Below the pieces are notes generated by a model, which did not search any database, was not told the DNA's origin, and saw only the letters and a list, made by a program, of their open reading frames with translations. The translations under genes were made by a program, and so were the position numbers. A DNA stretch of 64,000 nt from Olsenella sp. An188 (GTDB lineage Bacteria > Actinomycetota > Coriobacteriia > Coriobacteriales > Atopobiaceae), in contig NZ_NFKF01000001.1 in NCBI RefSeq assembly GCF_002160255.1, forward strand, positions 434,001-498,000. Reading direction: 5' to 3'. Below are positions 1 through 64,000 of the stretch, piece by piece. Position 1 is the first letter of the stretch. Each line of letters begins with the position of its first letter.

Positions 1-10
1 CCCGTGGCCG

Positions 11-480
11 CTACGCCGTCGGCGTGAGCACGAACTCGCGGACCTCCTCCACCGCAGCCTCGAGGTCCTCGACCACGCCCTCGCTCGCCGCGTCGGAGAA
101 CTCCCGCGTGAACCCGTAGGCCTCGCCGCTCGATGTTGTGAAGCCCCACTCGGAGCGCTCCCCCAGTCCGTGGTCGCCAAAGACGCGCTGGAAGAAGCCG
201 CTCGTTGCCACCGCGTAGGCAACGCCCCCGGTGGAGAAGCCCCCGTAGTAGTGCAGAACAAGCGGCACGCGATAGCGCTCCGGGAGGCGCATCACCGCCG
301 TGAACACGCGGACGTGCCCCTCGCTCGGCATTTGCAGCTGGTTTGCGTAGGCCTCGATGTCCTCCACACGCCGCCACGGGCGCCTGAAGAGCGAGCGGCA
401 CTCGTTCACGGTCACACGCACGAGCCAGTTGCGCAGGTACGCGTCGGTCTCAAAGCTCTTCTCGCCTGCGTTCTTTGGGC
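11..480 (-). pseudogene. Decayed ECF sigma-factor remnant fused to unrelated sequence
   Basis: Reading leftward from about position 460, the translation shows the middle of an ECF (sigma-70 family) factor: DAYLRNWLVRVTVNECRSL, then RRPWRR, then the region-4 start LPERYRVPLVLHYYGGFS. Region 2 before it and the helix-turn-helix of region 4.2 after it are absent. At about position 240 the frame runs on without a stop into about 75 residues I cannot assign (FGDHGLGERSEWGFTTSSGEA, ending EFVLTPTA). The open frame continues upstream into hisF and has no plausible start of its own. I read it as a deletion remnant joining the core of a sigma factor to the tail of another gene. The recognisable part begins immediately after the word GGCGAGAAG. 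A functional short protein is possible but unlikely. Confidence 0.55.
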
Positions 481-553
481 CCTCACCTTGGATGCGCGGC
501 AGGAGCGGGATTGTTTCAGACTTTCTTGGCGGCCGCCGATTCTGGCAAGAAGC

Positions 554-600
554 GCGCTCTTCTCGCCGTGCCGTCAGCCCGAGCCAGGCGAGAAGAGCGC
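554..600. terminator. Dyad between sigma remnant and hisF
   Basis: Two perfect complementary 14-base arms, GCGCTCTTCTCGCC (554-567) and GGCGAGAAGAGCGC (587-600), are separated by 19 bases. The dyad ends 3 bases before the hisF stop position at 603, so on the minus strand it forms a stem directly after hisF. There is no clean T-tract, so it may act as a bidirectional or factor-assisted terminator. Both arms contain the over-represented word CTTCTCG/CGAGAAG. Confidence 0.6.
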
Positions 601-602
601 CG

Positions 603-1373
603 CTAGAAGTCAAGCCGCACGGGGATGCCCTGGCTGGCCATGTACTCCTTGACCTCGCGGATCGTGTAGGTGCCAAAGTGGAAGACGCTCGCGGCGAGAA
701 CCGCGTCGGCCTCGCCCTCGACGATGCCCTCGGCAAAGTGCTCGAGCGTGCCTACGCCGCCCGACGCGATCACGGGAATGGGCACGGCGCGCGACACCGC
801 GCGGGTGAGCGCCAGGTCGAAGCCGTCCTTGGTGCCGTCGCGGTCCATACTCGTGAGCAGGATCTCCCCCGCCCCGCGCCGGGCCGCCTCCTCAGCCCAC
901 GCAACCGCGTCGATGCCCGTGGCCTGCCGGCCCCCCGCCAGGTAGACCTCCCACTTGTCGCCCGCGCCGGGCACGCGCTTGGCGTCGATGGCGCAGATCA
1001 CGGCCTGGGAGCCAAAGGCCGTCGCCGCGGCCGTGATGAGCTCGGGGCTGCGCACCGCGGCGGAGTTCACGGACACCTTGTCCGAGCCCGCCGCGATCAT
1101 CTGCCGACAGCCCGCCACGTCGCGAAAGCCGCCGCCCACCGTGAAGGGGATGCGCAGCTCGGCCGCCGCGCGCGCGGCGAGGTCGATCGTGGTGGCGCGG
1201 TCGTCCGAGGTGGCCGTGATGTCGAGGAACACCACCTCGTCGGCGCCCTCCTTGTCGTAGCGGCGCGCGAGCTCCACCGGGTCGCCGGCGTCGCGCAGGT
1301 CCACGAAGTTGACGCCCTTCACCACGCGGCCGTCCTTCACGTCCAGGCAGGGTATGACGCGCTTGGTAAGCAT
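603..1373 (-). CDS. hisF: Imidazole glycerol phosphate synthase cyclase subunit HisF
   Basis: HisF is the cyclase half of IGP synthase. It condenses PRFAR with the ammonia released by HisH to give imidazole glycerol phosphate and AICAR, step 5 of histidine synthesis. The 256-residue protein has the normal family length and a (beta/alpha)8 barrel. The two catalytic aspartates are visible: D11 in CLDVKDG and D130 in AIDAK. Phosphate-binding loops appear as GGGFRD (about 80-85) and ASGGVG near the C-terminus. It is the last gene of the his operon, separated from hisA by 198 bases that contain an inverted repeat, so its expression may be uncoupled from the genes upstream. Its partner HisH is encoded two genes upstream. 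Confidence 0.97.
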
Positions 1374-1571
1374 GGCCTCTCCTCCAGCCCCGGCGAGCCG
1401 TCACCCCTCTTGCCGGGCTCGGCGCTCGCCTCGCTCGCTCACTTCGTGACTCGCCCCGCAAGAGGGGCGACGGCCCGCCCGCTCGCACGGGCCCATGCCG
1501 CCAAGCTTACCGCGAGCCGGGACCTCCTGCCCCTCTCGCCGCCAGGTCGTAACACGCGGAGCCGGCCACGC
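1374..1571. repeat. hisA-hisF gap with long inverted repeat
   Basis: This 198-base gap inside an otherwise tightly packed operon contains two 15-base arms, at 1399-1413 (CGTCACCCCTCTTGC) and 1458-1472 (GCAAGAGGGGCGACG), complementary except for one base and separated by 44 bases. The loop contains a smaller direct/inverted CTCGCTCACTTCGTGACTCG segment. It has no open frame of its own. A transcriptional pause, mRNA-stability element or internal terminator before hisF are all possible. Confidence 0.45.
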
Positions 1572-2306
1572 TCACGCGCAGGCCGCCAGGGCCTCCTCCA
1601 GCGAGAAGGACCCCTCGTAGAGGGCGCGTCCGCAGATGGCGCCCTCCACCGCGTCCGGCCCGAGCGCCGCGAGCGCCCGCAGGTCGTCCAGGCTCGCGAT
1701 GCCGCCCGAGGCCACCACGGGAAAGCCCGCAACCTCGGCCACGTGGGCGTAGGCGGCCGCGTCCACGCCGCAGCGCATGCCGTCGCGCGCCACGTCGGTG
1801 AAGACGAGGTGGCGATACCCCATCTCCGCGAGGCGCGCCACCAGCTCGTCAGCCGAGAGCGCCGCTCCCTCGCGCCAGCCGTTCACGCGCACCTCGCCGT
1901 CTCGCGCGGCCACGTCGGCCACGAGCAGCTCGCCGTAGCGCGCCGCGGCCTCCCGCGCAAAGTCGGGGTCGCGCACGAGCGCCGTCCCGATGGCGATCCG
2001 CCTCACGCCCAGCCCCGCCAGCCGCTCGACGGCCGCGAGGTCGCGCACGCCGCCCCCGGCGTCCACGGAGATCCCCTCCACCGCGCACACGGCGCGGATG
2101 GCGGCGTCGTTGGCCGCTCGGGCCGCCTCGTCCTCCTCGAGCGTGGCGGAGAGGTCCACCACGTGCACCCAGCTCGCCCCGGCGTCGCGGAACCCCTCGG
2201 CCACCGCGGCCGGGTCGTCCGAGTAGACGTCCATCGCGGAGCGCTCCCCGCGCGCGAGGCGCACCACGTGCCCTCCCACCAGGTCGATCGCCGGGAAGAG
2301 GATCAA
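1572..2306 (-). CDS. hisA: ProFAR isomerase HisA
   Basis: HisA isomerises ProFAR to PRFAR by an Amadori rearrangement, step 4 of histidine synthesis. I place the start at a TTG codon at 2306, two bases after the hisH stop, which gives MILFPAIDLVGGHVVRL and a 244-residue barrel of the usual length; the open frame extends upstream only as an antisense shadow of hisH. The catalytic aspartate D8 lies in FPAIDL, and the second acidic motif is FTDVARDGM. Phosphate-binding loops are DAGGGVRD and ASGGIAS. Close coupling to hisH and hisB on the same strand supports the call. The fold is close to HisF, but the N-terminal motif and RDGM loop fit HisA. Confidence 0.96.
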   Translation of the reverse strand: MILFPAIDLVGGHVVRLARGERSAMDVYSDDPAAVAEGFRDAGASWVHVVDLSATLEEDEAARAANDAAIRAVCAVEGISVDAGGGVRDLAAVERLAGLGVRRIAIGTALVRDPDFAREAAARYGELLVADVAARDGEVRVNGWREGAALSADELVARLAEMGYRHLVFTDVARDGMRCGVDAAAYAHVAEVAGFPVVASGGIASLDDLRALAALGPDAVEGAICGRALYEGSFSLEEALAACA

Positions 2307-2308
2307 CG

Positions 2309-2956
2309 CTACCGCCCTCCCCTCACGACGTCGACGAAGTTCGCCAGGATGGCCCCGCCGACCGCCGAGCTCTTCTCGGGGTGGAACTGGACCCCGTAGA
2401 CGTTCTCGCGCCAGACTGCGGAGGCGAAGCTGCGCGCGTAGTGGGTGCGCGCCGCGACCACGCACGGCTCCACGTCGTCCGCGAGCGCGTAGGAGTGCGT
2501 GAAGTAGACGTGCGCGCCCTGGGCCACGCCGCGGAAGAGCCGGCAGGTGCGGCCGAGCGGCGTGAGGTCGAGCTGGTCCCAGCCCACGTGCGGCACCTTG
2601 AGGCGGGTGGACTCCAGGCGCGTGGCCGAGCCCGACATCACGCCCAGGCCCTCGGCCCACGAGCCGTCGTCCGTCTCGTCGCCTCGCTCGAAGAGCAGCT
2701 GCAGGCCCAGGCAGATGCCCAGGAACGGCACGCCCCGGCCGACGGCGTCGAGGACCGCCTCGGCCTCGCCGCTCTCCCGCAGGAAGGCCATCGCGTCCCC
2801 AAAGCTCCCCACGCCGGGAAGCACCACGCCAGAGGCCTCGCGGATGGCGGACGCGTCGTCCGAGACGCGCGCCTCGCCGCCCGCCTCGACCAGGCCACGC
2901 TCGACCGAGCTGAGGTTGCCCTTGTGGTAGTCGACGACGACGATCGTGCGCGCCAT
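2309..2956 (-). CDS. hisH: IGP synthase glutamine amidotransferase subunit HisH
   Basis: HisH is a class I glutamine amidotransferase that hydrolyses glutamine and channels ammonia to HisF. The 215-residue protein carries the catalytic triad: the nucleophile C82 in GICLGLQLLF, and H192 and E194 in FHPEKS near the C-terminus. The N-terminal VVDYHKGNLSSVERGL and the oxyanion strand GVGSFGDAM are diagnostic. Its ATG overlaps the hisB stop by one base (TGATG), which indicates translational coupling, and hisA follows after two bases. HisF, its obligate partner, is in the same operon. Confidence 0.97.
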   Translation of the reverse strand: MARTIVVVDYHKGNLSSVERGLVEAGGEARVSDDASAIREASGVVLPGVGSFGDAMAFLRESGEAEAVLDAVGRGVPFLGICLGLQLLFERGDETDDGSWAEGLGVMSGSATRLESTRLKVPHVGWDQLDLTPLGRTCRLFRGVAQGAHVYFTHSYALADDVEPCVVAARTHYARSFASAVWRENVYGVQFHPEKSSAVGGAILANFVDVVRGGR

Positions 2957-3543
2957 CAGAGGCTCCCCTTGGTGGAGGGCACGCCCTCGACGCGCGGGTC
3001 GCTCTCAACAGCCTCGCGCAGGGCGCGCGCCGCGGCCTTGAAGGTTGCCTCGAGGATGTGATGGGCGTTCTCTCCGCAAACGAGCCGCAGGTGAAGGGTC
3101 ATGCCCGCCTCGCGCGCGAGGCCAACGAAGAACTCGTGGCCGAGCTCGGTGTCGAAGGTGCCCACCTTGTCGGGGCCGATTCTCACGTCCCAGTAGAGCT
3201 CGCCGCGGCCGGAGAGGTCGACGGACGCCATGACGAGCGCCTCGTCGAGCGGCACGAGCGCGCTGCCGAAGCGGCGGATGCCGCGCTTCTCGCCGAGCGC
3301 CTCGCGCAGGGCCTGGCCGAGCACGATGCCGGTGTCCTCCACGGTGTGGTGGTCGTCGACCTCGGTGTCGCCCTTGGCGCGCACCGTGAGGTCGATCAGC
3401 GAGTGGCGCGCCAGCGCGCAGAGCATGTGGTCGAAGAAGGGCACGCCCGTCTCCACGTCGGAGACGCCGGCGCCGTCCAGGTCAACAGAGAGCCCGATGT
3501 CCGTCTCGGACGTCGCGCGCACGGCCTTTGCGGTCCTCGTCAT
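2956..3543 (-). CDS. hisB: Imidazoleglycerol-phosphate dehydratase HisB
   Basis: HisB dehydrates imidazole glycerol phosphate to imidazole acetol phosphate, step 6 of the pathway. At 195 residues it is the monofunctional dehydratase, without the N-terminal HAD phosphatase domain found in enterobacterial HisB, so histidinol-phosphate phosphatase must be supplied from elsewhere. Manganese-ligand motifs are seen as GVPFFDHML, DDHHTVEDTG and CGENAHHILE. The ATG at 3543 is preceded by a GGGAGG-like ribosome site and by the repeat-containing 50-base spacer that separates it from hisC. Confidence 0.97.
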   Translation of the reverse strand: MTRTAKAVRATSETDIGLSVDLDGAGVSDVETGVPFFDHMLCALARHSLIDLTVRAKGDTEVDDHHTVEDTGIVLGQALREALGEKRGIRRFGSALVPLDEALVMASVDLSGRGELYWDVRIGPDKVGTFDTELGHEFFVGLAREAGMTLHLRLVCGENAHHILEATFKAAARALREAVESDPRVEGVPSTKGSL

Positions 3544-3559
3544 GCTTCCTCCCTCGGGT

Positions 3560-3628
3560 GATACGAAGGGACGCTCCCCTCGTATCGTTGCGTCTATGAT
3601 GATACGGAGGGACGCTCCCCTCGTATCG
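3560..3628 (-). repeat. Duplicated 28-bp dyad spanning the hisC 3' end
   Basis: Two near-identical 28-base copies (3560-3587 and 3601-3628, one base different) lie 41 bases apart. Each is itself a dyad, GATACGA-GGG on the left and CCC-CTCGTATC on the right, so each can fold into a short hairpin. The right copy lies inside the last codons of hisC, and the left copy is in the hisC-hisB spacer. The arrangement looks like a local duplication that extended the end of hisC. It may act as an intercistronic stem-loop. Confidence 0.7.
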
Positions 3629-4697
3629 CGGCGAGCGCGTCGAGAAGGGCGTCGTTCTCCTCGCGCGTGCCCACGGTGACCCGCAGGCAGTCGTCGAGCC
3701 CCGGGGCGGAGCTGAAGTCGCGCACCAGGACCGAGTGCTCGTCGCGCAGGCGCCGGCGCACCTCCGCGGCGTGCGGCACGCGCACGAGCACGAAGTTGGC
3801 CGCGCTCGGCCAGACCCGCACGCCGCCCAGCCCCGCGAGCCCCGCCGCCAGGCGCGCCCGCTCGGCGACGACGTCGGCCACCACGGGCGCAAGCGCGTCC
3901 CGGCGTTCCACCGCGGCGAGCGCGACGGCCTGCGCGAGCACGTCAACGGAGTATATCTGACGCACGGCCGCGAGCGCGTCGACCACCGACGGGTTTGCCA
4001 AGAGGTAACCAACGCGCAACCCGGCGAGCGCGAACGCCTTGGAGAGCGTCCTGAGCACCATGAGGCGACCCTCGTGCTCCACCCACGGCGCCACGCTCGC
4101 CTCCTCGCCCGCAAACTCGACGTACGCCTCGTCCACGAGCACGAGGGCGTCCGTCTCGTCGAGGAGGCGCCGCACGAGCGCGCGGTCGACCAGGTCGCCG
4201 GTGGGGTTGTTGGGCGAGGTCAGGATCACGAGCGCCGCGCCCTCCGCGGCCGCCACGAGCGCGTCGGCGTCGATCGAGAAGTCGTCCGCGTCGCGCGGCA
4301 CGCCGCGCACCTCGGTCTCGGTCATCCTGGCGAAGTTGGCGTACTCGGCAAAGTCTGGCGGGCAGGTCACGAGGACGCGCCCCGGCCCGCCGAAGGCGAA
4401 GAGCAGGTTGAAGAGGAGCTCGTCGCCGCCGTTTCCCACCACCACGTGCGCGCGGTCGGTGCCGTGGCGGCGCGCGAGCGCGTCGCGCAGGTCGTTGGCC
4501 ATCGGGTCGGGGTAGCGGTTGAGCGGCGTGGCGAGAAGCGCCGCGGAGATTGCCTCGCGCGCCTCGTCCGGCAGCTCGTGGGTGTTCTCGTTGGCCGAGA
4601 GGTTCACGCGGCACGGGGAGAAGGCCGGGTCGTACGGCTCGAAGGAGCGCAGCGCCGGCCGCAGGCGGGCGGCGACGTCGAGGTTCTTCTCGCCCAT
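3594..4697 (-). CDS. hisC: Histidinol-phosphate aminotransferase HisC
   Basis: HisC is a fold-type I PLP aminotransferase that converts imidazole acetol phosphate to histidinol phosphate with glutamate as donor. The 367-residue length is usual. Motifs include SANENTHELP near the N-terminus, the PLP-pocket YPDPMANDLR, ILTSPNNPTG, the DEAYVEF aspartate-tyrosine pair and the Schiff-base lysine in LRTLSKAFALAGLR. The ATG at 4697 lies two bases after the hisD stop. The first residues, MGEKNL, are encoded by a copy of the over-represented GGCGAGAAG word and may be a recent extension. The last codons carry one copy of the duplicated 28-base dyad. Confidence 0.96.
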   Translation of the reverse strand: MGEKNLDVAARLRPALRSFEPYDPAFSPCRVNLSANENTHELPDEAREAISAALLATPLNRYPDPMANDLRDALARRHGTDRAHVVVGNGGDELLFNLLFAFGGPGRVLVTCPPDFAEYANFARMTETEVRGVPRDADDFSIDADALVAAAEGAALVILTSPNNPTGDLVDRALVRRLLDETDALVLVDEAYVEFAGEEASVAPWVEHEGRLMVLRTLSKAFALAGLRVGYLLANPSVVDALAAVRQIYSVDVLAQAVALAAVERRDALAPVVADVVAERARLAAGLAGLGGVRVWPSAANFVLVRVPHAAEVRRRLRDEHSVLVRDFSSAPGLDDCLRVTVGTREENDALLDALAAIRGERPSVSS

Positions 4698-4699
4698 GG

Positions 4700-6085
4700 C
4701 TATCCCCTCCCGCCGAGGCCCGGGAGCGGCACGCCCGCGGGCGCGGGCAGGTCCTCGGGCCAGGCGACGCGATGCGCGCCCTCGGTCACGGCCTCCCCGC
4801 CCTCCGCCAGGCGGCGGCGCAGGCCCACCGAGAGCGCGTGCGCCCAGAGGCCCTCGGCCTGGGCCAGGGTCTGGGTGGCCTCGGCGTCGGCGAGAAGCCC
4901 CTCGGGCGTGTAGCAGATCACGCTCGAGCGCTTCTGGAAGTCGTAGACGCCGAGCGGGCTGGAGAAGCGCGCCGTGCCGCCGGTGGGCAGCGTGTGGTTG
5001 GGGCCGGCGACGTAGTCACCGAGCGGCTCGGAGCTCCAGGCGCCCACGAAGATGGCGCCGGCGTTCCTGATCCTCCCGACGAGGCCGAGGGCGTCCTCGC
5101 AGTGGAGCTCGAGGTGCTCGGGGGCGATGACGTTCACCGCGTCGACGGCGGCCCCGAGGTCCTCGGCGACGACGACCACGCCGCGCTCGTCGAGCGAGGC
5201 GCGGGTGACGTCCTCGCGCGGGCTCTGCGCCACGAGGCGCTCCACGGCGCCAAGCACGCGCCCGGGAAGCTCGTCGTCGCAGGTCACGAGGTAGCAGGAG
5301 GCCATCGGGTCGTGCTCGGCCTGGGCCATGAGGTCGGCGGCGACCACCACGGGGTCGGCCGTGGCGTCCGCGAGCACGCAGACCTCGGAGGGGCCTGCGA
5401 CCATGTCGATGCCCACGTCGCCGGAGACGTAGCGCTTCGCCGCGGCCACGTAGGCGTTGCCCGGCCCCACGATCTTCTCGACCGCGGGGATGGTCTCGGT
5501 TCCGTAGGCCGCCGCGGCGACGGCCTGGGCGCCGCCCACGGCGTACACCTCGTCCACGCCCGCGAGCGCGGCGGCGGCGAGCGTGTAGGCCGAGAGCGTG
5601 CCGTCGCTCTGGGGCGGCGTGAGCATGACGACGCGGCCCACGCCGGCCACCTTGGCCGGGATGGTGTCCATGAGGACGGTGGAGGGGTACTGCGCCCTCC
5701 CGCCCGGGACGTACACGGCGGCGGACGCCACGGGCGTCACCTGGACGCCGAGCAGCGTGCCGTCCGCGCGCGTGGTGAACCAGGACTGCTCGCGCTCGCG
5801 CTCGTGGAAGGAGCGGATCTGGTCGCGGGCGCGCGTGAGGGCCGCCAGGAACTCGGGCGGCACGAGCTCGAGGGCTCCGGCCACGAGCTCGTCGGGCACG
5901 CGAAACGACGTCGGGCAGGCGCGGTCGAAGCGCAGGCAGCACTCGCGCACCGCCGCGTCCCCGCGCTCCCTCACGTCGTCCACGATCTTCTCGGCCGCCG
6001 CCATGACCTCCTCGGGCAGGGCGCCGGTGCGGTTGAGGTCGGACTGCGAGAGGCGCCGGCCTGCGCTCAGCGTGACGGTTCTCAT
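4700..6085 (-). CDS. hisD: Histidinol dehydrogenase HisD
   Basis: HisD is a zinc- and NAD-dependent enzyme that oxidises histidinol to histidine in two steps. With the ATG at 6085 (MRTVTLSAGRRLSQSDL) the protein has 461 residues, somewhat longer than the usual 430. Signature segments are visible: VPGGRAQYPSTVLMD, the NAD-binding region PPQSDG, GPGNAYVAAAKRYV, VAGPSEV, the zinc-site QAEHDP and APEHLEL with a conserved glutamate-histidine pair. The ORF could be extended 40 residues upstream, but those codons are antisense-like, overlap the end of hisZG, and do not resemble HisD. Start and upstream stop are one base apart, so translation is coupled to hisZG. Confidence 0.96.
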   Translation of the reverse strand: MRTVTLSAGRRLSQSDLNRTGALPEEVMAAAEKIVDDVRERGDAAVRECCLRFDRACPTSFRVPDELVAGALELVPPEFLAALTRARDQIRSFHEREREQSWFTTRADGTLLGVQVTPVASAAVYVPGGRAQYPSTVLMDTIPAKVAGVGRVVMLTPPQSDGTLSAYTLAAAALAGVDEVYAVGGAQAVAAAAYGTETIPAVEKIVGPGNAYVAAAKRYVSGDVGIDMVAGPSEVCVLADATADPVVVAADLMAQAEHDPMASCYLVTCDDELPGRVLGAVERLVAQSPREDVTRASLDERGVVVVAEDLGAAVDAVNVIAPEHLELHCEDALGLVGRIRNAGAIFVGAWSSEPLGDYVAGPNHTLPTGGTARFSSPLGVYDFQKRSSVICYTPEGLLADAEATQTLAQAEGLWAHALSVGLRRRLAEGGEAVTEGAHRVAWPEDLPAPAGVPLPGLGGRG

Positions 6086-6086
6086 C

Positions 6087-7751
6087 CTAGGGCTCCCTTC
6101 CGGCGACCTTGGCGAGACGTGCCGCGAGGTCGCGAATCCTCGAGTCGCAGCGGTAGGCGGCGGGCCCCGCGAAGAAGCGCGCCGAGCAGGACATGACCTC
6201 GTCAACGATCACGAGGTCGTTCTCGGCCAGCGTGGTGCCCGTCGCCGTGATGTCCACGATGCGGTCGGCCATGCCCACGATCGGGCCGAGCTCGATGTTG
6301 CCGTGCAGGGCCACGATGTCCACCCGCTGCCCGATGGAGTCGTAGTAGAGCTGCGTGACGCGGGGGTACTTGGTCGCCACGCGCACCGACCCGCGCCAGG
6401 CGTAGTTGCGCTCGGCCTGGCCCGCGCGCGAGGCGGGCTCGGCGACCACGAAGCGGCACGCCCCGTAGCCGAGGTCGACGAGCTGTAGCAGGTCGAGGTT
6501 GGCCTCGACGAGCGAGTCGGTGCCGCAGATGCCGCAGTCGGCGCCGCCGTGGCCCACGAAGGCGGGGGCGTCCTGGGCGCGGACGATGACGTACTCCACG
6601 TCGCCCTCGCGGATGACGAGCTTGCGCCCGGGGTCGGAGAGCTCGGAGGTGGGAAGGCCCGCCGCCGCCAGCGCCGCCACCGTGTCGGCAAAGAGCGACC
6701 CCTTGGGGACGGCGACGCGCAGCGGGCGCTCGGCCAGGCGGACGCCCGGCGTCACCACGCCCGACTCCCCCGGCTCCCCGAGCACCTCCTGGAGGCGCTC
6801 GAGCGAGAGCGCGAATCCGCAGGCGGCGAGCCCGGGGCGCCCGAGGTTGGCGAGGACCGCGTCGTAGCGGCCGCCCGATCCCAGGCTCGCGGCGATGCCC
6901 TCGGCGTAGCCCTTGAAGACGATCCCGGTGTAGTAGTCGAAGGAGTTGATGATCGAGAAGTCGAAGGAGAGGCGGCCGTCCTCGAAGAGGTCCTCGAGCA
7001 CCGCCGCGAGCGCCTCGAGCTCGGCGGTGCCGCGCGACGCTGCCTCGACGCCGGCGGAGGCGAGAAGCGCGTCAAGGCGCCCGATCACCTCCGCCCCGCC
7101 GCTCATGCGGCAGACCTCGCGCAGGGCCCGCGCCGCCTCGGGCGGGAGGCCCGGCGTGGACGCGACGAGCTCGTCGAGGGTGACGAGGTCCGAGTCGTGC
7201 ACGAGCGCGAGCACCCGCTCGCGGAAGTCCGCGGAGGGCGCGCACGTGGCGAGAAGCGCGGTGAGCGGGGTCACCGAGCCGAAGACGATGCGCCAGTCGG
7301 GCACCTCGAGGGCCGAGAGCGCCTCGGCGAGCAGGCGGACGACCTCGGTCTCCGCAGCGGCACCGTCCGTCCCCACGAGCTCGACGCCGAGCTGCGTGAA
7401 CTGGCGGGGCTGGCCGCGCAGGCTCTGCTCCTCGCGCACGACCGGCGCGCTGTAGCGGAAGCGAGCGGGGAGCTCGCCTGCTCCCACGCGCCCAGCCACG
7501 AGGCGCGCCACGGGCAGGGTGAGGTCCGGGCGCAGCATGAGCAGGGTGCCGTCCGCGTCGAAGAGCTGGAACGGCGTGTCCTTGATCCGCCCCCCGCGCT
7601 CGAGCGCGGCGCGGTCCTCGAGCAGCGGCGTCTCGACGGGAAGGTAGCCGTGCGAGGAGAAGACCCCGCGCACGACGTCCGTAATGCGCTCGCGCGCGAG
7701 CGCCTCCGTCGGAAGGATGTCCCTGAAGCCCCGGGGCGTTGCGGTTCTCAC
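6087..7751 (-). CDS. hisZG: Fused ATP phosphoribosyltransferase HisZ-HisG
   Basis: This single 554-residue frame joins the histidyl-tRNA-synthetase-like regulatory subunit HisZ (about residues 1-325: TPRGFRDILPTEAL, LLMLRPDLTLPVARL, RFRYSAPVVREEQ, SFDYYTGIVFKGY) to a short-form HisG catalytic domain (about 343-554: LRVAVPKGSLFADT, CGICGTDSL, and the PRPP loop IVDITATGTTLAEN). The enzyme couples ATP and PRPP, the first committed step of histidine synthesis, and HisZ confers histidine feedback. The linker is about 17 residues and I see no stop or frame break between the domains. HisG lacks the C-terminal ACT-like domain of long forms, as expected with HisZ. The GTG at 7751 has a good site (GGAGAGGAG); codons upstream of it do not resemble HisZ. 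It is the first gene of the operon. Confidence 0.93.
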   Translation of the reverse strand: MRTATPRGFRDILPTEALARERITDVVRGVFSSHGYLPVETPLLEDRAALERGGRIKDTPFQLFDADGTLLMLRPDLTLPVARLVAGRVGAGELPARFRYSAPVVREEQSLRGQPRQFTQLGVELVGTDGAAAETEVVRLLAEALSALEVPDWRIVFGSVTPLTALLATCAPSADFRERVLALVHDSDLVTLDELVASTPGLPPEAARALREVCRMSGGAEVIGRLDALLASAGVEAASRGTAELEALAAVLEDLFEDGRLSFDFSIINSFDYYTGIVFKGYAEGIAASLGSGGRYDAVLANLGRPGLAACGFALSLERLQEVLGEPGESGVVTPGVRLAERPLRVAVPKGSLFADTVAALAAAGLPTSELSDPGRKLVIREGDVEYVIVRAQDAPAFVGHGGADCGICGTDSLVEANLDLLQLVDLGYGACRFVVAEPASRAGQAERNYAWRGSVRVATKYPRVTQLYYDSIGQRVDIVALHGNIELGPIVGMADRIVDITATGTTLAENDLVIVDEVMSCSARFFAGPAAYRCDSRIRDLAARLAKVAGREP

Positions 7752-7797
7752 GTCGCTCCTCTCCGCCGCGCGGTGGCGGCCCTCGTCGGTCCCGAAT

Positions 7798-7825
7798 ACT
7801 TTAGCACAGTAAAGTGATTGCGCAA
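7798..7825 (-). promoter_or_regulatory. Candidate his operon promoter with palindromic operator
   Basis: Reading on the minus strand, TTGCGC (7820-7825) and TAAAGT (7798-7803) are 16 bases apart and lie about 47 bases upstream of the hisZG GTG. The -10 hexamer is the left half of a perfect dyad, ACTTTA-GCACAG-TAAAGT (7798-7815), so a repressor bound there would block the promoter. The short leader leaves no room for a T-box or a classical His-codon attenuator. The regulator is not identified. Confidence 0.45.
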
Positions 7826-8091
7826 GGGGTGGTGGGAAGCTGGTGTCCGCACGGCCCCGAGCTGCGGTTTCGACGACTCGGTCACGTGCGGTGAGCCCCG
7901 CGGCGGCGCGGGCGGGCTCGTCGCGCCGCTCGCCGGGGACTGTACGCCGCCTGCGAAGAACCCCGCGGGCCGAAGGCGGGCGGCCATGCCCGCCCACCTG
8001 CGCGTGGAAGGTGCGCGCAAGCCAGGTGGAAGGTCCGCGGAAGGTGCCCCCTGCTACGCTGTCCGCCCGTTTCCGACCGAAAGGAGCAGAC
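7826..8091. other. Gap between his promoter and 8092 gene
   Basis: I find no gene here. The stretch carries a GGCGGGCGGCCATGCCCGCC-like hairpin around 7976-7998 and a run of near-repeats of the form GTGGAAGGTxCGC between about 8007 and 8050, just before the ribosome-binding site AAAGGAG of the next gene. A -10-like TACGCT lies near 8055 without a convincing -35. Confidence 0.35.
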
Positions 8092-8577
8092 ATGGCACTG
8101 TATTGGCCCGAGGCGAACCTCGTGGTGACCTGCGAGGGGACGGAGCGGCAGGAGGGCGCCTGGCCGGGGAGCGCGCTCGTCATAGCGATGCGTCCCGAGC
8201 AGGCGGACGGCGACGCCTTCGTCGAGGCGGTCCGGGAGCTCGTGGTGGACCGGACCCTCGACCGGCGCCGGGCCACGCTCGACTACATCCTCGAGCACGG
8301 CGGCGAGATGCCCGAGCCGACCAGCTCGGCCCCGGTCGAGGGGGTCGAGCAGAGCGCCGCCGTCGAGGCCGAGTCGCGCCTGCGCGAGCGCCTCGTGCGG
8401 GAGGCTCGCGAGGCGCGCGACGGGGCCGAGGCGGACGCGTGGCCGGATGAGGGGCCCGTGCGCTGGCACGGCTTTCCCGACGTGATGCCGAGCGACCCCC
8501 TCGCCCTCGGCCCCCTGGGGGCGCAGGTGGTCTACCTCTCGGTGGAGAACTGCGAGGAGCTCGTGGTGGGACGCTGA
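8092..8577 (+). CDS. Hypothetical protein, 161 aa
   Basis: I do not recognise this family. The start MALYWPEANLVVTCEG is set by a strong AAAGGAG seven bases upstream of the ATG at 8092; the longer upstream frame is GC-rich shadow. The protein is acidic and soluble-looking, with no signal peptide or membrane helix. The middle (about residues 60-125) is rich in Glu, Arg and Ala and could be helical. The C-terminus reads LGAQVVYLSVENCEELVVGR. It stands alone between the his operon, which it diverges from, and murJ, which converges on it. A lineage-restricted Coriobacteriia protein is the likeliest reading. Confidence 0.6.
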   Translation: MALYWPEANLVVTCEGTERQEGAWPGSALVIAMRPEQADGDAFVEAVRELVVDRTLDRRRATLDYILEHGGEMPEPTSSAPVEGVEQSAAVEAESRLRERLVREAREARDGAEADAWPDEGPVRWHGFPDVMPSDPLALGPLGAQVVYLSVENCEELVVGR

Positions 8578-8621
8578 GGCGCCGGGCGGGCGGGGCGCGC
8601 TGACGTCGGCGCGTCCCGCCG

Positions 8622-10298
8622 TCAGCGGTGGAGCAGGCGCCCCGCGAGCCGACTGATCATCCCGGCCTCGGGCACGCGCAGCAGCAGGGCGCCGCCGTAG
8701 GTCACGAGCAGCGCGGGCACGCCGGCGGCCACGCAGTAGGCGACCGAGCGGAGCATCGACCCCGCGCAGTCGCCAAGCGATGAGTTGAGCAGGGCGAGGA
8801 GGGCGGCGCCCACGGCCGCGCCGGCCAGGCCGAGCGCGGCGGAGCGCAGGGCGGCGAGCAGCACGGAGCCCAGGCCGATCCTGCCGAGCGCGGCGCGCAG
8901 GCTCCAGAACATGACGACGCACAGCGTCACGAAGAACAGCGTCGAGGAGAGCGCCACGAAGTCCAGCCCGAAGCGCGGGGTCAGCGCGAGGAGGGCGACC
9001 ACCTGCACCACGGCCGCCACGGCGTTGGCCACGGCGCACAGGGCCATCCTGCGCATCGCCGAGGCGACCTTCTGCAGGTACATGTAGACCGCGTAGGCCG
9101 GCAGCGAGACCGCGTAGGCGCCGAGGTAGGACGCCGTCATGGAGAGCGCGTCGGCAGAGAAGCTGCCCGCGGCGAGAACCGAGATGAGCGGCACCGAGAA
9201 GACCATGAGGTAGAGCATGAACGGGACGGAGAAGAACAGGATCTGGCTCGTTCCGGAGGCGATGCCGCGCGTGAACGAGCCCCTGTCGCCGCGCGCCCAG
9301 CTGTCGGAGAGCTCGGTGAACATCGCCGTGGTGATCGGCACCGTGAGGATGGAGTACGGCAGGGTGTACCACAGGCGCGAGTAGTACGTGATCGACGCCC
9401 CCGTCGCCACGACGGAGAGCGCCGAGCTCGACTGCACCGAGGTGGTCACGAACGAGGCAACGACCACGGCGACGGAGGGCACGCCGATCTTGAGCGTCTC
9501 CCTGAGCAGCGGGTCCCTCAGGTCAACGCGAAAGCGCAGCCGGATGCCGTGGCGCAGCATCGGGGGTATCTGCAGGGCGACCTGCACGGCCACGCCGAGC
9601 GGGTTGCCCAGGGCCAGGACGAGCAGCGCGAGCTCCGGGTTCTTGTCGGCGAGAAACGCGTAGGCGAGGAAGGAGGCCGTGGTCACGAAGTTGTTGAAGA
9701 TCGGCGCCGCCTGCCCCCAGAAGTAGTCGCGCTCCGCGTTGAGCACGCCGGAGAAGATCGACGAGAGCGCGTAGAGCACGACCTCGATCACGAAGAAGCG
9801 GAAGAAGTAGACGGTGAGGTCGAAGTCGAACTCGTCGGTCGCGGTGAAGGACTGCGTGTAGACCATCTGCGACGCGAAGACGAAGCCCAGGACCGTAACC
9901 GCGCCCATGACGAGAAGGACGATGGAGACGAGGTTGGAGGTGTACTCGCTCGCCCCCTCGGTGCCTGCCCGCTTCTTGACGGACATGTAGACCGGCAGGA
10001 ACGCCGTGGTGAGCATGCCCGCGGCGACGAGCTCGTAGAGCTGGTTGGGGAGGTTGTTGGCGATGGAGTAGCAGCTCGCCATGACCGTGACGCCGATGGC
10101 GTACGCCTGCCCCCACGTGCGGAGGAACCCCGTGAGGCGGCTCACCACCACGAGCACGCTCATGAGCGCGGCGCTGCGCCCGACCTGCTCCTGGGTGTCG
10201 GACTCGCGGGCGGCGCGGGCGTCGATGCGCGTGGTGAGCTCGGCGTCCTCGCCGAGGCGCCTCATGTGCTTTGGCTGGTATGCGGGCGTGCGACTCAC
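8622..10298 (-). CDS. murJ: MurJ/MviN-family lipid II flippase
   Basis: This is a multi-pass membrane protein of the MOP superfamily (MviN/MurJ), which flips lipid II across the cytoplasmic membrane for peptidoglycan assembly. I count about 14 hydrophobic segments over 558 residues. The N-terminal signature SRLTGFLRTW, with ANNLPNQLYELVAAGML, places the conserved arginines and the substrate cavity loop. I start at the GTG at 10298 (VSRTPAYQPKHMRRL), which has GAGGAGG upstream; the longer frame adds nine unlikely residues. A roughly 40-residue hydrophilic N-tail precedes the first helix. No operon partner is evident. A polysaccharide exporter of the same superfamily is the alternative. Confidence 0.88.
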   Translation of the reverse strand: MSRTPAYQPKHMRRLGEDAELTTRIDARAARESDTQEQVGRSAALMSVLVVVSRLTGFLRTWGQAYAIGVTVMASCYSIANNLPNQLYELVAAGMLTTAFLPVYMSVKKRAGTEGASEYTSNLVSIVLLVMGAVTVLGFVFASQMVYTQSFTATDEFDFDLTVYFFRFFVIEVVLYALSSIFSGVLNAERDYFWGQAAPIFNNFVTTASFLAYAFLADKNPELALLVLALGNPLGVAVQVALQIPPMLRHGIRLRFRVDLRDPLLRETLKIGVPSVAVVVASFVTTSVQSSSALSVVATGASITYYSRLWYTLPYSILTVPITTAMFTELSDSWARGDRGSFTRGIASGTSQILFFSVPFMLYLMVFSVPLISVLAAGSFSADALSMTASYLGAYAVSLPAYAVYMYLQKVASAMRRMALCAVANAVAAVVQVVALLALTPRFGLDFVALSSTLFFVTLCVVMFWSLRAALGRIGLGSVLLAALRSAALGLAGAAVGAALLALLNSSLGDCAGSMLRSVAYCVAAGVPALLVTYGGALLLRVPEAGMISRLAGRLLHR

Positions 10299-10620
10299 CT
10301 GTCTGCCTCCTCGCGTCGCGGGCAAAGACCCTTTATCTTCTCACCGCCCCGCCCCGCACGGAGGGCGCCGCGCGGATTTCCCGCCGTTTCCCCACAGTGA
10401 CGCGCGACGAGCACCGCCCGGATTTCCCGCCGCGCCGCTCCCGTCGGGCCGCACAATTCCGGAATTGTGCGGCCGGGCGGGGCGTGCGGAGGGGGTTCTC
10501 CCAGTTGAGGTTCTTCTCGCGCTTAGAGAAGCCGGGTTGTCCCGGTCGCTTCTCGCACAATTCCGGAATTGTGCGGCCGCGGGAGCCGAGGGCCGAGAAG
10601 CGCCGCGAAGCCGGGAGCGC
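10299..10620. other. murJ-ybaK intergenic region with repeats
   Basis: There is no gene in these 322 bases. They contain a 14-base direct repeat, CGGATTTCCCGCCG (10373-10386 and 10419-10432), followed by a 129-base palindrome-bracketed element at 10447-10575. Small frames exist across the element, but their differences between the two copies do not look like protein-level constraint. Confidence 0.6.
10447..10575 (+). repeat. 129-bp palindrome-bracketed repeat, copy 1
   Basis: The element begins with a perfect 28-base palindrome (10447-10474, core GCACAATTCCGGAATTGTGC with GGCC ends) and ends with a second copy of the same core (perfect over 10554-10575). Between them lies a linker with TTCTTCTCGC and a bulged stem pairing GAGAAGCCGGG with CCCGG...GCTTCTC around 10525-10553. 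A second copy, same orientation and same length, is at 49641-49769 with six substitutions. This arrangement of palindrome, stem and palindrome recalls BIME/REP-type elements, but the sequence is not one I know. Confidence 0.85.
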
Positions 10621-11118
10621 CTAGCGCACCAGGTCGGCGTAGGCGGCGCCGCAGAAGCTCGCGAGGTCGTCCGGGGCGAGGACGAGCGAGAGGCCGCGCC
10701 GCCCGCCGGAGACGTGGATCTTGTCGAAGAGCTGGGCGGTCTCGTCGATCAGCGTGGGGAAGCGCCGCTTCATGCCCACCGGCGAGCATCCCCCGCGCAC
10801 GTAGCCCGTCGTCGGCTCGAGGTCGCGGACGTGCATCATCGCGAGGCTCTTCTCGCCCGCCGCTGCCGCCGCCTTCTTGAGGTCGAGCTCGTCGGCCACC
10901 GGGATGCAACACACCACGTGCTCCCCTCCCGGCGTCACGCACACGAGCGTCTTGAAGCTCGCGGCCGGGTCCTCCCCCAGCATCTGCGCGATGTGCAGGC
11001 CGAGCTCGCTCGAGGTGTCGGACTCGTCCACCTCGTACGTCTCGTACGAGAAGGGCACGCCCGCCGCCTCGAGCTCGCGCATGGCGTTGGTCTTCTGAAG
11101 CTTCTCGCGCCGCGCCAC
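10621..11118 (-). CDS. ybaK: YbaK/EbsC-type aminoacyl-tRNA deacylase
   Basis: The 165-residue protein belongs to the YbaK family, which hydrolyses Cys-tRNA(Pro) made by mis-charging ProRS. Family features are the N-terminal LEAAGVPFSYETYEVDE, the lysine-containing SFKTLVCV (equivalent to the KTL motif near K46 in the Haemophilus enzyme), the GGEHVVCCIPV strand and the substrate loop TTGYVRGGCSPVGMKRRFP. The start is a GTG at 11118, four bases after the uvrA stop, so it is probably co-transcribed with uvrA. The link to DNA repair is positional only. Confidence 0.93.
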   Translation of the reverse strand: MARREKLQKTNAMRELEAAGVPFSYETYEVDESDTSSELGLHIAQMLGEDPAASFKTLVCVTPGGEHVVCCIPVADELDLKKAAAAAGEKSLAMMHVRDLEPTTGYVRGGCSPVGMKRRFPTLIDETAQLFDKIHVSGGRRGLSLVLAPDDLASFCGAAYADLVR

Positions 11119-11122
11119 GGGG

Positions 11123-13996
<2,874 letters not shown>

Positions 13997-14088
13997 GTGG
14001 GGGCCTCCCGTGTTGCGAGTTTTTAGCCGCTCTAGTGTAGCCGAGCGCCGGCGGCGCGGAGGCCCGTTGCGGCGGCTCCACGGGATAT

Positions 14089-14102
14089 GCAAACACGTGT
14101 AC
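14089..14102 (-). promoter_or_regulatory. Probable SOS (LexA) box upstream of uvrA
   Basis: On the minus strand this reads GTACACGTGTTTGC. It matches the uvrB site (24403-24416, GAACAAGTGTTTGC) at 12 of 14 positions and resembles the Gram-positive LexA consensus GAAC-N4-GTTC, with changes in each half. Its presence before both uvrA and uvrB is the main support. No good core promoter could be placed around it. Confidence 0.5.
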
Positions 14103-14122
14103 GGTCGAGAAGAACGTGAGCG

Positions 14123-14292
14123 CGCAGGTTATGGACGGTTTGGCGGCCCGAAGCGTCCGGAACCCGCACGTTTCCCCAATAGGTGCAGGTTGTGGACGTT
14201 TTTCTCGTCCAAAGCGTCCGGAACCTGCACGTACCCGGAATCCATGCAGGTTGTGGACGGTTCGGGAGGACAAAGCGTCCGGAACCTGCACG
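14123..14292. repeat. Tandem array of three stem-loops
   Basis: Three units start at 14123, 14185 and 14246, a period of about 61 bases. In each, a left arm GCAGGTT-TGGACG pairs with a right arm CGTCCGGAACC-GC across a loop of about 16 bases that differs between units. Unit 2 pairs 14183-14198 with 14215-14230; unit 3 pairs 14244-14259 with 14276-14292. The arms are conserved and the loops are not, which points to structure or protein binding as the maintained property. The array ends ten bases from the stop of the MBL-fold gene and could serve as its terminator. Confidence 0.8.
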
Positions 14293-14301
14293 TACGCGCG
14301 C

Positions 14302-15408
14302 CTACGACGGGAAGTAGCGGCTCACGCCGTCGGCCCCGCGCTCGCGGCGCGCCGCGCCCGTCGCCACCAGGTGGTCGAGGTGCGCCACGCTCTCGGAGAC
14401 GAGGAACCACCGCGTGAGCGCCGGCGTCTGCGCCCAGTGGTCGAAGGGCGCGCGCCAGCCGAGTTCGCCCACCAGCTCGAAGCCCGTGCGGCCCGGCTCC
14501 GCCTCGATGGCCGCCAGGGCCCGCGCGCTGCGCCGCTCGTGGTGGGCGGCGTTGGCGAGGCAGCGCTCGGAGACGTCCCCCTCCTGGAGCCCGTGGCCCA
14601 TGAAGGCGTGCTCGATCCCCATGCCCGCGAGGCGCCGCAGCGTCTTGAGCTGCGCCCCGAGCGGGTCCTCGCCCTCGCCCCAGAAGCCTATGCAGGTGGA
14701 GCACAGGAACAGGACCGCGTCGCCGAGAAACGCCGTGCGCGAGCGGGGCTCCCAGAGCACGCACTGCCCCTGCGTGTGGCCCGGCGCGGGGACGACCTCG
14801 AACGACCAGCGGCCGCAGCCCACCGGGGAGCCGGCCGCCACCGTCTCGAAGGCGACTCTCTCGCGCTCGAAGTTGACCACGTGGTCCCAGATCACGTCCG
14901 CCAGCTCGGCGGCCTCGGCGGCGGGGGCGCCCTCCGCGGCGAGGCGGGCGGCCATCTCGTCCCTCCACGCCTCCACGGCGAAGCGGCGCATGTCGGCGAG
15001 CACGCCCTCCGGCACGAGCACGCGCGCGCCCGCCTCAGCGAGCTCGCGCGCGAGCCCCACGTGGTCGATGTGGGCGTGGGTGCAGAAGAGCGTCGTGCGC
15101 GCAGGGTCCACCCCCAGCCCGAGCAGGGCGCGCATGAGGCGCGTGTCGTTCATGGGGTCGGGCGTGCCCGCGTCCACCACGAGCGCCTCCCCGCCGTCGA
15201 GCACCACGAAGGCGTTCACGGAGGGCAGGAACGTGTCGTGCATGAGGAGCTCGACGCGCCAGACCTCGGGCTCGTCGAGAACGCGGGCGCAGGTGAAGCC
15301 GTCGCCGTCGAGGGTGAAGCAGTTGGGCCCGCAGCCCCCGCCCCACTCGTCGGCGGCGGGCAGGGACTCCGCGCCGGCGCCGGGCGCGTCGTACTTCTCG
15401 CTAGTCAA
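14302..15408 (-). CDS. MBL-fold metallo-hydrolase
   Basis: This 368-residue protein is a metallo-beta-lactamase-fold hydrolase. The zinc signature THAHIDHVG lies at about residues 110-118, with later ligands GHTQGQ (histidine), FLGDAVLF (bridging aspartate) and a C-terminal FMGHGLQ histidine. The N-terminal part has CGPNCFTLDGDGF, and the C-terminal 80 residues resemble the winged-helix tail of LACTB2-type nucleases or thioesterase-like members. The start is a TTG at 15408 that overlaps the end of the upstream YhcH-type gene by eight bases, so the two are translationally coupled. Substrate is unknown; glyoxalase-II-like hydrolases are one alternative. Confidence 0.8.
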   Translation of the reverse strand: MTSEKYDAPGAGAESLPAADEWGGGCGPNCFTLDGDGFTCARVLDEPEVWRVELLMHDTFLPSVNAFVVLDGGEALVVDAGTPDPMNDTRLMRALLGLGVDPARTTLFCTHAHIDHVGLARELAEAGARVLVPEGVLADMRRFAVEAWRDEMAARLAAEGAPAAEAAELADVIWDHVVNFERERVAFETVAAGSPVGCGRWSFEVVPAPGHTQGQCVLWEPRSRTAFLGDAVLFLCSTCIGFWGEGEDPLGAQLKTLRRLAGMGIEHAFMGHGLQEGDVSERCLANAAHHERRSARALAAIEAEPGRTGFELVGELGWRAPFDHWAQTPALTRWFLVSESVAHLDHLVATGAARRERGADGVSRYFPS

Positions 15409-15859
15409 CGAGCACCTTCACGCAGACCTTCTTGAGCGGCGCCGGCTCGCCGGGGCAGCAGCCGGGCTTGTGCGCGTCGCACGGCGGCGTGACCACGAGG
15501 TCGCCGGGGCGCAGCGTGGCCCAGGCCTCGCGGTCGCCCGGCACGTACAGGCCGAAGTCGTCAGCCTCGGAGAACTCGCCCACCGGCTCGCACTCCCCCA
15601 CCGGCGCCACGCCCATCAGCTCCTCGCCGGAGATGACGTAGTGGACGTCGGCGTAGCGGCGGTGCGCCTCGTAGTTCTTCTCGCCAGGGCGGACCGTGGT
15701 GAGCTCCTGGACGTTGGCAAAGACCTCGTCGCCCATGATCTCGTGGCGGCCGGGGGCGAGCTCGGCCAGGTCGGGACGCGTGAGGAACTCGAGCGCCTTG
15801 GCCATGCGCGCGGAGGTGACGTCGTTGCGGGCGGCGTCTGCGAGGGACGTGAAGATCAT
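15401..15859 (-). CDS. YhcH/YjgK/YiaL family (DUF386) protein
   Basis: This 152-residue single-domain protein of the DUF386 family has a cupin-like fold, related to EbgC and linked to sugar (for example sialic acid) metabolism. Visible features are GRHEIMGDEVFANVQEL, the metal-site segment AHRRYADVHYVISGEE and VTPPCDAHKPGC near the C-terminus, matching the histidine and acidic ligands of the family. It is the first gene of a two-gene operon with the MBL-fold hydrolase and is divergent from the Mrp ATPase. The ATG at 15859 is preceded by GGAGG. No sugar catabolic genes are adjacent, so the substrate stays open. Confidence 0.88.
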   Translation of the reverse strand: MIFTSLADAARNDVTSARMAKALEFLTRPDLAELAPGRHEIMGDEVFANVQELTTVRPGEKNYEAHRRYADVHYVISGEELMGVAPVGECEPVGEFSEADDFGLYVPGDREAWATLRPGDLVVTPPCDAHKPGCCPGEPAPLKKVCVKVLVD

Positions 15860-15994
15860 GGGGCCTCCATCTCTGTGTCGGCGGGCGGTGTGCCTGGCCC
15901 AAGTATGAACCATCCCGGACTCCCCCTTGGGTAGAATCGTCTCGTCGCACAAACGCCGCGCGCCCGACGGCGCGCCAAGGGAGAGGAACCACGC

Positions 15995-16876
15995 ATGGAG
16001 AAGAGCGAGCAGGACAGGCTCCGCGAGGAGGTCGACGAGGTCCTGCACGGCAGCAAGGGCGCCGCGCAGCCTCCCCAGGTCGAGGAGCAGAACGCGTGCT
16101 CGAACGTGCGCCACGTCATCGGCGTGGTGTCGGGCAAGGGGGGCGTGGGCAAGTCGCTCGTGTGCGGCATCCTCGCCGTGAACCTGGCCCGCCGCGGCGC
16201 GCGCGTGGGCATCCTGGACGCCGACATCACCGGCCCCTCGGTCCCGCGCATGATGGGGCTCGCCGGGGAGCGCGCCCGCGCGGTCGACGAGCTGCTCGTC
16301 CCCAACCGGACCGCGGGGGGCATCAAGGTCATGAGCGCCAACCTCGTGCTCGAGCACGAGAGCGACCCGGTGCTCTGGCGCGGCCCGGTGGTCGCCGGGG
16401 CCATCAAGCAGTTCTGGAGCGAGTGCGCCTGGGGCGAGCTCGACTACCTGCTCGTGGACATGCCCCCGGGAACCGGCGACGTGGCGCTCACGGTCTTCCA
16501 GTCGCTGCCCGTGGACGGCGTGGTGATCGTGAGCTCCCCGCAGGACCTCGTGCAGATGGTCGTGGGCAAGGCCGTCAACATGGCAAACCTCATGCAGGTC
16601 CCGGTGCTCGGTCTCGTGGAGAACATGGCGTACGTGGAGTGCCCGCACTGCGGGGAGAGGATCTACCCCTACGGGCCGAGCCGCCTGGCCGAGACGGCCG
16701 AGGCCTTCGACGTCGAGGCGCTCGGGCAGCTGGGGATCGACCCGGCGCTCGCGGCGGCCTGCGACGACGGCACCTTCGAGCGCGCCCTGCCCGAGGGCCT
16801 GCTCGCCGAAGCCACCGACACCGTGGTGCGCGTGGCCGAGTTCGTGGACGCGGTGCGCGGCGGGACCGGCGCGTAG
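15995..16876 (+). CDS. Mrp/NBP35-family iron-sulfur carrier ATPase
   Basis: The protein (293 residues) is a P-loop ATPase of the Mrp/ApbC/NBP35 family that binds and transfers iron-sulfur clusters. It shows the deviant Walker A SGKGGVGKS at about residues 45-53, the switch DADITGPSVPRMMG, the Walker B-like LLVDMPPGTGDV, and the cluster-binding pair CPHCGERIYPYG near residue 215. Length fits the compact form without the N-terminal DUF59 domain. GAGAGGAACC precedes the ATG. The following oxidoreductase gene starts one base after the stop, so they are co-transcribed. Confidence 0.93.
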   Translation: MEKSEQDRLREEVDEVLHGSKGAAQPPQVEEQNACSNVRHVIGVVSGKGGVGKSLVCGILAVNLARRGARVGILDADITGPSVPRMMGLAGERARAVDELLVPNRTAGGIKVMSANLVLEHESDPVLWRGPVVAGAIKQFWSECAWGELDYLLVDMPPGTGDVALTVFQSLPVDGVVIVSSPQDLVQMVVGKAVNMANLMQVPVLGLVENMAYVECPHCGERIYPYGPSRLAETAEAFDVEALGQLGIDPALAAACDDGTFERALPEGLLAEATDTVVRVAEFVDAVRGGTGA

Positions 16877-16877
16877 C

Positions 16878-18074
16878 GTGGCACGTACGGCGAGAAGAAC
16901 CTCGAGGTCGCGAGCGCGCGAGGAGGCGCTCGCGGCGGCGCGGGCGGTCCGCGTGCCGCGGGCGGCAGACGTCGTGGTGGTGGGTGGCGGCGCCTCCGGG
17001 CTCGCCGCGGCCGTCGCCGCCGCGGAGGCCGGCGCGCACGTGGTGGCGCTCGAGCGCGACGTGGCGTTCGGGCGGCGTCTGCTCGCCACGGGCAACGGGC
17101 GCTGCAACCTTGCCAACGCGCGGCTCGCGTGGGGGCGCTACAACGACGCGGCCTTCGTGGAGGCGGTCTGCGGGACGCCCGAGGGGTTTCTCGCCGACGT
17201 GCTGGCGTTCTTCGAGGGATGCGGGCTCGCGGTGGCCGAGGAGGGCGGCGGGCGCATCTACCCGCTTTCGCGGCAGGCGTCCAGCGTGCGCGAGGTCCTT
17301 CTCGCCCGGGCGCGGCGGGCCGGCGTGGTGATGGCTGCCGCCCGCGAGGTGACGGGGATCGCGCAGGGCGAGGTTTCCTTTGACGAGGACGGGCGGCGGA
17401 TCTCCGTTTCCGCCGGCGCCGTGGTGGTCGCGGCGGGCGGCGGCGAGGGGCTGGTGCGCGGGCTCGGGCTCGCGTGCGCGCCGTACGAGCCGGTGCTCTG
17501 CTCGCTCGCGTGCCGCCCCGCCACGCCCGAGGTCGACCTCCGCGCGCTCGACGGGAGGCGCGCGCACGTGGTCGCGCGGCTCCTGCGCGAGGGGGCCGAG
17601 GTCGCGCGCGAGGAGGGCGAGGCGCTCTTCAGGACCTACGGGGTCTCGGGGATCGTCGCCTTCGACCTCTCGCGGCACGCCCGCCCCGGCGACGTCGTCT
17701 CCCTCGACCTCACCTGCGGAATGGACGAGCGGCGCGCGGGCGAGCTCGTGCGCGCCGCCGGCGGCGCCTGCGGCCTGCTCGACCCCGTCGTCGCCGCCGC
17801 CCTCGGCCCTGGCGCGGCGAGAAGGGCCCGCGACCTGCGCCTCGTCGTGTCCGGCCCGGCCGAGCCCGAGCGCGCGCAGGTCACCCGGGGAGGCCTGGTG
17901 ACGGCGCAGTTCTCGCCCAAGACGCTCGAGGCCAGGGCGGTTCCCGGCCTCTTCGCCTGCGGCGAGGCGCTCGACGTGGACGGCGCCTGCGGCGGCTTCA
18001 ACCTCGCCTGGGCATGGAAGAGCGGCCTGGTGGCAGGCGCGTCCGCCGCGGCGCGAGCCGTCGCCGGGAGGTAG
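16878..18074 (+). CDS. NAD(P)/FAD-dependent oxidoreductase, HI0933/BaiN type
   Basis: The protein (398 residues) belongs to the COG2081 flavoprotein family. The FAD dinucleotide fold is VVVVGGGASGLAAAV at about residues 32-46, followed by GRRLLATGNGRCNLAN, a family hallmark, and a C-terminal FACGEALDVDGACGGFNL that closes the FAD site. Members include the bile-acid enzyme BaiN, but most have no known substrate, so I do not assign one. The GTG start is one base after the mrp-like stop. The arginine-rich first 25 residues come partly from a GGCGAGAAGAACCT word and look like an extension. Confidence 0.88.
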   Translation: MARTARRTSRSRAREEALAAARAVRVPRAADVVVVGGGASGLAAAVAAAEAGAHVVALERDVAFGRRLLATGNGRCNLANARLAWGRYNDAAFVEAVCGTPEGFLADVLAFFEGCGLAVAEEGGGRIYPLSRQASSVREVLLARARRAGVVMAAAREVTGIAQGEVSFDEDGRRISVSAGAVVVAAGGGEGLVRGLGLACAPYEPVLCSLACRPATPEVDLRALDGRRAHVVARLLREGAEVAREEGEALFRTYGVSGIVAFDLSRHARPGDVVSLDLTCGMDERRAGELVRAAGGACGLLDPVVAAALGPGAARRARDLRLVVSGPAEPERAQVTRGGLVTAQFSPKTLEARAVPGLFACGEALDVDGACGGFNLAWAWKSGLVAGASAAARAVAGR

Positions 18075-18433
18075 CGCGGGCATCCCGGGCCGAGGTCCCT
18101 CTCGCCGCCGGGCGTGACCCGCCCCGCCACGAAAGCGGACCGATTGGGTGTTTGGCGGTGCGCGCGTCTCCCCAGGGGTCCGTTCTGCCAGAAAAGCACG
18201 GTGATTGGGTGGCATCCTTGATGCCCGCAGCCCAGAATCTGCCACAAGGCGCCATTTTGGCTCTCCCCTTGCAGGCACTTTGCTCGCATCCGCGACCCCT
18301 GGCGCGATCCAACATCAAGGATGCCACCCAGTCGCGCCCCGTTTGCGGCAGAGCGCGACGCCCGCCAGACGCGGCGCCCCATCACGTATCATTGAGCGGA
18401 CCCCAAACCGGGGGCGGTCGAGAAAGGACGCAC
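18075..18433. other. Intergenic region with an 18-bp inverted repeat
   Basis: These 359 bases between two plus-strand flavoprotein genes contain no gene. A perfect 18-base pair of inverted arms lies at 18206-18223 (TGGGTGGCATCCTTGATG) and 18313-18330, with 89 bases between them; a further GATTGGGT occurs near 18141. The segment 18235-18310 is noticeably less GC-rich than its surroundings. A -10-like TATCAT (18387-18392) and the ribosome site AAAGGA precede the next ATG. Confidence 0.65.
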
Positions 18434-20122
18434 ATGATCGAGGTCTCAGGCATCCGCGTTGGGCTTCAGGAGCTCGACGGGTCCGACGCCGCCGAGCTCT
18501 CCGCGTGCCGCCGCGCGCTGGCACGCCGCCTGCGCATCGGCGAGAAGGACCTCGCGTCTGTCACGCGCCGGCGCCGCTCGATCGACGCCCGCAAGCGCGG
18601 CGAGGTGCATCTCACCTTCACGCTGCGTGCCGAGCTCGCGGGCGGCCAGGACGCCGAGCGGGCGCTCCTGCGTCGCCTCTCCAGGCACCGCGCCGAGAAG
18701 AACGTGCGGGTCGTGGACGAGGAGCCGTACGGCTTCCCCGAGGTCGTCCCGAGCGCGCCGGCCCTGCGGCCCGTGGTGGTGGGCGCCGGCTGCGCGGGGC
18801 TCTTCTGCGCGCTCTCGCTCGCGCGCGCTGGGCTCGAGCCGCTGCTCGTGGAGCGCGGCGACGACGCCACGCGCCGTGGCGAGGTCGTGCGGCGCCACGA
18901 CGAGACGGGCGAGCTCGACCCCGAGAGCAACATCCAGTTCGGCGTGGGCGGCGCGGGCACCTTCTCAGACGGCAAGCTCCAGACCGGCACGCGCAGCCCG
19001 GCGCACCGGCTCATCTTGGAGGAGTTCGTCGCGGCGGGCGCGCAGCGGGAGATCCTCTGGGACGCCAAGCCTCACGTGGGAAGCGACGTGCTGCCCCGCG
19101 TTGTCGACGAGCTCGTGCGCCAGATCGAGGCGGCGGGCGGCGAGGTGCGCTGCCGCTGCAGGATGGTCGACCTCGACGTCACGGGAGGGCGCGTGCGCTC
19201 GGTGACGCTCGCGCAGGCCGGGGAGGACGGCTCGGTGCGCGAGGAGCGCGTCTCCGCGAGCTGCGTGGTCATGGCCTGCGGGCACTCGGCGCGCGACGTC
19301 TTCGAGCTGCTGCGCGAGCGCGGCGTGGCGATGGAGCGCAAGACCTTCGCCATGGGCGTGCGCATCGAGCACCTGCAGGCAAGCGTCGACCGCGCGCTCT
19401 GGGGCAGCGCCGCGGGCCACCCCGCGCTCGGCGCCGCGCCCTACAAGCTCTCCTGCCACCTGCCGTCCGGCCGCAGCGCCTTCTCGTTCTGCATGTGCCC
19501 CGGCGGCTACGTGGTCTCCGCCGCGAGCGAGCCGGGCGGCGTCTGCACCAACGGCATGAGCCTCTCGGACCGCGCGGGGACAAACGCCAACTCGGGGCTG
19601 CTCGCCAACGTCTTCCCGGACGACCTTCCCGGCGACGACGTGCTCGCCGGCGTGGAGCTGCAGCGGGCCTGCGAGCGCGCCGCCTTCGCCGCGGGCGGCG
19701 GCGCCTTCGTCGCCCCCGCGCAGCTCGCGGGCGACTTCCTGGCGGGCGCTCCGTCGAGCGCGGGCGGCGAGGTCGTCCCCACCTACCCGCGCGGCGTCGC
19801 CTGGGGCAAGGTGGGCCCCTGCCTACCCGACTACGTGAGCGAGACCCTGCGCGCGGCGATCCCCCAGATGGGCCGGCGCCTGCGCGGCTTTGACGCGGCC
19901 GACGCCGTGCTCACGGGCGTGGAGACGCGTTCGAGCTCACCGGTGCGCGTGACGCGGGGCGCCGACGGCCAGAGCGTGAGCGTGAGCGGCCTGTGGCCCG
20001 TAGGCGAGGGCGCCGGCTACGCGGGCGGCATCATGAGCGCGGCGACCGACGGCATCCTTGCGGCCGAGAAGATCGTGGCGACGTACGCCTCGCACGGGAC
20101 GGGCGGCCGCGAGCTGAGGTGA
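18434..20122 (+). CDS. FAD-dependent dehydrogenase, COG2509 type
   Basis: The protein (562 residues) has an N-terminal alpha/beta domain of about 100 residues (ALARRLRIGEKDLASVTRRR), then a FAD fold PVVVGAGCAGLFCALSLARAG, the segment ESNIQFGVGGAGTFSDGKL and a C-terminal PVGEGAGYAGGIMSAATDG that closes the cofactor site. This matches the uncharacterised COG2509 dehydrogenases found in many anaerobes. The ATG at 18434 follows GAAAGGA; the very long upstream frame is a shadow of the previous gene. A GNAT gene follows after five bases. Substrate unknown. Confidence 0.88.
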   Translation: MIEVSGIRVGLQELDGSDAAELSACRRALARRLRIGEKDLASVTRRRRSIDARKRGEVHLTFTLRAELAGGQDAERALLRRLSRHRAEKNVRVVDEEPYGFPEVVPSAPALRPVVVGAGCAGLFCALSLARAGLEPLLVERGDDATRRGEVVRRHDETGELDPESNIQFGVGGAGTFSDGKLQTGTRSPAHRLILEEFVAAGAQREILWDAKPHVGSDVLPRVVDELVRQIEAAGGEVRCRCRMVDLDVTGGRVRSVTLAQAGEDGSVREERVSASCVVMACGHSARDVFELLRERGVAMERKTFAMGVRIEHLQASVDRALWGSAAGHPALGAAPYKLSCHLPSGRSAFSFCMCPGGYVVSAASEPGGVCTNGMSLSDRAGTNANSGLLANVFPDDLPGDDVLAGVELQRACERAAFAAGGGAFVAPAQLAGDFLAGAPSSAGGEVVPTYPRGVAWGKVGPCLPDYVSETLRAAIPQMGRRLRGFDAADAVLTGVETRSSSPVRVTRGADGQSVSVSGLWPVGEGAGYAGGIMSAATDGILAAEKIVATYASHGTGGRELR

Positions 20123-20127
20123 GCGAC

Positions 20128-20604
20128 ATGGCAGAAATCCTCCCCATGACCGAAGCGGACCTGGAGGCAAAGGCGCGCCTGCACGTGAGGTGCTGGCACG
20201 AGACGTACGAGGGTCTCGTCCCTCAGGCTTGGCTCGACGAGAACATCACCTACGGGCGCATGCTCGCCCGACAGCGCAGGATCGGCTGGGAGCGCGTGCT
20301 GCTCGCCTGGGACAGAGGCGTGCCCGTGGGCTTTGCGAGCTGGGAGGACGAGGCGCGCGCCTGGGCGGGGCGCCGGGGCGTCTCCGAGGTCTCCTCCATC
20401 TACCTGCTGCGCTCCCATCAGGGACGCGGCGTGGGGAGGGCGCTCATGGAGGCCGCGCTCGAGCGCTGCGCGCACGAGAGCGTGGCGCTCCTCGTCCTCG
20501 CGGGAAACGACCGCGCGATCGGCTTCTACGAGCACCTGGGCTTCTCGCTCACCGGGCGAAGCGTTGCGGACGAGCCGCTCACCGAGCTCGAGATGTTGCG
20601 GTGA
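20128..20604 (+). CDS. GNAT-family N-acetyltransferase
   Basis: This is a 158-residue acetyl-CoA-dependent acyltransferase. Motif A is SSIYLLRSHQGRGVGRALMEAALE, containing the Q-x-x-G-x-G acetyl-CoA loop, and motif B is NDRAIGFYEHLGFSLTGRS. The N-terminus, ARLHVRCWHETYEGLVP, is typical of the group that modifies small amines or protein N-termini. I start at the ATG at 20128, six bases after the previous stop, with GAGGTGAG upstream. Co-transcription with the COG2509 gene is likely. It converges on the PTS IIB gene with a 16-base gap and no obvious terminator. Substrate unknown. Confidence 0.88.
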   Translation: MAEILPMTEADLEAKARLHVRCWHETYEGLVPQAWLDENITYGRMLARQRRIGWERVLLAWDRGVPVGFASWEDEARAWAGRRGVSEVSSIYLLRSHQGRGVGRALMEAALERCAHESVALLVLAGNDRAIGFYEHLGFSLTGRSVADEPLTELEMLR

Positions 20605-20620
20605 TGACGCCGGCGGCGCG

Positions 20621-20902
20621 TCACGCAAAGCGCAGGACGTCCACCAGCTTGGCGAGCTCTTCCTCCTGGTTCATGCCGGTGAGGAAGGCGACGCCGCTCA
20701 CCACGGGCACGTCGTAGGTCTTCTCGGTGCTCACGACCGGGACGAAGACGTCCGCGTCGGCGAGCGCGTCGTCGAGCTGGTCGACGCCCACGGCGACGAC
20801 CTCGGCCTCCACGCCCTCCGCCTCCAGGAGCCGGGTGAGCTTGGCCGCCACCATCTCGGAGGTTGCCACACCGGACCCGCACGCCACCACGATCTTTGCC
20901 AT
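20621..20902 (-). CDS. PTS IIB component, galactitol (GatB) type, orphan
   Basis: The 93-residue protein is a phosphotransferase-system IIB domain. The phospho-accepting cysteine lies in KIVVACGSGVATSEMVAAKL at the N-terminus, the GatB-type P-loop. It would pass phosphate from a IIA to sugar carried by IIC, but no IIA or IIC gene is near. Instead it starts one base after the stop of a lipase-like hydrolase gene and is in the same operon. It may serve a IIC encoded elsewhere or have a regulatory role. The ATG at 20902 is preferred over a longer frame because homology begins there. Confidence 0.85.
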   Translation of the reverse strand: MAKIVVACGSGVATSEMVAAKLTRLLEAEGVEAEVVAVGVDQLDDALADADVFVPVVSTEKTYDVPVVSGVAFLTGMNQEEELAKLVDVLRFA

Positions 20903-20903
20903 C

Positions 20904-22112
20904 TCAGCCCTCCGAGACCTCGTTGTCCGAACTTTTCCCGTCTCCTGCAATTCTACCCGGCAGGAGCGCCTCCAAGTCGGGCAGGCGCAGGGGCTCGAGC
21001 TCCGGCACCTGCGGCAGGCTCACGTCGGGCACGAAGGAGCGTACGAGAAGTGCCAGCGCCCGCGTGATGTGGCCGCGCTGCTCGGGCTCGAGCCGGGCGA
21101 CCTCGCGCAGCATGGCCGGCACGCTCGTCTGCCAGCGCTCCCCTAGCTCCCCGAAGGTGTCCTCCCCTCCTGCCGCAAAGACCGAGAAGAGCGCGTCGAC
21201 GAACCCCTCGCGCTCGGCGTGCGTCATGCTCGCGATCCACTGGTTGAGGCTCTCGTCGAGGAAGGAGGCGCCCCGGGCAAGCCCCTCGTGTCGCACGAAG
21301 TCAGCCCCCTCGACCACCCACGAGAAGGGGTCGTGCTGGGCGAGGGCCGTCGTCGAGGACTCGACCACGGCGTAGTCCTCCTGGCGCTCGAAGAGCATGC
21401 CGATCACGGACGAGTGCGGGACGGTCTTTGAGACGAGGTGCGCGCGCTCGCGCCACGCCTCGTCGGCGAGCGCCTCGGAGGTGAAGCCCGGGCCGTCGTG
21501 CGAGAAGACGCGCTCGATGCGCGCCGCCAGCTCGCCCGGGCAGCGCGCCGCGGCGTACACGGCAAGGTTCCCGCCCTTGGAGTGCCCGCCGAGGTAGAGG
21601 GGCCCGTCCACGGACGGCGCCACGCGCTCGAGGTAGCGGACGGCGGCGAGCTGGGAGGGCACGCCCGTCTCGAAGGCCATGTTGAAGTCCTCCTTCCACC
21701 CCACGAGCGTGTTGTCCGTGCCGCGGAAGGAGACGTAGGCCCCGCCGCCGGGGAGGCGCAGCGTGCAGGCGCTGAACTGCTTCTCCTGGGTCTCGCTGAA
21801 GTCGTCCTCGTAGTCGCTCACGCGCAGGCCGCGCAGGCGCGGGCTGGCGACGGCGGCCGCGAGCAGGCGCACGAGCCCCTCCGGGTCCCAGAGGCCCCTC
21901 GTCATGGGCTCGAACCACTCGGCGCGGAAGAGCTCTCCGAGCGCCATCCCCTCGTGCGTGCGCGCGCGGCTCGCCTCCTGGGGGAGCCGGTAGTACGAGA
22001 GGCACGAGAGCACGAGGCTGTCCACGTCGCCGAGCGGCCGCTCGTCGAGCCCCTCGAACTCGCACGCCAGGTAGCCCCGGATGTTCCTCTCCTCGACGAG
22101 ATGCCCTGACAT
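20904..22112 (-). CDS. DUF2974 (Mbeg1-like) alpha/beta-hydrolase
   Basis: This 402-residue protein of the DUF2974 family has a lipase-like fold. The nucleophile elbow GGHSKGGNLAVYAA lies around residue 180, preceded by YVSFRGTDNTLVGWKEDFNM, the oxyanion strand typical of class 3 lipases. An aspartate in SHDGPGF and a later histidine would complete the triad. There is no signal peptide, so it acts in the cytoplasm unless exported by another route. The N-terminal part has NIRGYLACEFEG and DSLVLSCLSYYRLP. It lies between uvrB (10 bases upstream) and the orphan IIB. The substrate is unknown. Confidence 0.82.
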   Translation of the reverse strand: MSGHLVEERNIRGYLACEFEGLDERPLGDVDSLVLSCLSYYRLPQEASRARTHEGMALGELFRAEWFEPMTRGLWDPEGLVRLLAAAVASPRLRGLRVSDYEDDFSETQEKQFSACTLRLPGGGAYVSFRGTDNTLVGWKEDFNMAFETGVPSQLAAVRYLERVAPSVDGPLYLGGHSKGGNLAVYAAARCPGELAARIERVFSHDGPGFTSEALADEAWRERAHLVSKTVPHSSVIGMLFERQEDYAVVESSTTALAQHDPFSWVVEGADFVRHEGLARGASFLDESLNQWIASMTHAEREGFVDALFSVFAAGGEDTFGELGERWQTSVPAMLREVARLEPEQRGHITRALALLVRSFVPDVSLPQVPELEPLRLPDLEALLPGRIAGDGKSSDNEVSEG

Positions 22113-22122
22113 GGCCGCCCCC

Positions 22123-24348
22123 CTACTTCCTGCGCGGGCGGTAGCGGCGGCGCGTGGCGTGGGCGCTCCCCTTGCGAGCCCCCGCCTTGAGCCGGGAGAT
22201 GACCTCGTCGGCCGAGCCGCCTTCGACGCGCGTGCGGATCTCCACGATCTGGTCGCGCAGACGCGCGGCCGTCTCGAAGTCCATGGCCTCCGACGCGGCG
22301 GCCATCTCCTCCTCGAGCGCGTCGACCACGTCGGCGAGCTCGCTCGCGGAAAGCTGCATGAGCTCGTCCGCCACGGACCCCGCGACCTGCTCGGACGGCT
22401 CGGCGAGGCTCTCGAACGCGCCGTGGCTGCCCGTGCCGTGGCGGTCGCGCGTCTTGCCCTCAAGCGTGGCCGACGCCTCGGAGATAAACGAGGAGACGTC
22501 GGTGATCGACTTCTTGACGGTGCGCGGGACGATACCGTGCTCCTGGTTGAACGCCTCCTGGATCTGGCGACGGCGCGCGGTCTCCCCGATGGCCGCCCGC
22601 ATGGAGTCCGTGACGGTGTCCGCGTACATGATGACCTCGCCCTGGGCGTTTCTCGCCGCGCGGCCCATGGTCTGGATGAGCGAGCGCCTGTTGCGCAGGA
22701 AGCCCTCCTTATCCGCGTCCAGGATCGCCACGAGCGAGACCTCCGGGATGTCCAGGCCCTCGCGCAAGAGGTTGATGCCCACGAGAACGTCGATCTTGCC
22801 CTGGCGCAGGTCGCGGATGATGTCCACGCGGTCGAGCGTGGCGGTGTCCGAGTGCATGTAGTTGACGCGCACGCCCTCGTCGAGCAGGTGGTCGGTGAGG
22901 TCCTCGGCCATGCGCTTGGTGAGCGTGGTCACGAGCACGCGCTCCTTCTTCGCCACGCGTTCCTTTATCTCCGAGATGAGGTCGTCGATCTGCCCGTGGA
23001 CGGGCCTGACCTCGACCTTGGGGTCGAGAAGCCCCGTCGGGCGGATGATCTGCTCGACCTGCTGCTGCGTGACGGACTCCTCGTAGTCTCCCGGCGTGGC
23101 CGAGACGTAGATGAACTGGGGAACGCGCTCCTCGAACTCGTCGAAGCGCAGCGGGCGGTTGTCGAGCGCGGACGGCAGGCGAAAGCCGTGGTCCACGAGC
23201 GTGACCTTGCGCGAGCGGTCCCCCTCGTACATGCCGCGGATCTGGGGCACCGTGACGTGGGACTCGTCGATGATGCAGACCATGTCCTTGGGGAAGTAGT
23301 CGATGAGCGTGTAGGGCGGCTCTCCCGCCTTGCGGCCGTCCAGGTGGCGCGAGTAGTTCTCGATGCCGTTGCAGTAGCCCATGGTCTCGAGCATCTCGAG
23401 GTCGTAGCCGGTGCGCTGAGCAAGGCGCTGGGCCTCGAGCAGCATGTCGTTCGCCTTGAGCTCGGCCACGCGCCCCTCGAGCTCCTCGGCTATGGTCTTG
23501 AGGGCGTGGGTGACCTTGGGCCGCTCGGTGACGTAGTGGGAGGCGGGCCAGATGGGGATGGCGTCGAACTCGCGGACGATCTCCCCGGTGACGTTGTCCA
23601 CCTCCGCGATGAGCTCCACCTCGTCCCCGAAGAACGAGATGCGCAGGGGGTTCTCCGCGTAGGGCGGGAAGACGTCGACGGTGTCCCCGCGCACGCGGAA
23701 GGTCCCGCGGGAGAGGTCGTAGTCGTTGCGGTCGTACTGGATGTCTATGAGGCTGTGGATGAGCTCGTCGCGCTCGAGCGGCTCGTCCTTGCTCACGTTG
23801 GGCGCGAGGCCGGCGTAGTCCTGCGGGCTGCCGATGCCGTAGATGCAGGAGACCGACGCCACCACGATGACGTCCCTGCGCGACAGCAGGCTCGAGGTCG
23901 CCTGGTGGCGCAGCTTCTCGACCTCCTCGTTGATCGAGGCGTCCTTCTCTATGTAGGTGTCCGTCTGCGGGACGTAGGCCTCGGGCTGGTAGTAGTCGTA
24001 GTAGGAGACGAAGTAGACCACCGCGTTGTTGGGGAAGAGCTCCTTCATCTCGCTCGCGACCTGGGCCGCGAGCGTCTTGTTGGGCTCCATGATGAGCGTG
24101 GGCCGCCCGAGGCGCTCGATGGTCTTGGCCATGGTGAAGGTCTTGCCCGATCCCGTGACGCCCATGAGCGTCTGGTAGCGAAGCCCGCGCTCCACACCCT
24201 CGGCGAGCCTCTCTATGGCCTGCGGCTGGTCGCCCGCCGGCTCGTAGGGCGAGACCACCTCGAGCCGCTCGCCGCCCTTCTCGCGACCAAAGCGCACGAG
24301 CTCGGCGCCAAAGCGCTCCTGCCCGCCTGCGGACACCGGTCCTCCCAC
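22123..24348 (-). CDS. uvrB: Excinuclease ABC subunit B
   Basis: UvrB is the damage-verifying helicase of nucleotide excision repair. The 741-residue protein carries Walker [15 protein letters not shown], the DNA-gripping beta-hairpin [18 protein letters not shown], the DEAD-like box CIIDESHV, helicase motif VI MGRAARN, and the C-terminal UVR domain ([24 protein letters not shown]) that contacts UvrC. It is slightly longer than most because of an extended C-terminal linker and basic tail ending RRRYRPRRK. The GTG at 24348 follows GGGGGAG. A probable SOS box overlaps its promoter, and an unrelated gene diverges upstream. Confidence 0.98.
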
Positions 24349-24380
24349 GGCTCCCCCTTCCGTCGTCTCCCTTGGACCCT

Positions 24381-24409
24381 AGTTTACCCCAAAATCCCGA
24401 TTGCAAACA
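24381..24409 (-). promoter_or_regulatory. Candidate uvrB promoter
   Basis: On the minus strand TAAACT (24381-24386) lies 17 bases from TGTTTG (24404-24409). The -35 hexamer falls inside the SOS box, so LexA binding would occlude it. The -35 match is only moderate. Confidence 0.45.
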
Positions 24410-24416
24410 CTTGTTC
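24403..24416. promoter_or_regulatory. Probable SOS (LexA) box between uvrB and the TPR gene
   Basis: The minus strand reads GAACAAGTGTTTGC, one change from the Gram-positive LexA consensus core GAAC-N4-GTTC and 12 of 14 bases identical to the site before uvrA. It overlaps the -35 of both divergent promoters, so one bound repressor could control uvrB and the TPR membrane protein together. Confidence 0.6.
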
Positions 24417-24439
24417 TCATTCAGATTGTGAGATACTGT
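24411..24439 (+). promoter_or_regulatory. Candidate promoter of the TPR membrane protein
   Basis: TTGTTC (24411-24416) and TACTGT (24434-24439) are exactly 17 bases apart, about 50 bases before the ATG at 24489. The -35 lies inside the SOS box shared with uvrB. Confidence 0.5.
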
Positions 24440-24488
24440 CATAGCCAACAGGAACCGATGGGCGAGAAGAGCCTCGAGAGGGGGCCCT

Positions 24489-26780
24489 ATGGGCAGAAAC
24501 GCTGGAGGTGTGCGGCCGCTGCCGCGCTGGTGGGGCGTCGCCGCCGTGGTGCTGGGCGCCGCCTGTCTGCTCGGCGCGCTGGCGCTCGCCGCCGCGCCGG
24601 GGGAGACGCCCTGGCGAGACCAGCGCACCGTGACCCGCAGCGCCATCCTCGGGGTGGCCCTGTGCGTCTCCGGCGTCCTCGCCCTCGCCCGCGCCCGCGG
24701 CTCGGCCCCCTCCGCCGAAAGGCCGCCCGCACCCGCCGGCGTGACCGGCGCCAGGCCCGCCCCCTCCGGCGCCGTAGGGCTCGAGGGCATGCTCAAGCAC
24801 AGCGACGACGTCCTCGCCACCCTGCGCGACCTCGTCTCCCACGCACGCCGCGGCGAGGGCCTCGACGACGTGCTCGAGCTCCTGTCGCGCTCCGGCGTCA
24901 TGGAGTGGGAGGGCGCGCCCGTCGTGCGCGCCAACCGCCTCGGGAGGAACGGCCGCTGGTGGCTCTCGACCCCCGGCGTCGGGCTCGAGCGAGCCGACCT
25001 CGAGCGCCTCGTCGGCATCGAGGCGGCGCTCAACGTGGGCGAGGACCTCGCACGCGCCGGGGGCGGCCCGGGAGGGCTCGACGATCGGGTTGAGGAGGCT
25101 CTTGTCGGCGTCGCCGGGCTCAGGCCGCTCGCCGACAGGAGCCGCGCCTTCCGCGACGACCTTCTCCAGGGGGCCGAGAAGGACGGCGAGTGGTCGTGCC
25201 GGCTGCGCTTCGCGGACGGCGCGGAGGACCTCCCCGCACCCTTCCGCGTGGAGCAGTCGTTCCAGTCCAACGTCGGGGCGGGCCTCGCCTGCGTGGACGT
25301 GTGCGCCCCCTCCCCGGCCTGCTTCGCGTGGGCGGGGGGCACGGCCAGGACGCGCGCCGACCTCGCGAGCCGTCACGCCCTCGGGCTCGCGCTCGCCCTC
25401 GGGCGCGTGGCGCTCGAGTCCAGCAGGCTCGTGAGGCGCGTCGTGGTCAACTGCCACGACCGTGACGAAGAGCGGACCACCCTGCTCTCGCTCGACCTCA
25501 CGCGCGAGGCGCTCGAGAGGCTCTCGCACGCGTCGCTTCGCTCCCTTCCGAGCGACGAGGCGCTTGCGGCGCGGGTGGGCGAGGACGGGTGGCTGCTGCC
25601 CGTCGAGCCCTTCCTGCGCGCAGACTCCCCCGAGGTATGCCCGCCCGAGCGTGGCCGAGCCGTCGAGCTCGACGACACGGAGTGCGGCGGCGCGCTCGCC
25701 TCCGCCTGCGGGGCGCGACGCGTGAGCGACCTCGGCATCATGGAGAAGGCCGGGCGCGAACAGGCCTGGAGGAAGATCGAGGCCAGCCTGCGCGGGACCA
25801 CGCGCGAGGCCGTCTCCGCGCTCGTGGAGCTACGCGGCTCCACCGACGACCTCACCGTCGCCGAGGCGTGTGGGAGGGTGGCAGAGGCGCTCGTCACGGG
25901 CGGCGCCGACGTCTCCGACCACGAGACGCTCGAGCGGCTGTTCGTGGACGGCGGCCCGCTCGCCGACGCCTGCCGACGCGCCTCGAAGGCGCTCGACGGC
26001 GAGCCGGTGCGCGAGGAGCTCGAGCAGGCCCTGGCCGAGCTCGAGCGCGCGCTCGCCCCCGCGGAGGAGACGGGCATCTACCTCGACGACGCCGACTCGG
26101 TCTATCGCTACTTCTGCTCGACGATCGAGCGGGTCGCCTACAACCTGTCGGCGGACGACGGGGGTCGCGCCGTCCGGCTCGTCCCCGACGAGTACTACGG
26201 CGCCCACCTCTACTCCACACGCATCCTCAACCAGCTCGGCCGGCACGACGAGGCCCTTCGCCATGCCGACGAGCTCGTGCGCGTGGCGCCCGCCTGCGCC
26301 GACACCGCACTCTCCCGCGTGCGCTGCCTCGAGGAGCAGTCGAGGGTCTTCGAGGCGGCCGACGCGCTCGTCGGCGCGATCAGGGAGGCCGTCACTCCGC
26401 GCGAGGTCTCGATCTGCTTCTACCGTCTTGCCTACATGGAGTGGAAGCTCGGCCGCAGCGACCTCGCGGTTGCGTGCTACCAGCGCTCGATGGAACACGA
26501 CGACGAGATAGCGCAGGCCGCCAGCGCCGAGCTCGACGACCTTCTGGAGTCCGAGGAGGGACTCGAGCGCCTGAGTGACGAGCGCGTCGCCCCCACGCTC
26601 GAGGCGGCGGGGATTCCGTCCGCAGACCTCGAGCGGCGGCGCCGACAGACGGCGCTCGCCGCAGCCGCCTGCACCGACGCGGGGCTCTTCTCGGTCGCGC
26701 GCCCGCTCGTCGCTGCGCTGCTCACCCACAAGAACGACGACGCGCTCGTCGACGTGCGCAACTCGCTCGTCACCCGGTAA
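24489..26780 (+). CDS. TPR-containing membrane protein of unknown function
   Basis: The 763-residue protein starts with two hydrophobic segments (about 14-34 and 49-66), then a Pro/Ala-rich linker, and a large soluble region. Residues 100-450 have no motif I recognise. From about 560 to 690 there are tetratricopeptide-like helical pairs (HLYSTRILNQLGRHDEALRHADELV; CFYRLAYMEWKLGRSDLAVACYQRSMEHDD). The short hairpin of helices suggests that the bulk faces the cytoplasm. It is divergent from uvrB, and its promoter overlaps the shared probable SOS box, so DNA-damage induction is possible. A CGAGAAG word lies just upstream of the ribosome site. Its 3' end overlaps the convergent transglycosylase gene by 11 bases. 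A role as scaffold or stress adaptor is inference only. Confidence 0.8.
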   Translation: MGRNAGGVRPLPRWWGVAAVVLGAACLLGALALAAAPGETPWRDQRTVTRSAILGVALCVSGVLALARARGSAPSAERPPAPAGVTGARPAPSGAVGLEGMLKHSDDVLATLRDLVSHARRGEGLDDVLELLSRSGVMEWEGAPVVRANRLGRNGRWWLSTPGVGLERADLERLVGIEAALNVGEDLARAGGGPGGLDDRVEEALVGVAGLRPLADRSRAFRDDLLQGAEKDGEWSCRLRFADGAEDLPAPFRVEQSFQSNVGAGLACVDVCAPSPACFAWAGGTARTRADLASRHALGLALALGRVALESSRLVRRVVVNCHDRDEERTTLLSLDLTREALERLSHASLRSLPSDEALAARVGEDGWLLPVEPFLRADSPEVCPPERGRAVELDDTECGGALASACGARRVSDLGIMEKAGREQAWRKIEASLRGTTREAVSALVELRGSTDDLTVAEACGRVAEALVTGGADVSDHETLERLFVDGGPLADACRRASKALDGEPVREELEQALAELERALAPAEETGIYLDDADSVYRYFCSTIERVAYNLSADDGGRAVRLVPDEYYGAHLYSTRILNQLGRHDEALRHADELVRVAPACADTALSRVRCLEEQSRVFEAADALVGAIREAVTPREVSICFYRLAYMEWKLGRSDLAVACYQRSMEHDDEIAQAASAELDDLLESEEGLERLSDERVAPTLEAAGIPSADLERRRRQTALAAAACTDAGLFSVARPLVAALLTHKNDDALVDVRNSLVTR

Positions 26781-27420
26781 TCCCCCCGGGGTAGCTCGAG
26801 CGATAGCCCTCGTAGGCGGCGAGCACGCGCTCGAGGTAGGTGCGGGTCTCCTCGTACTCGATCCCCTCGGGAATGGAGCCCCCGTCGGCGATCCAGCCCT
26901 GCACGGCGGCGAGGCCGGCGTTGTACGCCGCGATGATCTCCTCTCTGCTCGAGAGGTGCTCCTGCAGGTAGCCGAGATAGGCGCACCCGTACTCGACGTT
27001 GGTCGTGGGGTCGGTGAGCTCGGAGGGGTCGTAGGCGGACCCGTCGACGAGCCCCATCTCGGCGAGGCTCTCGGCCGTCGAGGGCATGACCTGCATGAGG
27101 CCCACGGCGCCCGCGTGGCTCACCGCGCCGGCGTCCCAGTCGGACTCGCACTTGATGATCGCGCACACGAGGTCGGGGTCGAGCCCGTGACGCTGCGCGG
27201 CGTCCTCGACGAGGGCCGCGTGGTCGATGCGGTAGACGAGCCTCCACAGCGGCGAGGTGGGCGTCGCGTAGAGGGCCGCGCCCACGCCGACCAGCAGCGC
27301 GCAGGCCACGAGGGCGACGACGATACGCCGAGACGGCCTCGGCCGCCGTGCGCGGGCCCGGGGACGCGCCTGGCGACGCGGCGTCGGGCGGGCGCGGCGG
27401 CGCGCGCTACGCCTTGGCAA
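26770..27420 (-). CDS. Membrane-anchored lytic transglycosylase (SLT family)
   Basis: The 216-residue protein cleaves peptidoglycan glycan strands to give 1,6-anhydro ends. After an Arg/Pro-rich basic tail (residues 1-32) comes one membrane helix (33-51), then a GH23 domain with the catalytic glutamate E92 in IIKCESDWD, the GLMQVMPSTA motif at 107-116 and AAYNAG about 50 residues later. The basic tail followed by the helix puts the enzyme outside the cell. I choose the TTG at 27420, which overlaps the coaE stop by 14 bases; no ATG or GTG lies before the membrane helix. It is probably translated with coaE. Confidence 0.88.
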   Translation of the reverse strand: MPRRSARRRARPTPRRQARPRARARRPRPSRRIVVALVACALLVGVGAALYATPTSPLWRLVYRIDHAALVEDAAQRHGLDPDLVCAIIKCESDWDAGAVSHAGAVGLMQVMPSTAESLAEMGLVDGSAYDPSELTDPTTNVEYGCAYLGYLQEHLSSREEIIAAYNAGLAAVQGWIADGGSIPEGIEYEETRTYLERVLAAYEGYRSSYPGGITG

Positions 27421-28081
27421 CGCCCGCGCCCCGCTTTGGAACGTTCTCCCAGCCCTGCTCCTCGCGCTCGTGCCACCAGTCGCGGACCTGCTGCGCGAAG
27501 ACGTCGATCGTTCGGATGTTGTTGAAGACGTGGTTGGAGTGCGCGATGACGTACCTGTCGGAGGGCTGCTGGGCGACCCTGCGCTCGAAGTCGTTGCGGT
27601 CGAACCCCTTCTGGAGGGCGCGGGCGCGGCGGGCCGGGAGCGGGCACACCACGCCGACGATCTCGTCGGCCATGTCGAAGGACCCGCGCATGCGGTCGAG
27701 CAGCGGGACCTCGACAACGACGACCCGCTCGGGGGCGTCGGGGTTCTCCGAGCGTTCCGCCGCCTCCTCCTCGGCGATCTTGGCGATGTTGGCACGCAGG
27801 AGCTCGTCGATGACGGGCAGCTCGATCTCCTCGAGCGTGACCGCGCGCTCGGTGCTCGAGAAGGCGCGCTCGGCGAGCAGGCGGCGCTTCACCGCACCGG
27901 TGGGCGTGATGATGTCGTCGCCGAACTCCCTCACGATGTCGGGGATGATGGGCGACCACGGCGAGAGCGCCTGGCGCGAGAGCTCGTCGAGGTCGATGAG
28001 GGTGGCCCCGCACTCCTTCATCGTAGCGGCGACCGTTGACTTGCCGGACGCGATGCCGCCGGCCAGATAGATGACGTGCAT
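27407..28081 (-). CDS. coaE: Dephospho-CoA kinase
   Basis: CoaE phosphorylates the 3'-hydroxyl of dephospho-CoA, the last step of coenzyme A synthesis. The 224-residue protein has the P-loop LAGGIASGKSTVA at residues 6-18, followed by DLDELSRQAL, the acceptor-site aspartate region, and VVVVEVPLLDRM (DxD-like segment of the CoA domain). It is about 20 residues longer than the typical enzyme through an insertion of Glu/Ala-rich sequence (AKIAEEEAAERSENPD) and a C-terminal tail. A lytic transglycosylase follows in an overlapping frame. A P-loop nucleoside kinase is a weaker alternative. Confidence 0.88.
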   Translation of the reverse strand: MHVIYLAGGIASGKSTVAATMKECGATLIDLDELSRQALSPWSPIIPDIVREFGDDIITPTGAVKRRLLAERAFSSTERAVTLEEIELPVIDELLRANIAKIAEEEAAERSENPDAPERVVVVEVPLLDRMRGSFDMADEIVGVVCPLPARRARALQKGFDRNDFERRVAQQPSDRYVIAHSNHVFNNIRTIDVFAQQVRDWWHEREEQGWENVPKRGAGVAKA

Positions 28082-28111
28082 GTTGCCTCCCCTGTCCTGG
28101 CTAACGGTTGT

Positions 28112-28768
28112 CTATCTTCGCACAAGTCGCCCTCTGGCGGGGCGTACGAGCCCGTCCTCCACACGCCATGCGACGGGGTCGGGAAGCAGGGCCGCCTCTC
28201 TGGGGTCGTGCGTCACCCAGACGACGGTGCGCCCCTCGAGCAGCGGCGCCACGTAGGACATCACCCGCCCCACGGTCCCGTCGTCCATGCCCTTAAGCGG
28301 CTCGTCGAGCAGGAGCACGTCGGCTGGGGCCAGCACGCAGCGCAGGATGGCCACGCGCCGTCTCTGCCCGCCGGACAGCTCGCGCACCGGCCGCGCGTCC
28401 ACCGGCAGGCCCACCGCGCGCAGCGCCTCCCGCTCCCGCTCGAGGAACTCCCCGAGGGCGCGCCCGCGCAGGCGGCCGTGCGGGAGGCGGACGTTTGCCG
28501 TGGCGGTGAGGCCGTCGAGCAGGCGGTCCTCCTGGAAGGTCATCGCGAGGCGCCCGCGCGGGCGCACGACCTCGCCCGAGTCCGGCTCCTCGAGCCCCGC
28601 CACCAGGCGCAGCAGCGTCGTCTTGCCCGCGCCCGACGGCCCCATGACCACGTGGGCGCGGCCCCCCTCGAGGCACGCGGAGGCACCCGCCAGCACGCTC
28701 AGCTCCCCATAGCCCTTCTCGACCTCGCGCAGCTCGACGGCGGGCGCGCACGCACCTGGCGCGCTCAC
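28112..28768 (-). CDS. NitT/TauT-type ABC transporter ATPase
   Basis: The 218-residue protein is the ATP-binding subunit of a nitrate/sulfonate/taurine-type importer. Walker A GPSGAGKTTLLRL is at about residues 43-55, the Q-loop is TFQEDRLLDGL, the signature is LSGGQRRRVAI, and Walker B is VLLLDEPLKGMD, with the switch histidine in VTHDPREA. It starts at a GTG overlapping the permease stop by four bases (GTGA), so the two are translationally coupled. Together with the permease and the lipoprotein upstream it forms a complete three-gene system. The substrate cannot be told from sequence. Confidence 0.92.
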   Translation of the reverse strand: MSAPGACAPAVELREVEKGYGELSVLAGASACLEGGRAHVVMGPSGAGKTTLLRLVAGLEEPDSGEVVRPRGRLAMTFQEDRLLDGLTATANVRLPHGRLRGRALGEFLEREREALRAVGLPVDARPVRELSGGQRRRVAILRCVLAPADVLLLDEPLKGMDDGTVGRVMSYVAPLLEGRTVVWVTHDPREAALLPDPVAWRVEDGLVRPARGRLVRR

Positions 28769-29559
28769 GGCCGGGCCTCCCAGCGCTTCACGGCCGCGTC
28801 GAGCGCGCGGCCCACGAGGGCCTCAAGGCACACGGAGACCGCCACGACCGCAACCGTCCAGGCGAAGAGGTCGGCGGTGTTGAGGTAGACCTTGGCGTCG
28901 TAGAGGTGCTCGCCGACCGTGAGGTCGGGCAGCCCGATGACCTCGGCCGCGACGCCCGCCTTCCAGGACATGCCGAGCGCCAGCGAGAAGCCCGCGCGCA
29001 GGTAGGGAAGCACCTGGGAGAGGTAGACGAGGCGCACGCGCTCGAGCGGGCGCACGCCAAAGACCTCGGCCATCTCGAGCAGGGCCGGGTCGGTCTGCCG
29101 GATGCCCTCGAGCGCGTTGGTGTAGACGATGGGGAGCGCCATGACGAGCGCGATGACGGTCGAGAGGCCGCGCGAGGGCACCCACAGCAGCACGAGGATC
29201 ACGAACGAGGCCACGGGCACCGCCTTCGCCGCGCTCATGACCGGGGCGACGAGCTCGCGCACGACCCGCACGCGGCTCGAGAGCGCCGCGAGCGCGACGC
29301 CCGCCACGACCCCGGCGGCGAGCCCAGCCAGAACGCGGGCGAGCGAGATGCCCAGGGAGGCCCAGAACTCGCCCGTGAGGGACAGGGAGACGAGGTGCCC
29401 CGCCACCTCGAGCGGCCCCACGAGGACGATGCTCGCGTCGATGGCGCGGGCGGCGAGCTCCCAGACCACGAGCCAGAACGCCACGCAGAGCAGCCGGACG
29501 GCCCACGTGGGGAGCCGCCCGGCCGGCCCGAGGTCCTTCTCGCCGCGCGAGCGTGCCAT
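28765..29559 (-). CDS. NitT/TauT-type ABC transporter permease
   Basis: This 264-residue permease of the SsuC/TauC type has six or so hydrophobic segments. The coupling-helix (EAA) motif appears as MAEVFGVRPLERVRLVYLSQVLPYLRAGF around residues 165-195, which contacts the ATPase. The start is the ATG at 29559 (MARSRGEKDLGPAGRL); the N-terminal GEKDL is encoded by a copy of the GGCGAGAAG word. The gene lies between the lipoprotein gene (12 bases away) and the overlapping ATPase gene. Confidence 0.9.
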   Translation of the reverse strand: MARSRGEKDLGPAGRLPTWAVRLLCVAFWLVVWELAARAIDASIVLVGPLEVAGHLVSLSLTGEFWASLGISLARVLAGLAAGVVAGVALAALSSRVRVVRELVAPVMSAAKAVPVASFVILVLLWVPSRGLSTVIALVMALPIVYTNALEGIRQTDPALLEMAEVFGVRPLERVRLVYLSQVLPYLRAGFSLALGMSWKAGVAAEVIGLPDLTVGEHLYDAKVYLNTADLFAWTVAVVAVSVCLEALVGRALDAAVKRWEARP

Positions 29560-29571
29560 CGCGCCCGGCCG

Positions 29572-30612
29572 CTAGGCGCCGAAGTAGAAGTCGTCGCCGG
29601 GCAGCGAGCCGCCCACGGCCTCGGCGTTCTGGTCGGCGAGAACCGCCAGGTAGCCGGAGAGGCGCTCCTTCATGTCCGCGCCCGTGACGCAGACGATGTT
29701 GCACTCGGGCAGCGCCTTCTCGGCGACCTCGGCGCTCACGATGTCGTAGCTCCCCACGAGCTGCGCGGCCTCGGCGACGTTGTCGTTGACGAAGTCGACC
29801 GACTCGGCGTAGTGGGCGAGAAACGCCTCGACGGCGCCGGGGTTCTCGTCGGCGAACTCCGAACGCACCACCGCGACGCCCGTGATCATGGAGCTCCGCT
29901 CGTCGCCGGTCTGCACCGCGTCCCACTCCTCGGTGAGGTCGAGCGCCACGCGGATCTGGTCGTTCTTCGCCTGGGCCGTTGTCACGAAGGGCTGCGGCAG
30001 CATCGCCACGCCGTCGGGGTCGGCCATGAGCTGCGCGAGGGCCTCGGAGTGCTCGCTCGCCCACTCGACCTGCACGTCCTCGCCGATCGCAAGGCCGTTC
30101 TTCTCCAGGACGTAGGCCAGGCCGTACTCGGGCGTGGAGCCCTTGCCGGAGGCGTAGATGGTCTTGCCCGCGAGGTCGGCCACGCTCTGCACCGAGTCGC
30201 CCTGCTCCACGATGTAGAGGACGCCGAGCGTGTTGATGGCGATGACGCGCACGCCGCCCTCAGTCTTGTTGTAGAGCACGCTCGCGAGGTTGGCCGGCAC
30301 GGCGGCCACGTCCACCTCAGACTTTGCGATCAGCGGCGTGACCTCGTCGGCGGAGGCGTAGATGTCGAAGGAGTAGTCGTTGTCGGCGAGGTTGCCGGCG
30401 TCGACCTCGCTCATGAAGCGGACGAGCCCCATGGCCGTGGGCCCCTTGAGCGCGGCGGTGCGCACGGCGACGGGCTCGGCGGACGGCTCCTCGTCCGCGG
30501 CGTCGGCCGCGGGCTCGGCGGGCTGCTCGCCGCCCTCGCCCGCGCACGCCGCGAGTGCAAGCGAGGCCGTTCCGGCACCGGCGACCTTCAGAAACCCTCT
30601 TCTGCTCAGCAT
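29572..30612 (-). CDS. NitT/TauT-type substrate-binding lipoprotein
   Basis: This 346-residue periplasmic-type binding protein is tethered as a lipoprotein. The signal MLSRRGFLKVAGAGTASLALAAC has a twin-arginine motif and a lipobox cysteine at residue 23, followed by a Glu/Ala/Pro-rich spacer. The mature protein shows ALKGPTAMGLVRFM, DVAAVPANLASVLYN and the hinge region of SBP families related to NMT1/SsuA. I start at the ATG at 30612 with GGGAGG upstream; a longer frame adds 22 residues but would bury the signal. The ligand is unknown. Confidence 0.9.
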   Translation of the reverse strand: MLSRRGFLKVAGAGTASLALAACAGEGGEQPAEPAADAADEEPSAEPVAVRTAALKGPTAMGLVRFMSEVDAGNLADNDYSFDIYASADEVTPLIAKSEVDVAAVPANLASVLYNKTEGGVRVIAINTLGVLYIVEQGDSVQSVADLAGKTIYASGKGSTPEYGLAYVLEKNGLAIGEDVQVEWASEHSEALAQLMADPDGVAMLPQPFVTTAQAKNDQIRVALDLTEEWDAVQTGDERSSMITGVAVVRSEFADENPGAVEAFLAHYAESVDFVNDNVAEAAQLVGSYDIVSAEVAEKALPECNIVCVTGADMKERLSGYLAVLADQNAEAVGGSLPGDDFYFGA

Positions 30613-30694
30613 GTTGGACCTCCCTTGCTCAGTGTTCAGACCAAACAACGATAGCACGGGGAGGTCCTTCTCGCCCAAGCGTCCGGTAGGCGGT

Positions 30695-31105
30695 CTAGGA
30701 CCTGACCTCGAACTTGGCGCCGCACTTGGGGCAGGTCACGCGGAGTTTGCCCTTGCCGCGCGGCACGCGGACCTTCTGTCGGCACGAGCCGCAGCGGGCG
30801 TGCTTGTAGGTGCGCAGCTCGCGCCAGGCGGCGCCGGGGTTCTGCACCCACGGACGCGCCGGGCCAAGCGCCTTCAGGAACGCCGCGTTCTCGCGCGAGC
30901 GGGCGCCGAGGTTCTTGGACTGGATGCGAAACATCGCGTAGGCGATGAGCGCCAGCCCCACCCAGCCGAGCCAGCTCGTGTGGGCAAAGACGTTGACGAG
31001 CACCGCGACGATGGCGAGGTTGGTGCAGAACACGGCCAGGTCGTCCGGCCCCTGCCGCCCCCTCAGCCACTCGGCCACCTTGCGCTGCCAGTCACCCTTT
31101 GCCAT
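30695..31105 (-). CDS. Small membrane protein with C-terminal zinc ribbon
   Basis: The 136-residue protein has two adjacent hydrophobic segments (about 22-40 and 44-58), then a linker and a zinc ribbon of two CxxC pairs, CGSC and CPKC, spaced by a basic stretch (RQKVRVPRGKGKLRV). The fold resembles the short zinc-ribbon tails found on many actinobacterial membrane proteins. The function is not known. The gene stands alone between the ABC transporter and the M42 peptidase. Confidence 0.75.
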   Translation of the reverse strand: MAKGDWQRKVAEWLRGRQGPDDLAVFCTNLAIVAVLVNVFAHTSWLGWVGLALIAYAMFRIQSKNLGARSRENAAFLKALGPARPWVQNPGAAWRELRTYKHARCGSCRQKVRVPRGKGKLRVTCPKCGAKFEVRS

Positions 31106-31247
31106 GCCCGTCCCCTCGCTCGCGTCCGACGCAACTCTGATACCCGTTTGCCGCCCCGCGAGTCAGCCCGCAGAGGGAATCCCGAAACTTTGGCCTCATC
31201 TGATAGGCGCCGGCGCGCCGGGGCGGCCCGAGGGACCAAGACCCCGG

Positions 31248-32303
31248 CTAGCGACCCTCGCCCATGAGGTAGGCGCGGCAGAGCCTCTCGGTCTCCACCA
31301 GCGCGTCCACGTGGCAGCGCTCGCGGCCGTGCGTGTTCAGGCACGCCATGCCAAAGGCACCGGAGCGCAGGTCGTTGGTGTGGGTGTAGGCGGCGTTGGC
31401 GTCGGTGGAGTAGTGGAAGCAGACCTGGGTGTTCCAGCGGCCCGGCGTGCACGCCGACTCGGCGCAGGCGATGAGCGTGTTGGTGAGCTCCCAGTCGTAG
31501 GGACCCTTGGCGTCGGAGCAGATCACGCCCACGGAGTGCTCGTCGGAGCCGGCGTAGTCGGGGCCGATGAGCGTGATGTCGAGCGCCACGTACTCGCTCA
31601 CCTCGGCCGGGACCCACGCGCCGCCGTGGCCGATCTCCTCGTAGACGGGGAAGGCGAAGAGCGTGTCGTACGCGGGCTTCTCGCCGCTCTCCGCGAGCCA
31701 GCGCAGCACGTCGAGAAGGACCGCGACGCTCGCCTTGTCGTCGATGTGGCGGCTCACCACGTAGCCGTTGTCGAAGGCCTCGAAGTGCGGGTCGATCCCG
31801 ATGACGGCGCCCTCGGTGACGCCGAGCGCGCGTGCGTCCTCGGCGCTCGCCACGTCGGCCACCAGGCTCACGGACATGGTGTCCTCGGTGCGCGCGTCGG
31901 TCTTTGCCTCGGCCCAGACGTGGACCGAGTGGTGGTTGCAGATCACCTGGCCGGCCACCGTGCGGCCGTCGCGGCAGTGGACGAGGCAGGTCTCGCCCTC
32001 GATGCTCGCGTAGTTGATGCCGCCGAGCTGGCGGACGCGCAGGGTGCCGTCGTCGTTGATGCCGCGCACCACGAGCCCGATCGTGTCCAGGTGGGCGCCC
32101 ACGCACACGCACTTCTCGGCGCTCTTGCCCGCCACGCGCACGTAGGCCGTGGCCTTGTTGTCGGTGAACATCTCGTAGCCCATCTCGGCGAGCGTCTCGC
32201 GCAGCCAGGCGTGGACCTCGGGGTAGTAGCCCACCGGGCTCTCAACCTCGACGCACTCGTGCAGGGTGTCGATCAGGTACTGCGGGTCGATCTCGTGGCT
32301 CAC
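31248..32303 (-). CDS. M42-family aminopeptidase
   Basis: The 351-residue enzyme is a di-metal aminopeptidase of family M42 (glutamyl aminopeptidase/deblocking type). Metal-site motifs are visible as CVGAHLDTIGLVV (H, D), RHIDDKAS (bridging aspartate) and VYEEIGHGG (catalytic and metal glutamates), with a late histidine in TNDLRSGAFG...NTHGRERCH. The GTG at 32303 has AAGGAGGAG upstream. It lies beside pepT and the opp operon, all on the same strand, so it probably trims imported peptides in the cytoplasm. A cellulase annotation sometimes given to this family is not supported here. Confidence 0.92.
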   Translation of the reverse strand: MSHEIDPQYLIDTLHECVEVESPVGYYPEVHAWLRETLAEMGYEMFTDNKATAYVRVAGKSAEKCVCVGAHLDTIGLVVRGINDDGTLRVRQLGGINYASIEGETCLVHCRDGRTVAGQVICNHHSVHVWAEAKTDARTEDTMSVSLVADVASAEDARALGVTEGAVIGIDPHFEAFDNGYVVSRHIDDKASVAVLLDVLRWLAESGEKPAYDTLFAFPVYEEIGHGGAWVPAEVSEYVALDITLIGPDYAGSDEHSVGVICSDAKGPYDWELTNTLIACAESACTPGRWNTQVCFHYSTDANAAYTHTNDLRSGAFGMACLNTHGRERCHVDALVETERLCRAYLMGEGR

Positions 32304-32360
32304 GGCTCCTCCTTCGTCATGACGGGCGCTGGCCCGCCGGGCTCCTCCCGACGCGCTATT

Positions 32361-33611
32361 CTACGCCTGCGGCCGCGCGTAGCGCCCCACAAGGTCCTGC
32401 AGCACGTCCACCATGCGCTCGAGCTCCGCCACGGGGACGAACTCGCGCACGCCGTGGGCGTTGTAGTAGCCGGCGGAGAGGTTGGCGCAGGGGAAGCCGC
32501 GGAAGGAGAGCTGCGATCCGTCCGTGCCGCCGCGCATGGGGACGCAGGTCATCTCGACGCCGCAGGCCGCGTAGGCGGCGCGGGCGTTGTCGATGAGATG
32601 GGCGTTCTCGGGGAGGCAGACCACGTCGGCGAGGTTGTGGTACTGGTCGTGGATGGCAAGCTCGAGCGTGCCCTCCCCCATCTGCGCGTTCACCAGGGCC
32701 GCGGCGGCGCGCATGAGGTCCTTGCGGCGCTCCACCTGGGCCTGGTCGTGGTCGCGGATGATGTAGGCCGCGCTCGCCTCCTCGCAGGAGCCCTCCATGC
32801 GCTCGAGGTAGAAGAAGCCGTCGTAGCCCTCCGTGAACTCCGGCCGCTCGGCGGCAGGCAGCAGCTGGTGGAAGCGCATGATCGCCTCGGAGGCGTTTAC
32901 CATCTTGCCCTTGGCCGTGCCCGTGTGGACCGAGACGCCGTGCGCCGTGAGCTCGGCCTCCGCGGCGTTGAACGTCTCGTAGCAGAACTCCCCGAGGGGT
33001 CCTCCGTCGATGGTGTAGCCAAAGTCTGCCCCAAACGCCTCGAGGTCGAGAAGCGCGGCGCCGTGGCCGATCTCCTCGTCCGGGACAAACGCAAGCGCCA
33101 GGCGGGGGTGCGGCAGCTCCGGGTTCTCGCGCAGGCGGGCGAGAAGCGCCACGCACTCGGCGACGCCCGCCTTGTCGTCTCCGCCGAGAAGCGACGTGCC
33201 GTCGGTGACCACGAGCTCGCCGCCCACCATGCGCTCCAGCTCGGGGTTGACGTCCGGGCTCAGCGTGACCGGACGGCCATCTGGGCCGGTGCCGATCGCG
33301 AGCTCGCCGCCCTCGTAGCGCACCACGCGCGGGCGGACCGGGTCGCCCCAGCTCTGCCATGCGGTGTCCAGGTGGCAGCAGAAGCCGAGCGTCGGCAGCT
33401 CCTCGGCGCCGACGCTCGCCGGCCAGTGGCAGGTGACGTAGGCGTGCTCGTCCACGCTCACGTCCTCGGCGCCGAGCGCACGCAGGTCCTCGGCCACGAC
33501 CTCGGCGATCTTGAACTGGCTCTGCGTGGACGGCACGTGGTCGGCCGTCTGCGGATTGGACTGCGAGGGGACCTCGCAGTAGCGCACGAAGCGCTCAAGG
33601 ACGTCTGACAT
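32361..33611 (-). CDS. pepT: Peptidase T (tripeptide aminopeptidase)
   Basis: PepT removes the N-terminal residue from tripeptides. The 416-residue protein matches the family's 405-420 length. M20 metal motifs are CCHLDTAWQ (with D), LLGGDDKAG (bridging aspartate), VPDEEIGHG (catalytic and metal glutamates) and a late RGGTDGSQLSFRGFP with the lid-domain histidine in AIHDQYHN. I use the ATG at 33611 (MSDVLERFVRYCEVPSQSN), where homology begins. It follows the opp genes by 44 bases and probably shares their transcript, so that oligopeptide uptake and degradation are produced together. Confidence 0.95.
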   Translation of the reverse strand: MSDVLERFVRYCEVPSQSNPQTADHVPSTQSQFKIAEVVAEDLRALGAEDVSVDEHAYVTCHWPASVGAEELPTLGFCCHLDTAWQSWGDPVRPRVVRYEGGELAIGTGPDGRPVTLSPDVNPELERMVGGELVVTDGTSLLGGDDKAGVAECVALLARLRENPELPHPRLALAFVPDEEIGHGAALLDLEAFGADFGYTIDGGPLGEFCYETFNAAEAELTAHGVSVHTGTAKGKMVNASEAIMRFHQLLPAAERPEFTEGYDGFFYLERMEGSCEEASAAYIIRDHDQAQVERRKDLMRAAAALVNAQMGEGTLELAIHDQYHNLADVVCLPENAHLIDNARAAYAACGVEMTCVPMRGGTDGSQLSFRGFPCANLSAGYYNAHGVREFVPVAELERMVDVLQDLVGRYARPQA

Positions 33612-33655
33612 GTCTCTCTCCCAACGTGCCCCCGAGGGGCGCGGCTCGCTTCTCC

Positions 33656-34724
33656 TTACGCCCCGGCGAGGGCGGCCTCCGCCTCCGCGAGGGCACGCGC
33701 CATCACCGGCTCGCGGTCCCTCTCGCTCAGGCTCTCGTCGTAGAGGTGGCAGGCGCAGCGGTGCCCGGGCACGACCTCGTGCATCTCGGGAGCGCGCTCG
33801 CCGCAGACCCTCATGCACCGCGGGCAGCGCGTGTTGAAGACGCAGCCCTGGGGCGGGTTCGTGGGGCTCGGGACGTCGCCCTCGAGGACCTTCTTGTCCT
33901 GGATGCGCTCGTGTCGGATGCGCGGGATGACGTCGAGAAGCGCGCGCGTGTAGGGGTGCAGCGGGTTGTCGAAGAGCTCGGTCTTGCTCGCGAGCTCCAT
34001 CGTGTGGCCCAGGTACATCACCATGACCGTGTCGGAGATGTGCTTGACCACCGAGAGGTCGTGGCTGATGAAGACGTAGGAGAGGCCAAACTGCTCCTGG
34101 AGCTCCTCGAGCAGGTTGATGACCTTGGCCTGCACGGAGACGTCGAGCGCCGAGACCGGCTCGTCGCAGACCACGACCTCGGGCTTGAGCACGATGGCGC
34201 GCGCGATGCCGATGCGCTGGCGCTGGCCGCCGGAGAACTCGTGCGGGTAGCGGTACTTGAACGCGAGGTCCAGGCCTACGGCCTGCATGATCTTCTCGAC
34301 GCGCGCGTCACGCTCCGCGCGGGTCTTGTAGGTGCCCGCGATGTCGATCGGCTCGGCGATGATGTCGGCCACGGTCATGCGCGGGTTGAGCGACGAGTAG
34401 GGGTCCTGGAAGATGAGCTTCATCTTCTGGCGCGCGCGGGTGAGGTCCTCGCCGGAAAGCGCGGTGAAGTCCTCGCCGTCAAGCGTGACCGTGCCCGCGG
34501 TGGGCTCGGTCAGCCGCAGCACGCACTTGCCCGTGGTGGACTTGCCGCAGCCCGACTCGCCCACGATGGCGAAGGTCTCGCCGCGGTGTACCTCGAAGGA
34601 GACGTCCTCGAGGGCGTGGACGTAGGCGCTCGCCTTGCCGAAGACGCCCTTCTTGACCGGGTAGCGCTTGGTGAGGTGCTCGACCTTGAGCACGACGTCC
34701 GTCATGTCTGCGTTTCTGCCCACG

Positions 34725-34732
<8 letters not shown>
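33656..34732 (-). CDS. oppF: Oligopeptide ABC transporter ATPase OppF
   Basis: OppF is one of the two ATPases driving oligopeptide import. In this 358-residue protein Walker A is VGESGCGKSTTGK, the Q-loop is IFQDPYSSLNPR, the signature is FSGGQRQRIGIARA and Walker B is VVVCDEPVSALD. The C-terminal oligopeptide domain contains cysteines (CVFNTRCPRCMRVC) that often hold an iron-sulfur cluster. The GTG at 34732 overlaps the oppD stop by eight bases; an ATG at 34705 (MTDVVLKVEHL) is an equally reasonable start and would remove nine residues. Confidence 0.93.
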
Positions 34733-35804
<1,072 letters not shown>

Positions 35805-35819
35805 GTGGCATCCCCCTTC

Positions 35820-36782
35820 CTAGGAGCGCATCTTGGGGTCGAGGGCGTCACGCAGCGCGTCGCCGAGCAGGTTGAACGCCATGACCGTGACGATGATGGC
35901 GATGCCGGGGATGACGCTGTAGTACGTGGACGACTGGATGTAGGGCTGCGCGGCGTCGATCATCTGGCCCCAGCTCGACATCGGGGGCATGACGCCCAGG
36001 CCGAGGAACGAGAGGGACGCCTCGCTCATGATGGCCGACGGGATGCCGAGCGTCGTGGTCACGATGAGGGTGGAGACGCAGTTGGGCAGCAGGTGCCTCA
36101 TGATGATGCGCCAGCTCTTGCCGCCCGAGAGGATGCAGCTCTGGATGTACTCGGAGCCCTTGAGGCGCATGACGTCGCCGCGGATGAGGCGCGCGGTCGA
36201 CGCCCAGCCGAGCAGGCCGAGCACCACGTAGAGGTTCACGAGGCCCTGGCCGAGGGCGTACATGACGACGATGGCGAACAGCAGGAACGGGAAGCTCGAG
36301 AAGACCTGGATCACGAAGGAGATGACCGCGTCGACCTTGCCGCCGAAGTAGCCCGCGCACACGCCGGCAAGAAACCCGATGACGAGCGCGATGGCCTGCG
36401 AGACCACGCCGACCGAGAGCGAGACGCGGCAGCCGTAGATCACGCGCGAGAGGATGTCGCGGCCGTACTCGTCGGTGCCGAAGAGGTGGGCGGCCGAGGG
36501 CGGCTGGAGCATGTTGGTGAGCTCCTGGGCGTCGGGGTCGTAGGGCGCCAGCAGCGGCGCGAAGATCGCCACCAGGGCGAGAAGGAGCACGACGACGAGG
36601 CAGAACATGCCGAGCTTGTTCTTCTTGAAGATGTTCCAGCTCACCGCCCAGTAGCTCGAGGCGCGCCGCTTGGCGGGCCCCCCGGGCTCGCCGGTAGGCA
36701 TCTGCGCCTCGGAGGCGCGCCTCGCGACGTCCTCGACCTTCTGGACCTTGGGACTGTGCTTGTCGCTCGTGAGAAGGGCCAT
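35820..36782 (-). CDS. oppC: Oligopeptide ABC transporter permease OppC
   Basis: OppC is the second permease of the oligopeptide importer. The 320-residue protein has an N-terminal cytoplasmic tail of about 50 residues, a first helix at FCLVVVLLLALVAIF, then HLFGTDEYGRDILSRV, a family hallmark, and five more hydrophobic segments. The EAA-type coupling loop is GSEYIQSCILSGGKSWRIIMRHLLPNC. Its ATG overlaps the oppB stop by one base (TAATG), which indicates translational coupling. Confidence 0.95.
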   Translation of the reverse strand: MALLTSDKHSPKVQKVEDVARRASEAQMPTGEPGGPAKRRASSYWAVSWNIFKKNKLGMFCLVVVLLLALVAIFAPLLAPYDPDAQELTNMLQPPSAAHLFGTDEYGRDILSRVIYGCRVSLSVGVVSQAIALVIGFLAGVCAGYFGGKVDAVISFVIQVFSSFPFLLFAIVVMYALGQGLVNLYVVLGLLGWASTARLIRGDVMRLKGSEYIQSCILSGGKSWRIIMRHLLPNCVSTLIVTTTLGIPSAIMSEASLSFLGLGVMPPMSSWGQMIDAAQPYIQSSTYYSVIPGIAIIVTVMAFNLLGDALRDALDPKMRS

Positions 36783-37717
36783 TACTCAGCCGCCTCCTCT
36801 CCAAGTCGGATGCGCGGGTCGACCACGGCGTAGAGGATGTCCACGATGAGGTAGACGACGACGCACACGATCGCGATGTACATGACGCCGCCCTGGATGA
36901 GCGGGAGGTCGCGGGCGTTGATGGCGTCGAGCAGGAGCTTGCCCATGCCCGGCATCATGAAGATGGACTCGATCAGGATCGACCCGGTGAGGATCTCGCC
37001 GAGCTGGGTGCCCGCGATCGTGATGATCGGGATGAGGGCGTTGCGCAGGCCGTGGCGGATGATGACGGCCCACTTGCGCACGCCCTTGGCCTCGGCGGTG
37101 CGCATGAAGTCCTGCGAGAGGACGTCGAGCATGCTCGTGCGCGTGACGCGCGCGATCGAGGCCGCGTAGCGCACGCCGAGCGCGATCACCGGCAGAACGA
37201 AGGCCTGCCAGGTCCTGATGCCCGAGAGCGGGAACCACCCCAGGTTGAGCGCGAAGACGATCTGCAGGATGACCGCCACCCAGAAGACGGGTGCCGAGAT
37301 GCCCAGGATCGAGAGGGCCATGAGGGCACGGTCGATCCAGCGGCCGTGGTTGACGGCGGCCACGACGCCCACGACCAGGCCCATCAGCAGCGCGAAGACG
37401 TAGGCGCAGCCCGCGAGGCGGGCGGTCGTGAGAAACGAGCTGCCCATGAGCTCGACGACGGGTTTGCTCTGCGTGTAGGACGTGCCGAAGTCGCCCTGGA
37501 GCATGTTGGAGAGCCAGCGCCCGTACTGGACGAGCACCGGGTCGTTGAGGCCCATCTGCTCGCGGATGCGCTCGACCGTGGCGTCGTCCGCCATCTCGCC
37601 CACCATGATCCGCACCGGGTCGCCCGGCACGATGTTGAGGACGAAGAACGTGATGGCGGAGATGGCAAGCACCACCCCTATCGCCATCAAGATTCTCTTG
37701 ACGAGAAACCCTCTCAT
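36782..37717 (-). CDS. oppB: Oligopeptide ABC transporter permease OppB
   Basis: OppB is the first permease of the system. The 311-residue protein begins with a membrane helix (ILMAIGVVLAISAITFFVL), followed by the conserved PGDPVRIMVG and GLNDPVLVQYGRWL segments, and it has six transmembrane segments. The coupling loop is SQDFMRTAEAKGVRKWAVIIRHGLRNAL. It is preceded by a 96-base gap from oppA that holds a strong stem-loop, a common way to give more binding protein than permease. Confidence 0.95.
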   Translation of the reverse strand: MRGFLVKRILMAIGVVLAISAITFFVLNIVPGDPVRIMVGEMADDATVERIREQMGLNDPVLVQYGRWLSNMLQGDFGTSYTQSKPVVELMGSSFLTTARLAGCAYVFALLMGLVVGVVAAVNHGRWIDRALMALSILGISAPVFWVAVILQIVFALNLGWFPLSGIRTWQAFVLPVIALGVRYAASIARVTRTSMLDVLSQDFMRTAEAKGVRKWAVIIRHGLRNALIPIITIAGTQLGEILTGSILIESIFMMPGMGKLLLDAINARDLPLIQGGVMYIAIVCVVVYLIVDILYAVVDPRIRLGEEAAE

Positions 37718-37759
37718 CCTGATCCTTCCTCTCGGGCGGGCCGCGCCCGGCCCGCGTGC

Positions 37760-37795
37760 GGGCGCCCCGACGCCGAGAAGCTCGTCGGGGCGCCC
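37760..37795 (-). terminator. Intercistronic stem-loop between oppA and oppB
   Basis: Perfect 13-base arms, GGGCGCCCCGACG (37760-37772) and CGTCGGGGCGCCC (37783-37795), enclose a 10-base loop that contains GAGAAG. A further CTTCTCGCC word lies alongside at about 37798. The position directly after oppA suggests partial termination or protection of the oppA mRNA end. Confidence 0.75.
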
Positions 37796-37813
37796 GTCCT
37801 TCTCGCCTCGCCC

Positions 37814-39457
37814 TTACGCGGAGTAGTTGGGGTCGGAGGTGTCGATGTCGATGTCGAACATGTGGTAGATGAGGTTGCCGACCTTGGCGTTCTTGACGTA
37901 GCTCTTGGCGGCGAAGGCGTTCTTGGGCCAGTAGAGCGGGATCGTGGCGTAGTCGACGCGCGTCACGAGGTTGTCGGCCTGGCGGTAGAGGTCGGCGCGG
38001 ACGTCCTGGTCCTGCTCCTGGCGCGCCTCGGTGACGAGCTGGTCGAACTCCTCGCTGTCGTAGAAGGACGACTTGCCCGAGGCGTTCTCGCTGTAGAAGT
38101 AGGTGTAGAGGTGGTTGTCGCCGTCGGCGTAGAGCGGGAACCAGCCGATCGCGGTGATCTGGCAGTTGCCGTCGGCCCAGTCGGAGGACCAGACGCCGTT
38201 GTCCTCGATCGTGAGCTGGAGGTCGACGCCGATCTCGCGCCAGTAGCTCTGGACGACCGTCATGTAGGTCTCGTAGAGGTTGGCGCGGATCTTGGCCTCG
38301 AGCGAGAGGCCCTCGGCGCCGGCCTCGGCCAGGAGCTCCCTGGCGCGGTCGGGGTCGTAGGGGATCTCGGCGTCAGGGTCGTGGCCGGGGGTCTGCGGGG
38401 CGAGCCAGCCCATGGCGGGCGTGCCGGCGCCGGCGAGGACCGTGTCCACGAGCTCCTGGCGGTTGATGGCGATGGAGAGCGCCTCGCGCACGCGCTCGTC
38501 CTCGAGGCCCATGCCGTCCTTGAGGTTGAGGTTCACGAAGTGGACGCCGAGGGTCTCGTACTGGGTGATGCACGGCGAGACGTCCGCGTCCTGCTGGTAC
38601 TGCTGGAGGAGCGTGGAGTCGATGTCGCACCAGTCGATGTCACCGTTCTTGAAGGCGAGCATCTTGGTGTTGTTGTCGTCGTAGTAGACGATGTGGACCT
38701 CGTCGAGGGCGGGCTCGCCGTCGTGGTAGTCGGCAAACTTCTCCATGACGACCTCGGTGGTGTCGTCGTTGGAGACGATCTTGTACTTGCCGGTGCCCAC
38801 GCAGTTGGTGCCCCAGCCCCACTGGCCGCCGGAGGACTCGACGGCCTCGAGCGCGGCCTGCGGGAAGATGTCTGCGTAGTTGATGCCGAGGTTGTTGATG
38901 AACGAGACCATCGGGTACTCGAGGACGAAGGTGAAGTGCGTGTCGTCCTCGACGGTGAGGCCCTCGAGCTCGGTGGCCTCGCCGTTGAGCATGGCCTTGG
39001 CGCCGAGGATCATGTCGTACATGTAGGTGGACTTGGCCGCGGTCTCGGGCTTGAACATGCGCTCGAAGGTGAACTTGACGTCGTTGGCCGTGAGCGTCGA
39101 GCCGTCGTGGCACTTGATGCCCTCCTTGAGGGTGCAGTGCAGCGTCACGCCGTCGTCCTCGAACGTGGGGACCTCGGTGAGCAGGCACGGGACGAGCTCG
39201 TTGTCCTCGGTCCAGCGCAGCGGAGCCTCGAAGATGCAGTCTGCGATCGAGGAGGAGCCGGAGTTCGTGGAGAGCTGCATGTCCAGGCCGAGCTTCGGGT
39301 TGGACTGTCCGAAGCGCAGGATCTTCCTGACGGAGCCGTCCTCGTTGGTGGCGGGGGCCTGCTCGCCGTCGCAGCCGGCGAGGCCCGCGGCGACGGTGCT
39401 GGCGCCCGCGAGCGCCGCCCCCTTGACGAAGCCGCGGCGCGTGATGGTGTCGCTCAT
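37814..39457 (-). CDS. oppA: Oligopeptide-binding lipoprotein OppA
   Basis: This 547-residue peptide-binding protein is of SBP family 5. The signal MSDTITRRGFVKGAALAGAS has a twin-arginine motif, ending in the lipobox AAGLAGC with the cysteine near residue 30, so the mature protein is a membrane-tethered lipoprotein exported folded. Family features include FQ/WFPLYADGDNH near the C-terminus, EGIKCHDGSTLTANDVKFTFERMF and ERVREALSIAINRQELV. I use the ATG at 39457 with GGAGGAAG upstream. It is the first gene of the opp operon. Confidence 0.95.
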   Translation of the reverse strand: MSDTITRRGFVKGAALAGASTVAAGLAGCDGEQAPATNEDGSVRKILRFGQSNPKLGLDMQLSTNSGSSSIADCIFEAPLRWTEDNELVPCLLTEVPTFEDDGVTLHCTLKEGIKCHDGSTLTANDVKFTFERMFKPETAAKSTYMYDMILGAKAMLNGEATELEGLTVEDDTHFTFVLEYPMVSFINNLGINYADIFPQAALEAVESSGGQWGWGTNCVGTGKYKIVSNDDTTEVVMEKFADYHDGEPALDEVHIVYYDDNNTKMLAFKNGDIDWCDIDSTLLQQYQQDADVSPCITQYETLGVHFVNLNLKDGMGLEDERVREALSIAINRQELVDTVLAGAGTPAMGWLAPQTPGHDPDAEIPYDPDRARELLAEAGAEGLSLEAKIRANLYETYMTVVQSYWREIGVDLQLTIEDNGVWSSDWADGNCQITAIGWFPLYADGDNHLYTYFYSENASGKSSFYDSEEFDQLVTEARQEQDQDVRADLYRQADNLVTRVDYATIPLYWPKNAFAAKSYVKNAKVGNLIYHMFDIDIDTSDPNYSA

Positions 39458-39602
39458 GATCGCTTCCTCCCTTTGTCCCACTTGCGCGGCATGTGCCGCA
39501 TCCTGTCCCCATTATTGGGACGGGGCCGGGAAAGGGGGCAAATCTCAGGAAGCCTTAACCGATGATTTACTTGGCTAAAGTCTTGTTACGTTTTTGCGCA
39601 GG

Positions 39603-39629
39603 AAAAAGGGGCCGCCCGAAGGCGGCCCC
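39603..39629 (-). terminator. Rho-independent terminator after rpsA
   Basis: On the minus strand the arms GGGGCCGCC and GGCGGCCCC pair across the loop TTCG and are followed by TTTTT. It lies 30 bases after the rpsA stop and is the most classical intrinsic terminator in the window. Confidence 0.9.
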
Positions 39630-39658
39630 AGAAAAGGCGCGGTTGAGGGTGCGCGAGG

Positions 39659-40846
39659 CTACTCCTCGGTCTCGGCCTCGGGCTCCTCGTCCTTCTCGGC
39701 CGGCTTGTCGCTCTCGGGGAGCGGCTTGACCTCGACCTCGGTGCCGAGGGTCTCGGCGGCGGCCTTCATGGACAGGGAGATGCGACGACGGTCGAGGTCG
39801 ATCTCCATGACCTTCACCTGGACGGTGTCGCCCACGGCGCAGACCTGGGACGGCTGGTCCACGTGCTGCTTGGCCATCTCGGAGATGTGCACGAGGCCCT
39901 CCACGCCCTCGCCGAGGTCGACGAACGCGCCGAAGGTGACGAGCTTGGTGACGGTGCCCTCGACGATGGCGTCGACCGGGTACTTCTTGACGAGCGTGCG
40001 CCACGGGTCCTCGGTGGTCTGCTTGAGGCCGAGGGAGATGCGCTCGCGGTTGAGGTCGACGTCGAGCACCTGGACCTCGACCTCCTGGCCGACCTTGACG
40101 ACCTCGGAGGGGTGGTTGACGTGGTTCCAGGAGAGCTCGGAGATGTGCACGAGGCCGTCGATGCCGCCGAGGTCGACGAAGGCGCCGAAGTCGACGATCG
40201 AGGAGACGGTGCCCTTGAGGCGCATGCCGACCTGGAGCTTGGAGAGGATCTCCTGGCGCTCGGCCTTGCGGGCCTCCTCGAGGACCACGCGACGGGAGAG
40301 GACGACGTTGTTGCGGTTGCGGTCCATCTCGATGACGCGGGCCTCGATGCGGGTGCCGAGGTAGGCGTTGAGGTCCTTGACACGACGGAGGTCGACGAGG
40401 GAGGCGGGCAGGAAGCCGCGCAGGCCGATGTCGAGGATCAGGCCGCCCTTGACGACCTCGATGACCTCGCCCTCGACGGTCTCGCCGGAGTTGAACTTCT
40501 CCTCCACGGCGTTCCAGGCGCGCTCGTACTCGGCGCGCTTCTTGGACAGGACGAGTCGACCCTCCTTGTCCTCCTTCTGGAGAACCAGGGCCTCGATCTC
40601 GTCGCCCAGGGCCACGACGTCGGCCGGGTTGACGTCCTTGCGGATGGAGAGCTCGCGGGAGGGGATGACGCCCTCGGACTTGTAGCCGATGTCAAGCAGC
40701 ACCTCGTCGCGCTCGATCTTCACGACGGAGCCGGTGACGAGATCGCCCTCGTCGAAGTCGGTCACGGTGCCGTCGATGAGGTTGTTCATCTCCTCGTCGG
40801 AGATGTCGTCCAGCGCGAAGATGGACGAGTTCTGAATCTCACTCAA
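39659..40846 (-). CDS. rpsA: Ribosomal protein S1
   Basis: The 395-residue protein has four S1 RNA-binding domains (about 36-105, 123-190, 207-277 and 294-364). The last two have the strong signatures GMRLKGTVSSIVDFGAFVDL and VEGTVTKLVTFGAFVDLGEG, each followed by GLVHISE. An acidic tail of about 30 residues ends EEPEAETEE. This four-domain form is the usual actinobacterial one. The start is a TTG at 40846 (MSEIQNSSIFALDDI) with AAAGGGG upstream; no better in-frame start exists nearby. S1 helps mRNA binding on the ribosome. Confidence 0.94.
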   Translation of the reverse strand: MSEIQNSSIFALDDISDEEMNNLIDGTVTDFDEGDLVTGSVVKIERDEVLLDIGYKSEGVIPSRELSIRKDVNPADVVALGDEIEALVLQKEDKEGRLVLSKKRAEYERAWNAVEEKFNSGETVEGEVIEVVKGGLILDIGLRGFLPASLVDLRRVKDLNAYLGTRIEARVIEMDRNRNNVVLSRRVVLEEARKAERQEILSKLQVGMRLKGTVSSIVDFGAFVDLGGIDGLVHISELSWNHVNHPSEVVKVGQEVEVQVLDVDLNRERISLGLKQTTEDPWRTLVKKYPVDAIVEGTVTKLVTFGAFVDLGEGVEGLVHISEMAKQHVDQPSQVCAVGDTVQVKVMEIDLDRRRISLSMKAAAETLGTEVEVKPLPESDKPAEKDEEPEAETEE

Positions 40847-40991
40847 AGGTGGACCCCTTTCGAACTAACGGGGCCCCGGTCGTCATGGTCGCTGCCTGCA
40901 GTGCCTAGAATCGTGGCGTCTACGTGGAAACTTACATGCTCTCGGGGGCCGACAGATACGTTTGTGCGGGCCCTTTGCCCACACGGGGGAT

Positions 40992-41021
40992 AGAGTAACG
41001 TTTTTCGCGTGTGTATTTCAA
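40992..41021 (-). promoter_or_regulatory. Candidate rpsA promoter
   Basis: On the minus strand TTGAAA (41016-41021) is 18 bases from TACTCT (40992-40997), within a locally AT-rich stretch. It implies a leader of about 140 bases before the rpsA TTG, long enough for translational feedback, though I see no specific structure. Confidence 0.4.
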
Positions 41022-41111
41022 GCGAGACGGATGGGTATTTATTATTTTCTCGTAAGAGAGCCGCCGAGAAGGACGTCCGGTCGCGGACGAGAGCGCGAAG
41101 GGAGGGCCGCC

Positions 41112-41864
41112 ATGATCAGGGCCGTGCTGTTCGACCTGGACGACACGCTGCTGCGCCTCAACCTCATGGCCTTCATCGCCCGCTACGTGGCCGGGGCCTC
41201 GCGCCTGCTCGCGAGCGCCGCGCGCGTGAGCCCGCTCTCGCTCGCCGCCCCCTTCGCGGGAAGCTTCCTCGCCATAGACGCGCAGGACCGCGCCGACTCC
41301 CTCACCAACGAGCAGCTCTTCAACCAGACGTTCTTCTCGGCCTGCGGAATCCCGCTGGACGACCCCGTGATCGCCGACCTCATGGAGTGCTACGAGCGTG
41401 AGGTCGTGCCGGGCTACGCGGGCGGCGTCGTGTCGGCGCGCCCCGTGGAGGGCGCGCGCGAGGCCGTTGACGGCGTGTGGAGGGCGGGCCTCGTCTGCGC
41501 GCTGGCCACCAACCCCACGTTCTCGCTCGCGTGCGACCGGGCGCGCATGGGGTGGGCCGGGGTGTCCGAGGACGACTTCGCGCTCGTCTCCACGCTCGCC
41601 AACTCGAGTCGCTGCAAGCCGTGCGCGCAGTACTACCAGGAGTTCGCCAACCAGCTCGGGGTGCGCCTCGAGGAGTGCCTCATGGTGGGAAACGACGCCA
41701 CGCGCGACTTCGCGCGCCCCGAGTGCGGGCTGCGCACCGCCTACGTGGGCCACGGCCGGCCCGGGCGCGCCGTCTGGCGCGGGCCCATGTCCGAGCTCGC
41801 CCGGCAGCTGCCCGAGCTGGTGGCCCGCCTGAACGAGCAGGGTGCGGGTACGGGCGGCGAGTAG
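41112..41864 (+). CDS. HAD-superfamily hydrolase
   Basis: The 250-residue protein shows HAD motif I VLFDLDDTLL at residues 5-14 (nucleophile D8), a helical cap, motif II in LATNP and motif IV GNDATRDFARPE near residue 200. The lysine of motif III is likely in SSRCKPCAQYY. It is probably a phosphatase for a small metabolite; the substrate is not predictable. The ATG at 41112 follows GGGAGGG; a longer frame upstream is not HAD-like. The stop lies within the first base of a repeat module (41864-41885), and a strong dyad follows. Confidence 0.85.
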   Translation: MIRAVLFDLDDTLLRLNLMAFIARYVAGASRLLASAARVSPLSLAAPFAGSFLAIDAQDRADSLTNEQLFNQTFFSACGIPLDDPVIADLMECYEREVVPGYAGGVVSARPVEGAREAVDGVWRAGLVCALATNPTFSLACDRARMGWAGVSEDDFALVSTLANSSRCKPCAQYYQEFANQLGVRLEECLMVGNDATRDFARPECGLRTAYVGHGRPGRAVWRGPMSELARQLPELVARLNEQGAGTGGE

Positions 41865-41919
41865 ACGTTCTTCTCGGCAGAACCGTCCAGAACTTGCCCG
41901 GGCGAGAAGTGCGGGCGGC
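41864..41919 (+). repeat. Intergenic repeat modules, copy 1
   Basis: Two modules occur here that also occur after the sensor kinase. The first, 41864-41885, starts GACGTTCTTCTCGGCAG. The second, 41896-41919, starts GCCCGGGCGAGAAGTGCG. At 47210-47260 the same two modules, identical over 22 and 24 bases, are in the opposite order on the same strand. Both carry the CTTCTCG/CGAGAAG word. Confidence 0.75.
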
Positions 41920-41989
41920 CTGCGGTCACTTCCCCACCCCAAACCGTCCGGAACTCGCCCGCACGGCCAACGCGGGCGGCTACAGAAAA

Positions 41990-42030
41990 GGCGAGAAGGA
42001 CGAGCAGACCCGCCGCTCGTCCTTCTCGCC
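41990..42030. terminator. Bidirectional terminator-like dyad after HAD and GH3 genes
   Basis: Perfect 16-base arms GGCGAGAAGGACGAGC (41990-42005) and GCTCGTCCTTCTCGCC (42015-42030) enclose a 9-base loop. It sits between two convergent genes. Both arms begin with the over-represented word. Confidence 0.75.
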
Positions 42031-42066
42031 ATCGCAGGGCTTGTGCGCCCTTGCTACGCGTCCTTG

Positions 42067-44922
42067 CTAAGCGTCGGTCTTGGCGCTCCCCTTTCGGCCG
42101 GTGGCGACAAGGACCACGATGCCGATCACGCTTGCCACGCCGAGGGCGCCAAGGCCCAGACGGGCGGGCATGCGCCAGGCGGGCTCCGCGGCCGGGCCCT
42201 CGGTGGCGCTGCTGTTGGCCTCGGCGTAGAGGTACTGGTGCGCGGCCTCGCGCAGGTGCTTCATTCCGCTTGCGGTCTGGGCGAGCGTGTTGACGTCGTC
42301 CTGCGAGAACATGCCGTTGCAGAGCGTGGAGGACCCGCCGTTCAGGATGGCCACCTCGGTGTCCATGAAGCCGTGCTGCTCGAGGTTGTCCGTCAGGACG
42401 CACCCGTTGAAGCCCCACTCGCCGCGCAGCACGCCCTTGAGCAGCGCGGAGCTCGCGCCCGCCCAGGTGGTGCCCAGGTTGTTGTAGGCGCTCATGATGC
42501 CGAGCGAGTGCCCGTCCTTGACGGCGACCTCAAACGGAACGAGGTAGATCTCTCGCATGGACTGCTCGCTGGCCCAGGTGCACAGGCCAAAGTGTCGCTG
42601 GGTCTCGCGCTCGTTGAGGGCGAAGTGCTTGATGTAGACGATGAGGCCGTTCTCGGTGGCCTTGCCCGTTACGCTCGCGGCCATGGCGCCCGCCAGCGTC
42701 GGGTCCTCGGAGTAGTACTCGAAGTTGCGGCCGCAGAAGGGGCTGCGGTGGAGGTTGCCGCCGGGGGCGTACCAGCCGGAGACGTTCCAGGCAGCGGCCT
42801 CGCGGGAGATGGCGTCGCCAAAGTCGGTGGCCACGTCCACGTTCCAGGTGGAGGCCAGGACGACCTCGCACGGATAGGTCACGGTCTCGTAGGTGCAGGT
42901 CCCAGCAAACGCGTCAAAGACGTAGCTGATCGCGGAGGGGCCGTCCATGTCGTAGGTCTGCGGCTTGCCGATGGCGTCGATGGCCGCGCTGCCCCAGCCG
43001 TTGGTGGCGAGGATCGCGTTGAGGTCGTCGACGGTCAGCTGGTCGAGAAGCTCCTCCCACTGCGGGTCGTCGTAGTCCTTGCCCTTGAGGTCCGTGAGCG
43101 TGACGCCGTTCTTGGCGCCGGTCGTCGGCATCTCGTCCTCGGGGTTCTCGTAGTCCGGCAGCTCGAGGGCGGAGGAGAAGGTCTCCAGCATCTCGGGCGT
43201 GGCCTCCTCGTCGGAGCCGGGCACGATCTCCCAGGTGTCGCGGGTCATGTAGGCAACGTCGCCGGCCACGTCCTCAAAGCGGTTGGTGGCGAGCTCGGCG
43301 TCGGAGCTGCGCTTGCCCACGTAGCGCGCGCCCTGCTCGACGCCCGTGGAGGCGTCGGACTCGTTGAAGACGATGGAGGCGTCGATGGCATAGGTGTACT
43401 CGTCGACCACGGTGTGGGAGTCGCGGCGCACGGAGATGACGTAGTCGCCCCGCTCCAGCACGTAGGAGCCGTTCTCGCTGTAGTAGCAGCGGTCGTCGTA
43501 GGAGGCCATGTCCTCGACGGGGAGCTCGATGGTCACGCTCTGCGTCTCGCCGGGCTCGATGAGCGGGGTCTTGGCAAACCCGCCGAGCACCGCGCCGGGC
43601 TTCTGGATGGCGGAGCCGTCGGAGTAGTACGGGGCGGTGTAGTAGAGCTCCACGACGTCCTTGCCGGCCACGTCACCGGTATTGGTCACGTCGACCGTCA
43701 CCTTGAGGGTGGTTCCCTGGTCGATGGAGCCCTCGGGGGTGACGTCGCTCACCTTCCAGTCGAAGGTGGTGTAGGAGAGGCCGTAGCCAAACGGGTACTG
43801 GACCACGTCGTCGTAGCTCGCGCCCGTGACCTTCTCGCCCTCGAGCGTCGTGTAGTCGTAGGACTCGCGCGTCTCGTAGTAGCGATACCCCACGTAGATG
43901 CCCTCCTGGTAGTTGATCAGGTAGGCCGGGTGGGAGTCGAACGCCTGGAAGCAGTCGCTCGAGTTGGTGTAGGTGTAGGTGTCGAAGTTGTAGAACGAGG
44001 GGGTGGTCTCGACCGCATAGGGGTAGATGTCCGCCGTGCGGCCGGAGGGGTTCACCTCGCCCTTGAGGATGCTCGCGACGGCGCGCGTGCCCACGTCACC
44101 GGGGTCGCCGACCCACAGGGCGGCGTCCACGTCGCCGGTCGCGCTCGCGTCGCCCGCGCCACCGTCCTCGACAAAGCCCAGCTCGAGGGCATTGCCGCTG
44201 TTAATGAGCACGATCACGCGCTCAAAGGTGCCCTTGGCCTGCTCCACCAGGGAGAGCTCGGCGTCGTTGAGCTCGAGATAGTGCTTGGCCTGGTCGCTCG
44301 CCGTCCTGCCGTACTGGGCCATGCTCGTGGGCAGGTCGTTGCCCTCGCCGCCCTTGCGGGAGATCACGATGACGGCGGTGTCGGAGTACTCCCTCATGGC
44401 CTCGAAGGAGGCGTCGCCCGTGTACTTGAAGTCAACGCCGTACTCGGCGGCCAGCTCCTCGGTCGCAGGGGCCTCGGGGATGGAGAAGTCCACCTCGAAG
44501 GTGTTGGCACCCTCGTCGCCGTCACCCTGGTAGACGGCCGCCGTCGCCGGGTTGACCTCGATGCCGGCATCGGAGAAGGCCGTCACAAAGTCGGTGCGGT
44601 TCTCGGTGTAGGAGCTGCCTCCCGAGCCCGTTCCGCCGTACACGGGGTTGTAGGCCCCGTAGCCAAGAAGGTTGATCTTGGTGTTCTCCATCGGGAGGGC
44701 GCCGTCGTTCTTGAGCAGCACCGCACCCTCCTCCTCGATCTCCTGCGCAACGGCAAGCCCGTTGTCGTAGGACTCCTGCGTCGACTCGTCCTTCTCGACA
44801 GGCGCCGGGAACGCCTTGTCAAGCTGGTCGGAGAAGACCCCGAACATCGCGACCGCGGCGCCCACCGCGATGCACGCGAGCACGGCAAGAAGCCCGATGC
44901 CTACCTTTCTTCCTCGTTTCAT
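42067..44922 (-). CDS. Membrane-anchored GH3 beta-glucosidase, permuted domain order
   Basis: This 951-residue glycoside hydrolase family 3 enzyme has its domains in reversed order. The alpha/beta sandwich domain comes first (INLLGYGAYNPVYGGTGSG at about 83-101; the acid/base motif GGEGND at 191-196), then a fibronectin-like domain (about 430-560), and last the (beta/alpha)8 domain with DMDGPSAI, NLHRSPFCGRNFEYYSEDP, KHFALNERETQRH and the nucleophile D845 in GCVLTDN. A hydrophobic N-terminal segment (7-30) and a second one near the C-terminus (about 924-945) suggest anchoring at both ends, with the catalytic part outside the cell. It likely releases glucose or a related sugar from plant or host glycans. 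It is transcribed away from a LytTR two-component system that probably regulates it. Confidence 0.9.
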   Translation of the reverse strand: MKRGRKVGIGLLAVLACIAVGAAVAMFGVFSDQLDKAFPAPVEKDESTQESYDNGLAVAQEIEEEGAVLLKNDGALPMENTKINLLGYGAYNPVYGGTGSGGSSYTENRTDFVTAFSDAGIEVNPATAAVYQGDGDEGANTFEVDFSIPEAPATEELAAEYGVDFKYTGDASFEAMREYSDTAVIVISRKGGEGNDLPTSMAQYGRTASDQAKHYLELNDAELSLVEQAKGTFERVIVLINSGNALELGFVEDGGAGDASATGDVDAALWVGDPGDVGTRAVASILKGEVNPSGRTADIYPYAVETTPSFYNFDTYTYTNSSDCFQAFDSHPAYLINYQEGIYVGYRYYETRESYDYTTLEGEKVTGASYDDVVQYPFGYGLSYTTFDWKVSDVTPEGSIDQGTTLKVTVDVTNTGDVAGKDVVELYYTAPYYSDGSAIQKPGAVLGGFAKTPLIEPGETQSVTIELPVEDMASYDDRCYYSENGSYVLERGDYVISVRRDSHTVVDEYTYAIDASIVFNESDASTGVEQGARYVGKRSSDAELATNRFEDVAGDVAYMTRDTWEIVPGSDEEATPEMLETFSSALELPDYENPEDEMPTTGAKNGVTLTDLKGKDYDDPQWEELLDQLTVDDLNAILATNGWGSAAIDAIGKPQTYDMDGPSAISYVFDAFAGTCTYETVTYPCEVVLASTWNVDVATDFGDAISREAAAWNVSGWYAPGGNLHRSPFCGRNFEYYSEDPTLAGAMAASVTGKATENGLIVYIKHFALNERETQRHFGLCTWASEQSMREIYLVPFEVAVKDGHSLGIMSAYNNLGTTWAGASSALLKGVLRGEWGFNGCVLTDNLEQHGFMDTEVAILNGGSSTLCNGMFSQDDVNTLAQTASGMKHLREAAHQYLYAEANSSATEGPAAEPAWRMPARLGLGALGVASVIGIVVLVATGRKGSAKTDA

Positions 44923-44948
44923 GACCTTCCTTTCTCCTCTCTCTTGTC

Positions 44949-44986
44949 GCAGCCGGACGCGACGCCTGGCAGCCGGATGCGACGCC
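44949..44986 (-). repeat. 18-bp direct repeat in the GH3 leader
   Basis: Two 18-base copies, GCAGCCGGACGCGACGCC (44949-44966) and the same with one change (44969-44986), are 20 bases apart in start position. They lie between the likely GH3 transcription start and its ribosome site. The two-helical-turn spacing suits binding of a dimeric protein. Confidence 0.6.
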
Positions 44987-44999
44987 CTACTTTCAGGCG

Positions 45000-45029
45000 A
45001 TTCTCAGGCTCTCCCCACAGGCGGCTCAA
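45000..45029 (-). promoter_or_regulatory. Candidate GH3 gene promoter
   Basis: On the minus strand TTGAGC (45024-45029) and GAGAAT (45000-45005) are 18 bases apart. Each matches consensus at four positions. The nearer LytTR box begins seven bases upstream of the -35. Confidence 0.4.
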
Positions 45030-45035
45030 GGGGGA

Positions 45036-45069
45036 CCGGCACGGTTGGACGGCGCCCCGGCACGGTTGG
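45036..45069. promoter_or_regulatory. Pair of LytTR-type boxes between GH3 and the two-component system
   Basis: CCGGCACGGTTGG occurs twice, at 45036-45048 and 45057-45069, exactly 21 bases apart. LytTR regulators such as AgrA bind 9-base direct repeats with a GTT core separated by 12-13 bases, that is a 21-22-base period; the core here, ACGGTTGG, fits that consensus at most positions. The pair lies close upstream of the -35 regions of both divergent promoters. Confidence 0.7.
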
Positions 45070-45104
45070 CACGACGGGAGCAAGCGCTCGCGCGCGAGGC
45101 GGGA

Positions 45105-45110
45105 TAGAAT
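45105..45110 (+). promoter_or_regulatory. Candidate -10 of the two-component operon
   Basis: TAGAAT lies 31 bases before the ATG at 45141. No -35 hexamer is found at the expected place, as is common for promoters that depend on an activator; the second LytTR box ends about 12 bases upstream of the -35 position. Confidence 0.5.
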
Positions 45111-45140
45111 TGTCAGGGGAGCTTAAGGTTGGGGAGGAAC

Positions 45141-45857
45141 ATGGCTTTTAACGTGGCCATCGTTGAGGACTCGTCAGAGGACCTCGAGGCGCTGAGGGCC
45201 CATCTTGCCCGCTTTGTCGCACAGCGCGACGGAGGCGACAAGAGCGGCCTGCGCATCACCGCGTTTGACCGCGCGGAGTCGTTCCTCAAGAGCTACGAGC
45301 CGGTCTATGACGTCATTCTCATGGACATCGAGCTGCCCGGCGCCAACGGCATGAGCGCCGCCCGGGCGCTCAGGATCATCGACCCCCGCGCGGTCATCGT
45401 CTTTGTCACCAACATCGCGAGCTTCGCCGTAAGCGGCTACGAGGTCGACGCCTTGTCCTACCTGCTCAAACCCGTCTCCTACCCGGCGCTCTCCCTCGCC
45501 ATGAACAAGGCCCTCAGCGCGGCCGCGCTGCGCCAGGCGCGCCCCTACGTCATCCAGACGGCGGAGGGGATGGTCCGCTTTCCCGTCTCCTCGATTCTCT
45601 ACGTCGAGGTCGTGCGCCACTCGCTCTTCTTTCACACGACGCAGAGGACACACAAGAAGCGCGGCTCCATGCGCGAGGTCGAGGACGAACTGCGGGGCAT
45701 GCACTTCTGCCGCTGCCACAACGCCTACCTGGTCAACCTCGAGCACGTCTCGTCCGTGAGCGGCAGCGAGGTCACCGTGGGCACCGACGTCCTTCCCGTC
45801 AGCCGACAGCGCAAGCAGGAGTTCATGGACGCGCTCACGCTCTGCCTGGGGGTCTAG
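45141..45857 (+). CDS. LytTR-family response regulator (AgrA-like)
   Basis: The 238-residue protein has a receiver domain (about 1-120) with the acidic pair ED at 9-10, the phospho-acceptor D62 in VILMDIELPGANG and the lysine in YLLKPVSYPAL, followed by a LytTR DNA-binding domain (about 135-236: SSILYVEVVRHSLFFHT, FCRCHNAYLVNLEHV, LPVSRQRKQEF). The ATG at 45141 follows GGGGAGG; a TTG twelve bases earlier is less likely. The kinase gene follows after one base. The LytTR box pair in its own upstream region suggests autoregulation and control of the divergent GH3 gene. Confidence 0.93.
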   Translation: MAFNVAIVEDSSEDLEALRAHLARFVAQRDGGDKSGLRITAFDRAESFLKSYEPVYDVILMDIELPGANGMSAARALRIIDPRAVIVFVTNIASFAVSGYEVDALSYLLKPVSYPALSLAMNKALSAAALRQARPYVIQTAEGMVRFPVSSILYVEVVRHSLFFHTTQRTHKKRGSMREVEDELRGMHFCRCHNAYLVNLEHVSSVSGSEVTVGTDVLPVSRQRKQEFMDALTLCLGV

Positions 45858-45858
45858 C

Positions 45859-47157
45859 ATGGGGGCCGTTGCGTCGCTCGTTTCCTACGACACCTTTGGG
45901 TTTGCCGTCGAGCTCCTGTTTGCCGCCGCCTTTCTCATGCTCCGCGAGCCCAGGAGAACGGCGTTTGCGGCGCGCGCCCTCGCCGCGTGCGCGCTCACGC
46001 TCGGGGCCGCCCTTCTCGGCGCGGCACTTCTTCATGACGGCTACCTCAACCTGCTGCGCTATGGCATCGTCTTTGCGAGCGTGGTCATGGGGCTCGGCAT
46101 GTGCTTCGACCTCAGCGCGCAGGAGGCCCTCTTCTTTGGGCTTGCCGCATACAACGTGCAGCACATGGGCTGGAGGGTCGCGGGCCTGCTCACCTTCTAC
46201 ACCGACCTGCAGTCGGGAGGCTTCTACGTCACCCTCGTCACCGTCCCGCTCATGCTCGTGGTCGCCGTCGTCTTCTCTCGCACGCTTCAGGCAAGCCGGG
46301 ACGCGGCCGTCAACAACGGCCAGCTTCTCGCACTCGTCTCCGTGGTCATCGTGGCCGACCTCGTGCTCAACTACGTGCCCATACTGATGTACGGGCAGAC
46401 CGCCATGTGGTCGGTCACCGAGAACGCCTACGCCATCATCTGCTGCCTGCTCACCCTTGCCATCCAGTCCGGCATCCTGGCGCGCTCGCGCCTCGAGCGC
46501 GAGCAGGCGCTGCTCCAGGAGCTCTGGAGGTCAAAGCGAGAGCAGTACGAGCTGACCAAGCATTCCGTCGACATCATCAACGCACGCAGTCACGACCTCA
46601 AGAAGCAGCTCGGGATGCTTCTTGCCCTGTCGCGCGACGACGCGCGCACGAGCGGGGCAATCAGGGAGATCCAGGAGTCCATCGAGGCCTACGACAACAA
46701 GGCAAAGACCGGAAACCGGGCGCTCGACGTCCTTCTCACACAAAAGCTCATGCAGGCCCAGACGCAGCAGACCACGCTCGCCTACCTCATCGACGGGGCG
46801 GAGTTTGGCTTTCTCGATGAGGTCGACCTCTACGCGCTCTTTGGCAACGTCCTCGACAACGCGCTCGAGGCCGCCGCCCGCATAGAGGACACGTCCAGGA
46901 GAATCATCAACCTCCGCGCCGTGCGCAGGGGCCGCCTGCTCGTGCTGCACTGCGAGAACTACTTGGGCGAGGAGCTCGTCATGGGAGCGGACGGACTGCC
47001 GAGGACGAGCAAGGAGGACAGGCACGCGCACGGGTTTGGCCTGCGCAGCATAAAGATGGTGGTCGAGAAGTACCACGGGCACATGAAGACCCGCTCGGAC
47101 GACGGCACCTTCCACGTGCAGATTGTGATTCCGCAGCCGCAGGGGGCGGCGGGCTGA
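45859..47157 (+). CDS. GHKL-type sensor histidine kinase (AgrC-like)
   Basis: The 432-residue protein has about six to seven hydrophobic segments over residues 1-205, a phospho-acceptor segment INARSHDLKKQLGML with the histidine near 237, and a GHKL ATPase domain (LFGNVLDNALEAAARIE as N box, HGFGLRSIKMVVEKYHG as G box). This is the AgrC/HPK10 arrangement in which the membrane part senses a peptide or other ligand. No agrB or agrD-like pheromone gene is adjacent, so the signal may be a sugar, an envelope cue or a peptide made elsewhere. It forms an operon with the LytTR regulator. Confidence 0.92.
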   Translation: MGAVASLVSYDTFGFAVELLFAAAFLMLREPRRTAFAARALAACALTLGAALLGAALLHDGYLNLLRYGIVFASVVMGLGMCFDLSAQEALFFGLAAYNVQHMGWRVAGLLTFYTDLQSGGFYVTLVTVPLMLVVAVVFSRTLQASRDAAVNNGQLLALVSVVIVADLVLNYVPILMYGQTAMWSVTENAYAIICCLLTLAIQSGILARSRLEREQALLQELWRSKREQYELTKHSVDIINARSHDLKKQLGMLLALSRDDARTSGAIREIQESIEAYDNKAKTGNRALDVLLTQKLMQAQTQQTTLAYLIDGAEFGFLDEVDLYALFGNVLDNALEAAARIEDTSRRIINLRAVRRGRLLVLHCENYLGEELVMGADGLPRTSKEDRHAHGFGLRSIKMVVEKYHGHMKTRSDDGTFHVQIVIPQPQGAAG

Positions 47158-47209
47158 CGGCCTGGGTCCGGCGGCATCCCCCGGAGGTGTCTCGGGTCCG
47201 CCGGAACCC

Positions 47210-47260
47210 GCCCGGGCGAGAAGTGCGGGCGGCGCGTGGACGTTCTTCTCGGCAGAACCG
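47210..47260 (+). repeat. Intergenic repeat modules, copy 2
   Basis: The modules at 47210-47233 and 47239-47260 are identical to those at 41896-41919 and 41864-41885, but in swapped order. They lie between the sensor kinase and the bidirectional dyad before glnN. Confidence 0.75.
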
Positions 47261-47302
47261 CTCGCGGCCCGCCCGTTACGGGAACGGACGGGCCGCGAGC
47301 GG
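47258..47302. terminator. Bidirectional dyad between kinase and glnN
   Basis: Arms of 20 bases (47258-47277, starting CCGCTCGCGGCCCG, and 47283-47302) pair with one mismatch around a 5-base loop. GACGTTCTTCTCGGCAG on the left and GACGTTCTTATCGCCG on the right flank the stem. It separates two convergent genes. Confidence 0.75.
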
Positions 47303-47318
47303 ACGTTCTTATCGCCGC

Positions 47319-49409
47319 TTACACCCAGAACAGCATCTCGTTGTAGGTCGGGACCGGCCAGTAGTCGGCGCCGCAGACCTTCTCCATGCCGTCGACGGCG
47401 GCGCGCAGGACGCTCATCGCGGGCAGCACCGTGTCGCGGTAGGCGTTGCACTGCTCCTGCGGGTCCTCGATGCGCTGGGCCTCGGCGTTCACGCGCTCGA
47501 GCTCGTCGGCGGAGGCGCTGACGGCCGTGATGCCCTCGGTGATCGTGGACACGAGGCCCTTCTCGACCGGGCTCTCGATGCCGATCTCGGCCTTGGTGGC
47601 AACGGAGCTCGCGAGGTCGCCGGAGTAGTCCGAGAGCGCCGGCAGGTAGAGGCTGCGGGCCATGTAGACCATGGTGTTGGCCTCGATGTTGAGGAGCTTG
47701 GCGTACTGCTCGGCCTTGGAGACGTAGCGCGCGTGGATCTCGGCGGAGTCGAGCACGTGGTACTTCTCGTAGAAGGCGATGTTCTCGGGGCGGATCATGC
47801 ACGGCAGCGCGTCCGGCGTGCTCTTGAGGTTGGGGAGCCCCCGGCGCGCGGCCTCGGCCTCCCACTCCTCGGAGTAGCCGTTGCCCTCGAAGATGACGCG
47901 GTGGTGGTCACGCAGGGTGTGGCGCACCCAGCGCAGCGCCACGGTGGTGAACTCCTCCTCGGGGACGCCCTCGAGCTTGGTGGCGAAGCGGTCGCACTGC
48001 TCGGCCACGGCGGTGTTGAGCACCACGTTGGGGTCGGCCAGGTTCTGCTGGCTGCCGCACATGCGGAACTCGAACTTGTTGCCGGTGAAGGCGAAGGGCG
48101 AGGTGCGGTTGCGGTCCGTGGAGTCGCGCAGGACGTCCGGCAGCGCCGGGACGCCCAGGTCCATGCGCTCGGCGGCGTGGTCCTCGGGCTCCTCCTTGTT
48201 GATGAGGGCCTCGACGATGGCGTCGAGCTCGTCGCCCAGAAAGACGGAGATGATGGCGGGCGGCGCCTCGTTGGCGCCGAGTCGGTGGTCGTTGCCGGCC
48301 GAGGCGACGCTCATGCGCAGCAGGTCGGCGTGCTCGTCGACGGCGGCCACGAGCGCGGCGAGAAACACGAGGAACTGCAGGTTCTCGCTCGGCTTGTCAC
48401 CGGGCTCGAGCAGGTTGCGGCCGTCGGCGCAGATGGACCAGTTGTTGTGCTTGCCGGAGCCGTTGACGTACTCGAAGGGCTTCTCGTGCTCGAGGCAGGC
48501 CAGGCCGTGACGCGTGGCCAGCAGCTTGAGCTTCTCCATCGTGAGGAGGTTGTCGTCGATGGCGAGCGACCCCTGCTCGAAGATCGGCGCGAGCTCGTGC
48601 TGCGCCGGGGCGACCTCGTTGTGCTTGGTCTTGACGGGCACGCCGAGCTTCCAGAGCTCGTCGTCGACCTCCTTCATGAAGGCGTTGACCGTGGGCCTGA
48701 TGGCGCCGAAGTAGTGCTCCTCGAGCTCCTGGCCCTTGACCGGCTCGCAGCCGAAGAGCGTGCGGCCGCAGTAGATGAGGTCGGGGCGCTTCTCAAAGTC
48801 CTCCTCCTTGACGAGGAAGTACTCCTGCTCGGGGCCGATCGTGGTGAAGACGCGCTTGGGCTCGCGGCCGAAGAGGGCGAGCACGCGCTTGGCCTGCGTC
48901 TCGAGGGCGACCTGCGAGCGCAGAAGCGGCGTCTTCTTGTCGAGCGCCTCGCCGGTGTAGGAGACGAAGGCGGTGGGGATGCAGAGGACCTCGTCCTTGA
49001 TGAAGGCCGGGCTCGTGGGGTCCCAGGCGGTGTAGCCGCGGGCCTCGAAGGTGGCGCGCAGGCCGCCGGAGGGGAAGCTCGAGGCGTCGGGCTCGCCCTG
49101 GACGAGCTCCTTGCCCGAGAAGGACATGAGGATCGTGCCGTCGTTGATGGGAGTCAGGAAGCTGTCGTGCTTCTCGGAGGTGATGCCGGTGAGCGGCTGG
49201 AACCAGTGCGCGAAGTGCGTGGCGCCCTTCTCGAGCGCCCACTCCTTCATCGCGTGCGCGACCTCGTTGGCGATGTCGAGGTCGAGCGGCTTGCCGTCGT
49301 CGATGACCTGGCGAAGCTCCCTGTACGTAGGCTTGGGGAGCCGCTCCTGCATCACGGCGTCCGTGAACAGCAGGCTGCCAAACTCCTGCGTGACCTTGTC
49401 CTTGCCCAT
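47319..49409 (-). CDS. glnN: Glutamine synthetase type III
   Basis: This is GlnN-type glutamine synthetase (ATP-dependent ammonia assimilation onto glutamate). The 696-residue length is that of GSIII, far longer than GSI or GSII. Family features include THFAHWFQPLTGITSEKHD, FTTIGPEQEYFLV (metal-binding glutamates), KTKHNEVAPAQHELAPIFE, GSGKHNNWSI and SPFAFTGNKFEFRMCGS, and the C-terminal GADYWPVPTYNEMLFWV. GSIII is common in Bacteroidetes and gut anaerobes, including Coriobacteriia. The ATG at 49409 follows AAAGGG. With gltB and gltD at the right end, the window carries a full GS-GOGAT route. Confidence 0.96.
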   Translation of the reverse strand: MGKDKVTQEFGSLLFTDAVMQERLPKPTYRELRQVIDDGKPLDLDIANEVAHAMKEWALEKGATHFAHWFQPLTGITSEKHDSFLTPINDGTILMSFSGKELVQGEPDASSFPSGGLRATFEARGYTAWDPTSPAFIKDEVLCIPTAFVSYTGEALDKKTPLLRSQVALETQAKRVLALFGREPKRVFTTIGPEQEYFLVKEEDFEKRPDLIYCGRTLFGCEPVKGQELEEHYFGAIRPTVNAFMKEVDDELWKLGVPVKTKHNEVAPAQHELAPIFEQGSLAIDDNLLTMEKLKLLATRHGLACLEHEKPFEYVNGSGKHNNWSICADGRNLLEPGDKPSENLQFLVFLAALVAAVDEHADLLRMSVASAGNDHRLGANEAPPAIISVFLGDELDAIVEALINKEEPEDHAAERMDLGVPALPDVLRDSTDRNRTSPFAFTGNKFEFRMCGSQQNLADPNVVLNTAVAEQCDRFATKLEGVPEEEFTTVALRWVRHTLRDHHRVIFEGNGYSEEWEAEAARRGLPNLKSTPDALPCMIRPENIAFYEKYHVLDSAEIHARYVSKAEQYAKLLNIEANTMVYMARSLYLPALSDYSGDLASSVATKAEIGIESPVEKGLVSTITEGITAVSASADELERVNAEAQRIEDPQEQCNAYRDTVLPAMSVLRAAVDGMEKVCGADYWPVPTYNEMLFWV

Positions 49410-49592
49410 GTGCGCCCTTTCTGTTGGTGGCGTGCGGGATTGGAATTCCGCCGATTACTCTAACGGCACATTATTTCACGACCGTTGCCGCCGCGTGAAG
49501 CTCACGGGGCGACAGCGTTGCGGGCGCGCGGCGACTTCGTGGCGAGAAGGGCAACGGGCCGGGTGCGGGAGGGTGCGGGCGCGACGTGGGGG

Positions 49593-49648
49593 GACCCGTG
49601 GCCGCACCCCCAAGACCCGTGGCCGCACCCCATGACCCGTGGCCGCAC
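49593..49648 (+). repeat. Three tandem GACCCGTGGCCGCAC repeats
   Basis: Units start at 49593, 49614 and 49634 (spacing 21 and 20 bases). The third runs directly into the first palindrome of the 129-base element, so the last GGCCGCAC is shared by both. Confidence 0.75.
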
Positions 49649-49769
49649 AATTCCGGAATTGTGCGGCCGGGCGGGACGTGCGGAGGGAGTTTTCCCAGTT
49701 GAGGTTCTTCTCGCGCTTAGTGAAGCCGGGTCGTCCCGGGCGCTTCTCGCACAATTCCGGAATTGTGCG
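49641..49769 (+). repeat. 129-bp palindrome-bracketed repeat, copy 2
   Basis: This has the same orientation and exact length as the copy at 10447-10575, with six single-base differences. The palindromes are at 49641-49668 (28 bases, perfect) and 49748-49769 (22 bases, perfect). The substitutions fall in the linker, while both palindromes are unchanged. The right palindrome runs straight into GGCGAGAAGGGC. Confidence 0.85.
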
Positions 49770-49879
49770 GCGAGAAGGGCGGCGCAGGCGGCGAGAAGGA
49801 CGTGCGCCCGCGCCTCCCCCGCGGCGAGGCGGGTTCTTCTCGCCTACAATCGAGTGACTACAACGACGAGAGGACACCC

Positions 49880-52563
<2,684 letters not shown>

Positions 52564-52564
<1 letters not shown>

Positions 52565-53091
52565 TGGCGAGCTGGACGGAGTTTGCGCGAGAGCACGACG
52601 GGGGCGCCGTGCGCATGCACGTGGACGCATGGTCGGACGGCTCCTCGCGCGGCAACCCCGGACCGGGCGGCTTCGGCGCGGTGCTGCGCTACACCGGCCC
52701 CGACGGCGTCGCGCACGAGCGCGAGCTCTCGGCGGGATACCGCCGCACCACCAACAACCGCATGGAGCTCATGGGCGCGATCGCAGCGCTCGAGGCGCTG
52801 CGGCGCCCGTGCGTGGTCACGATGACGACGGACTCCCAGTACGTGGTCAACGCCTTCACCAAGGGGTGGATCGCCGGGTGGCAGCGGCGCGGCTGGAAGA
52901 CCGCGAGCAAGCAGCCCGTCAAGAACGTGGACCTCTGGCGGCGCCTCATCGCGGCAGCTGCGCCGCACGAGGTCACGTGGGTGTGGGTCAAGGGCCACGC
53001 GGGGCATCCCGAGAACGAGCGCTGCGACGAGCTGGCCACGGCCGCGGCGGACGGTCGCGACCTCGCCGACGACGCCGGCTTCGAGGGGTAG
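52564..53091 (+). CDS. rnhA: Ribonuclease HI
   Basis: RNase HI degrades RNA in RNA-DNA hybrids. The 175-residue protein has the catalytic acids in [16 protein letters not shown] (D), [13 protein letters not shown] (E), [12 protein letters not shown] (D) and the late ENERCDELA (D), and the handle region with [13 protein letters not shown] and [14 protein letters not shown] 17-residue N-terminal extension ([17 protein letters not shown]) precedes the domain. The GTG start shares a base with the polA TAG stop, so it is translationally coupled to polA. Confidence 0.96.
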
Positions 53092-53467
53092 CCGCGAGCG
53101 CGCGGTTCTTCTCGGCCGCACGTCCTTCTCGGCGGAAGGTGCTCGTCCTTCTCGACGGCAGGCGCTCGTCCTCCTCGGCGTCGCGTTCTTCTCGGCCCCT
53201 CTTCTCCCGCCAATCTGCCGGTTGTGTGCAACAACTTTGATATGTCGCCCGCCCTAAGAGCCCGTTTCATCAAAGTTGTTGCACACAACCGCCCGCTTCA
53301 CGCAAATCTGGCGAGAAAAGCGGCGACGCCCTTGCCGTCACATAAAACGTGTTGCACACAACTGGCGCTTTCCAATGGGTTTGATGCCCGCGCGGCGCAC
53401 AGCTCCCGCAAATACTCACAACTCCGGTTTTGTCGCAGGGACGACGCGCACGGAGAAGGCCGCGGCT
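53092..53467. other. rnhA-PNPOx intergenic region
   Basis: These 376 bases between convergent genes hold no gene. The left third has four CTTCTCG words in about 90 bases (53104-53200). The rest has repeats of the 22-base GGTTGTGTGCAACAACTTTG family: a perfect inverted pair (53220-53241 and 53269-53290) and a degenerate single copy (53341-53362). A different element (53411-53433) follows. Confidence 0.65.
53220..53290. repeat. Inverted pair of the 22-bp TTGTGTGCAACA repeat
   Basis: The left arm (53220-53241) starts GGTTGTGTGCAACAACTTTG and the right arm (53269-53290) is its perfect complement, with 27 bases between. Further copies lie at 53341-53362, 54258-54280, 54296-54318 and 54370-54391. 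The pair could end transcripts from rnhA, but six copies in 1.2 kb suggest a repeat family rather than a simple terminator. Confidence 0.8.
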
Positions 53468-54210
53468 CTAGCGCGCCGGCGGAGTCCAGCGGGACTCGCC
53501 GGGGTGCATGTTGTCGCGGCGCTTGCCGGTCATCTGCTCCACGCGCAGGCGCAGGACCGTGGTCGCAGGCACCGTCCGAGGATTGTAGGCAAACTCCTCC
53601 GCATGGTAGTGGCGCATGAGGATGTCGAGCCCGCGCACCTTCTCGGCCTCCGGCACCACCTCGAGCCTCCCGCGGCCGATTACGCTGCGGTAGCCCATCG
53701 TGCAGCTCATGCGCTCGTCGTAGAAGATGAGCTCGTGGTCGCAGTCCATCTCAAAGGTCGCGCGCGGGTCGCAGGCAAGAAGGTCGAGCTTCTCGCCGCG
53801 GTTCGCACAGTGAAAGTAGAGCGTCACCTGGTCGCCCTCCACGTCGACGCCAAAGTTGAGCGGCACCACGTAGGGGTAGCCGTCCGCTCCGTTGAGGCAC
53901 ACGCGGCAGACGTCGCACGCGTCGATGATGGCGAGCTGCGCAGCACGGTCGGTGATCTCGCGGTCCTTGCGAATCATGGGGTTCCCTTCGGTCGCGCGGG
54001 CGCCCCGTGGCCCGCGCACGTATTCCCCACCATCTTACGGCTTTTGCATCGTCGCGGGAAAAGCTCAAGAGAGAAGAGCCGTCGGCTCGTGGCGCCCCGC
54101 CCACCCCCGCGGGGTCACGCCACCTCCCCCGGACGATGCCAGGGCAGCACGACGTCCGGCACCGCCGCCCGCGGCGCCGGACACGCCACAAAACCGCGAT
54201 TGTGAGTATT
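53411..54210. repeat. Inverted pair of a 23-bp repeat flanking the PNPOx gene
   Basis: The segments 53411-53433 (AATACTCACAACTCCGGTTT at its left) and 54188-54210 are complementary at 20 of 23 positions. They lie 57 and 210 bases outside the ends of the flavoprotein gene at 53468-53977, which is therefore bracketed by inverted copies of this repeat as well as by the 22-base family. Confidence 0.6.
53468..53977 (-). CDS. PNPOx-like flavin-binding protein (NimA type)
   Basis: The 169-residue split-barrel protein belongs to the pyridoxamine 5'-phosphate oxidase-like family. It shows the N-terminal helix ITDRAAQLAIIDACDVCRVCLN, the strand YPYVVPLNFGVDVEGDQVTLYFHCA typical of the NimA/nitroimidazole-reductase branch, and MGYRSVIGRGRLEVV. 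It likely binds FMN or a related flavin and reduces small molecules. True pyridoxamine oxidase motifs are absent. I use the ATG at 53977 (MIRKDREIT). The gene is flanked by inverted repeats of two families, so horizontal movement as a cassette is conceivable. Confidence 0.85.
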   Translation of the reverse strand: MIRKDREITDRAAQLAIIDACDVCRVCLNGADGYPYVVPLNFGVDVEGDQVTLYFHCANRGEKLDLLACDPRATFEMDCDHELIFYDERMSCTMGYRSVIGRGRLEVVPEAEKVRGLDILMRHYHAEEFAYNPRTVPATTVLRLRVEQMTGKRRDNMHPGESRWTPPAR

Positions 54211-54455
54211 GAAGATCCCCGCGCACGGGAGCTGGCTTCCGCCGCGCGGTTCTTCTCGGTTGTGTGCAACATCTTTTATGAAACGGGGCCTTTCCCATCA
54301 AAGGTTTTGCTCACAACCGAGAAGAACGCGCGGCCTGGGGCAACATCCGCCGCCTTCGGGACAGACGTCATCAAAGTTGTTGCACACAACCGCCAACTTC
54401 GGGCGATGCGGCGCCGGCCGCGGCTCCGGCCGCATCGCCCTCCGGCGCCGCGCCG
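53978..54455. other. PNPOx-FbpC intergenic region
   Basis: There is no gene in these 478 bases. They contain the right half of the 23-base inverted pair (54188-54210), a long dyad that includes TTCTTCTCGGTTGTG (54250-54264 with 54312-54326) and two 22-base-family copies inside it, and one more copy at 54370-54391. The G+C-rich stretch at 54400-54450 contains a GGCGATGCGGC...GCCGCATCGCC stem that could terminate the ABC operon. Confidence 0.6.
54250..54326. repeat. Dyad combining the CTTCTCG word and the 22-bp repeat
   Basis: TTCTTCTCGGTTGTG (54250-54264) pairs perfectly with CACAACCGAGAAGAA (54312-54326). Inside are an imperfect left copy (54258-54280) and right copy (54296-54318) of the 22-base family. 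The arms are thus made of the over-represented word joined to the repeat. Confidence 0.75.
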
Positions 54456-55532
54456 CTAGAGCACGTGCACGTCCTCGGGCGTGAACTGGACAAAGGCCTC
54501 GTCGCCGACCTCGTAGATCTTGTGGTTCTTGGGGTTGAAGTCGGTGATCTTGACCAGTGTGTCGCCAACCATGACCTGGTAGTTCTGGTAGTTGCCCATG
54601 AAGCGCGAGAGCGTCACCTTGCACGGGAGCACGCCCTCGTCGGCGAGCTTGGCCGCCTCGGGACGCAGCACGAGCACGCAGTCGCTGCCCTGCGAGAGGT
54701 GCCCCACGCTCGCGACCTCGACCGGGTGCCCCTCGATCGTCGCCACGCCGGACTCGCCGTCCTTCTCGCTGAGCTTGCCGCGCAGGAAGTTGGACTCGCC
54801 GATGAAGTCGGCAACAAACTCGTCCACGGGGTGGTAGTAGACCGTGTGCGGGTCGCCGATCTGGTCGACGACGCCCTTCTTCATGACGATGATGTTGTCC
54901 GAGAGGGCCATGGCCTCGGACTGGTCGTGCGTGACGTAGATGGCCGTGATACCGGCCGCCTGCTGGATGCGCCTGATCTCGTTTCTCATGTCCACGCGCA
55001 GCTTCGCGTCAAGGTTGGAGAGCGGCTCGTCGAACAGCAGGACGCCCGGCTCGATCACCAGGGCGCGCGCGAGCGCGACGCGCTGCTGCTGGCCTCCAGA
55101 GAGCTGGTTGGTCATGCGGTCTTCCATGCCCTCCAGCCCCACCAGCGACAAGATCGCGTGGACCTTCTCGGCGATCTGCTCCTTGGGCATCTTGCGCAGC
55201 TTGAGGCCGTAGGCCACGTTGTCGAAGATGTTGTAGTGGGGCAGCAGCGCGTAGCTCTGGAAGACCATCGCCGTGTCGCGCTTGTTGGGCGTGAGGGCGT
55301 TGATGGGCTCGCCGCCGAGGTAGATCTCGCCCTCGTCGGGGCTCTCGAATCCGGCGATCATGCGCAGGATCGTGGTCTTCCCGCAGCCGGAGGGGCCGAG
55401 CAGCGTGACGAACTCGCCCGGGGCGATGTCAATGTTGGCGTCATGAACCGCGTAGAAGTCCTTCTTGGTCTTGGGGTCCTGGTAGATCTTGGAGACGTGC
55501 TCGAGGCGCACGCCCTTCTTCTCCTTAGCCAT
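54456..55532 (-). CDS. fbpC: Ferric/polyamine-type ABC transporter ATPase (FbpC-like)
   Basis: The 358-residue protein is the ATPase of an importer of the FbpABC/PotABCD class. Walker A is LGPSGCGKTTILRMIAG, the Q-loop is VFQSYALLPHYNIFDNV, the signature LSGGQQQRVALARA, and Walker B VLLFDEPLSNLD with switch VTHDQSEA. The C-terminal TOBE-like domain (about 270-358) includes VLVLRPEAAKL and GDEAFVQFTPEDVHVL. It is the third gene of the operon, three bases after the permease. Substrate by neighbours is ferric iron or another small ligand; the polyamine alternative stays open. Confidence 0.88.
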   Translation of the reverse strand: MAKEKKGVRLEHVSKIYQDPKTKKDFYAVHDANIDIAPGEFVTLLGPSGCGKTTILRMIAGFESPDEGEIYLGGEPINALTPNKRDTAMVFQSYALLPHYNIFDNVAYGLKLRKMPKEQIAEKVHAILSLVGLEGMEDRMTNQLSGGQQQRVALARALVIEPGVLLFDEPLSNLDAKLRVDMRNEIRRIQQAAGITAIYVTHDQSEAMALSDNIIVMKKGVVDQIGDPHTVYYHPVDEFVADFIGESNFLRGKLSEKDGESGVATIEGHPVEVASVGHLSQGSDCVLVLRPEAAKLADEGVLPCKVTLSRFMGNYQNYQVMVGDTLVKITDFNPKNHKIYEVGDEAFVQFTPEDVHVL

Positions 55533-55535
55533 GCT

Positions 55536-57245
55536 CTAGGCCTCCTCGGTGTACTTGCTGGTCCCAAAGTGCTTGATGACAAGGTTCATGAGCAGAACCG
55601 AGCCGTAGGTGATCGCGATCAAGATCGTGGCGAACGCGCACGCGATGCCGTAGGAGCCCTTCTCGGCGAACTCGTTGATCTGAACGGTGATGAGGAAGAA
55701 CTGAGGCGTCACGAGCAGGATGATTGCCGAGATGGCCGTGATGGAGCGCACGAACGCGGTCACGAGGCCGGAGAGGAACGAGTCCTTGATGAGCGGCAGC
55801 GTCACCGTGCGGAAGACCGTGAAGCTGTCCGCGCCCATGTCGTAGGCGCTCTCCTCGATGGACTTGTCGATCTGACGCAGGGCCGAGATGCCCGAGCGCG
55901 TGCCCGTGGGCAGGGAGCGCACGATGAAGACGATGACCAGGATGGCAGCCGAGCCGTAGAGCCCCTGGAGGAACCCGGTGCGGAAGACGCCCGCGGAGAA
56001 GCCGCGGATGAAGCCGACGCCGAGCACCGTGCCAGGGACCGCCATGGCGAGCATCGAGACGAACTCGATGAAGCCCTTGGTGCGGAAGTTTCGCTTGACC
56101 ACGAGGTAGGAGATGATCATCGAGAGCAGGGCCGTGAGTGGCGCGGCTATGAGCGAGAGCACGAAGGAGTCGCGGAACGCCTCAAGGCCATGGTAGCGCT
56201 CGAAGACCTGGATGAACCACTTGGGCGTGAGCGTGAAGTCGTAGCCCCAGGTCTTGAAGAGGGCGCCGAAGGGCACGCACGCGTACATGACGACCACGAA
56301 GACGGCGATGATGGCGCACAGGATGGTGAGCGGCAGCGTCACGGAGCGGTCCGTGATGAGCATGCGCGCCCGCGAGGCCTTGCCGGTGAGCGTGGCCGTG
56401 CTCTTCGCCTCGAGGACGTACTTCTGCACGATAAACATGAGCAGCGTGATGCACAGCAGCACCACCGCCATCGCAGCGGCGCCCTCCTTGTCATAGGCCC
56501 CGGTTATCTGCAGGTAGATAGTAGTGGCAAGCGTGTCGTACGAACCGCCGATGATCATGGGGTTGGCAAAGTCGGCGATCGACTCGATGAAGGTGACGAG
56601 AAACGCGTTGCCCAGGCCGGGAAGGATGAGGGGCAGCGTGACGCTCGTGAAGACCTTCCAGCGGCCGGCGCCCATGTCGCGCGCCGCCTCCTCGAGGGAG
56701 GGGTCGATGTTCTTGAGCAGGCCGCGCAGCATCATGTAGCACACGGGGAAGAACGTCAGCGTCTGGACGACGAAGATGCCCCAGAAGCCGTAGACCGAGT
56801 TGTCGTAGATGCCGAGCAGGTAGCGCGTGATGATGCCGGACTTTCCGAAGAGCATGATCACGGACAGGGACAGCACGAACGGCGGAGAGACCACGGGCAG
56901 CATCGAGACGACCTTGAAGAGGCCCGAGAGGAACCTCGTGCGCAGCTTCACGTACACCTCGACGTAGGCGAACAGCAGCCCCACGAGCGCCGAGGCCACG
57001 CTCACCAGCAGGCCGACCGCGAGCGTGTTGGTGATCGCCGTGGTGAAGGTCTGCATCTGAAAGATGCGCTCGAAGACCTCGAGGCTCGGGCCGCGCTCCG
57101 TGATGAAGCTGTCGACGAGCAGTATCGCGAGCGGGTACAGGATGAACAGCGTGAGAAACGCGATGAGCACCACGATCGTGGTCATCATGATGGGGTCGGC
57201 AAGGAGCTTCTTACGATCGAGCTCCGCGCTCTGTGATCGGGCCAT
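55536..57245 (-). CDS. fbpB: Ferric-type ABC transporter permease (FbpB-like)
   Basis: The 569-residue permease is a two-in-one protein of about twelve transmembrane segments, a hallmark of FbpB/SfuB-type iron transporters. The two coupling loops are DPSLEEAARDMGAGRWKVFTSVTLPL (first half) and DKSIEESAYDMGADSFTVFRTVTLPL (second half), which show an internal duplication. The ATG at 57245 (MARSQSAELDRKK) has GGGAGAG nine bases upstream and is preferred to the GTG six bases earlier. A strong hairpin separates it from the binding-protein gene upstream. Confidence 0.9.
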   Translation of the reverse strand: MARSQSAELDRKKLLADPIMMTTIVVLIAFLTLFILYPLAILLVDSFITERGPSLEVFERIFQMQTFTTAITNTLAVGLLVSVASALVGLLFAYVEVYVKLRTRFLSGLFKVVSMLPVVSPPFVLSLSVIMLFGKSGIITRYLLGIYDNSVYGFWGIFVVQTLTFFPVCYMMLRGLLKNIDPSLEEAARDMGAGRWKVFTSVTLPLILPGLGNAFLVTFIESIADFANPMIIGGSYDTLATTIYLQITGAYDKEGAAAMAVVLLCITLLMFIVQKYVLEAKSTATLTGKASRARMLITDRSVTLPLTILCAIIAVFVVVMYACVPFGALFKTWGYDFTLTPKWFIQVFERYHGLEAFRDSFVLSLIAAPLTALLSMIISYLVVKRNFRTKGFIEFVSMLAMAVPGTVLGVGFIRGFSAGVFRTGFLQGLYGSAAILVIVFIVRSLPTGTRSGISALRQIDKSIEESAYDMGADSFTVFRTVTLPLIKDSFLSGLVTAFVRSITAISAIILLVTPQFFLITVQINEFAEKGSYGIACAFATILIAITYGSVLLMNLVIKHFGTSKYTEEA

Positions 57246-57279
57246 TGTCACTCTCCCTCACTGACTCTGGGACGTACGA

Positions 57280-57315
57280 GCGCCGGGCGGATGTGGGGAT
57301 GCATCCGCCCGGCGC
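57280..57315 (-). terminator. Intercistronic stem-loop between binding protein and permease
   Basis: Perfect 14-base arms GCGCCGGGCGGATG (57280-57293) and CATCCGCCCGGCGC (57302-57315) enclose an 8-base loop. No T-tract follows, so it probably attenuates or protects the upstream mRNA rather than stopping transcription fully. Confidence 0.75.
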
Positions 57316-57361
57316 AGTCGTGCCTTGGCGAGAAACGCGATGCGGGCACGGGGACGTCAGG

Positions 57362-58504
57362 CTATGCGTCCTCGGTCTCGAAGCGGTCGTCCCCGCCGCC
57401 CAGGGCCTCCATGACCTCGGCGACGTAGGTGTCGGTGTTGTTCTTGGCGTCCTCGAAGTCATAGTCCATGACGTTGTTCGGGTCCAGGCCGAACTCCGTG
57501 GCGATCTCGGGCTGCTGGGCGTTGTCGATCACGAGGAACTGGTAGGAGCCGTTCTGCGCGGCGAGCTCGACGCACTCGGGAGAGAGGGCGTACTCGATCC
57601 AGAGCTTGGCGGCGTTGGGGTGCTTGGCGCCCTTGAAGATGGCCGTGGCGCCGACCTCGCAGGAGGTGCCGGAGGACGGCACGACGAGCTCGATGTTGCC
57701 GTAGCCCTGGTCAACGATCTGGAAGATGCCGTCGTGGAGGAAGCCCAGGCCGATCGTGCACTCGCCGGTTCCGATGTTCTTGGACGGGCCGGAGCCGGAC
57801 TTGGTGTATACCTCGACGTTCTTGTCGAGGTCCACGAGGTACTGGATGCCCTCGTCATGGCCGTACTTCTGGATCATCGTGTTGATGATGAGCTTGGCGG
57901 TGCCGGCGGTGTTGTAGTTGGACGACCAGATGAGGCCCTCGTACTGCGGGTCGGTGAGGTCGGCGAAGTCCTCGGGGGGCTTCACGCCCAGGCGCTCGAC
58001 CTCGTCCTTGTTGTACATGATGCCGAGCAGTCCGGTGTAGATGCCGTACCAGTTGCCGTCGGCGTCCTGGTACTTGGGGTCGGTGATGTGCGAGGCGTTC
58101 GCGGCGGCGTAGGGCTCGAGCAGGCCCTCCCTGGTGACGACGTTGTAGGGGTCGGTCGTCCCGCCGAACCAGACGTCGCCGGAGGGGTTGCCGTTCTCCT
58201 CCTCGATCTTGGCCTGGACCTCGCCGGTGGACAGGCGCTGCTGCTCGACCTTGATGCCGTAGAGCTCCTCGAAGTGCTTGCAGGCCGCCGCGAGATAGTC
58301 CTCCTCGCAGGACCCGTAGACGACGAGCGTGCCCTCCTCCTGCGCGGCCTTCACGAGGTCCTCGGGTGCCCCGACGCTGTTCTCGGCGACCTGGCCGTCG
58401 GATGCCGCCGGGGCGTCGCCGTCGCCGTTGCACGCAACGAGGCCGAGGCCGGCGACCGCGGCGGCGGTGCCGGCGATGAAGTTCCTGCGAGAGATGTTGG
58501 CCAT
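57362..58504 (-). CDS. fbpA: Ferric-type substrate-binding lipoprotein (FbpA-like)
   Basis: The 380-residue extracellular binding protein has a twin-arginine lipoprotein signal (MANISRRNFIAGTAAAVAGL, with the lipobox cysteine at residue 25). The mature part shows GTLVVYGSCEEDYLAAACKHFEELYG, GDVWFGGTTDPYNVV and YTGLLGIMYNKDEVERLG, matching the iron/thiamine/phosphonate binding class (SBP family 13-like). Neighbouring FbpB- and FbpC-like genes support iron, but the tyrosine ligands were not assigned. It is the first gene of the operon; a small stem (CCCTCC-GCACA-GGGAGGG) lies just before its ribosome site. Confidence 0.88.
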   Translation of the reverse strand: MANISRRNFIAGTAAAVAGLGLVACNGDGDAPAASDGQVAENSVGAPEDLVKAAQEEGTLVVYGSCEEDYLAAACKHFEELYGIKVEQQRLSTGEVQAKIEEENGNPSGDVWFGGTTDPYNVVTREGLLEPYAAANASHITDPKYQDADGNWYGIYTGLLGIMYNKDEVERLGVKPPEDFADLTDPQYEGLIWSSNYNTAGTAKLIINTMIQKYGHDEGIQYLVDLDKNVEVYTKSGSGPSKNIGTGECTIGLGFLHDGIFQIVDQGYGNIELVVPSSGTSCEVGATAIFKGAKHPNAAKLWIEYALSPECVELAAQNGSYQFLVIDNAQQPEIATEFGLDPNNVMDYDFEDAKNNTDTYVAEVMEALGGGDDRFETEDA

Positions 58505-58668
58505 GTCAGATACCTTCCTTCCTTTCCCCCCTCCCTGTGCGGAGGGAATCTCCTTACACGGTTTTAACCTTCCTTGCTGTTTGCTTACAGAATGTTTCGC
58601 CGAACGGCGCGCGACGCTACGGCAGCGCGGGTCGACGCCGATGCGAGAGGCCCTTCATGAAACACCCA

Positions 58669-58700
58669 TTGACGACTGATACTATGCGTCGTATAGTATC
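58669..58700 (+). promoter_or_regulatory. padR promoter with overlapping operator
   Basis: TTGACG (58669-58674) and TATAGT (58692-58697) are exactly 17 bases apart, the strongest promoter match in the window. A perfect dyad GATACTAT-N7-ATAGTATC (58678-58685 and 58693-58700) covers the spacer and -10, as expected for autorepression by the PadR-type protein encoded next. Confidence 0.8.
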
Positions 58701-58734
58701 AGCCAACAAAGGGCATGGCCGGAGGGGAGGGACC

Positions 58735-59049
58735 GTGGACGCGCAGATGAAGCGGGGCTTCGTGGAGGCGTGCGTGCTCGTGGCCGTTTGCGACCAGGAG
58801 TCGTACGGCTACCAGATCATCCGCGACGTGCCGGGCGTGCTCGGGCTCACGGAGTCGACGCTCTACCCCGTGCTCAAGCGGCTCGAGGCCGCGGGGCACG
58901 TCTGTTCGCGCAGCGCCGAGCACAACGGGCGGCTGCGCAAGTACTACCGCATCACGGACTCGGGACGCGCGCGGCTGGCCCAGGTGGCCGCCGAGCGCGC
59001 CGAGGTGGAGCAGATCTACGACTACATCGGGAGGGTTTGCCATGACTAA
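58735..59049 (+). CDS. PadR-family transcriptional regulator
   Basis: This 104-residue winged-helix repressor carries the PadR signature YGYQIIRDVPGVLGLTESTLYPVLKRLEAAGHV, followed by GRLRKYYRITDSGRARL and a short C-terminal dimerisation helix. I start at the GTG at 58735 (preceded by GGAGGGGAGGG); an ATG four codons on (MKRGFVEACVL) is possible. It is likely to repress itself through the dyad over its promoter. Such regulators are normally followed by a membrane protein of the HAAS/DUF1700 type; here only a remnant follows. Confidence 0.92.
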   Translation: MDAQMKRGFVEACVLVAVCDQESYGYQIIRDVPGVLGLTESTLYPVLKRLEAAGHVCSRSAEHNGRLRKYYRITDSGRARLAQVAAERAEVEQIYDYIGRVCHD

Positions 59050-59157
59050 GCAGGAGTACCTCGCCGAGCTGCGCGCGGCCCCGGCGTCGCCCGCGGCCCC
59101 GGCGAGAAGAGCCTCTACGCCATGGTCTCGGTCATTGCCGCGGGGCTCGGCATCTGA
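59042..59157 (+). pseudogene. Remnant of HAAS/DUF1700-type partner of PadR
   Basis: An ATG at 59042 overlaps the padR stop by eight bases and begins MTKQEYLAELR, the usual start of the HAAS-domain protein that follows PadR. After about 16 residues the match ends. In another frame, right after a GGCGAGAAG word at about 59101, a hydrophobic tail GEKSLYAMVSVIAAGLGI ends at a TGA (59157). The centre of the gene appears to be deleted, leaving both ends. This is inference from short segments. Confidence 0.55.
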
Positions 59158-59218
59158 GGCCCGGCCGGCCGCCGTTGCGCTACCCTAGTCAGGACAGGGA
59201 CCCGGCAGAGGAGAGGTC

Positions 59219-60151
59219 ATGCCCGCAGTTATCACGCACCACATCTTCGGAGAGGACATCGCGGCCTCCCTCCCCGCGGGGATGGTCGAGGGCGAGGAGG
59301 AGCTTCTCGCCTTCCTGCTCGGCAACCAGGGCCCCGACCCGCTGTTCGCGCGCTTCTCGACGCTGCCGTCGCGCGCCCGGACCTGCCACCGGCTCGCCGG
59401 CCTCATCCAGGGCGGGTCGGTCACGCGGGCGCTGCTCGCGCTGCGCGACGGCGTGAGCCACCTGCCCCGCCCCGACGAGCGCATCGGCCGCGCCTTCGCG
59501 CTCGGCATGCTCGGGCACTACGCGCTCGACCGCGCGGCGCACCCCTTCGTGATCGCGCAGGAGCGCGCGCTCGGACGCGTCGACCCCGACCTCGCCGCGG
59601 CGTCCCGCGAGGTCCACGCCCTCATCGAGTCGGACGTCGATACCTGGATCTTGTGGGAGAAGCGCCGCGCCACCGTAGAGGAGCGGCCCGCGCCGGGCAA
59701 CCTCATGCGCACGGCGCGCATCGACCGCGTGGGCGGCGCGCTCTTCTCGCAGGTGGCGCTCTCGGTCTTCTCCACGCCCCTCGGCGCGGGCGAGTACGCG
59801 GGCTGCACGCGCGACTACGAGGCGGCCCTGCGGCTGGTGGAGCCCGCCGGCTCGACGCGCACGCGCCTCATCGGCGCCGCAGAGCGCCTCGTCCGCGGGC
59901 GCTCGCTCGCGGAGGCGACCTCCCACTACGTGCGCCGCACCGACGACTGCCCCGCGGCGAACCTCGACCGGCGCTCCTGGGAGCACCCCTTCACCGGCGA
60001 GGTCCGCCACGACAGCTTCGCCGACCTCTTCGACGAAGCGCGGCTCGCCTACCCCGCGCTCGCCGAGGCGTTCGTGCGTGGCGAGAAGGACCTCCTGCGC
60101 GAGCTCGTCTCCGGCCTCAACTACGAGGGTCGCCCCGGAACCGACGACTAG
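59219..60151 (+). CDS. Zinc-dependent phospholipase C-like protein
   Basis: The 310-residue protein fits the zinc-dependent phospholipase C/S1-P1 nuclease-like fold (PF00882-type). Histidine and aspartate ligands are seen in MPAVITHHIFGED at the N-terminus, LGNQGPDPLF, and MLGHYALDRAAHPFV, the last matching the H-x3-D-x3-H metal motif of the family; WEHPF comes late. There is no signal peptide, so a cytoplasmic or membrane-surface role is likely. The ATG at 59219 follows AGAGGAGAGG. The C-terminal VRGEKDLLREL is encoded by a CGAGAAG word. Activity is not proven by sequence. Confidence 0.75.
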   Translation: MPAVITHHIFGEDIAASLPAGMVEGEEELLAFLLGNQGPDPLFARFSTLPSRARTCHRLAGLIQGGSVTRALLALRDGVSHLPRPDERIGRAFALGMLGHYALDRAAHPFVIAQERALGRVDPDLAAASREVHALIESDVDTWILWEKRRATVEERPAPGNLMRTARIDRVGGALFSQVALSVFSTPLGAGEYAGCTRDYEAALRLVEPAGSTRTRLIGAAERLVRGRSLAEATSHYVRRTDDCPAANLDRRSWEHPFTGEVRHDSFADLFDEARLAYPALAEAFVRGEKDLLRELVSGLNYEGRPGTDD

Positions 60152-60173
60152 GCCCGGGCGCGCAGCGCGCAGG

Positions 60174-60359
60174 TCAAAGCCAGACGAGCTCGGGCGGCGC
60201 GTCGTCGTCGGGCTTGCGGGCCTCGTCCGCGGGCCTCTCGGCCGAGCCCCAGGAGGAGGACTCCTCCAGCCACGGACGGTGCTCCGGGGAGGGCTCGAAC
60301 GCGCGCTCCTCGCCGTTGACGAGCCAGACCAGGCCGATGCCACCGTCGTCGTCGCCCAT
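60174..60359 (-). CDS. Small acidic protein downstream of gltD
   Basis: This 61-residue frame starts at an ATG (60359) two bases after the gltD stop and reads MGDDDGGIGLVWLVNGEERAF at its start, ending DDDAPPELVWL. It is strongly acidic with tryptophans near both ends (VWL at about 11-13 and at the C-terminus). I do not recognise it. The tight spacing and same strand suggest translation with gltD, but the coding potential of such a short GC-rich frame is uncertain. Confidence 0.45.
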   Translation of the reverse strand: MGDDDGGIGLVWLVNGEERAFEPSPEHRPWLEESSSWGSAERPADEARKPDDDAPPELVWL

Positions 60360-60361
60360 GG

Positions 60362-61834
60362 CTAGACCCCCAGCTCCCCGGCCACCTCTGCCGCGCACGC
60401 CATGGCGTCTGCGATGGCGCTCACGACGAGCGACGAGCCGGTTCGGGCGTCCCCGGCCACGAAGACCGGCGTCTCGCCCGACGTAGCGGCACGGTGCGAG
60501 CCGGGCGCGGCCACCTCCGGCAGCCCCCGCTCCCCGCGCGCCACGCCGAGCGCGTCGAGCACGCCGCGCTCCGGGCCGGTGAAGCCGCACGCCACGAGCA
60601 CGAGCTGGGCGGGCATCTCCCGCTCGGAGCCCTCCACGGCCTCGGGGCGTCCGCCGGACCAGTCGAGGTCGACCACGCGCAGTCCGCGCACCGCTCCCCT
60701 CTCGTCGAGAAGGACCTCGCGCGTGTCCACCGCCCACTCGCGGCACTCCCCGCCCATGAGCTCGATGGCCTCCGCCTGTCCGTAGTCGGTCTTGAGGGTG
60801 GCGGGCCACTCGGGCCAGCGCACGGTGCCCGGGCCCGGCTCCGCCGGGCGCGGCATGAACTCGAGCTGCCGCACCGAGCGCGCGCCCTGGCGCACCGCGG
60901 TGCCCATGCAGTCGTTGCCCGTGTCGCCGCCGCCGATCACCACGACGTCGAGGCCCGCCGCGCTCGGGAGCGGCTCGCCGCCGTCGAGAAGCGCGCGCGT
61001 GGACGCCGTGAGGTAGTCCACCGCGTACGCCACGCCGCCCGCGGCGAGCCCCTCCTCGAAGCCCGCCGCCGCGAGGCCGCGCGGCGTGCGCGCACCCGCG
61101 GCCACCACCACGGCGTCGGAGGCGGCAAGGAGCGCCTCGGCCACGCCGGCGTCAGCCGCGTCGGTGCCCAGGCGAAACTCCACGCCGAGCTCCTCCATGA
61201 GCGCCACGCGCCGCTCGACCACGTCCTTCTCGAGCTTCATGCTGGGGATGCCGTACATGAGCAGGCCCCCGGCGCGGTCGGCGCGCTCCACCACGCTGAC
61301 GCGGCAGCCGCGGCGCGCGAGCTCCCACGCGGCCGCGAGGCCCGCCGGGCCCGAGCCCACCACGGCCACGCGCGGGGCGTCAGGCGCCGCCGGCTCGAAG
61401 CGCCTCGGGCCGCCGTGGGCCCACTCCCAGTCCGAGATGGCGCGCTCGTTGTCGTGGATGGTCTCAGGCTCGTCGTCGCGCCCGAGGTTGCAGGCGGCCT
61501 CGCACAGCGCCGGGCACACGCGGCTCGTGAACTCCGGCAGCGGCGAGGTGAGCGCCAGGCGGTCGGCCGCCTCGCGCCAGAGCCCCCGGTAGAGCAGGTC
61601 GTTCCACTCGGGGATGAGGTTGTGCAGCGGGCAGCCGCTCGGCCGCGCGCCGCCAAAGCCGAGGCCCGCCTGGCAGAACGCCACGCCGCACATCATGCAG
61701 CGGCTCGCCTGCTCGCGCTGGGCCTCTGGCGGGAGCTGGCGGTAGAGCTCGCGGTAGTCGCGCGTGCGCTCGCCCACCGCACGCAGCTCGTGGACCACGC
61801 GGCCCACCGTGAGAAACGCTCCGGGCTTGCCCAT
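60362..61834 (-). CDS. gltD: Glutamate synthase small subunit
   Basis: GltD supplies electrons from NAD(P)H to the large subunit of GOGAT. The 490-residue protein has an N-terminal domain with cysteines for iron-sulfur clusters (CMMCGVAFCQ, CPLHN, CPALCEAACNLG), then the FAD fold VAVVGSGPAGLAAAWELARRG and the NADPH fold VVVIGGGDTGNDCMG, and a C-terminal VFVAGDARTGSSLVVSAIADA. The start is the ATG at 61834, three bases after the gltB stop. With glnN this completes ammonia assimilation. A homologous NADPH-dependent reductase subunit is unlikely because gltB is adjacent. Confidence 0.95.
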   Translation of the reverse strand: MGKPGAFLTVGRVVHELRAVGERTRDYRELYRQLPPEAQREQASRCMMCGVAFCQAGLGFGGARPSGCPLHNLIPEWNDLLYRGLWREAADRLALTSPLPEFTSRVCPALCEAACNLGRDDEPETIHDNERAISDWEWAHGGPRRFEPAAPDAPRVAVVGSGPAGLAAAWELARRGCRVSVVERADRAGGLLMYGIPSMKLEKDVVERRVALMEELGVEFRLGTDAADAGVAEALLAASDAVVVAAGARTPRGLAAAGFEEGLAAGGVAYAVDYLTASTRALLDGGEPLPSAAGLDVVVIGGGDTGNDCMGTAVRQGARSVRQLEFMPRPAEPGPGTVRWPEWPATLKTDYGQAEAIELMGGECREWAVDTREVLLDERGAVRGLRVVDLDWSGGRPEAVEGSEREMPAQLVLVACGFTGPERGVLDALGVARGERGLPEVAAPGSHRAATSGETPVFVAGDARTGSSLVVSAIADAMACAAEVAGELGV

Positions 61835-61837
61835 GCT

Positions 61838-64000
61838 TTATGCCTCCCTCATCGCGTCGAACGCGTAGCTCAGGGCCTCCTCGCGCGTCGCCCCGCGCCC
61901 CTCTGCCTCGGCCACGTGCGCCAGGACCCGGGCGTAGTCGCGCGGGATGACCTTCACGAAGTCGCCCCGGATGGACTCGAACTGGTAGAGCATCTTGATG
62001 CCGCGCGGGCTGGCCGTGCGCCGCACGTGCTCCTCGATGAGCGCGCGGATTTCCGCGAGCTCCTCGGCGCTCGGTGCCTCGAGGTCCACGAGCTCGGCGT
62101 TGCAGCGCCGCGCGAGCGTGCCGAACTGGTCGTACACGTAGGCGACGCCCCCCGACATGCCCGCAGCGAAGTTTGGTCCCACCTCGCCGAGCACGAGCAC
62201 GCGCCCTCCGGTCATGTACTCGCAGCCGTGGGCGCCCACGCCCTCCACGACCACCGTGGCCCCGGAGTTGCGCACGCAGAAGCGCTGGCCGGCGAGGCCG
62301 TTGACGAACCCGCGCCCCCCCGTGGCGCCGTAGAAGGCCACGTTGCCCACGATGACGTTCTCGTCGAACTTGTACGTTGCCCCCTCGCGCGGGCGCACCG
62401 AGACCACGCCCCCCGAGAGCCCCTTGCCAAAGTAGTCGTTGGCGTCGCCGGAGATGCTGAGCGTCACGCCCGCCGGCAGGAACGCGCCGAAGCTCTGGCC
62501 GCCGGAGCCCTCGCAGTCCACCGTGATCGAGCCCTCGGGCAGCCCCTCGGGGTGCGCCTTGGTCACGCGGCTTCCCAGCAGCGTCCCCACGCAGCGGTTG
62601 ACGTTGTCGATGTCGGCGTGGAAGCGGACGGGCGTGAGGTGCTCGCGGGCGGCCTCGGTGTAGGGCACGAAGAGCGTGGCGTCGAGGGTCTTCTCCAGCT
62701 CAAGGTCGGGGCCCATCTCGGGGAGGAAGTGCCGCCCGTCGGCCCCGGGGATGGCCCGCCCGAACTCGCAGGTCGCGGGGGCGAGAAGGTCCGTGAGGTC
62801 GAGCAGGTTGGCCTTCCAGTTGGCCTCCCCCTCCACGCGGACCTGCGTGAGGCAGTCGGAGCGGCCCACCATCTCGTCCACCGTGCGAAATCCCAGCGAC
62901 GCCATGATCTCGCGCAGCTCCTCGGCGACGAAGGTCATGTAGTTGACCACGTGCTCGGGCCTGCCGGAGAAGCGCCCGCGCAGCGCGCAGTTCTGCGTGG
63001 CGATGCCGGCGGGGCAGGTGTCGCGCTGGCAGTCGCGCTGCATGAGGCAGCCGCAGGCGACGAGCGGCATCGTCGCAAAGCCGAACTCCTCGGCGCCGAG
63101 AAGCGCGGCGATTGCCACGTCGCGGCCGCTCATGAGCTTGCCGTCGGTCTCGAGCACCACGCGGGAGCGCAGGCCGTTGCGCACGAGCGTCTGCTGCGTC
63201 TCGGCGAGGCCGATCTCGAACGGGATGCCTGCGTGGTAGATGGAGTCGCGCGGGGCGGCGCCGGTGCCGCCGTTGTGCCCGGAGACGAGGATCTTGTCGG
63301 CCCCTCCCTTTGCCACGCCCGTGGCGATGGTGCCCACGCCCGCCAGCGCGCACAGCTTCACCGAGACGCGCGCGTCGGGGTTGGCGTTCTTGAGGTCGAA
63401 GATGAGCTCCGCCAGGTCCTCGATCGAGTAGATGTCGTGGTGCGGCGGTGGCGAGATGAGCCCGACGCCGGGCGTGGACTGGCGCACCTCCGCGATCCAC
63501 GGGTAGACCTTGCGCCCGGGCAGGTGGCCGCCCTCGCCGGGCTTGGCGCCCTGGGCCATCTTGATCTGGATCTCGACGGCGCTCGTGAGGTAGCGGCTCG
63601 TCACGCCGAAGCGCCCCGAGGCCACCTGCTTGATGGCCGAGCGTCGCGAGTCGCCGTTCGGCAGCGCGGTCTCGCGCGCCGGGTCCTCGCCGCCCTCGCC
63701 GGTGTTGGAGCGCCCGTGCAGGCGGTTCATGGCGATGGCCAGGCACTCGTGCTGCTCGCGGCTGATCGAGCCGTAGCTCATCGCGCCGGTGTTGAAGCGA
63801 CGCACGATCTGGCTCGCCGGCTCCACCTCCTCGAGCGGCACGGGCGCGCCGGCCGGCGAGAAGCCCATGAGGTCGCGCAGCGTCACGGCGCGCCCGCCGC
63901 GGTGCACCCACGCGGAGAACTCCCTGAAGAGGTCGTAGTCGCCCTCGCGGCAGGCGCGCTGCAGCAGGTAGATGGCCTTGGGGTCGATGAGGTGCTCCTC
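61838..64000 (-). CDS. gltB: Glutamate synthase large subunit, 3' part
   Basis: The visible 720 residues are the C-terminal part of GltB; the frame runs off the right edge with no start in the window. They include the FMN-binding synthase domain (FNTGAMSYGSISREQHECLA, GAKPGEGGHLPGRKV, KILVSGHNGGTGAAP), the 3Fe-4S cysteines CGCLMQRDCQRDTCPAG, and the GXGXG beta-helix domain (GSGGQSFGAFLPAGV to RALIEEHVRR). GOGAT transfers the amide nitrogen of glutamine to 2-oxoglutarate. gltD follows after three bases. The N-terminal amidotransferase domain must lie beyond 64000. Confidence 0.95.
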   Translation of the reverse strand, partial: EEHLIDPKAIYLLQRACREGDYDLFREFSAWVHRGGRAVTLRDLMGFSPAGAPVPLEEVEPASQIVRRFNTGAMSYGSISREQHECLAIAMNRLHGRSNTGEGGEDPARETALPNGDSRRSAIKQVASGRFGVTSRYLTSAVEIQIKMAQGAKPGEGGHLPGRKVYPWIAEVRQSTPGVGLISPPPHHDIYSIEDLAELIFDLKNANPDARVSVKLCALAGVGTIATGVAKGGADKILVSGHNGGTGAAPRDSIYHAGIPFEIGLAETQQTLVRNGLRSRVVLETDGKLMSGRDVAIAALLGAEEFGFATMPLVACGCLMQRDCQRDTCPAGIATQNCALRGRFSGRPEHVVNYMTFVAEELREIMASLGFRTVDEMVGRSDCLTQVRVEGEANWKANLLDLTDLLAPATCEFGRAIPGADGRHFLPEMGPDLELEKTLDATLFVPYTEAAREHLTPVRFHADIDNVNRCVGTLLGSRVTKAHPEGLPEGSITVDCEGSGGQSFGAFLPAGVTLSISGDANDYFGKGLSGGVVSVRPREGATYKFDENVIVGNVAFYGATGGRGFVNGLAGQRFCVRNSGATVVVEGVGAHGCEYMTGGRVLVLGEVGPNFAAGMSGGVAYVYDQFGTLARRCNAELVDLEAPSAEELAEIRALIEEHVRRTASPRGIKMLYQFESIRGDFVKVIPRDYARVLAHVAEAEGRGATREEALSYAFDAMREA

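What the first reader, a model, noticed from the sequence alone, without database searches (positions are those of the whole stretch)
1..64000. A short word, CGAGAAG/CTTCTCG, saturates the window on both strands
Reading row by row I find roughly 125-130 copies, split about evenly between the two orientations, against roughly 6-7 expected from base composition alone at 70% GC. GAG-AAG (Glu-Lys) codons explain some, but copies are dense in non-coding DNA too (four within 90 bases after rnhA). Inside genes Leu-Leu pairs are often spelled CTT-CTC before a G although CTT otherwise looks rare (hisZG, hisC, hisD, pepT, oppD, oppF, gltB). The most common longer form is GGCGAGAAG followed by RRC. Such dispersed words are known as DNA uptake sequences (Neisseria, Pasteurellaceae), Chi or FtsK-orienting sites; the lack of strand bias argues against the last two. 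An uptake-like word has not, to my knowledge, been described in this class.
Basis: partly seen in the sequence, partly recalled or inferred. Interest (0 to 1): 0.8.

Follow-up and report, generated by a model that had tools for sequence, protein, structure and literature searches.

The report
Uptake-sequence-like genome word in Thermophilibacter relatives
The genomes of these gut-associated Gram-positive bacteria are peppered, about once per 900 bases and equally on both strands, with a 12-letter DNA word that looks like the "self" tags some other bacteria use to pick their own DNA for uptake, which have so far been known only from two Gram-negative families.

Summary
CGAGAAG occurs 124 times in the window (59 +, 65 -) against 15 in dinucleotide shuffles. 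The signal is a non-palindromic 12-mer, GnCGAGAARnnC, commonest here as GGCGAGAAGRRC. The whole 2.14-Mb genome holds 2355 GnCGAGAAGnnC against 101 of the reversed word. Codon-preserving shuffles do not explain it: 184 versus 20 antisense in genes. Spacer DNA has 119 versus 2. Changing almost any core base abolishes the excess. It shows no strand bias in any 50-kb bin, whereas the same scan recovers KOPS and Chi polarity in E. coli. So it is not an FtsK/SpoIIIE-orienting site and is an unlikely Chi. All 12 sampled genomes of the genus carry it. Other Atopobiaceae genera share the core but differ in flanks, like Neisseria uptake "dialects". Most Collinsella and rumen Atopobiaceae lack it. comEA, comEC, dprA and a Tad/Flp pilus are present; Flp pili and ComEA/ComEC serve transformation in Micrococcus. 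But comEC and Tad are near-universal in the order, so gene content does not discriminate. Best explanation: an uptake-signal-like self word accumulated by biased DNA uptake (about 0.55). Rivals: a Chi-like site for an AddAB-type enzyme, or another DNA-protein word. Uptake specificity itself is untested.

The parts
1..64000 (.). Region carrying the dispersed word: 124 CGAGAAG; 90 matches to GnCGAGAARnnC (50 +, 40 -)
587..598 (+). GGCGAGAAGRRC
16889..16900 (+). GGCGAGAAGRRC
17816..17827 (+). GGCGAGAAGRRC
18539..18550 (+). GGCGAGAAGRRC
24461..24472 (+). GGCGAGAAGRRC
41990..42001 (+). GGCGAGAAGRRC, left arm of an inverted pair between convergent genes
49541..49552 (+). GGCGAGAAGRRC
49769..49780 (+). 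GGCGAGAAGRRC
49790..49801 (+). GGCGAGAAGRRC
59101..59112 (+). GGCGAGAAGRRC
60080..60091 (+). GGCGAGAAGRRC
455..466 (-). GGCGAGAAGRRC
556..567 (-). GGCGAGAAGRRC, inverted pair with 587-598
4683..4694 (-). GGCGAGAAGRRC
10846..10857 (-). GGCGAGAAGRRC
12689..12700 (-). GGCGAGAAGRRC
15674..15685 (-). GGCGAGAAGRRC
17295..17306 (-). GGCGAGAAGRRC
29533..29544 (-). GGCGAGAAGRRC
30664..30675 (-). GGCGAGAAGRRC
37796..37807 (-). GGCGAGAAGRRC
42019..42030 (-). GGCGAGAAGRRC, right arm of the inverted pair with 41990-42001
49833..49844 (-). GGCGAGAAGRRC
53108..53194 (-). Four CGAGAAG copies in 87 bp of spacer after rnhA

Best explanation
GnCGAGAARnnC is a self-recognition word that works like the DNA uptake sequences of Neisseriaceae and Pasteurellaceae. 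A surface DNA receptor of the transformation machine (inferred: a Tad/Flp minor pilin, ComEA or an unknown protein) would bind DNA carrying the word better than other DNA. ComEC would bring in one strand, and DprA/RecA would recombine it into the chromosome. Repeated uptake of word-bearing kin DNA would fix new copies and repair decayed ones wherever protein coding permits, giving about one site per 900 bases on both strands. Shown here: the word, its stringency, its strand balance, its excess in permissive DNA, genus-level dialects and the presence of the genes. Inferred: the receptor, the uptake bias and natural competence itself.
For: Density of 1100 per Mb matches the roughly 1000 USS10 per Mb of H. 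influenzae-type genomes (PMC7811141) and about 1900 DUS per 2.2 Mb in meningococcus (PMC3630211). Orientation is balanced in every 50-kb bin. Excess is largest where coding constraint is weakest: spacer 119:2, antisense 184:20, sense 144:83 observed:expected. Copies are densest between convergent genes, 7.0/kb against 3.0 tandem and 2.5 divergent. Core stringency: almost every substitution loses the excess, except the last core G to A. The rare CTT codon is retained in relatives 39% of the time inside the word and about 10% outside (22 and 32 codons; p=0.03 against all 35 other CTT codons, three of them in Leu-Leu pairs). The word is in all 12 genomes of the genus. Other genera keep the core with significantly different flanks: GVCGAGAAGAGC in g10, GGCGAGAAGCGC in g18 and g66, p down to 6e-8. 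comEA and comEC, dprA, a Tad/Flp locus and a prepilin peptidase are present. Flp pili plus ComEA/ComEC serve transformation in Micrococcus luteus (PMC4322843).
Against: No uptake or competence data exist here. ComEC is in 192 of 201 and the Tad ATPase in 193 of 201 order genomes with or without the word. The separate PilC/PilT-type pilus is in only 4 of 12 word-bearing genomes of the genus. Inverted pairs, common at DUS terminators, are not clearly enriched: 21 inverted against 11 direct in spacers, p=0.11; 30 against 40 overall. The low-GC sugar-gene island has few copies, but not fewer than its composition predicts (O/E 4.2 against 4.4).
Confidence: 0.55

Rival explanations
1. A Chi-like recombination signal: the AddAB-type helicase-nuclease recognises the word, stops degrading and loads RecA, so the word is kept dense in the chromosome.
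For: An adjacent AddA-like/AddB-like gene pair is present. Chi words are also non-palindromic, over-represented and lineage-specific.
Against: No strand bias at all, while E. coli Chi is polar in the same test. Excess is far larger than E. coli Chi: O/E 14.5 in antisense plus spacer against 2.1. At about 9 constrained positions it is longer than the Chi words known to me (5-8 bp, from general knowledge). AddA-like scores are below the curated cut-off, so Chi recognition by this enzyme is unknown.
Confidence: 0.2
2. Binding or modification site of another genome-wide DNA system: nucleoid or chromosome-organising protein, methyltransferase or defence self-mark.
For: Fixed core, tolerance at two or three positions and lineage restriction fit any DNA-protein recognition. 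No methylome is available.
Against: About one site per 900 bases with genus dialects and random spacing (CV about 1) is unusual for such proteins. Restriction sites are usually avoided, not enriched (general knowledge).
Confidence: 0.2
3. FtsK/SpoIIIE-orienting sequence; the core resembles B. subtilis SRS GAGAAGGG.
For: Sequence resemblance only (SRS from general knowledge).
Against: Such sites must be polar. Here counts are 392 to 388 over the 464 kb sampled and balanced in each bin, while KOPS in E. coli split 11:0 and 0:8 by replichore.
Confidence: 0.02
4. By-product of codon, codon-pair or mutational bias.
For: GAG-AAG and TTC-TCG are favoured codons; some unrelated words reach genic O/E of about 3.
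Against: Spacer excess of about 60-fold, use of rare CTT, and loss of signal in single-base neighbours.
Confidence: 0.03

Closest known systems
DNA uptake sequence (DUS) of Neisseriaceae
   Same: Non-palindromic 10-12-mer, about 1 per kb, both strands, enriched in permissive DNA, dialects with shared core (PMC3630211)
   Different: High-GC Gram-positive host, unrelated sequence, no clear excess of inverted pairs, no known receptor, no uptake test; the N_methyl pilin model finds nothing
Uptake signal sequence (USS) of Pasteurellaceae
   Same: About 1000 per Mb with fixed core and looser flanks (PMC7811141)
   Different: No AT-rich flanking tracts seen in the spacer logo; host phylum; no uptake data
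Chi sites (RecBCD/AddAB)
   Same: Non-palindromic, over-represented, AddAB-like genes present
   Different: No strand bias, much stronger excess, longer motif
HIP1 of cyanobacteria
   Same: Highly iterated genome-wide word of unproven role (PMC4390886)
   Different: HIP1 is palindromic; this word is not

Membership tests
DNA uptake sequence (DUS/USS) | Preferential uptake or transformation of DNA that carries the word | not testable with these tools
   Needs a competent strain
DNA uptake sequence (DUS/USS) | About 1 copy per kb genome-wide on both strands | tested here: met
   1204 + 1151 in 2.136 Mb; balanced bins
DNA uptake sequence (DUS/USS) | Strong excess over codon-preserving and Markov expectation, highest in permissive DNA | tested here: met
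DNA uptake sequence (DUS/USS) | Inverted pairs at transcription terminators | tested here: inconclusive
   Spacer pairs 21 inverted, 11 direct, p=0.11; convergent spacers densest
DNA uptake sequence (DUS/USS) | Related lineages share a core with dialect differences | tested here: met
   Flank differences p down to 6e-8
DNA uptake sequence (DUS/USS) | Host has DNA-uptake machinery | tested here: met
   comEA/comEC, dprA, Tad, prepilin peptidase; near-universal in the order, so weak support
DNA uptake sequence (DUS/USS) | Sequence-specific receptor such as ComP | not tested
   No candidate assigned; the N_methyl pilin search found none
Chi site | Recognised by RecBCD/AddAB | not testable with these tools
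   AddAB-like genes present
Chi site | Orientation bias along replichores (as in E. coli) | tested here: not met
   E. coli control
KOPS/SRS | Polar orientation from origin to terminus | tested here: not met
   KOPS control
HIP1 | Palindromic octamer | tested here: not met
   Consensus GGCGAGAAGRRC is not palindromic

The most novel reading that the evidence does not exclude
A first sequence-specific DNA-uptake (self-recognition) system in Gram-positive bacteria, built on Tad/Flp pili plus ComEA/ComEC in Atopobiaceae, with its own word and genus dialects that evolved independently of Neisseria and Haemophilus.
Probability: 0.45. Interest if true: 0.9.

Novelty: new variant of a known kind. Interest (0 to 1): 0.74.

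Why it matters
A 2020 study states that only Pasteurellaceae and Neisseriaceae species show strong sequence preference in uptake (PMC7811141), and my searches found no uptake word reported for Actinobacteria or Coriobacteriia. A third, Gram-positive, independently evolved case would let one test how uptake words arise and what reads them. It would also give a practical tag for transforming these hard-to-manipulate gut bacteria. If it is Chi-like instead, it would be an unusually strong and unpolarised one.

Tried and rejected
Strand polarity: the first genome listing looked polar, but the list is truncated and lists forward hits preferentially; full counts and bins are balanced. Codon or mutational artefact: rejected by codon shuffles and spacer counts. 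A repair bias acting on one neighbour word: not supported, as several neighbours are depleted or neutral. Depletion in acquired DNA: raw counts are low in the 265-295 kb island, but O/E equals the rest. Link to the PilC/PilT pilus: absent from 8 of 12 word-bearing genomes of the genus. comEC and Tad as discriminating genes: near-universal. Gene calls are from my own simple codon-model caller, not a published one.

Full report
Source. The window is C1:434001-498000 of a 2.14-Mb, 99.9% complete, 16-contig draft genome. HisD relatives with names place it in the Thermophilibacter/Olsenella part of Atopobiaceae, class Coriobacteriia.

Observation. CGAGAAG occurs 124 times (59 + and 65 -) against 14.9 +/- 4.1 in shuffles. 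In the 464 kb read here, antisense frame 0 (CTT CTC G) has 169 against 24 and spacer DNA 167 against 41 under a third-order model. Base preferences give GGCGAGAAGRRC as consensus, with C at +9 in 80-90% and G at -2 in 67-83% of spacer and antisense frame-0 copies. For GnCGAGAAGnnC the observed:expected counts are sense 144:83, antisense 184:20, spacer 119:2. Single-base neighbours lose the excess except GnCGAGAAAnnC, 68 against about 8.6 in all; the outer G is only partly required. Synonymous neighbours such as CTCCTCG on the antisense side are depleted (26 against 95), as expected if they were converted into the word. Genome-wide there are 2355 GnCGAGAAGnnC against 101 of the reversed pattern, and 831 GGCGAGAAGRRC against 13.

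Distribution. Spacing is close to random (CV about 1) and the two orientations are nearly equal in each 50-kb bin. Copies are densest between convergent genes. Inverted pairs show a weak, non-significant excess in spacers. As controls, E. coli KOPS and Chi were run through the same code: both show replichore polarity, and Chi has O/E about 2.1-2.2.

Relatives. Every sampled genome of the genus has 971-2355 copies; other genera of the family range from about 40 to 1660. On a HisD tree the label needs four changes against 24 for shuffled labels. K-mer ranking puts CGAGAAG or its extensions first in the own genome, G171, G029 and G189, and an extension of the word among the top words in several others. 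Flanking preferences differ between genera: own GGCGAGAAG(GA/AA)C; g10 GCCGAGAAGAGC; g18 and f10-g66 GGCGAGAAGCGC. CTT codons inside the word are better retained among relatives than CTT codons elsewhere. The per-codon test is small, and the pooled one counts related genomes repeatedly.

Machinery. comEA and comEC lie at C1:190991-193988 and dprA near C1:87295. A Tad/Flp cluster with CpaF, TadB, TadC and a 62-aa Flp-like pilin is on C10, and a prepilin peptidase on C9. A second cluster on C13 has PilT, a PilC/GspF-type protein and small one-helix proteins, but most of the genus lacks it. An AddAB-like pair is on C15. Flp pili with ComEA/ComEC serve transformation in Micrococcus luteus (PMC4322843), so the own genome has a plausible machine. 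The machine is near-universal in the order, so its presence does not explain which lineages have the word.

Interpretation. The pattern matches uptake sequences in density, symmetry, length, stringency, preference for permissive DNA and dialect structure. It fails the polarity of KOPS and of E. coli Chi and the palindromy of HIP1. The uptake function, the receptor and competence are inferred, not shown.

Noticed in passing
window 10440-10577 and 49636-49771; C1:25313-25440, 109179-109303, 228117-228246: Dispersed intergenic element of about 138 bp with the 20-bp palindrome GCACAATTCCGGAATTGTGC near its ends about 104 bp apart; possibly a miniature mobile element or operator. No Rfam match.
   Followed up: partly
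L142:8631-12514 (G000 C13): PilT plus PilC/GspF-like cluster with four small one-helix proteins and no PilB found in the genome; patchy in the genus.
   Followed up: partly
G000 C1:203999, 257275 and 258613: Word pairs facing each other 24 bp apart around similar inner sequence (for example GTCATCTACCTGC), suggesting a small repeated inverted element that contains the word.
   Followed up: no
G000 C1, genes in the sample: Other genic words in excess over the codon shuffle, for example CTACCTGC 63 against 17; unexplained.
   Followed up: no
G000 C1:265000-295000: Low-GC (0.48-0.58) island of glycosyltransferase and surface-polysaccharide genes, probably acquired.
   Followed up: partly
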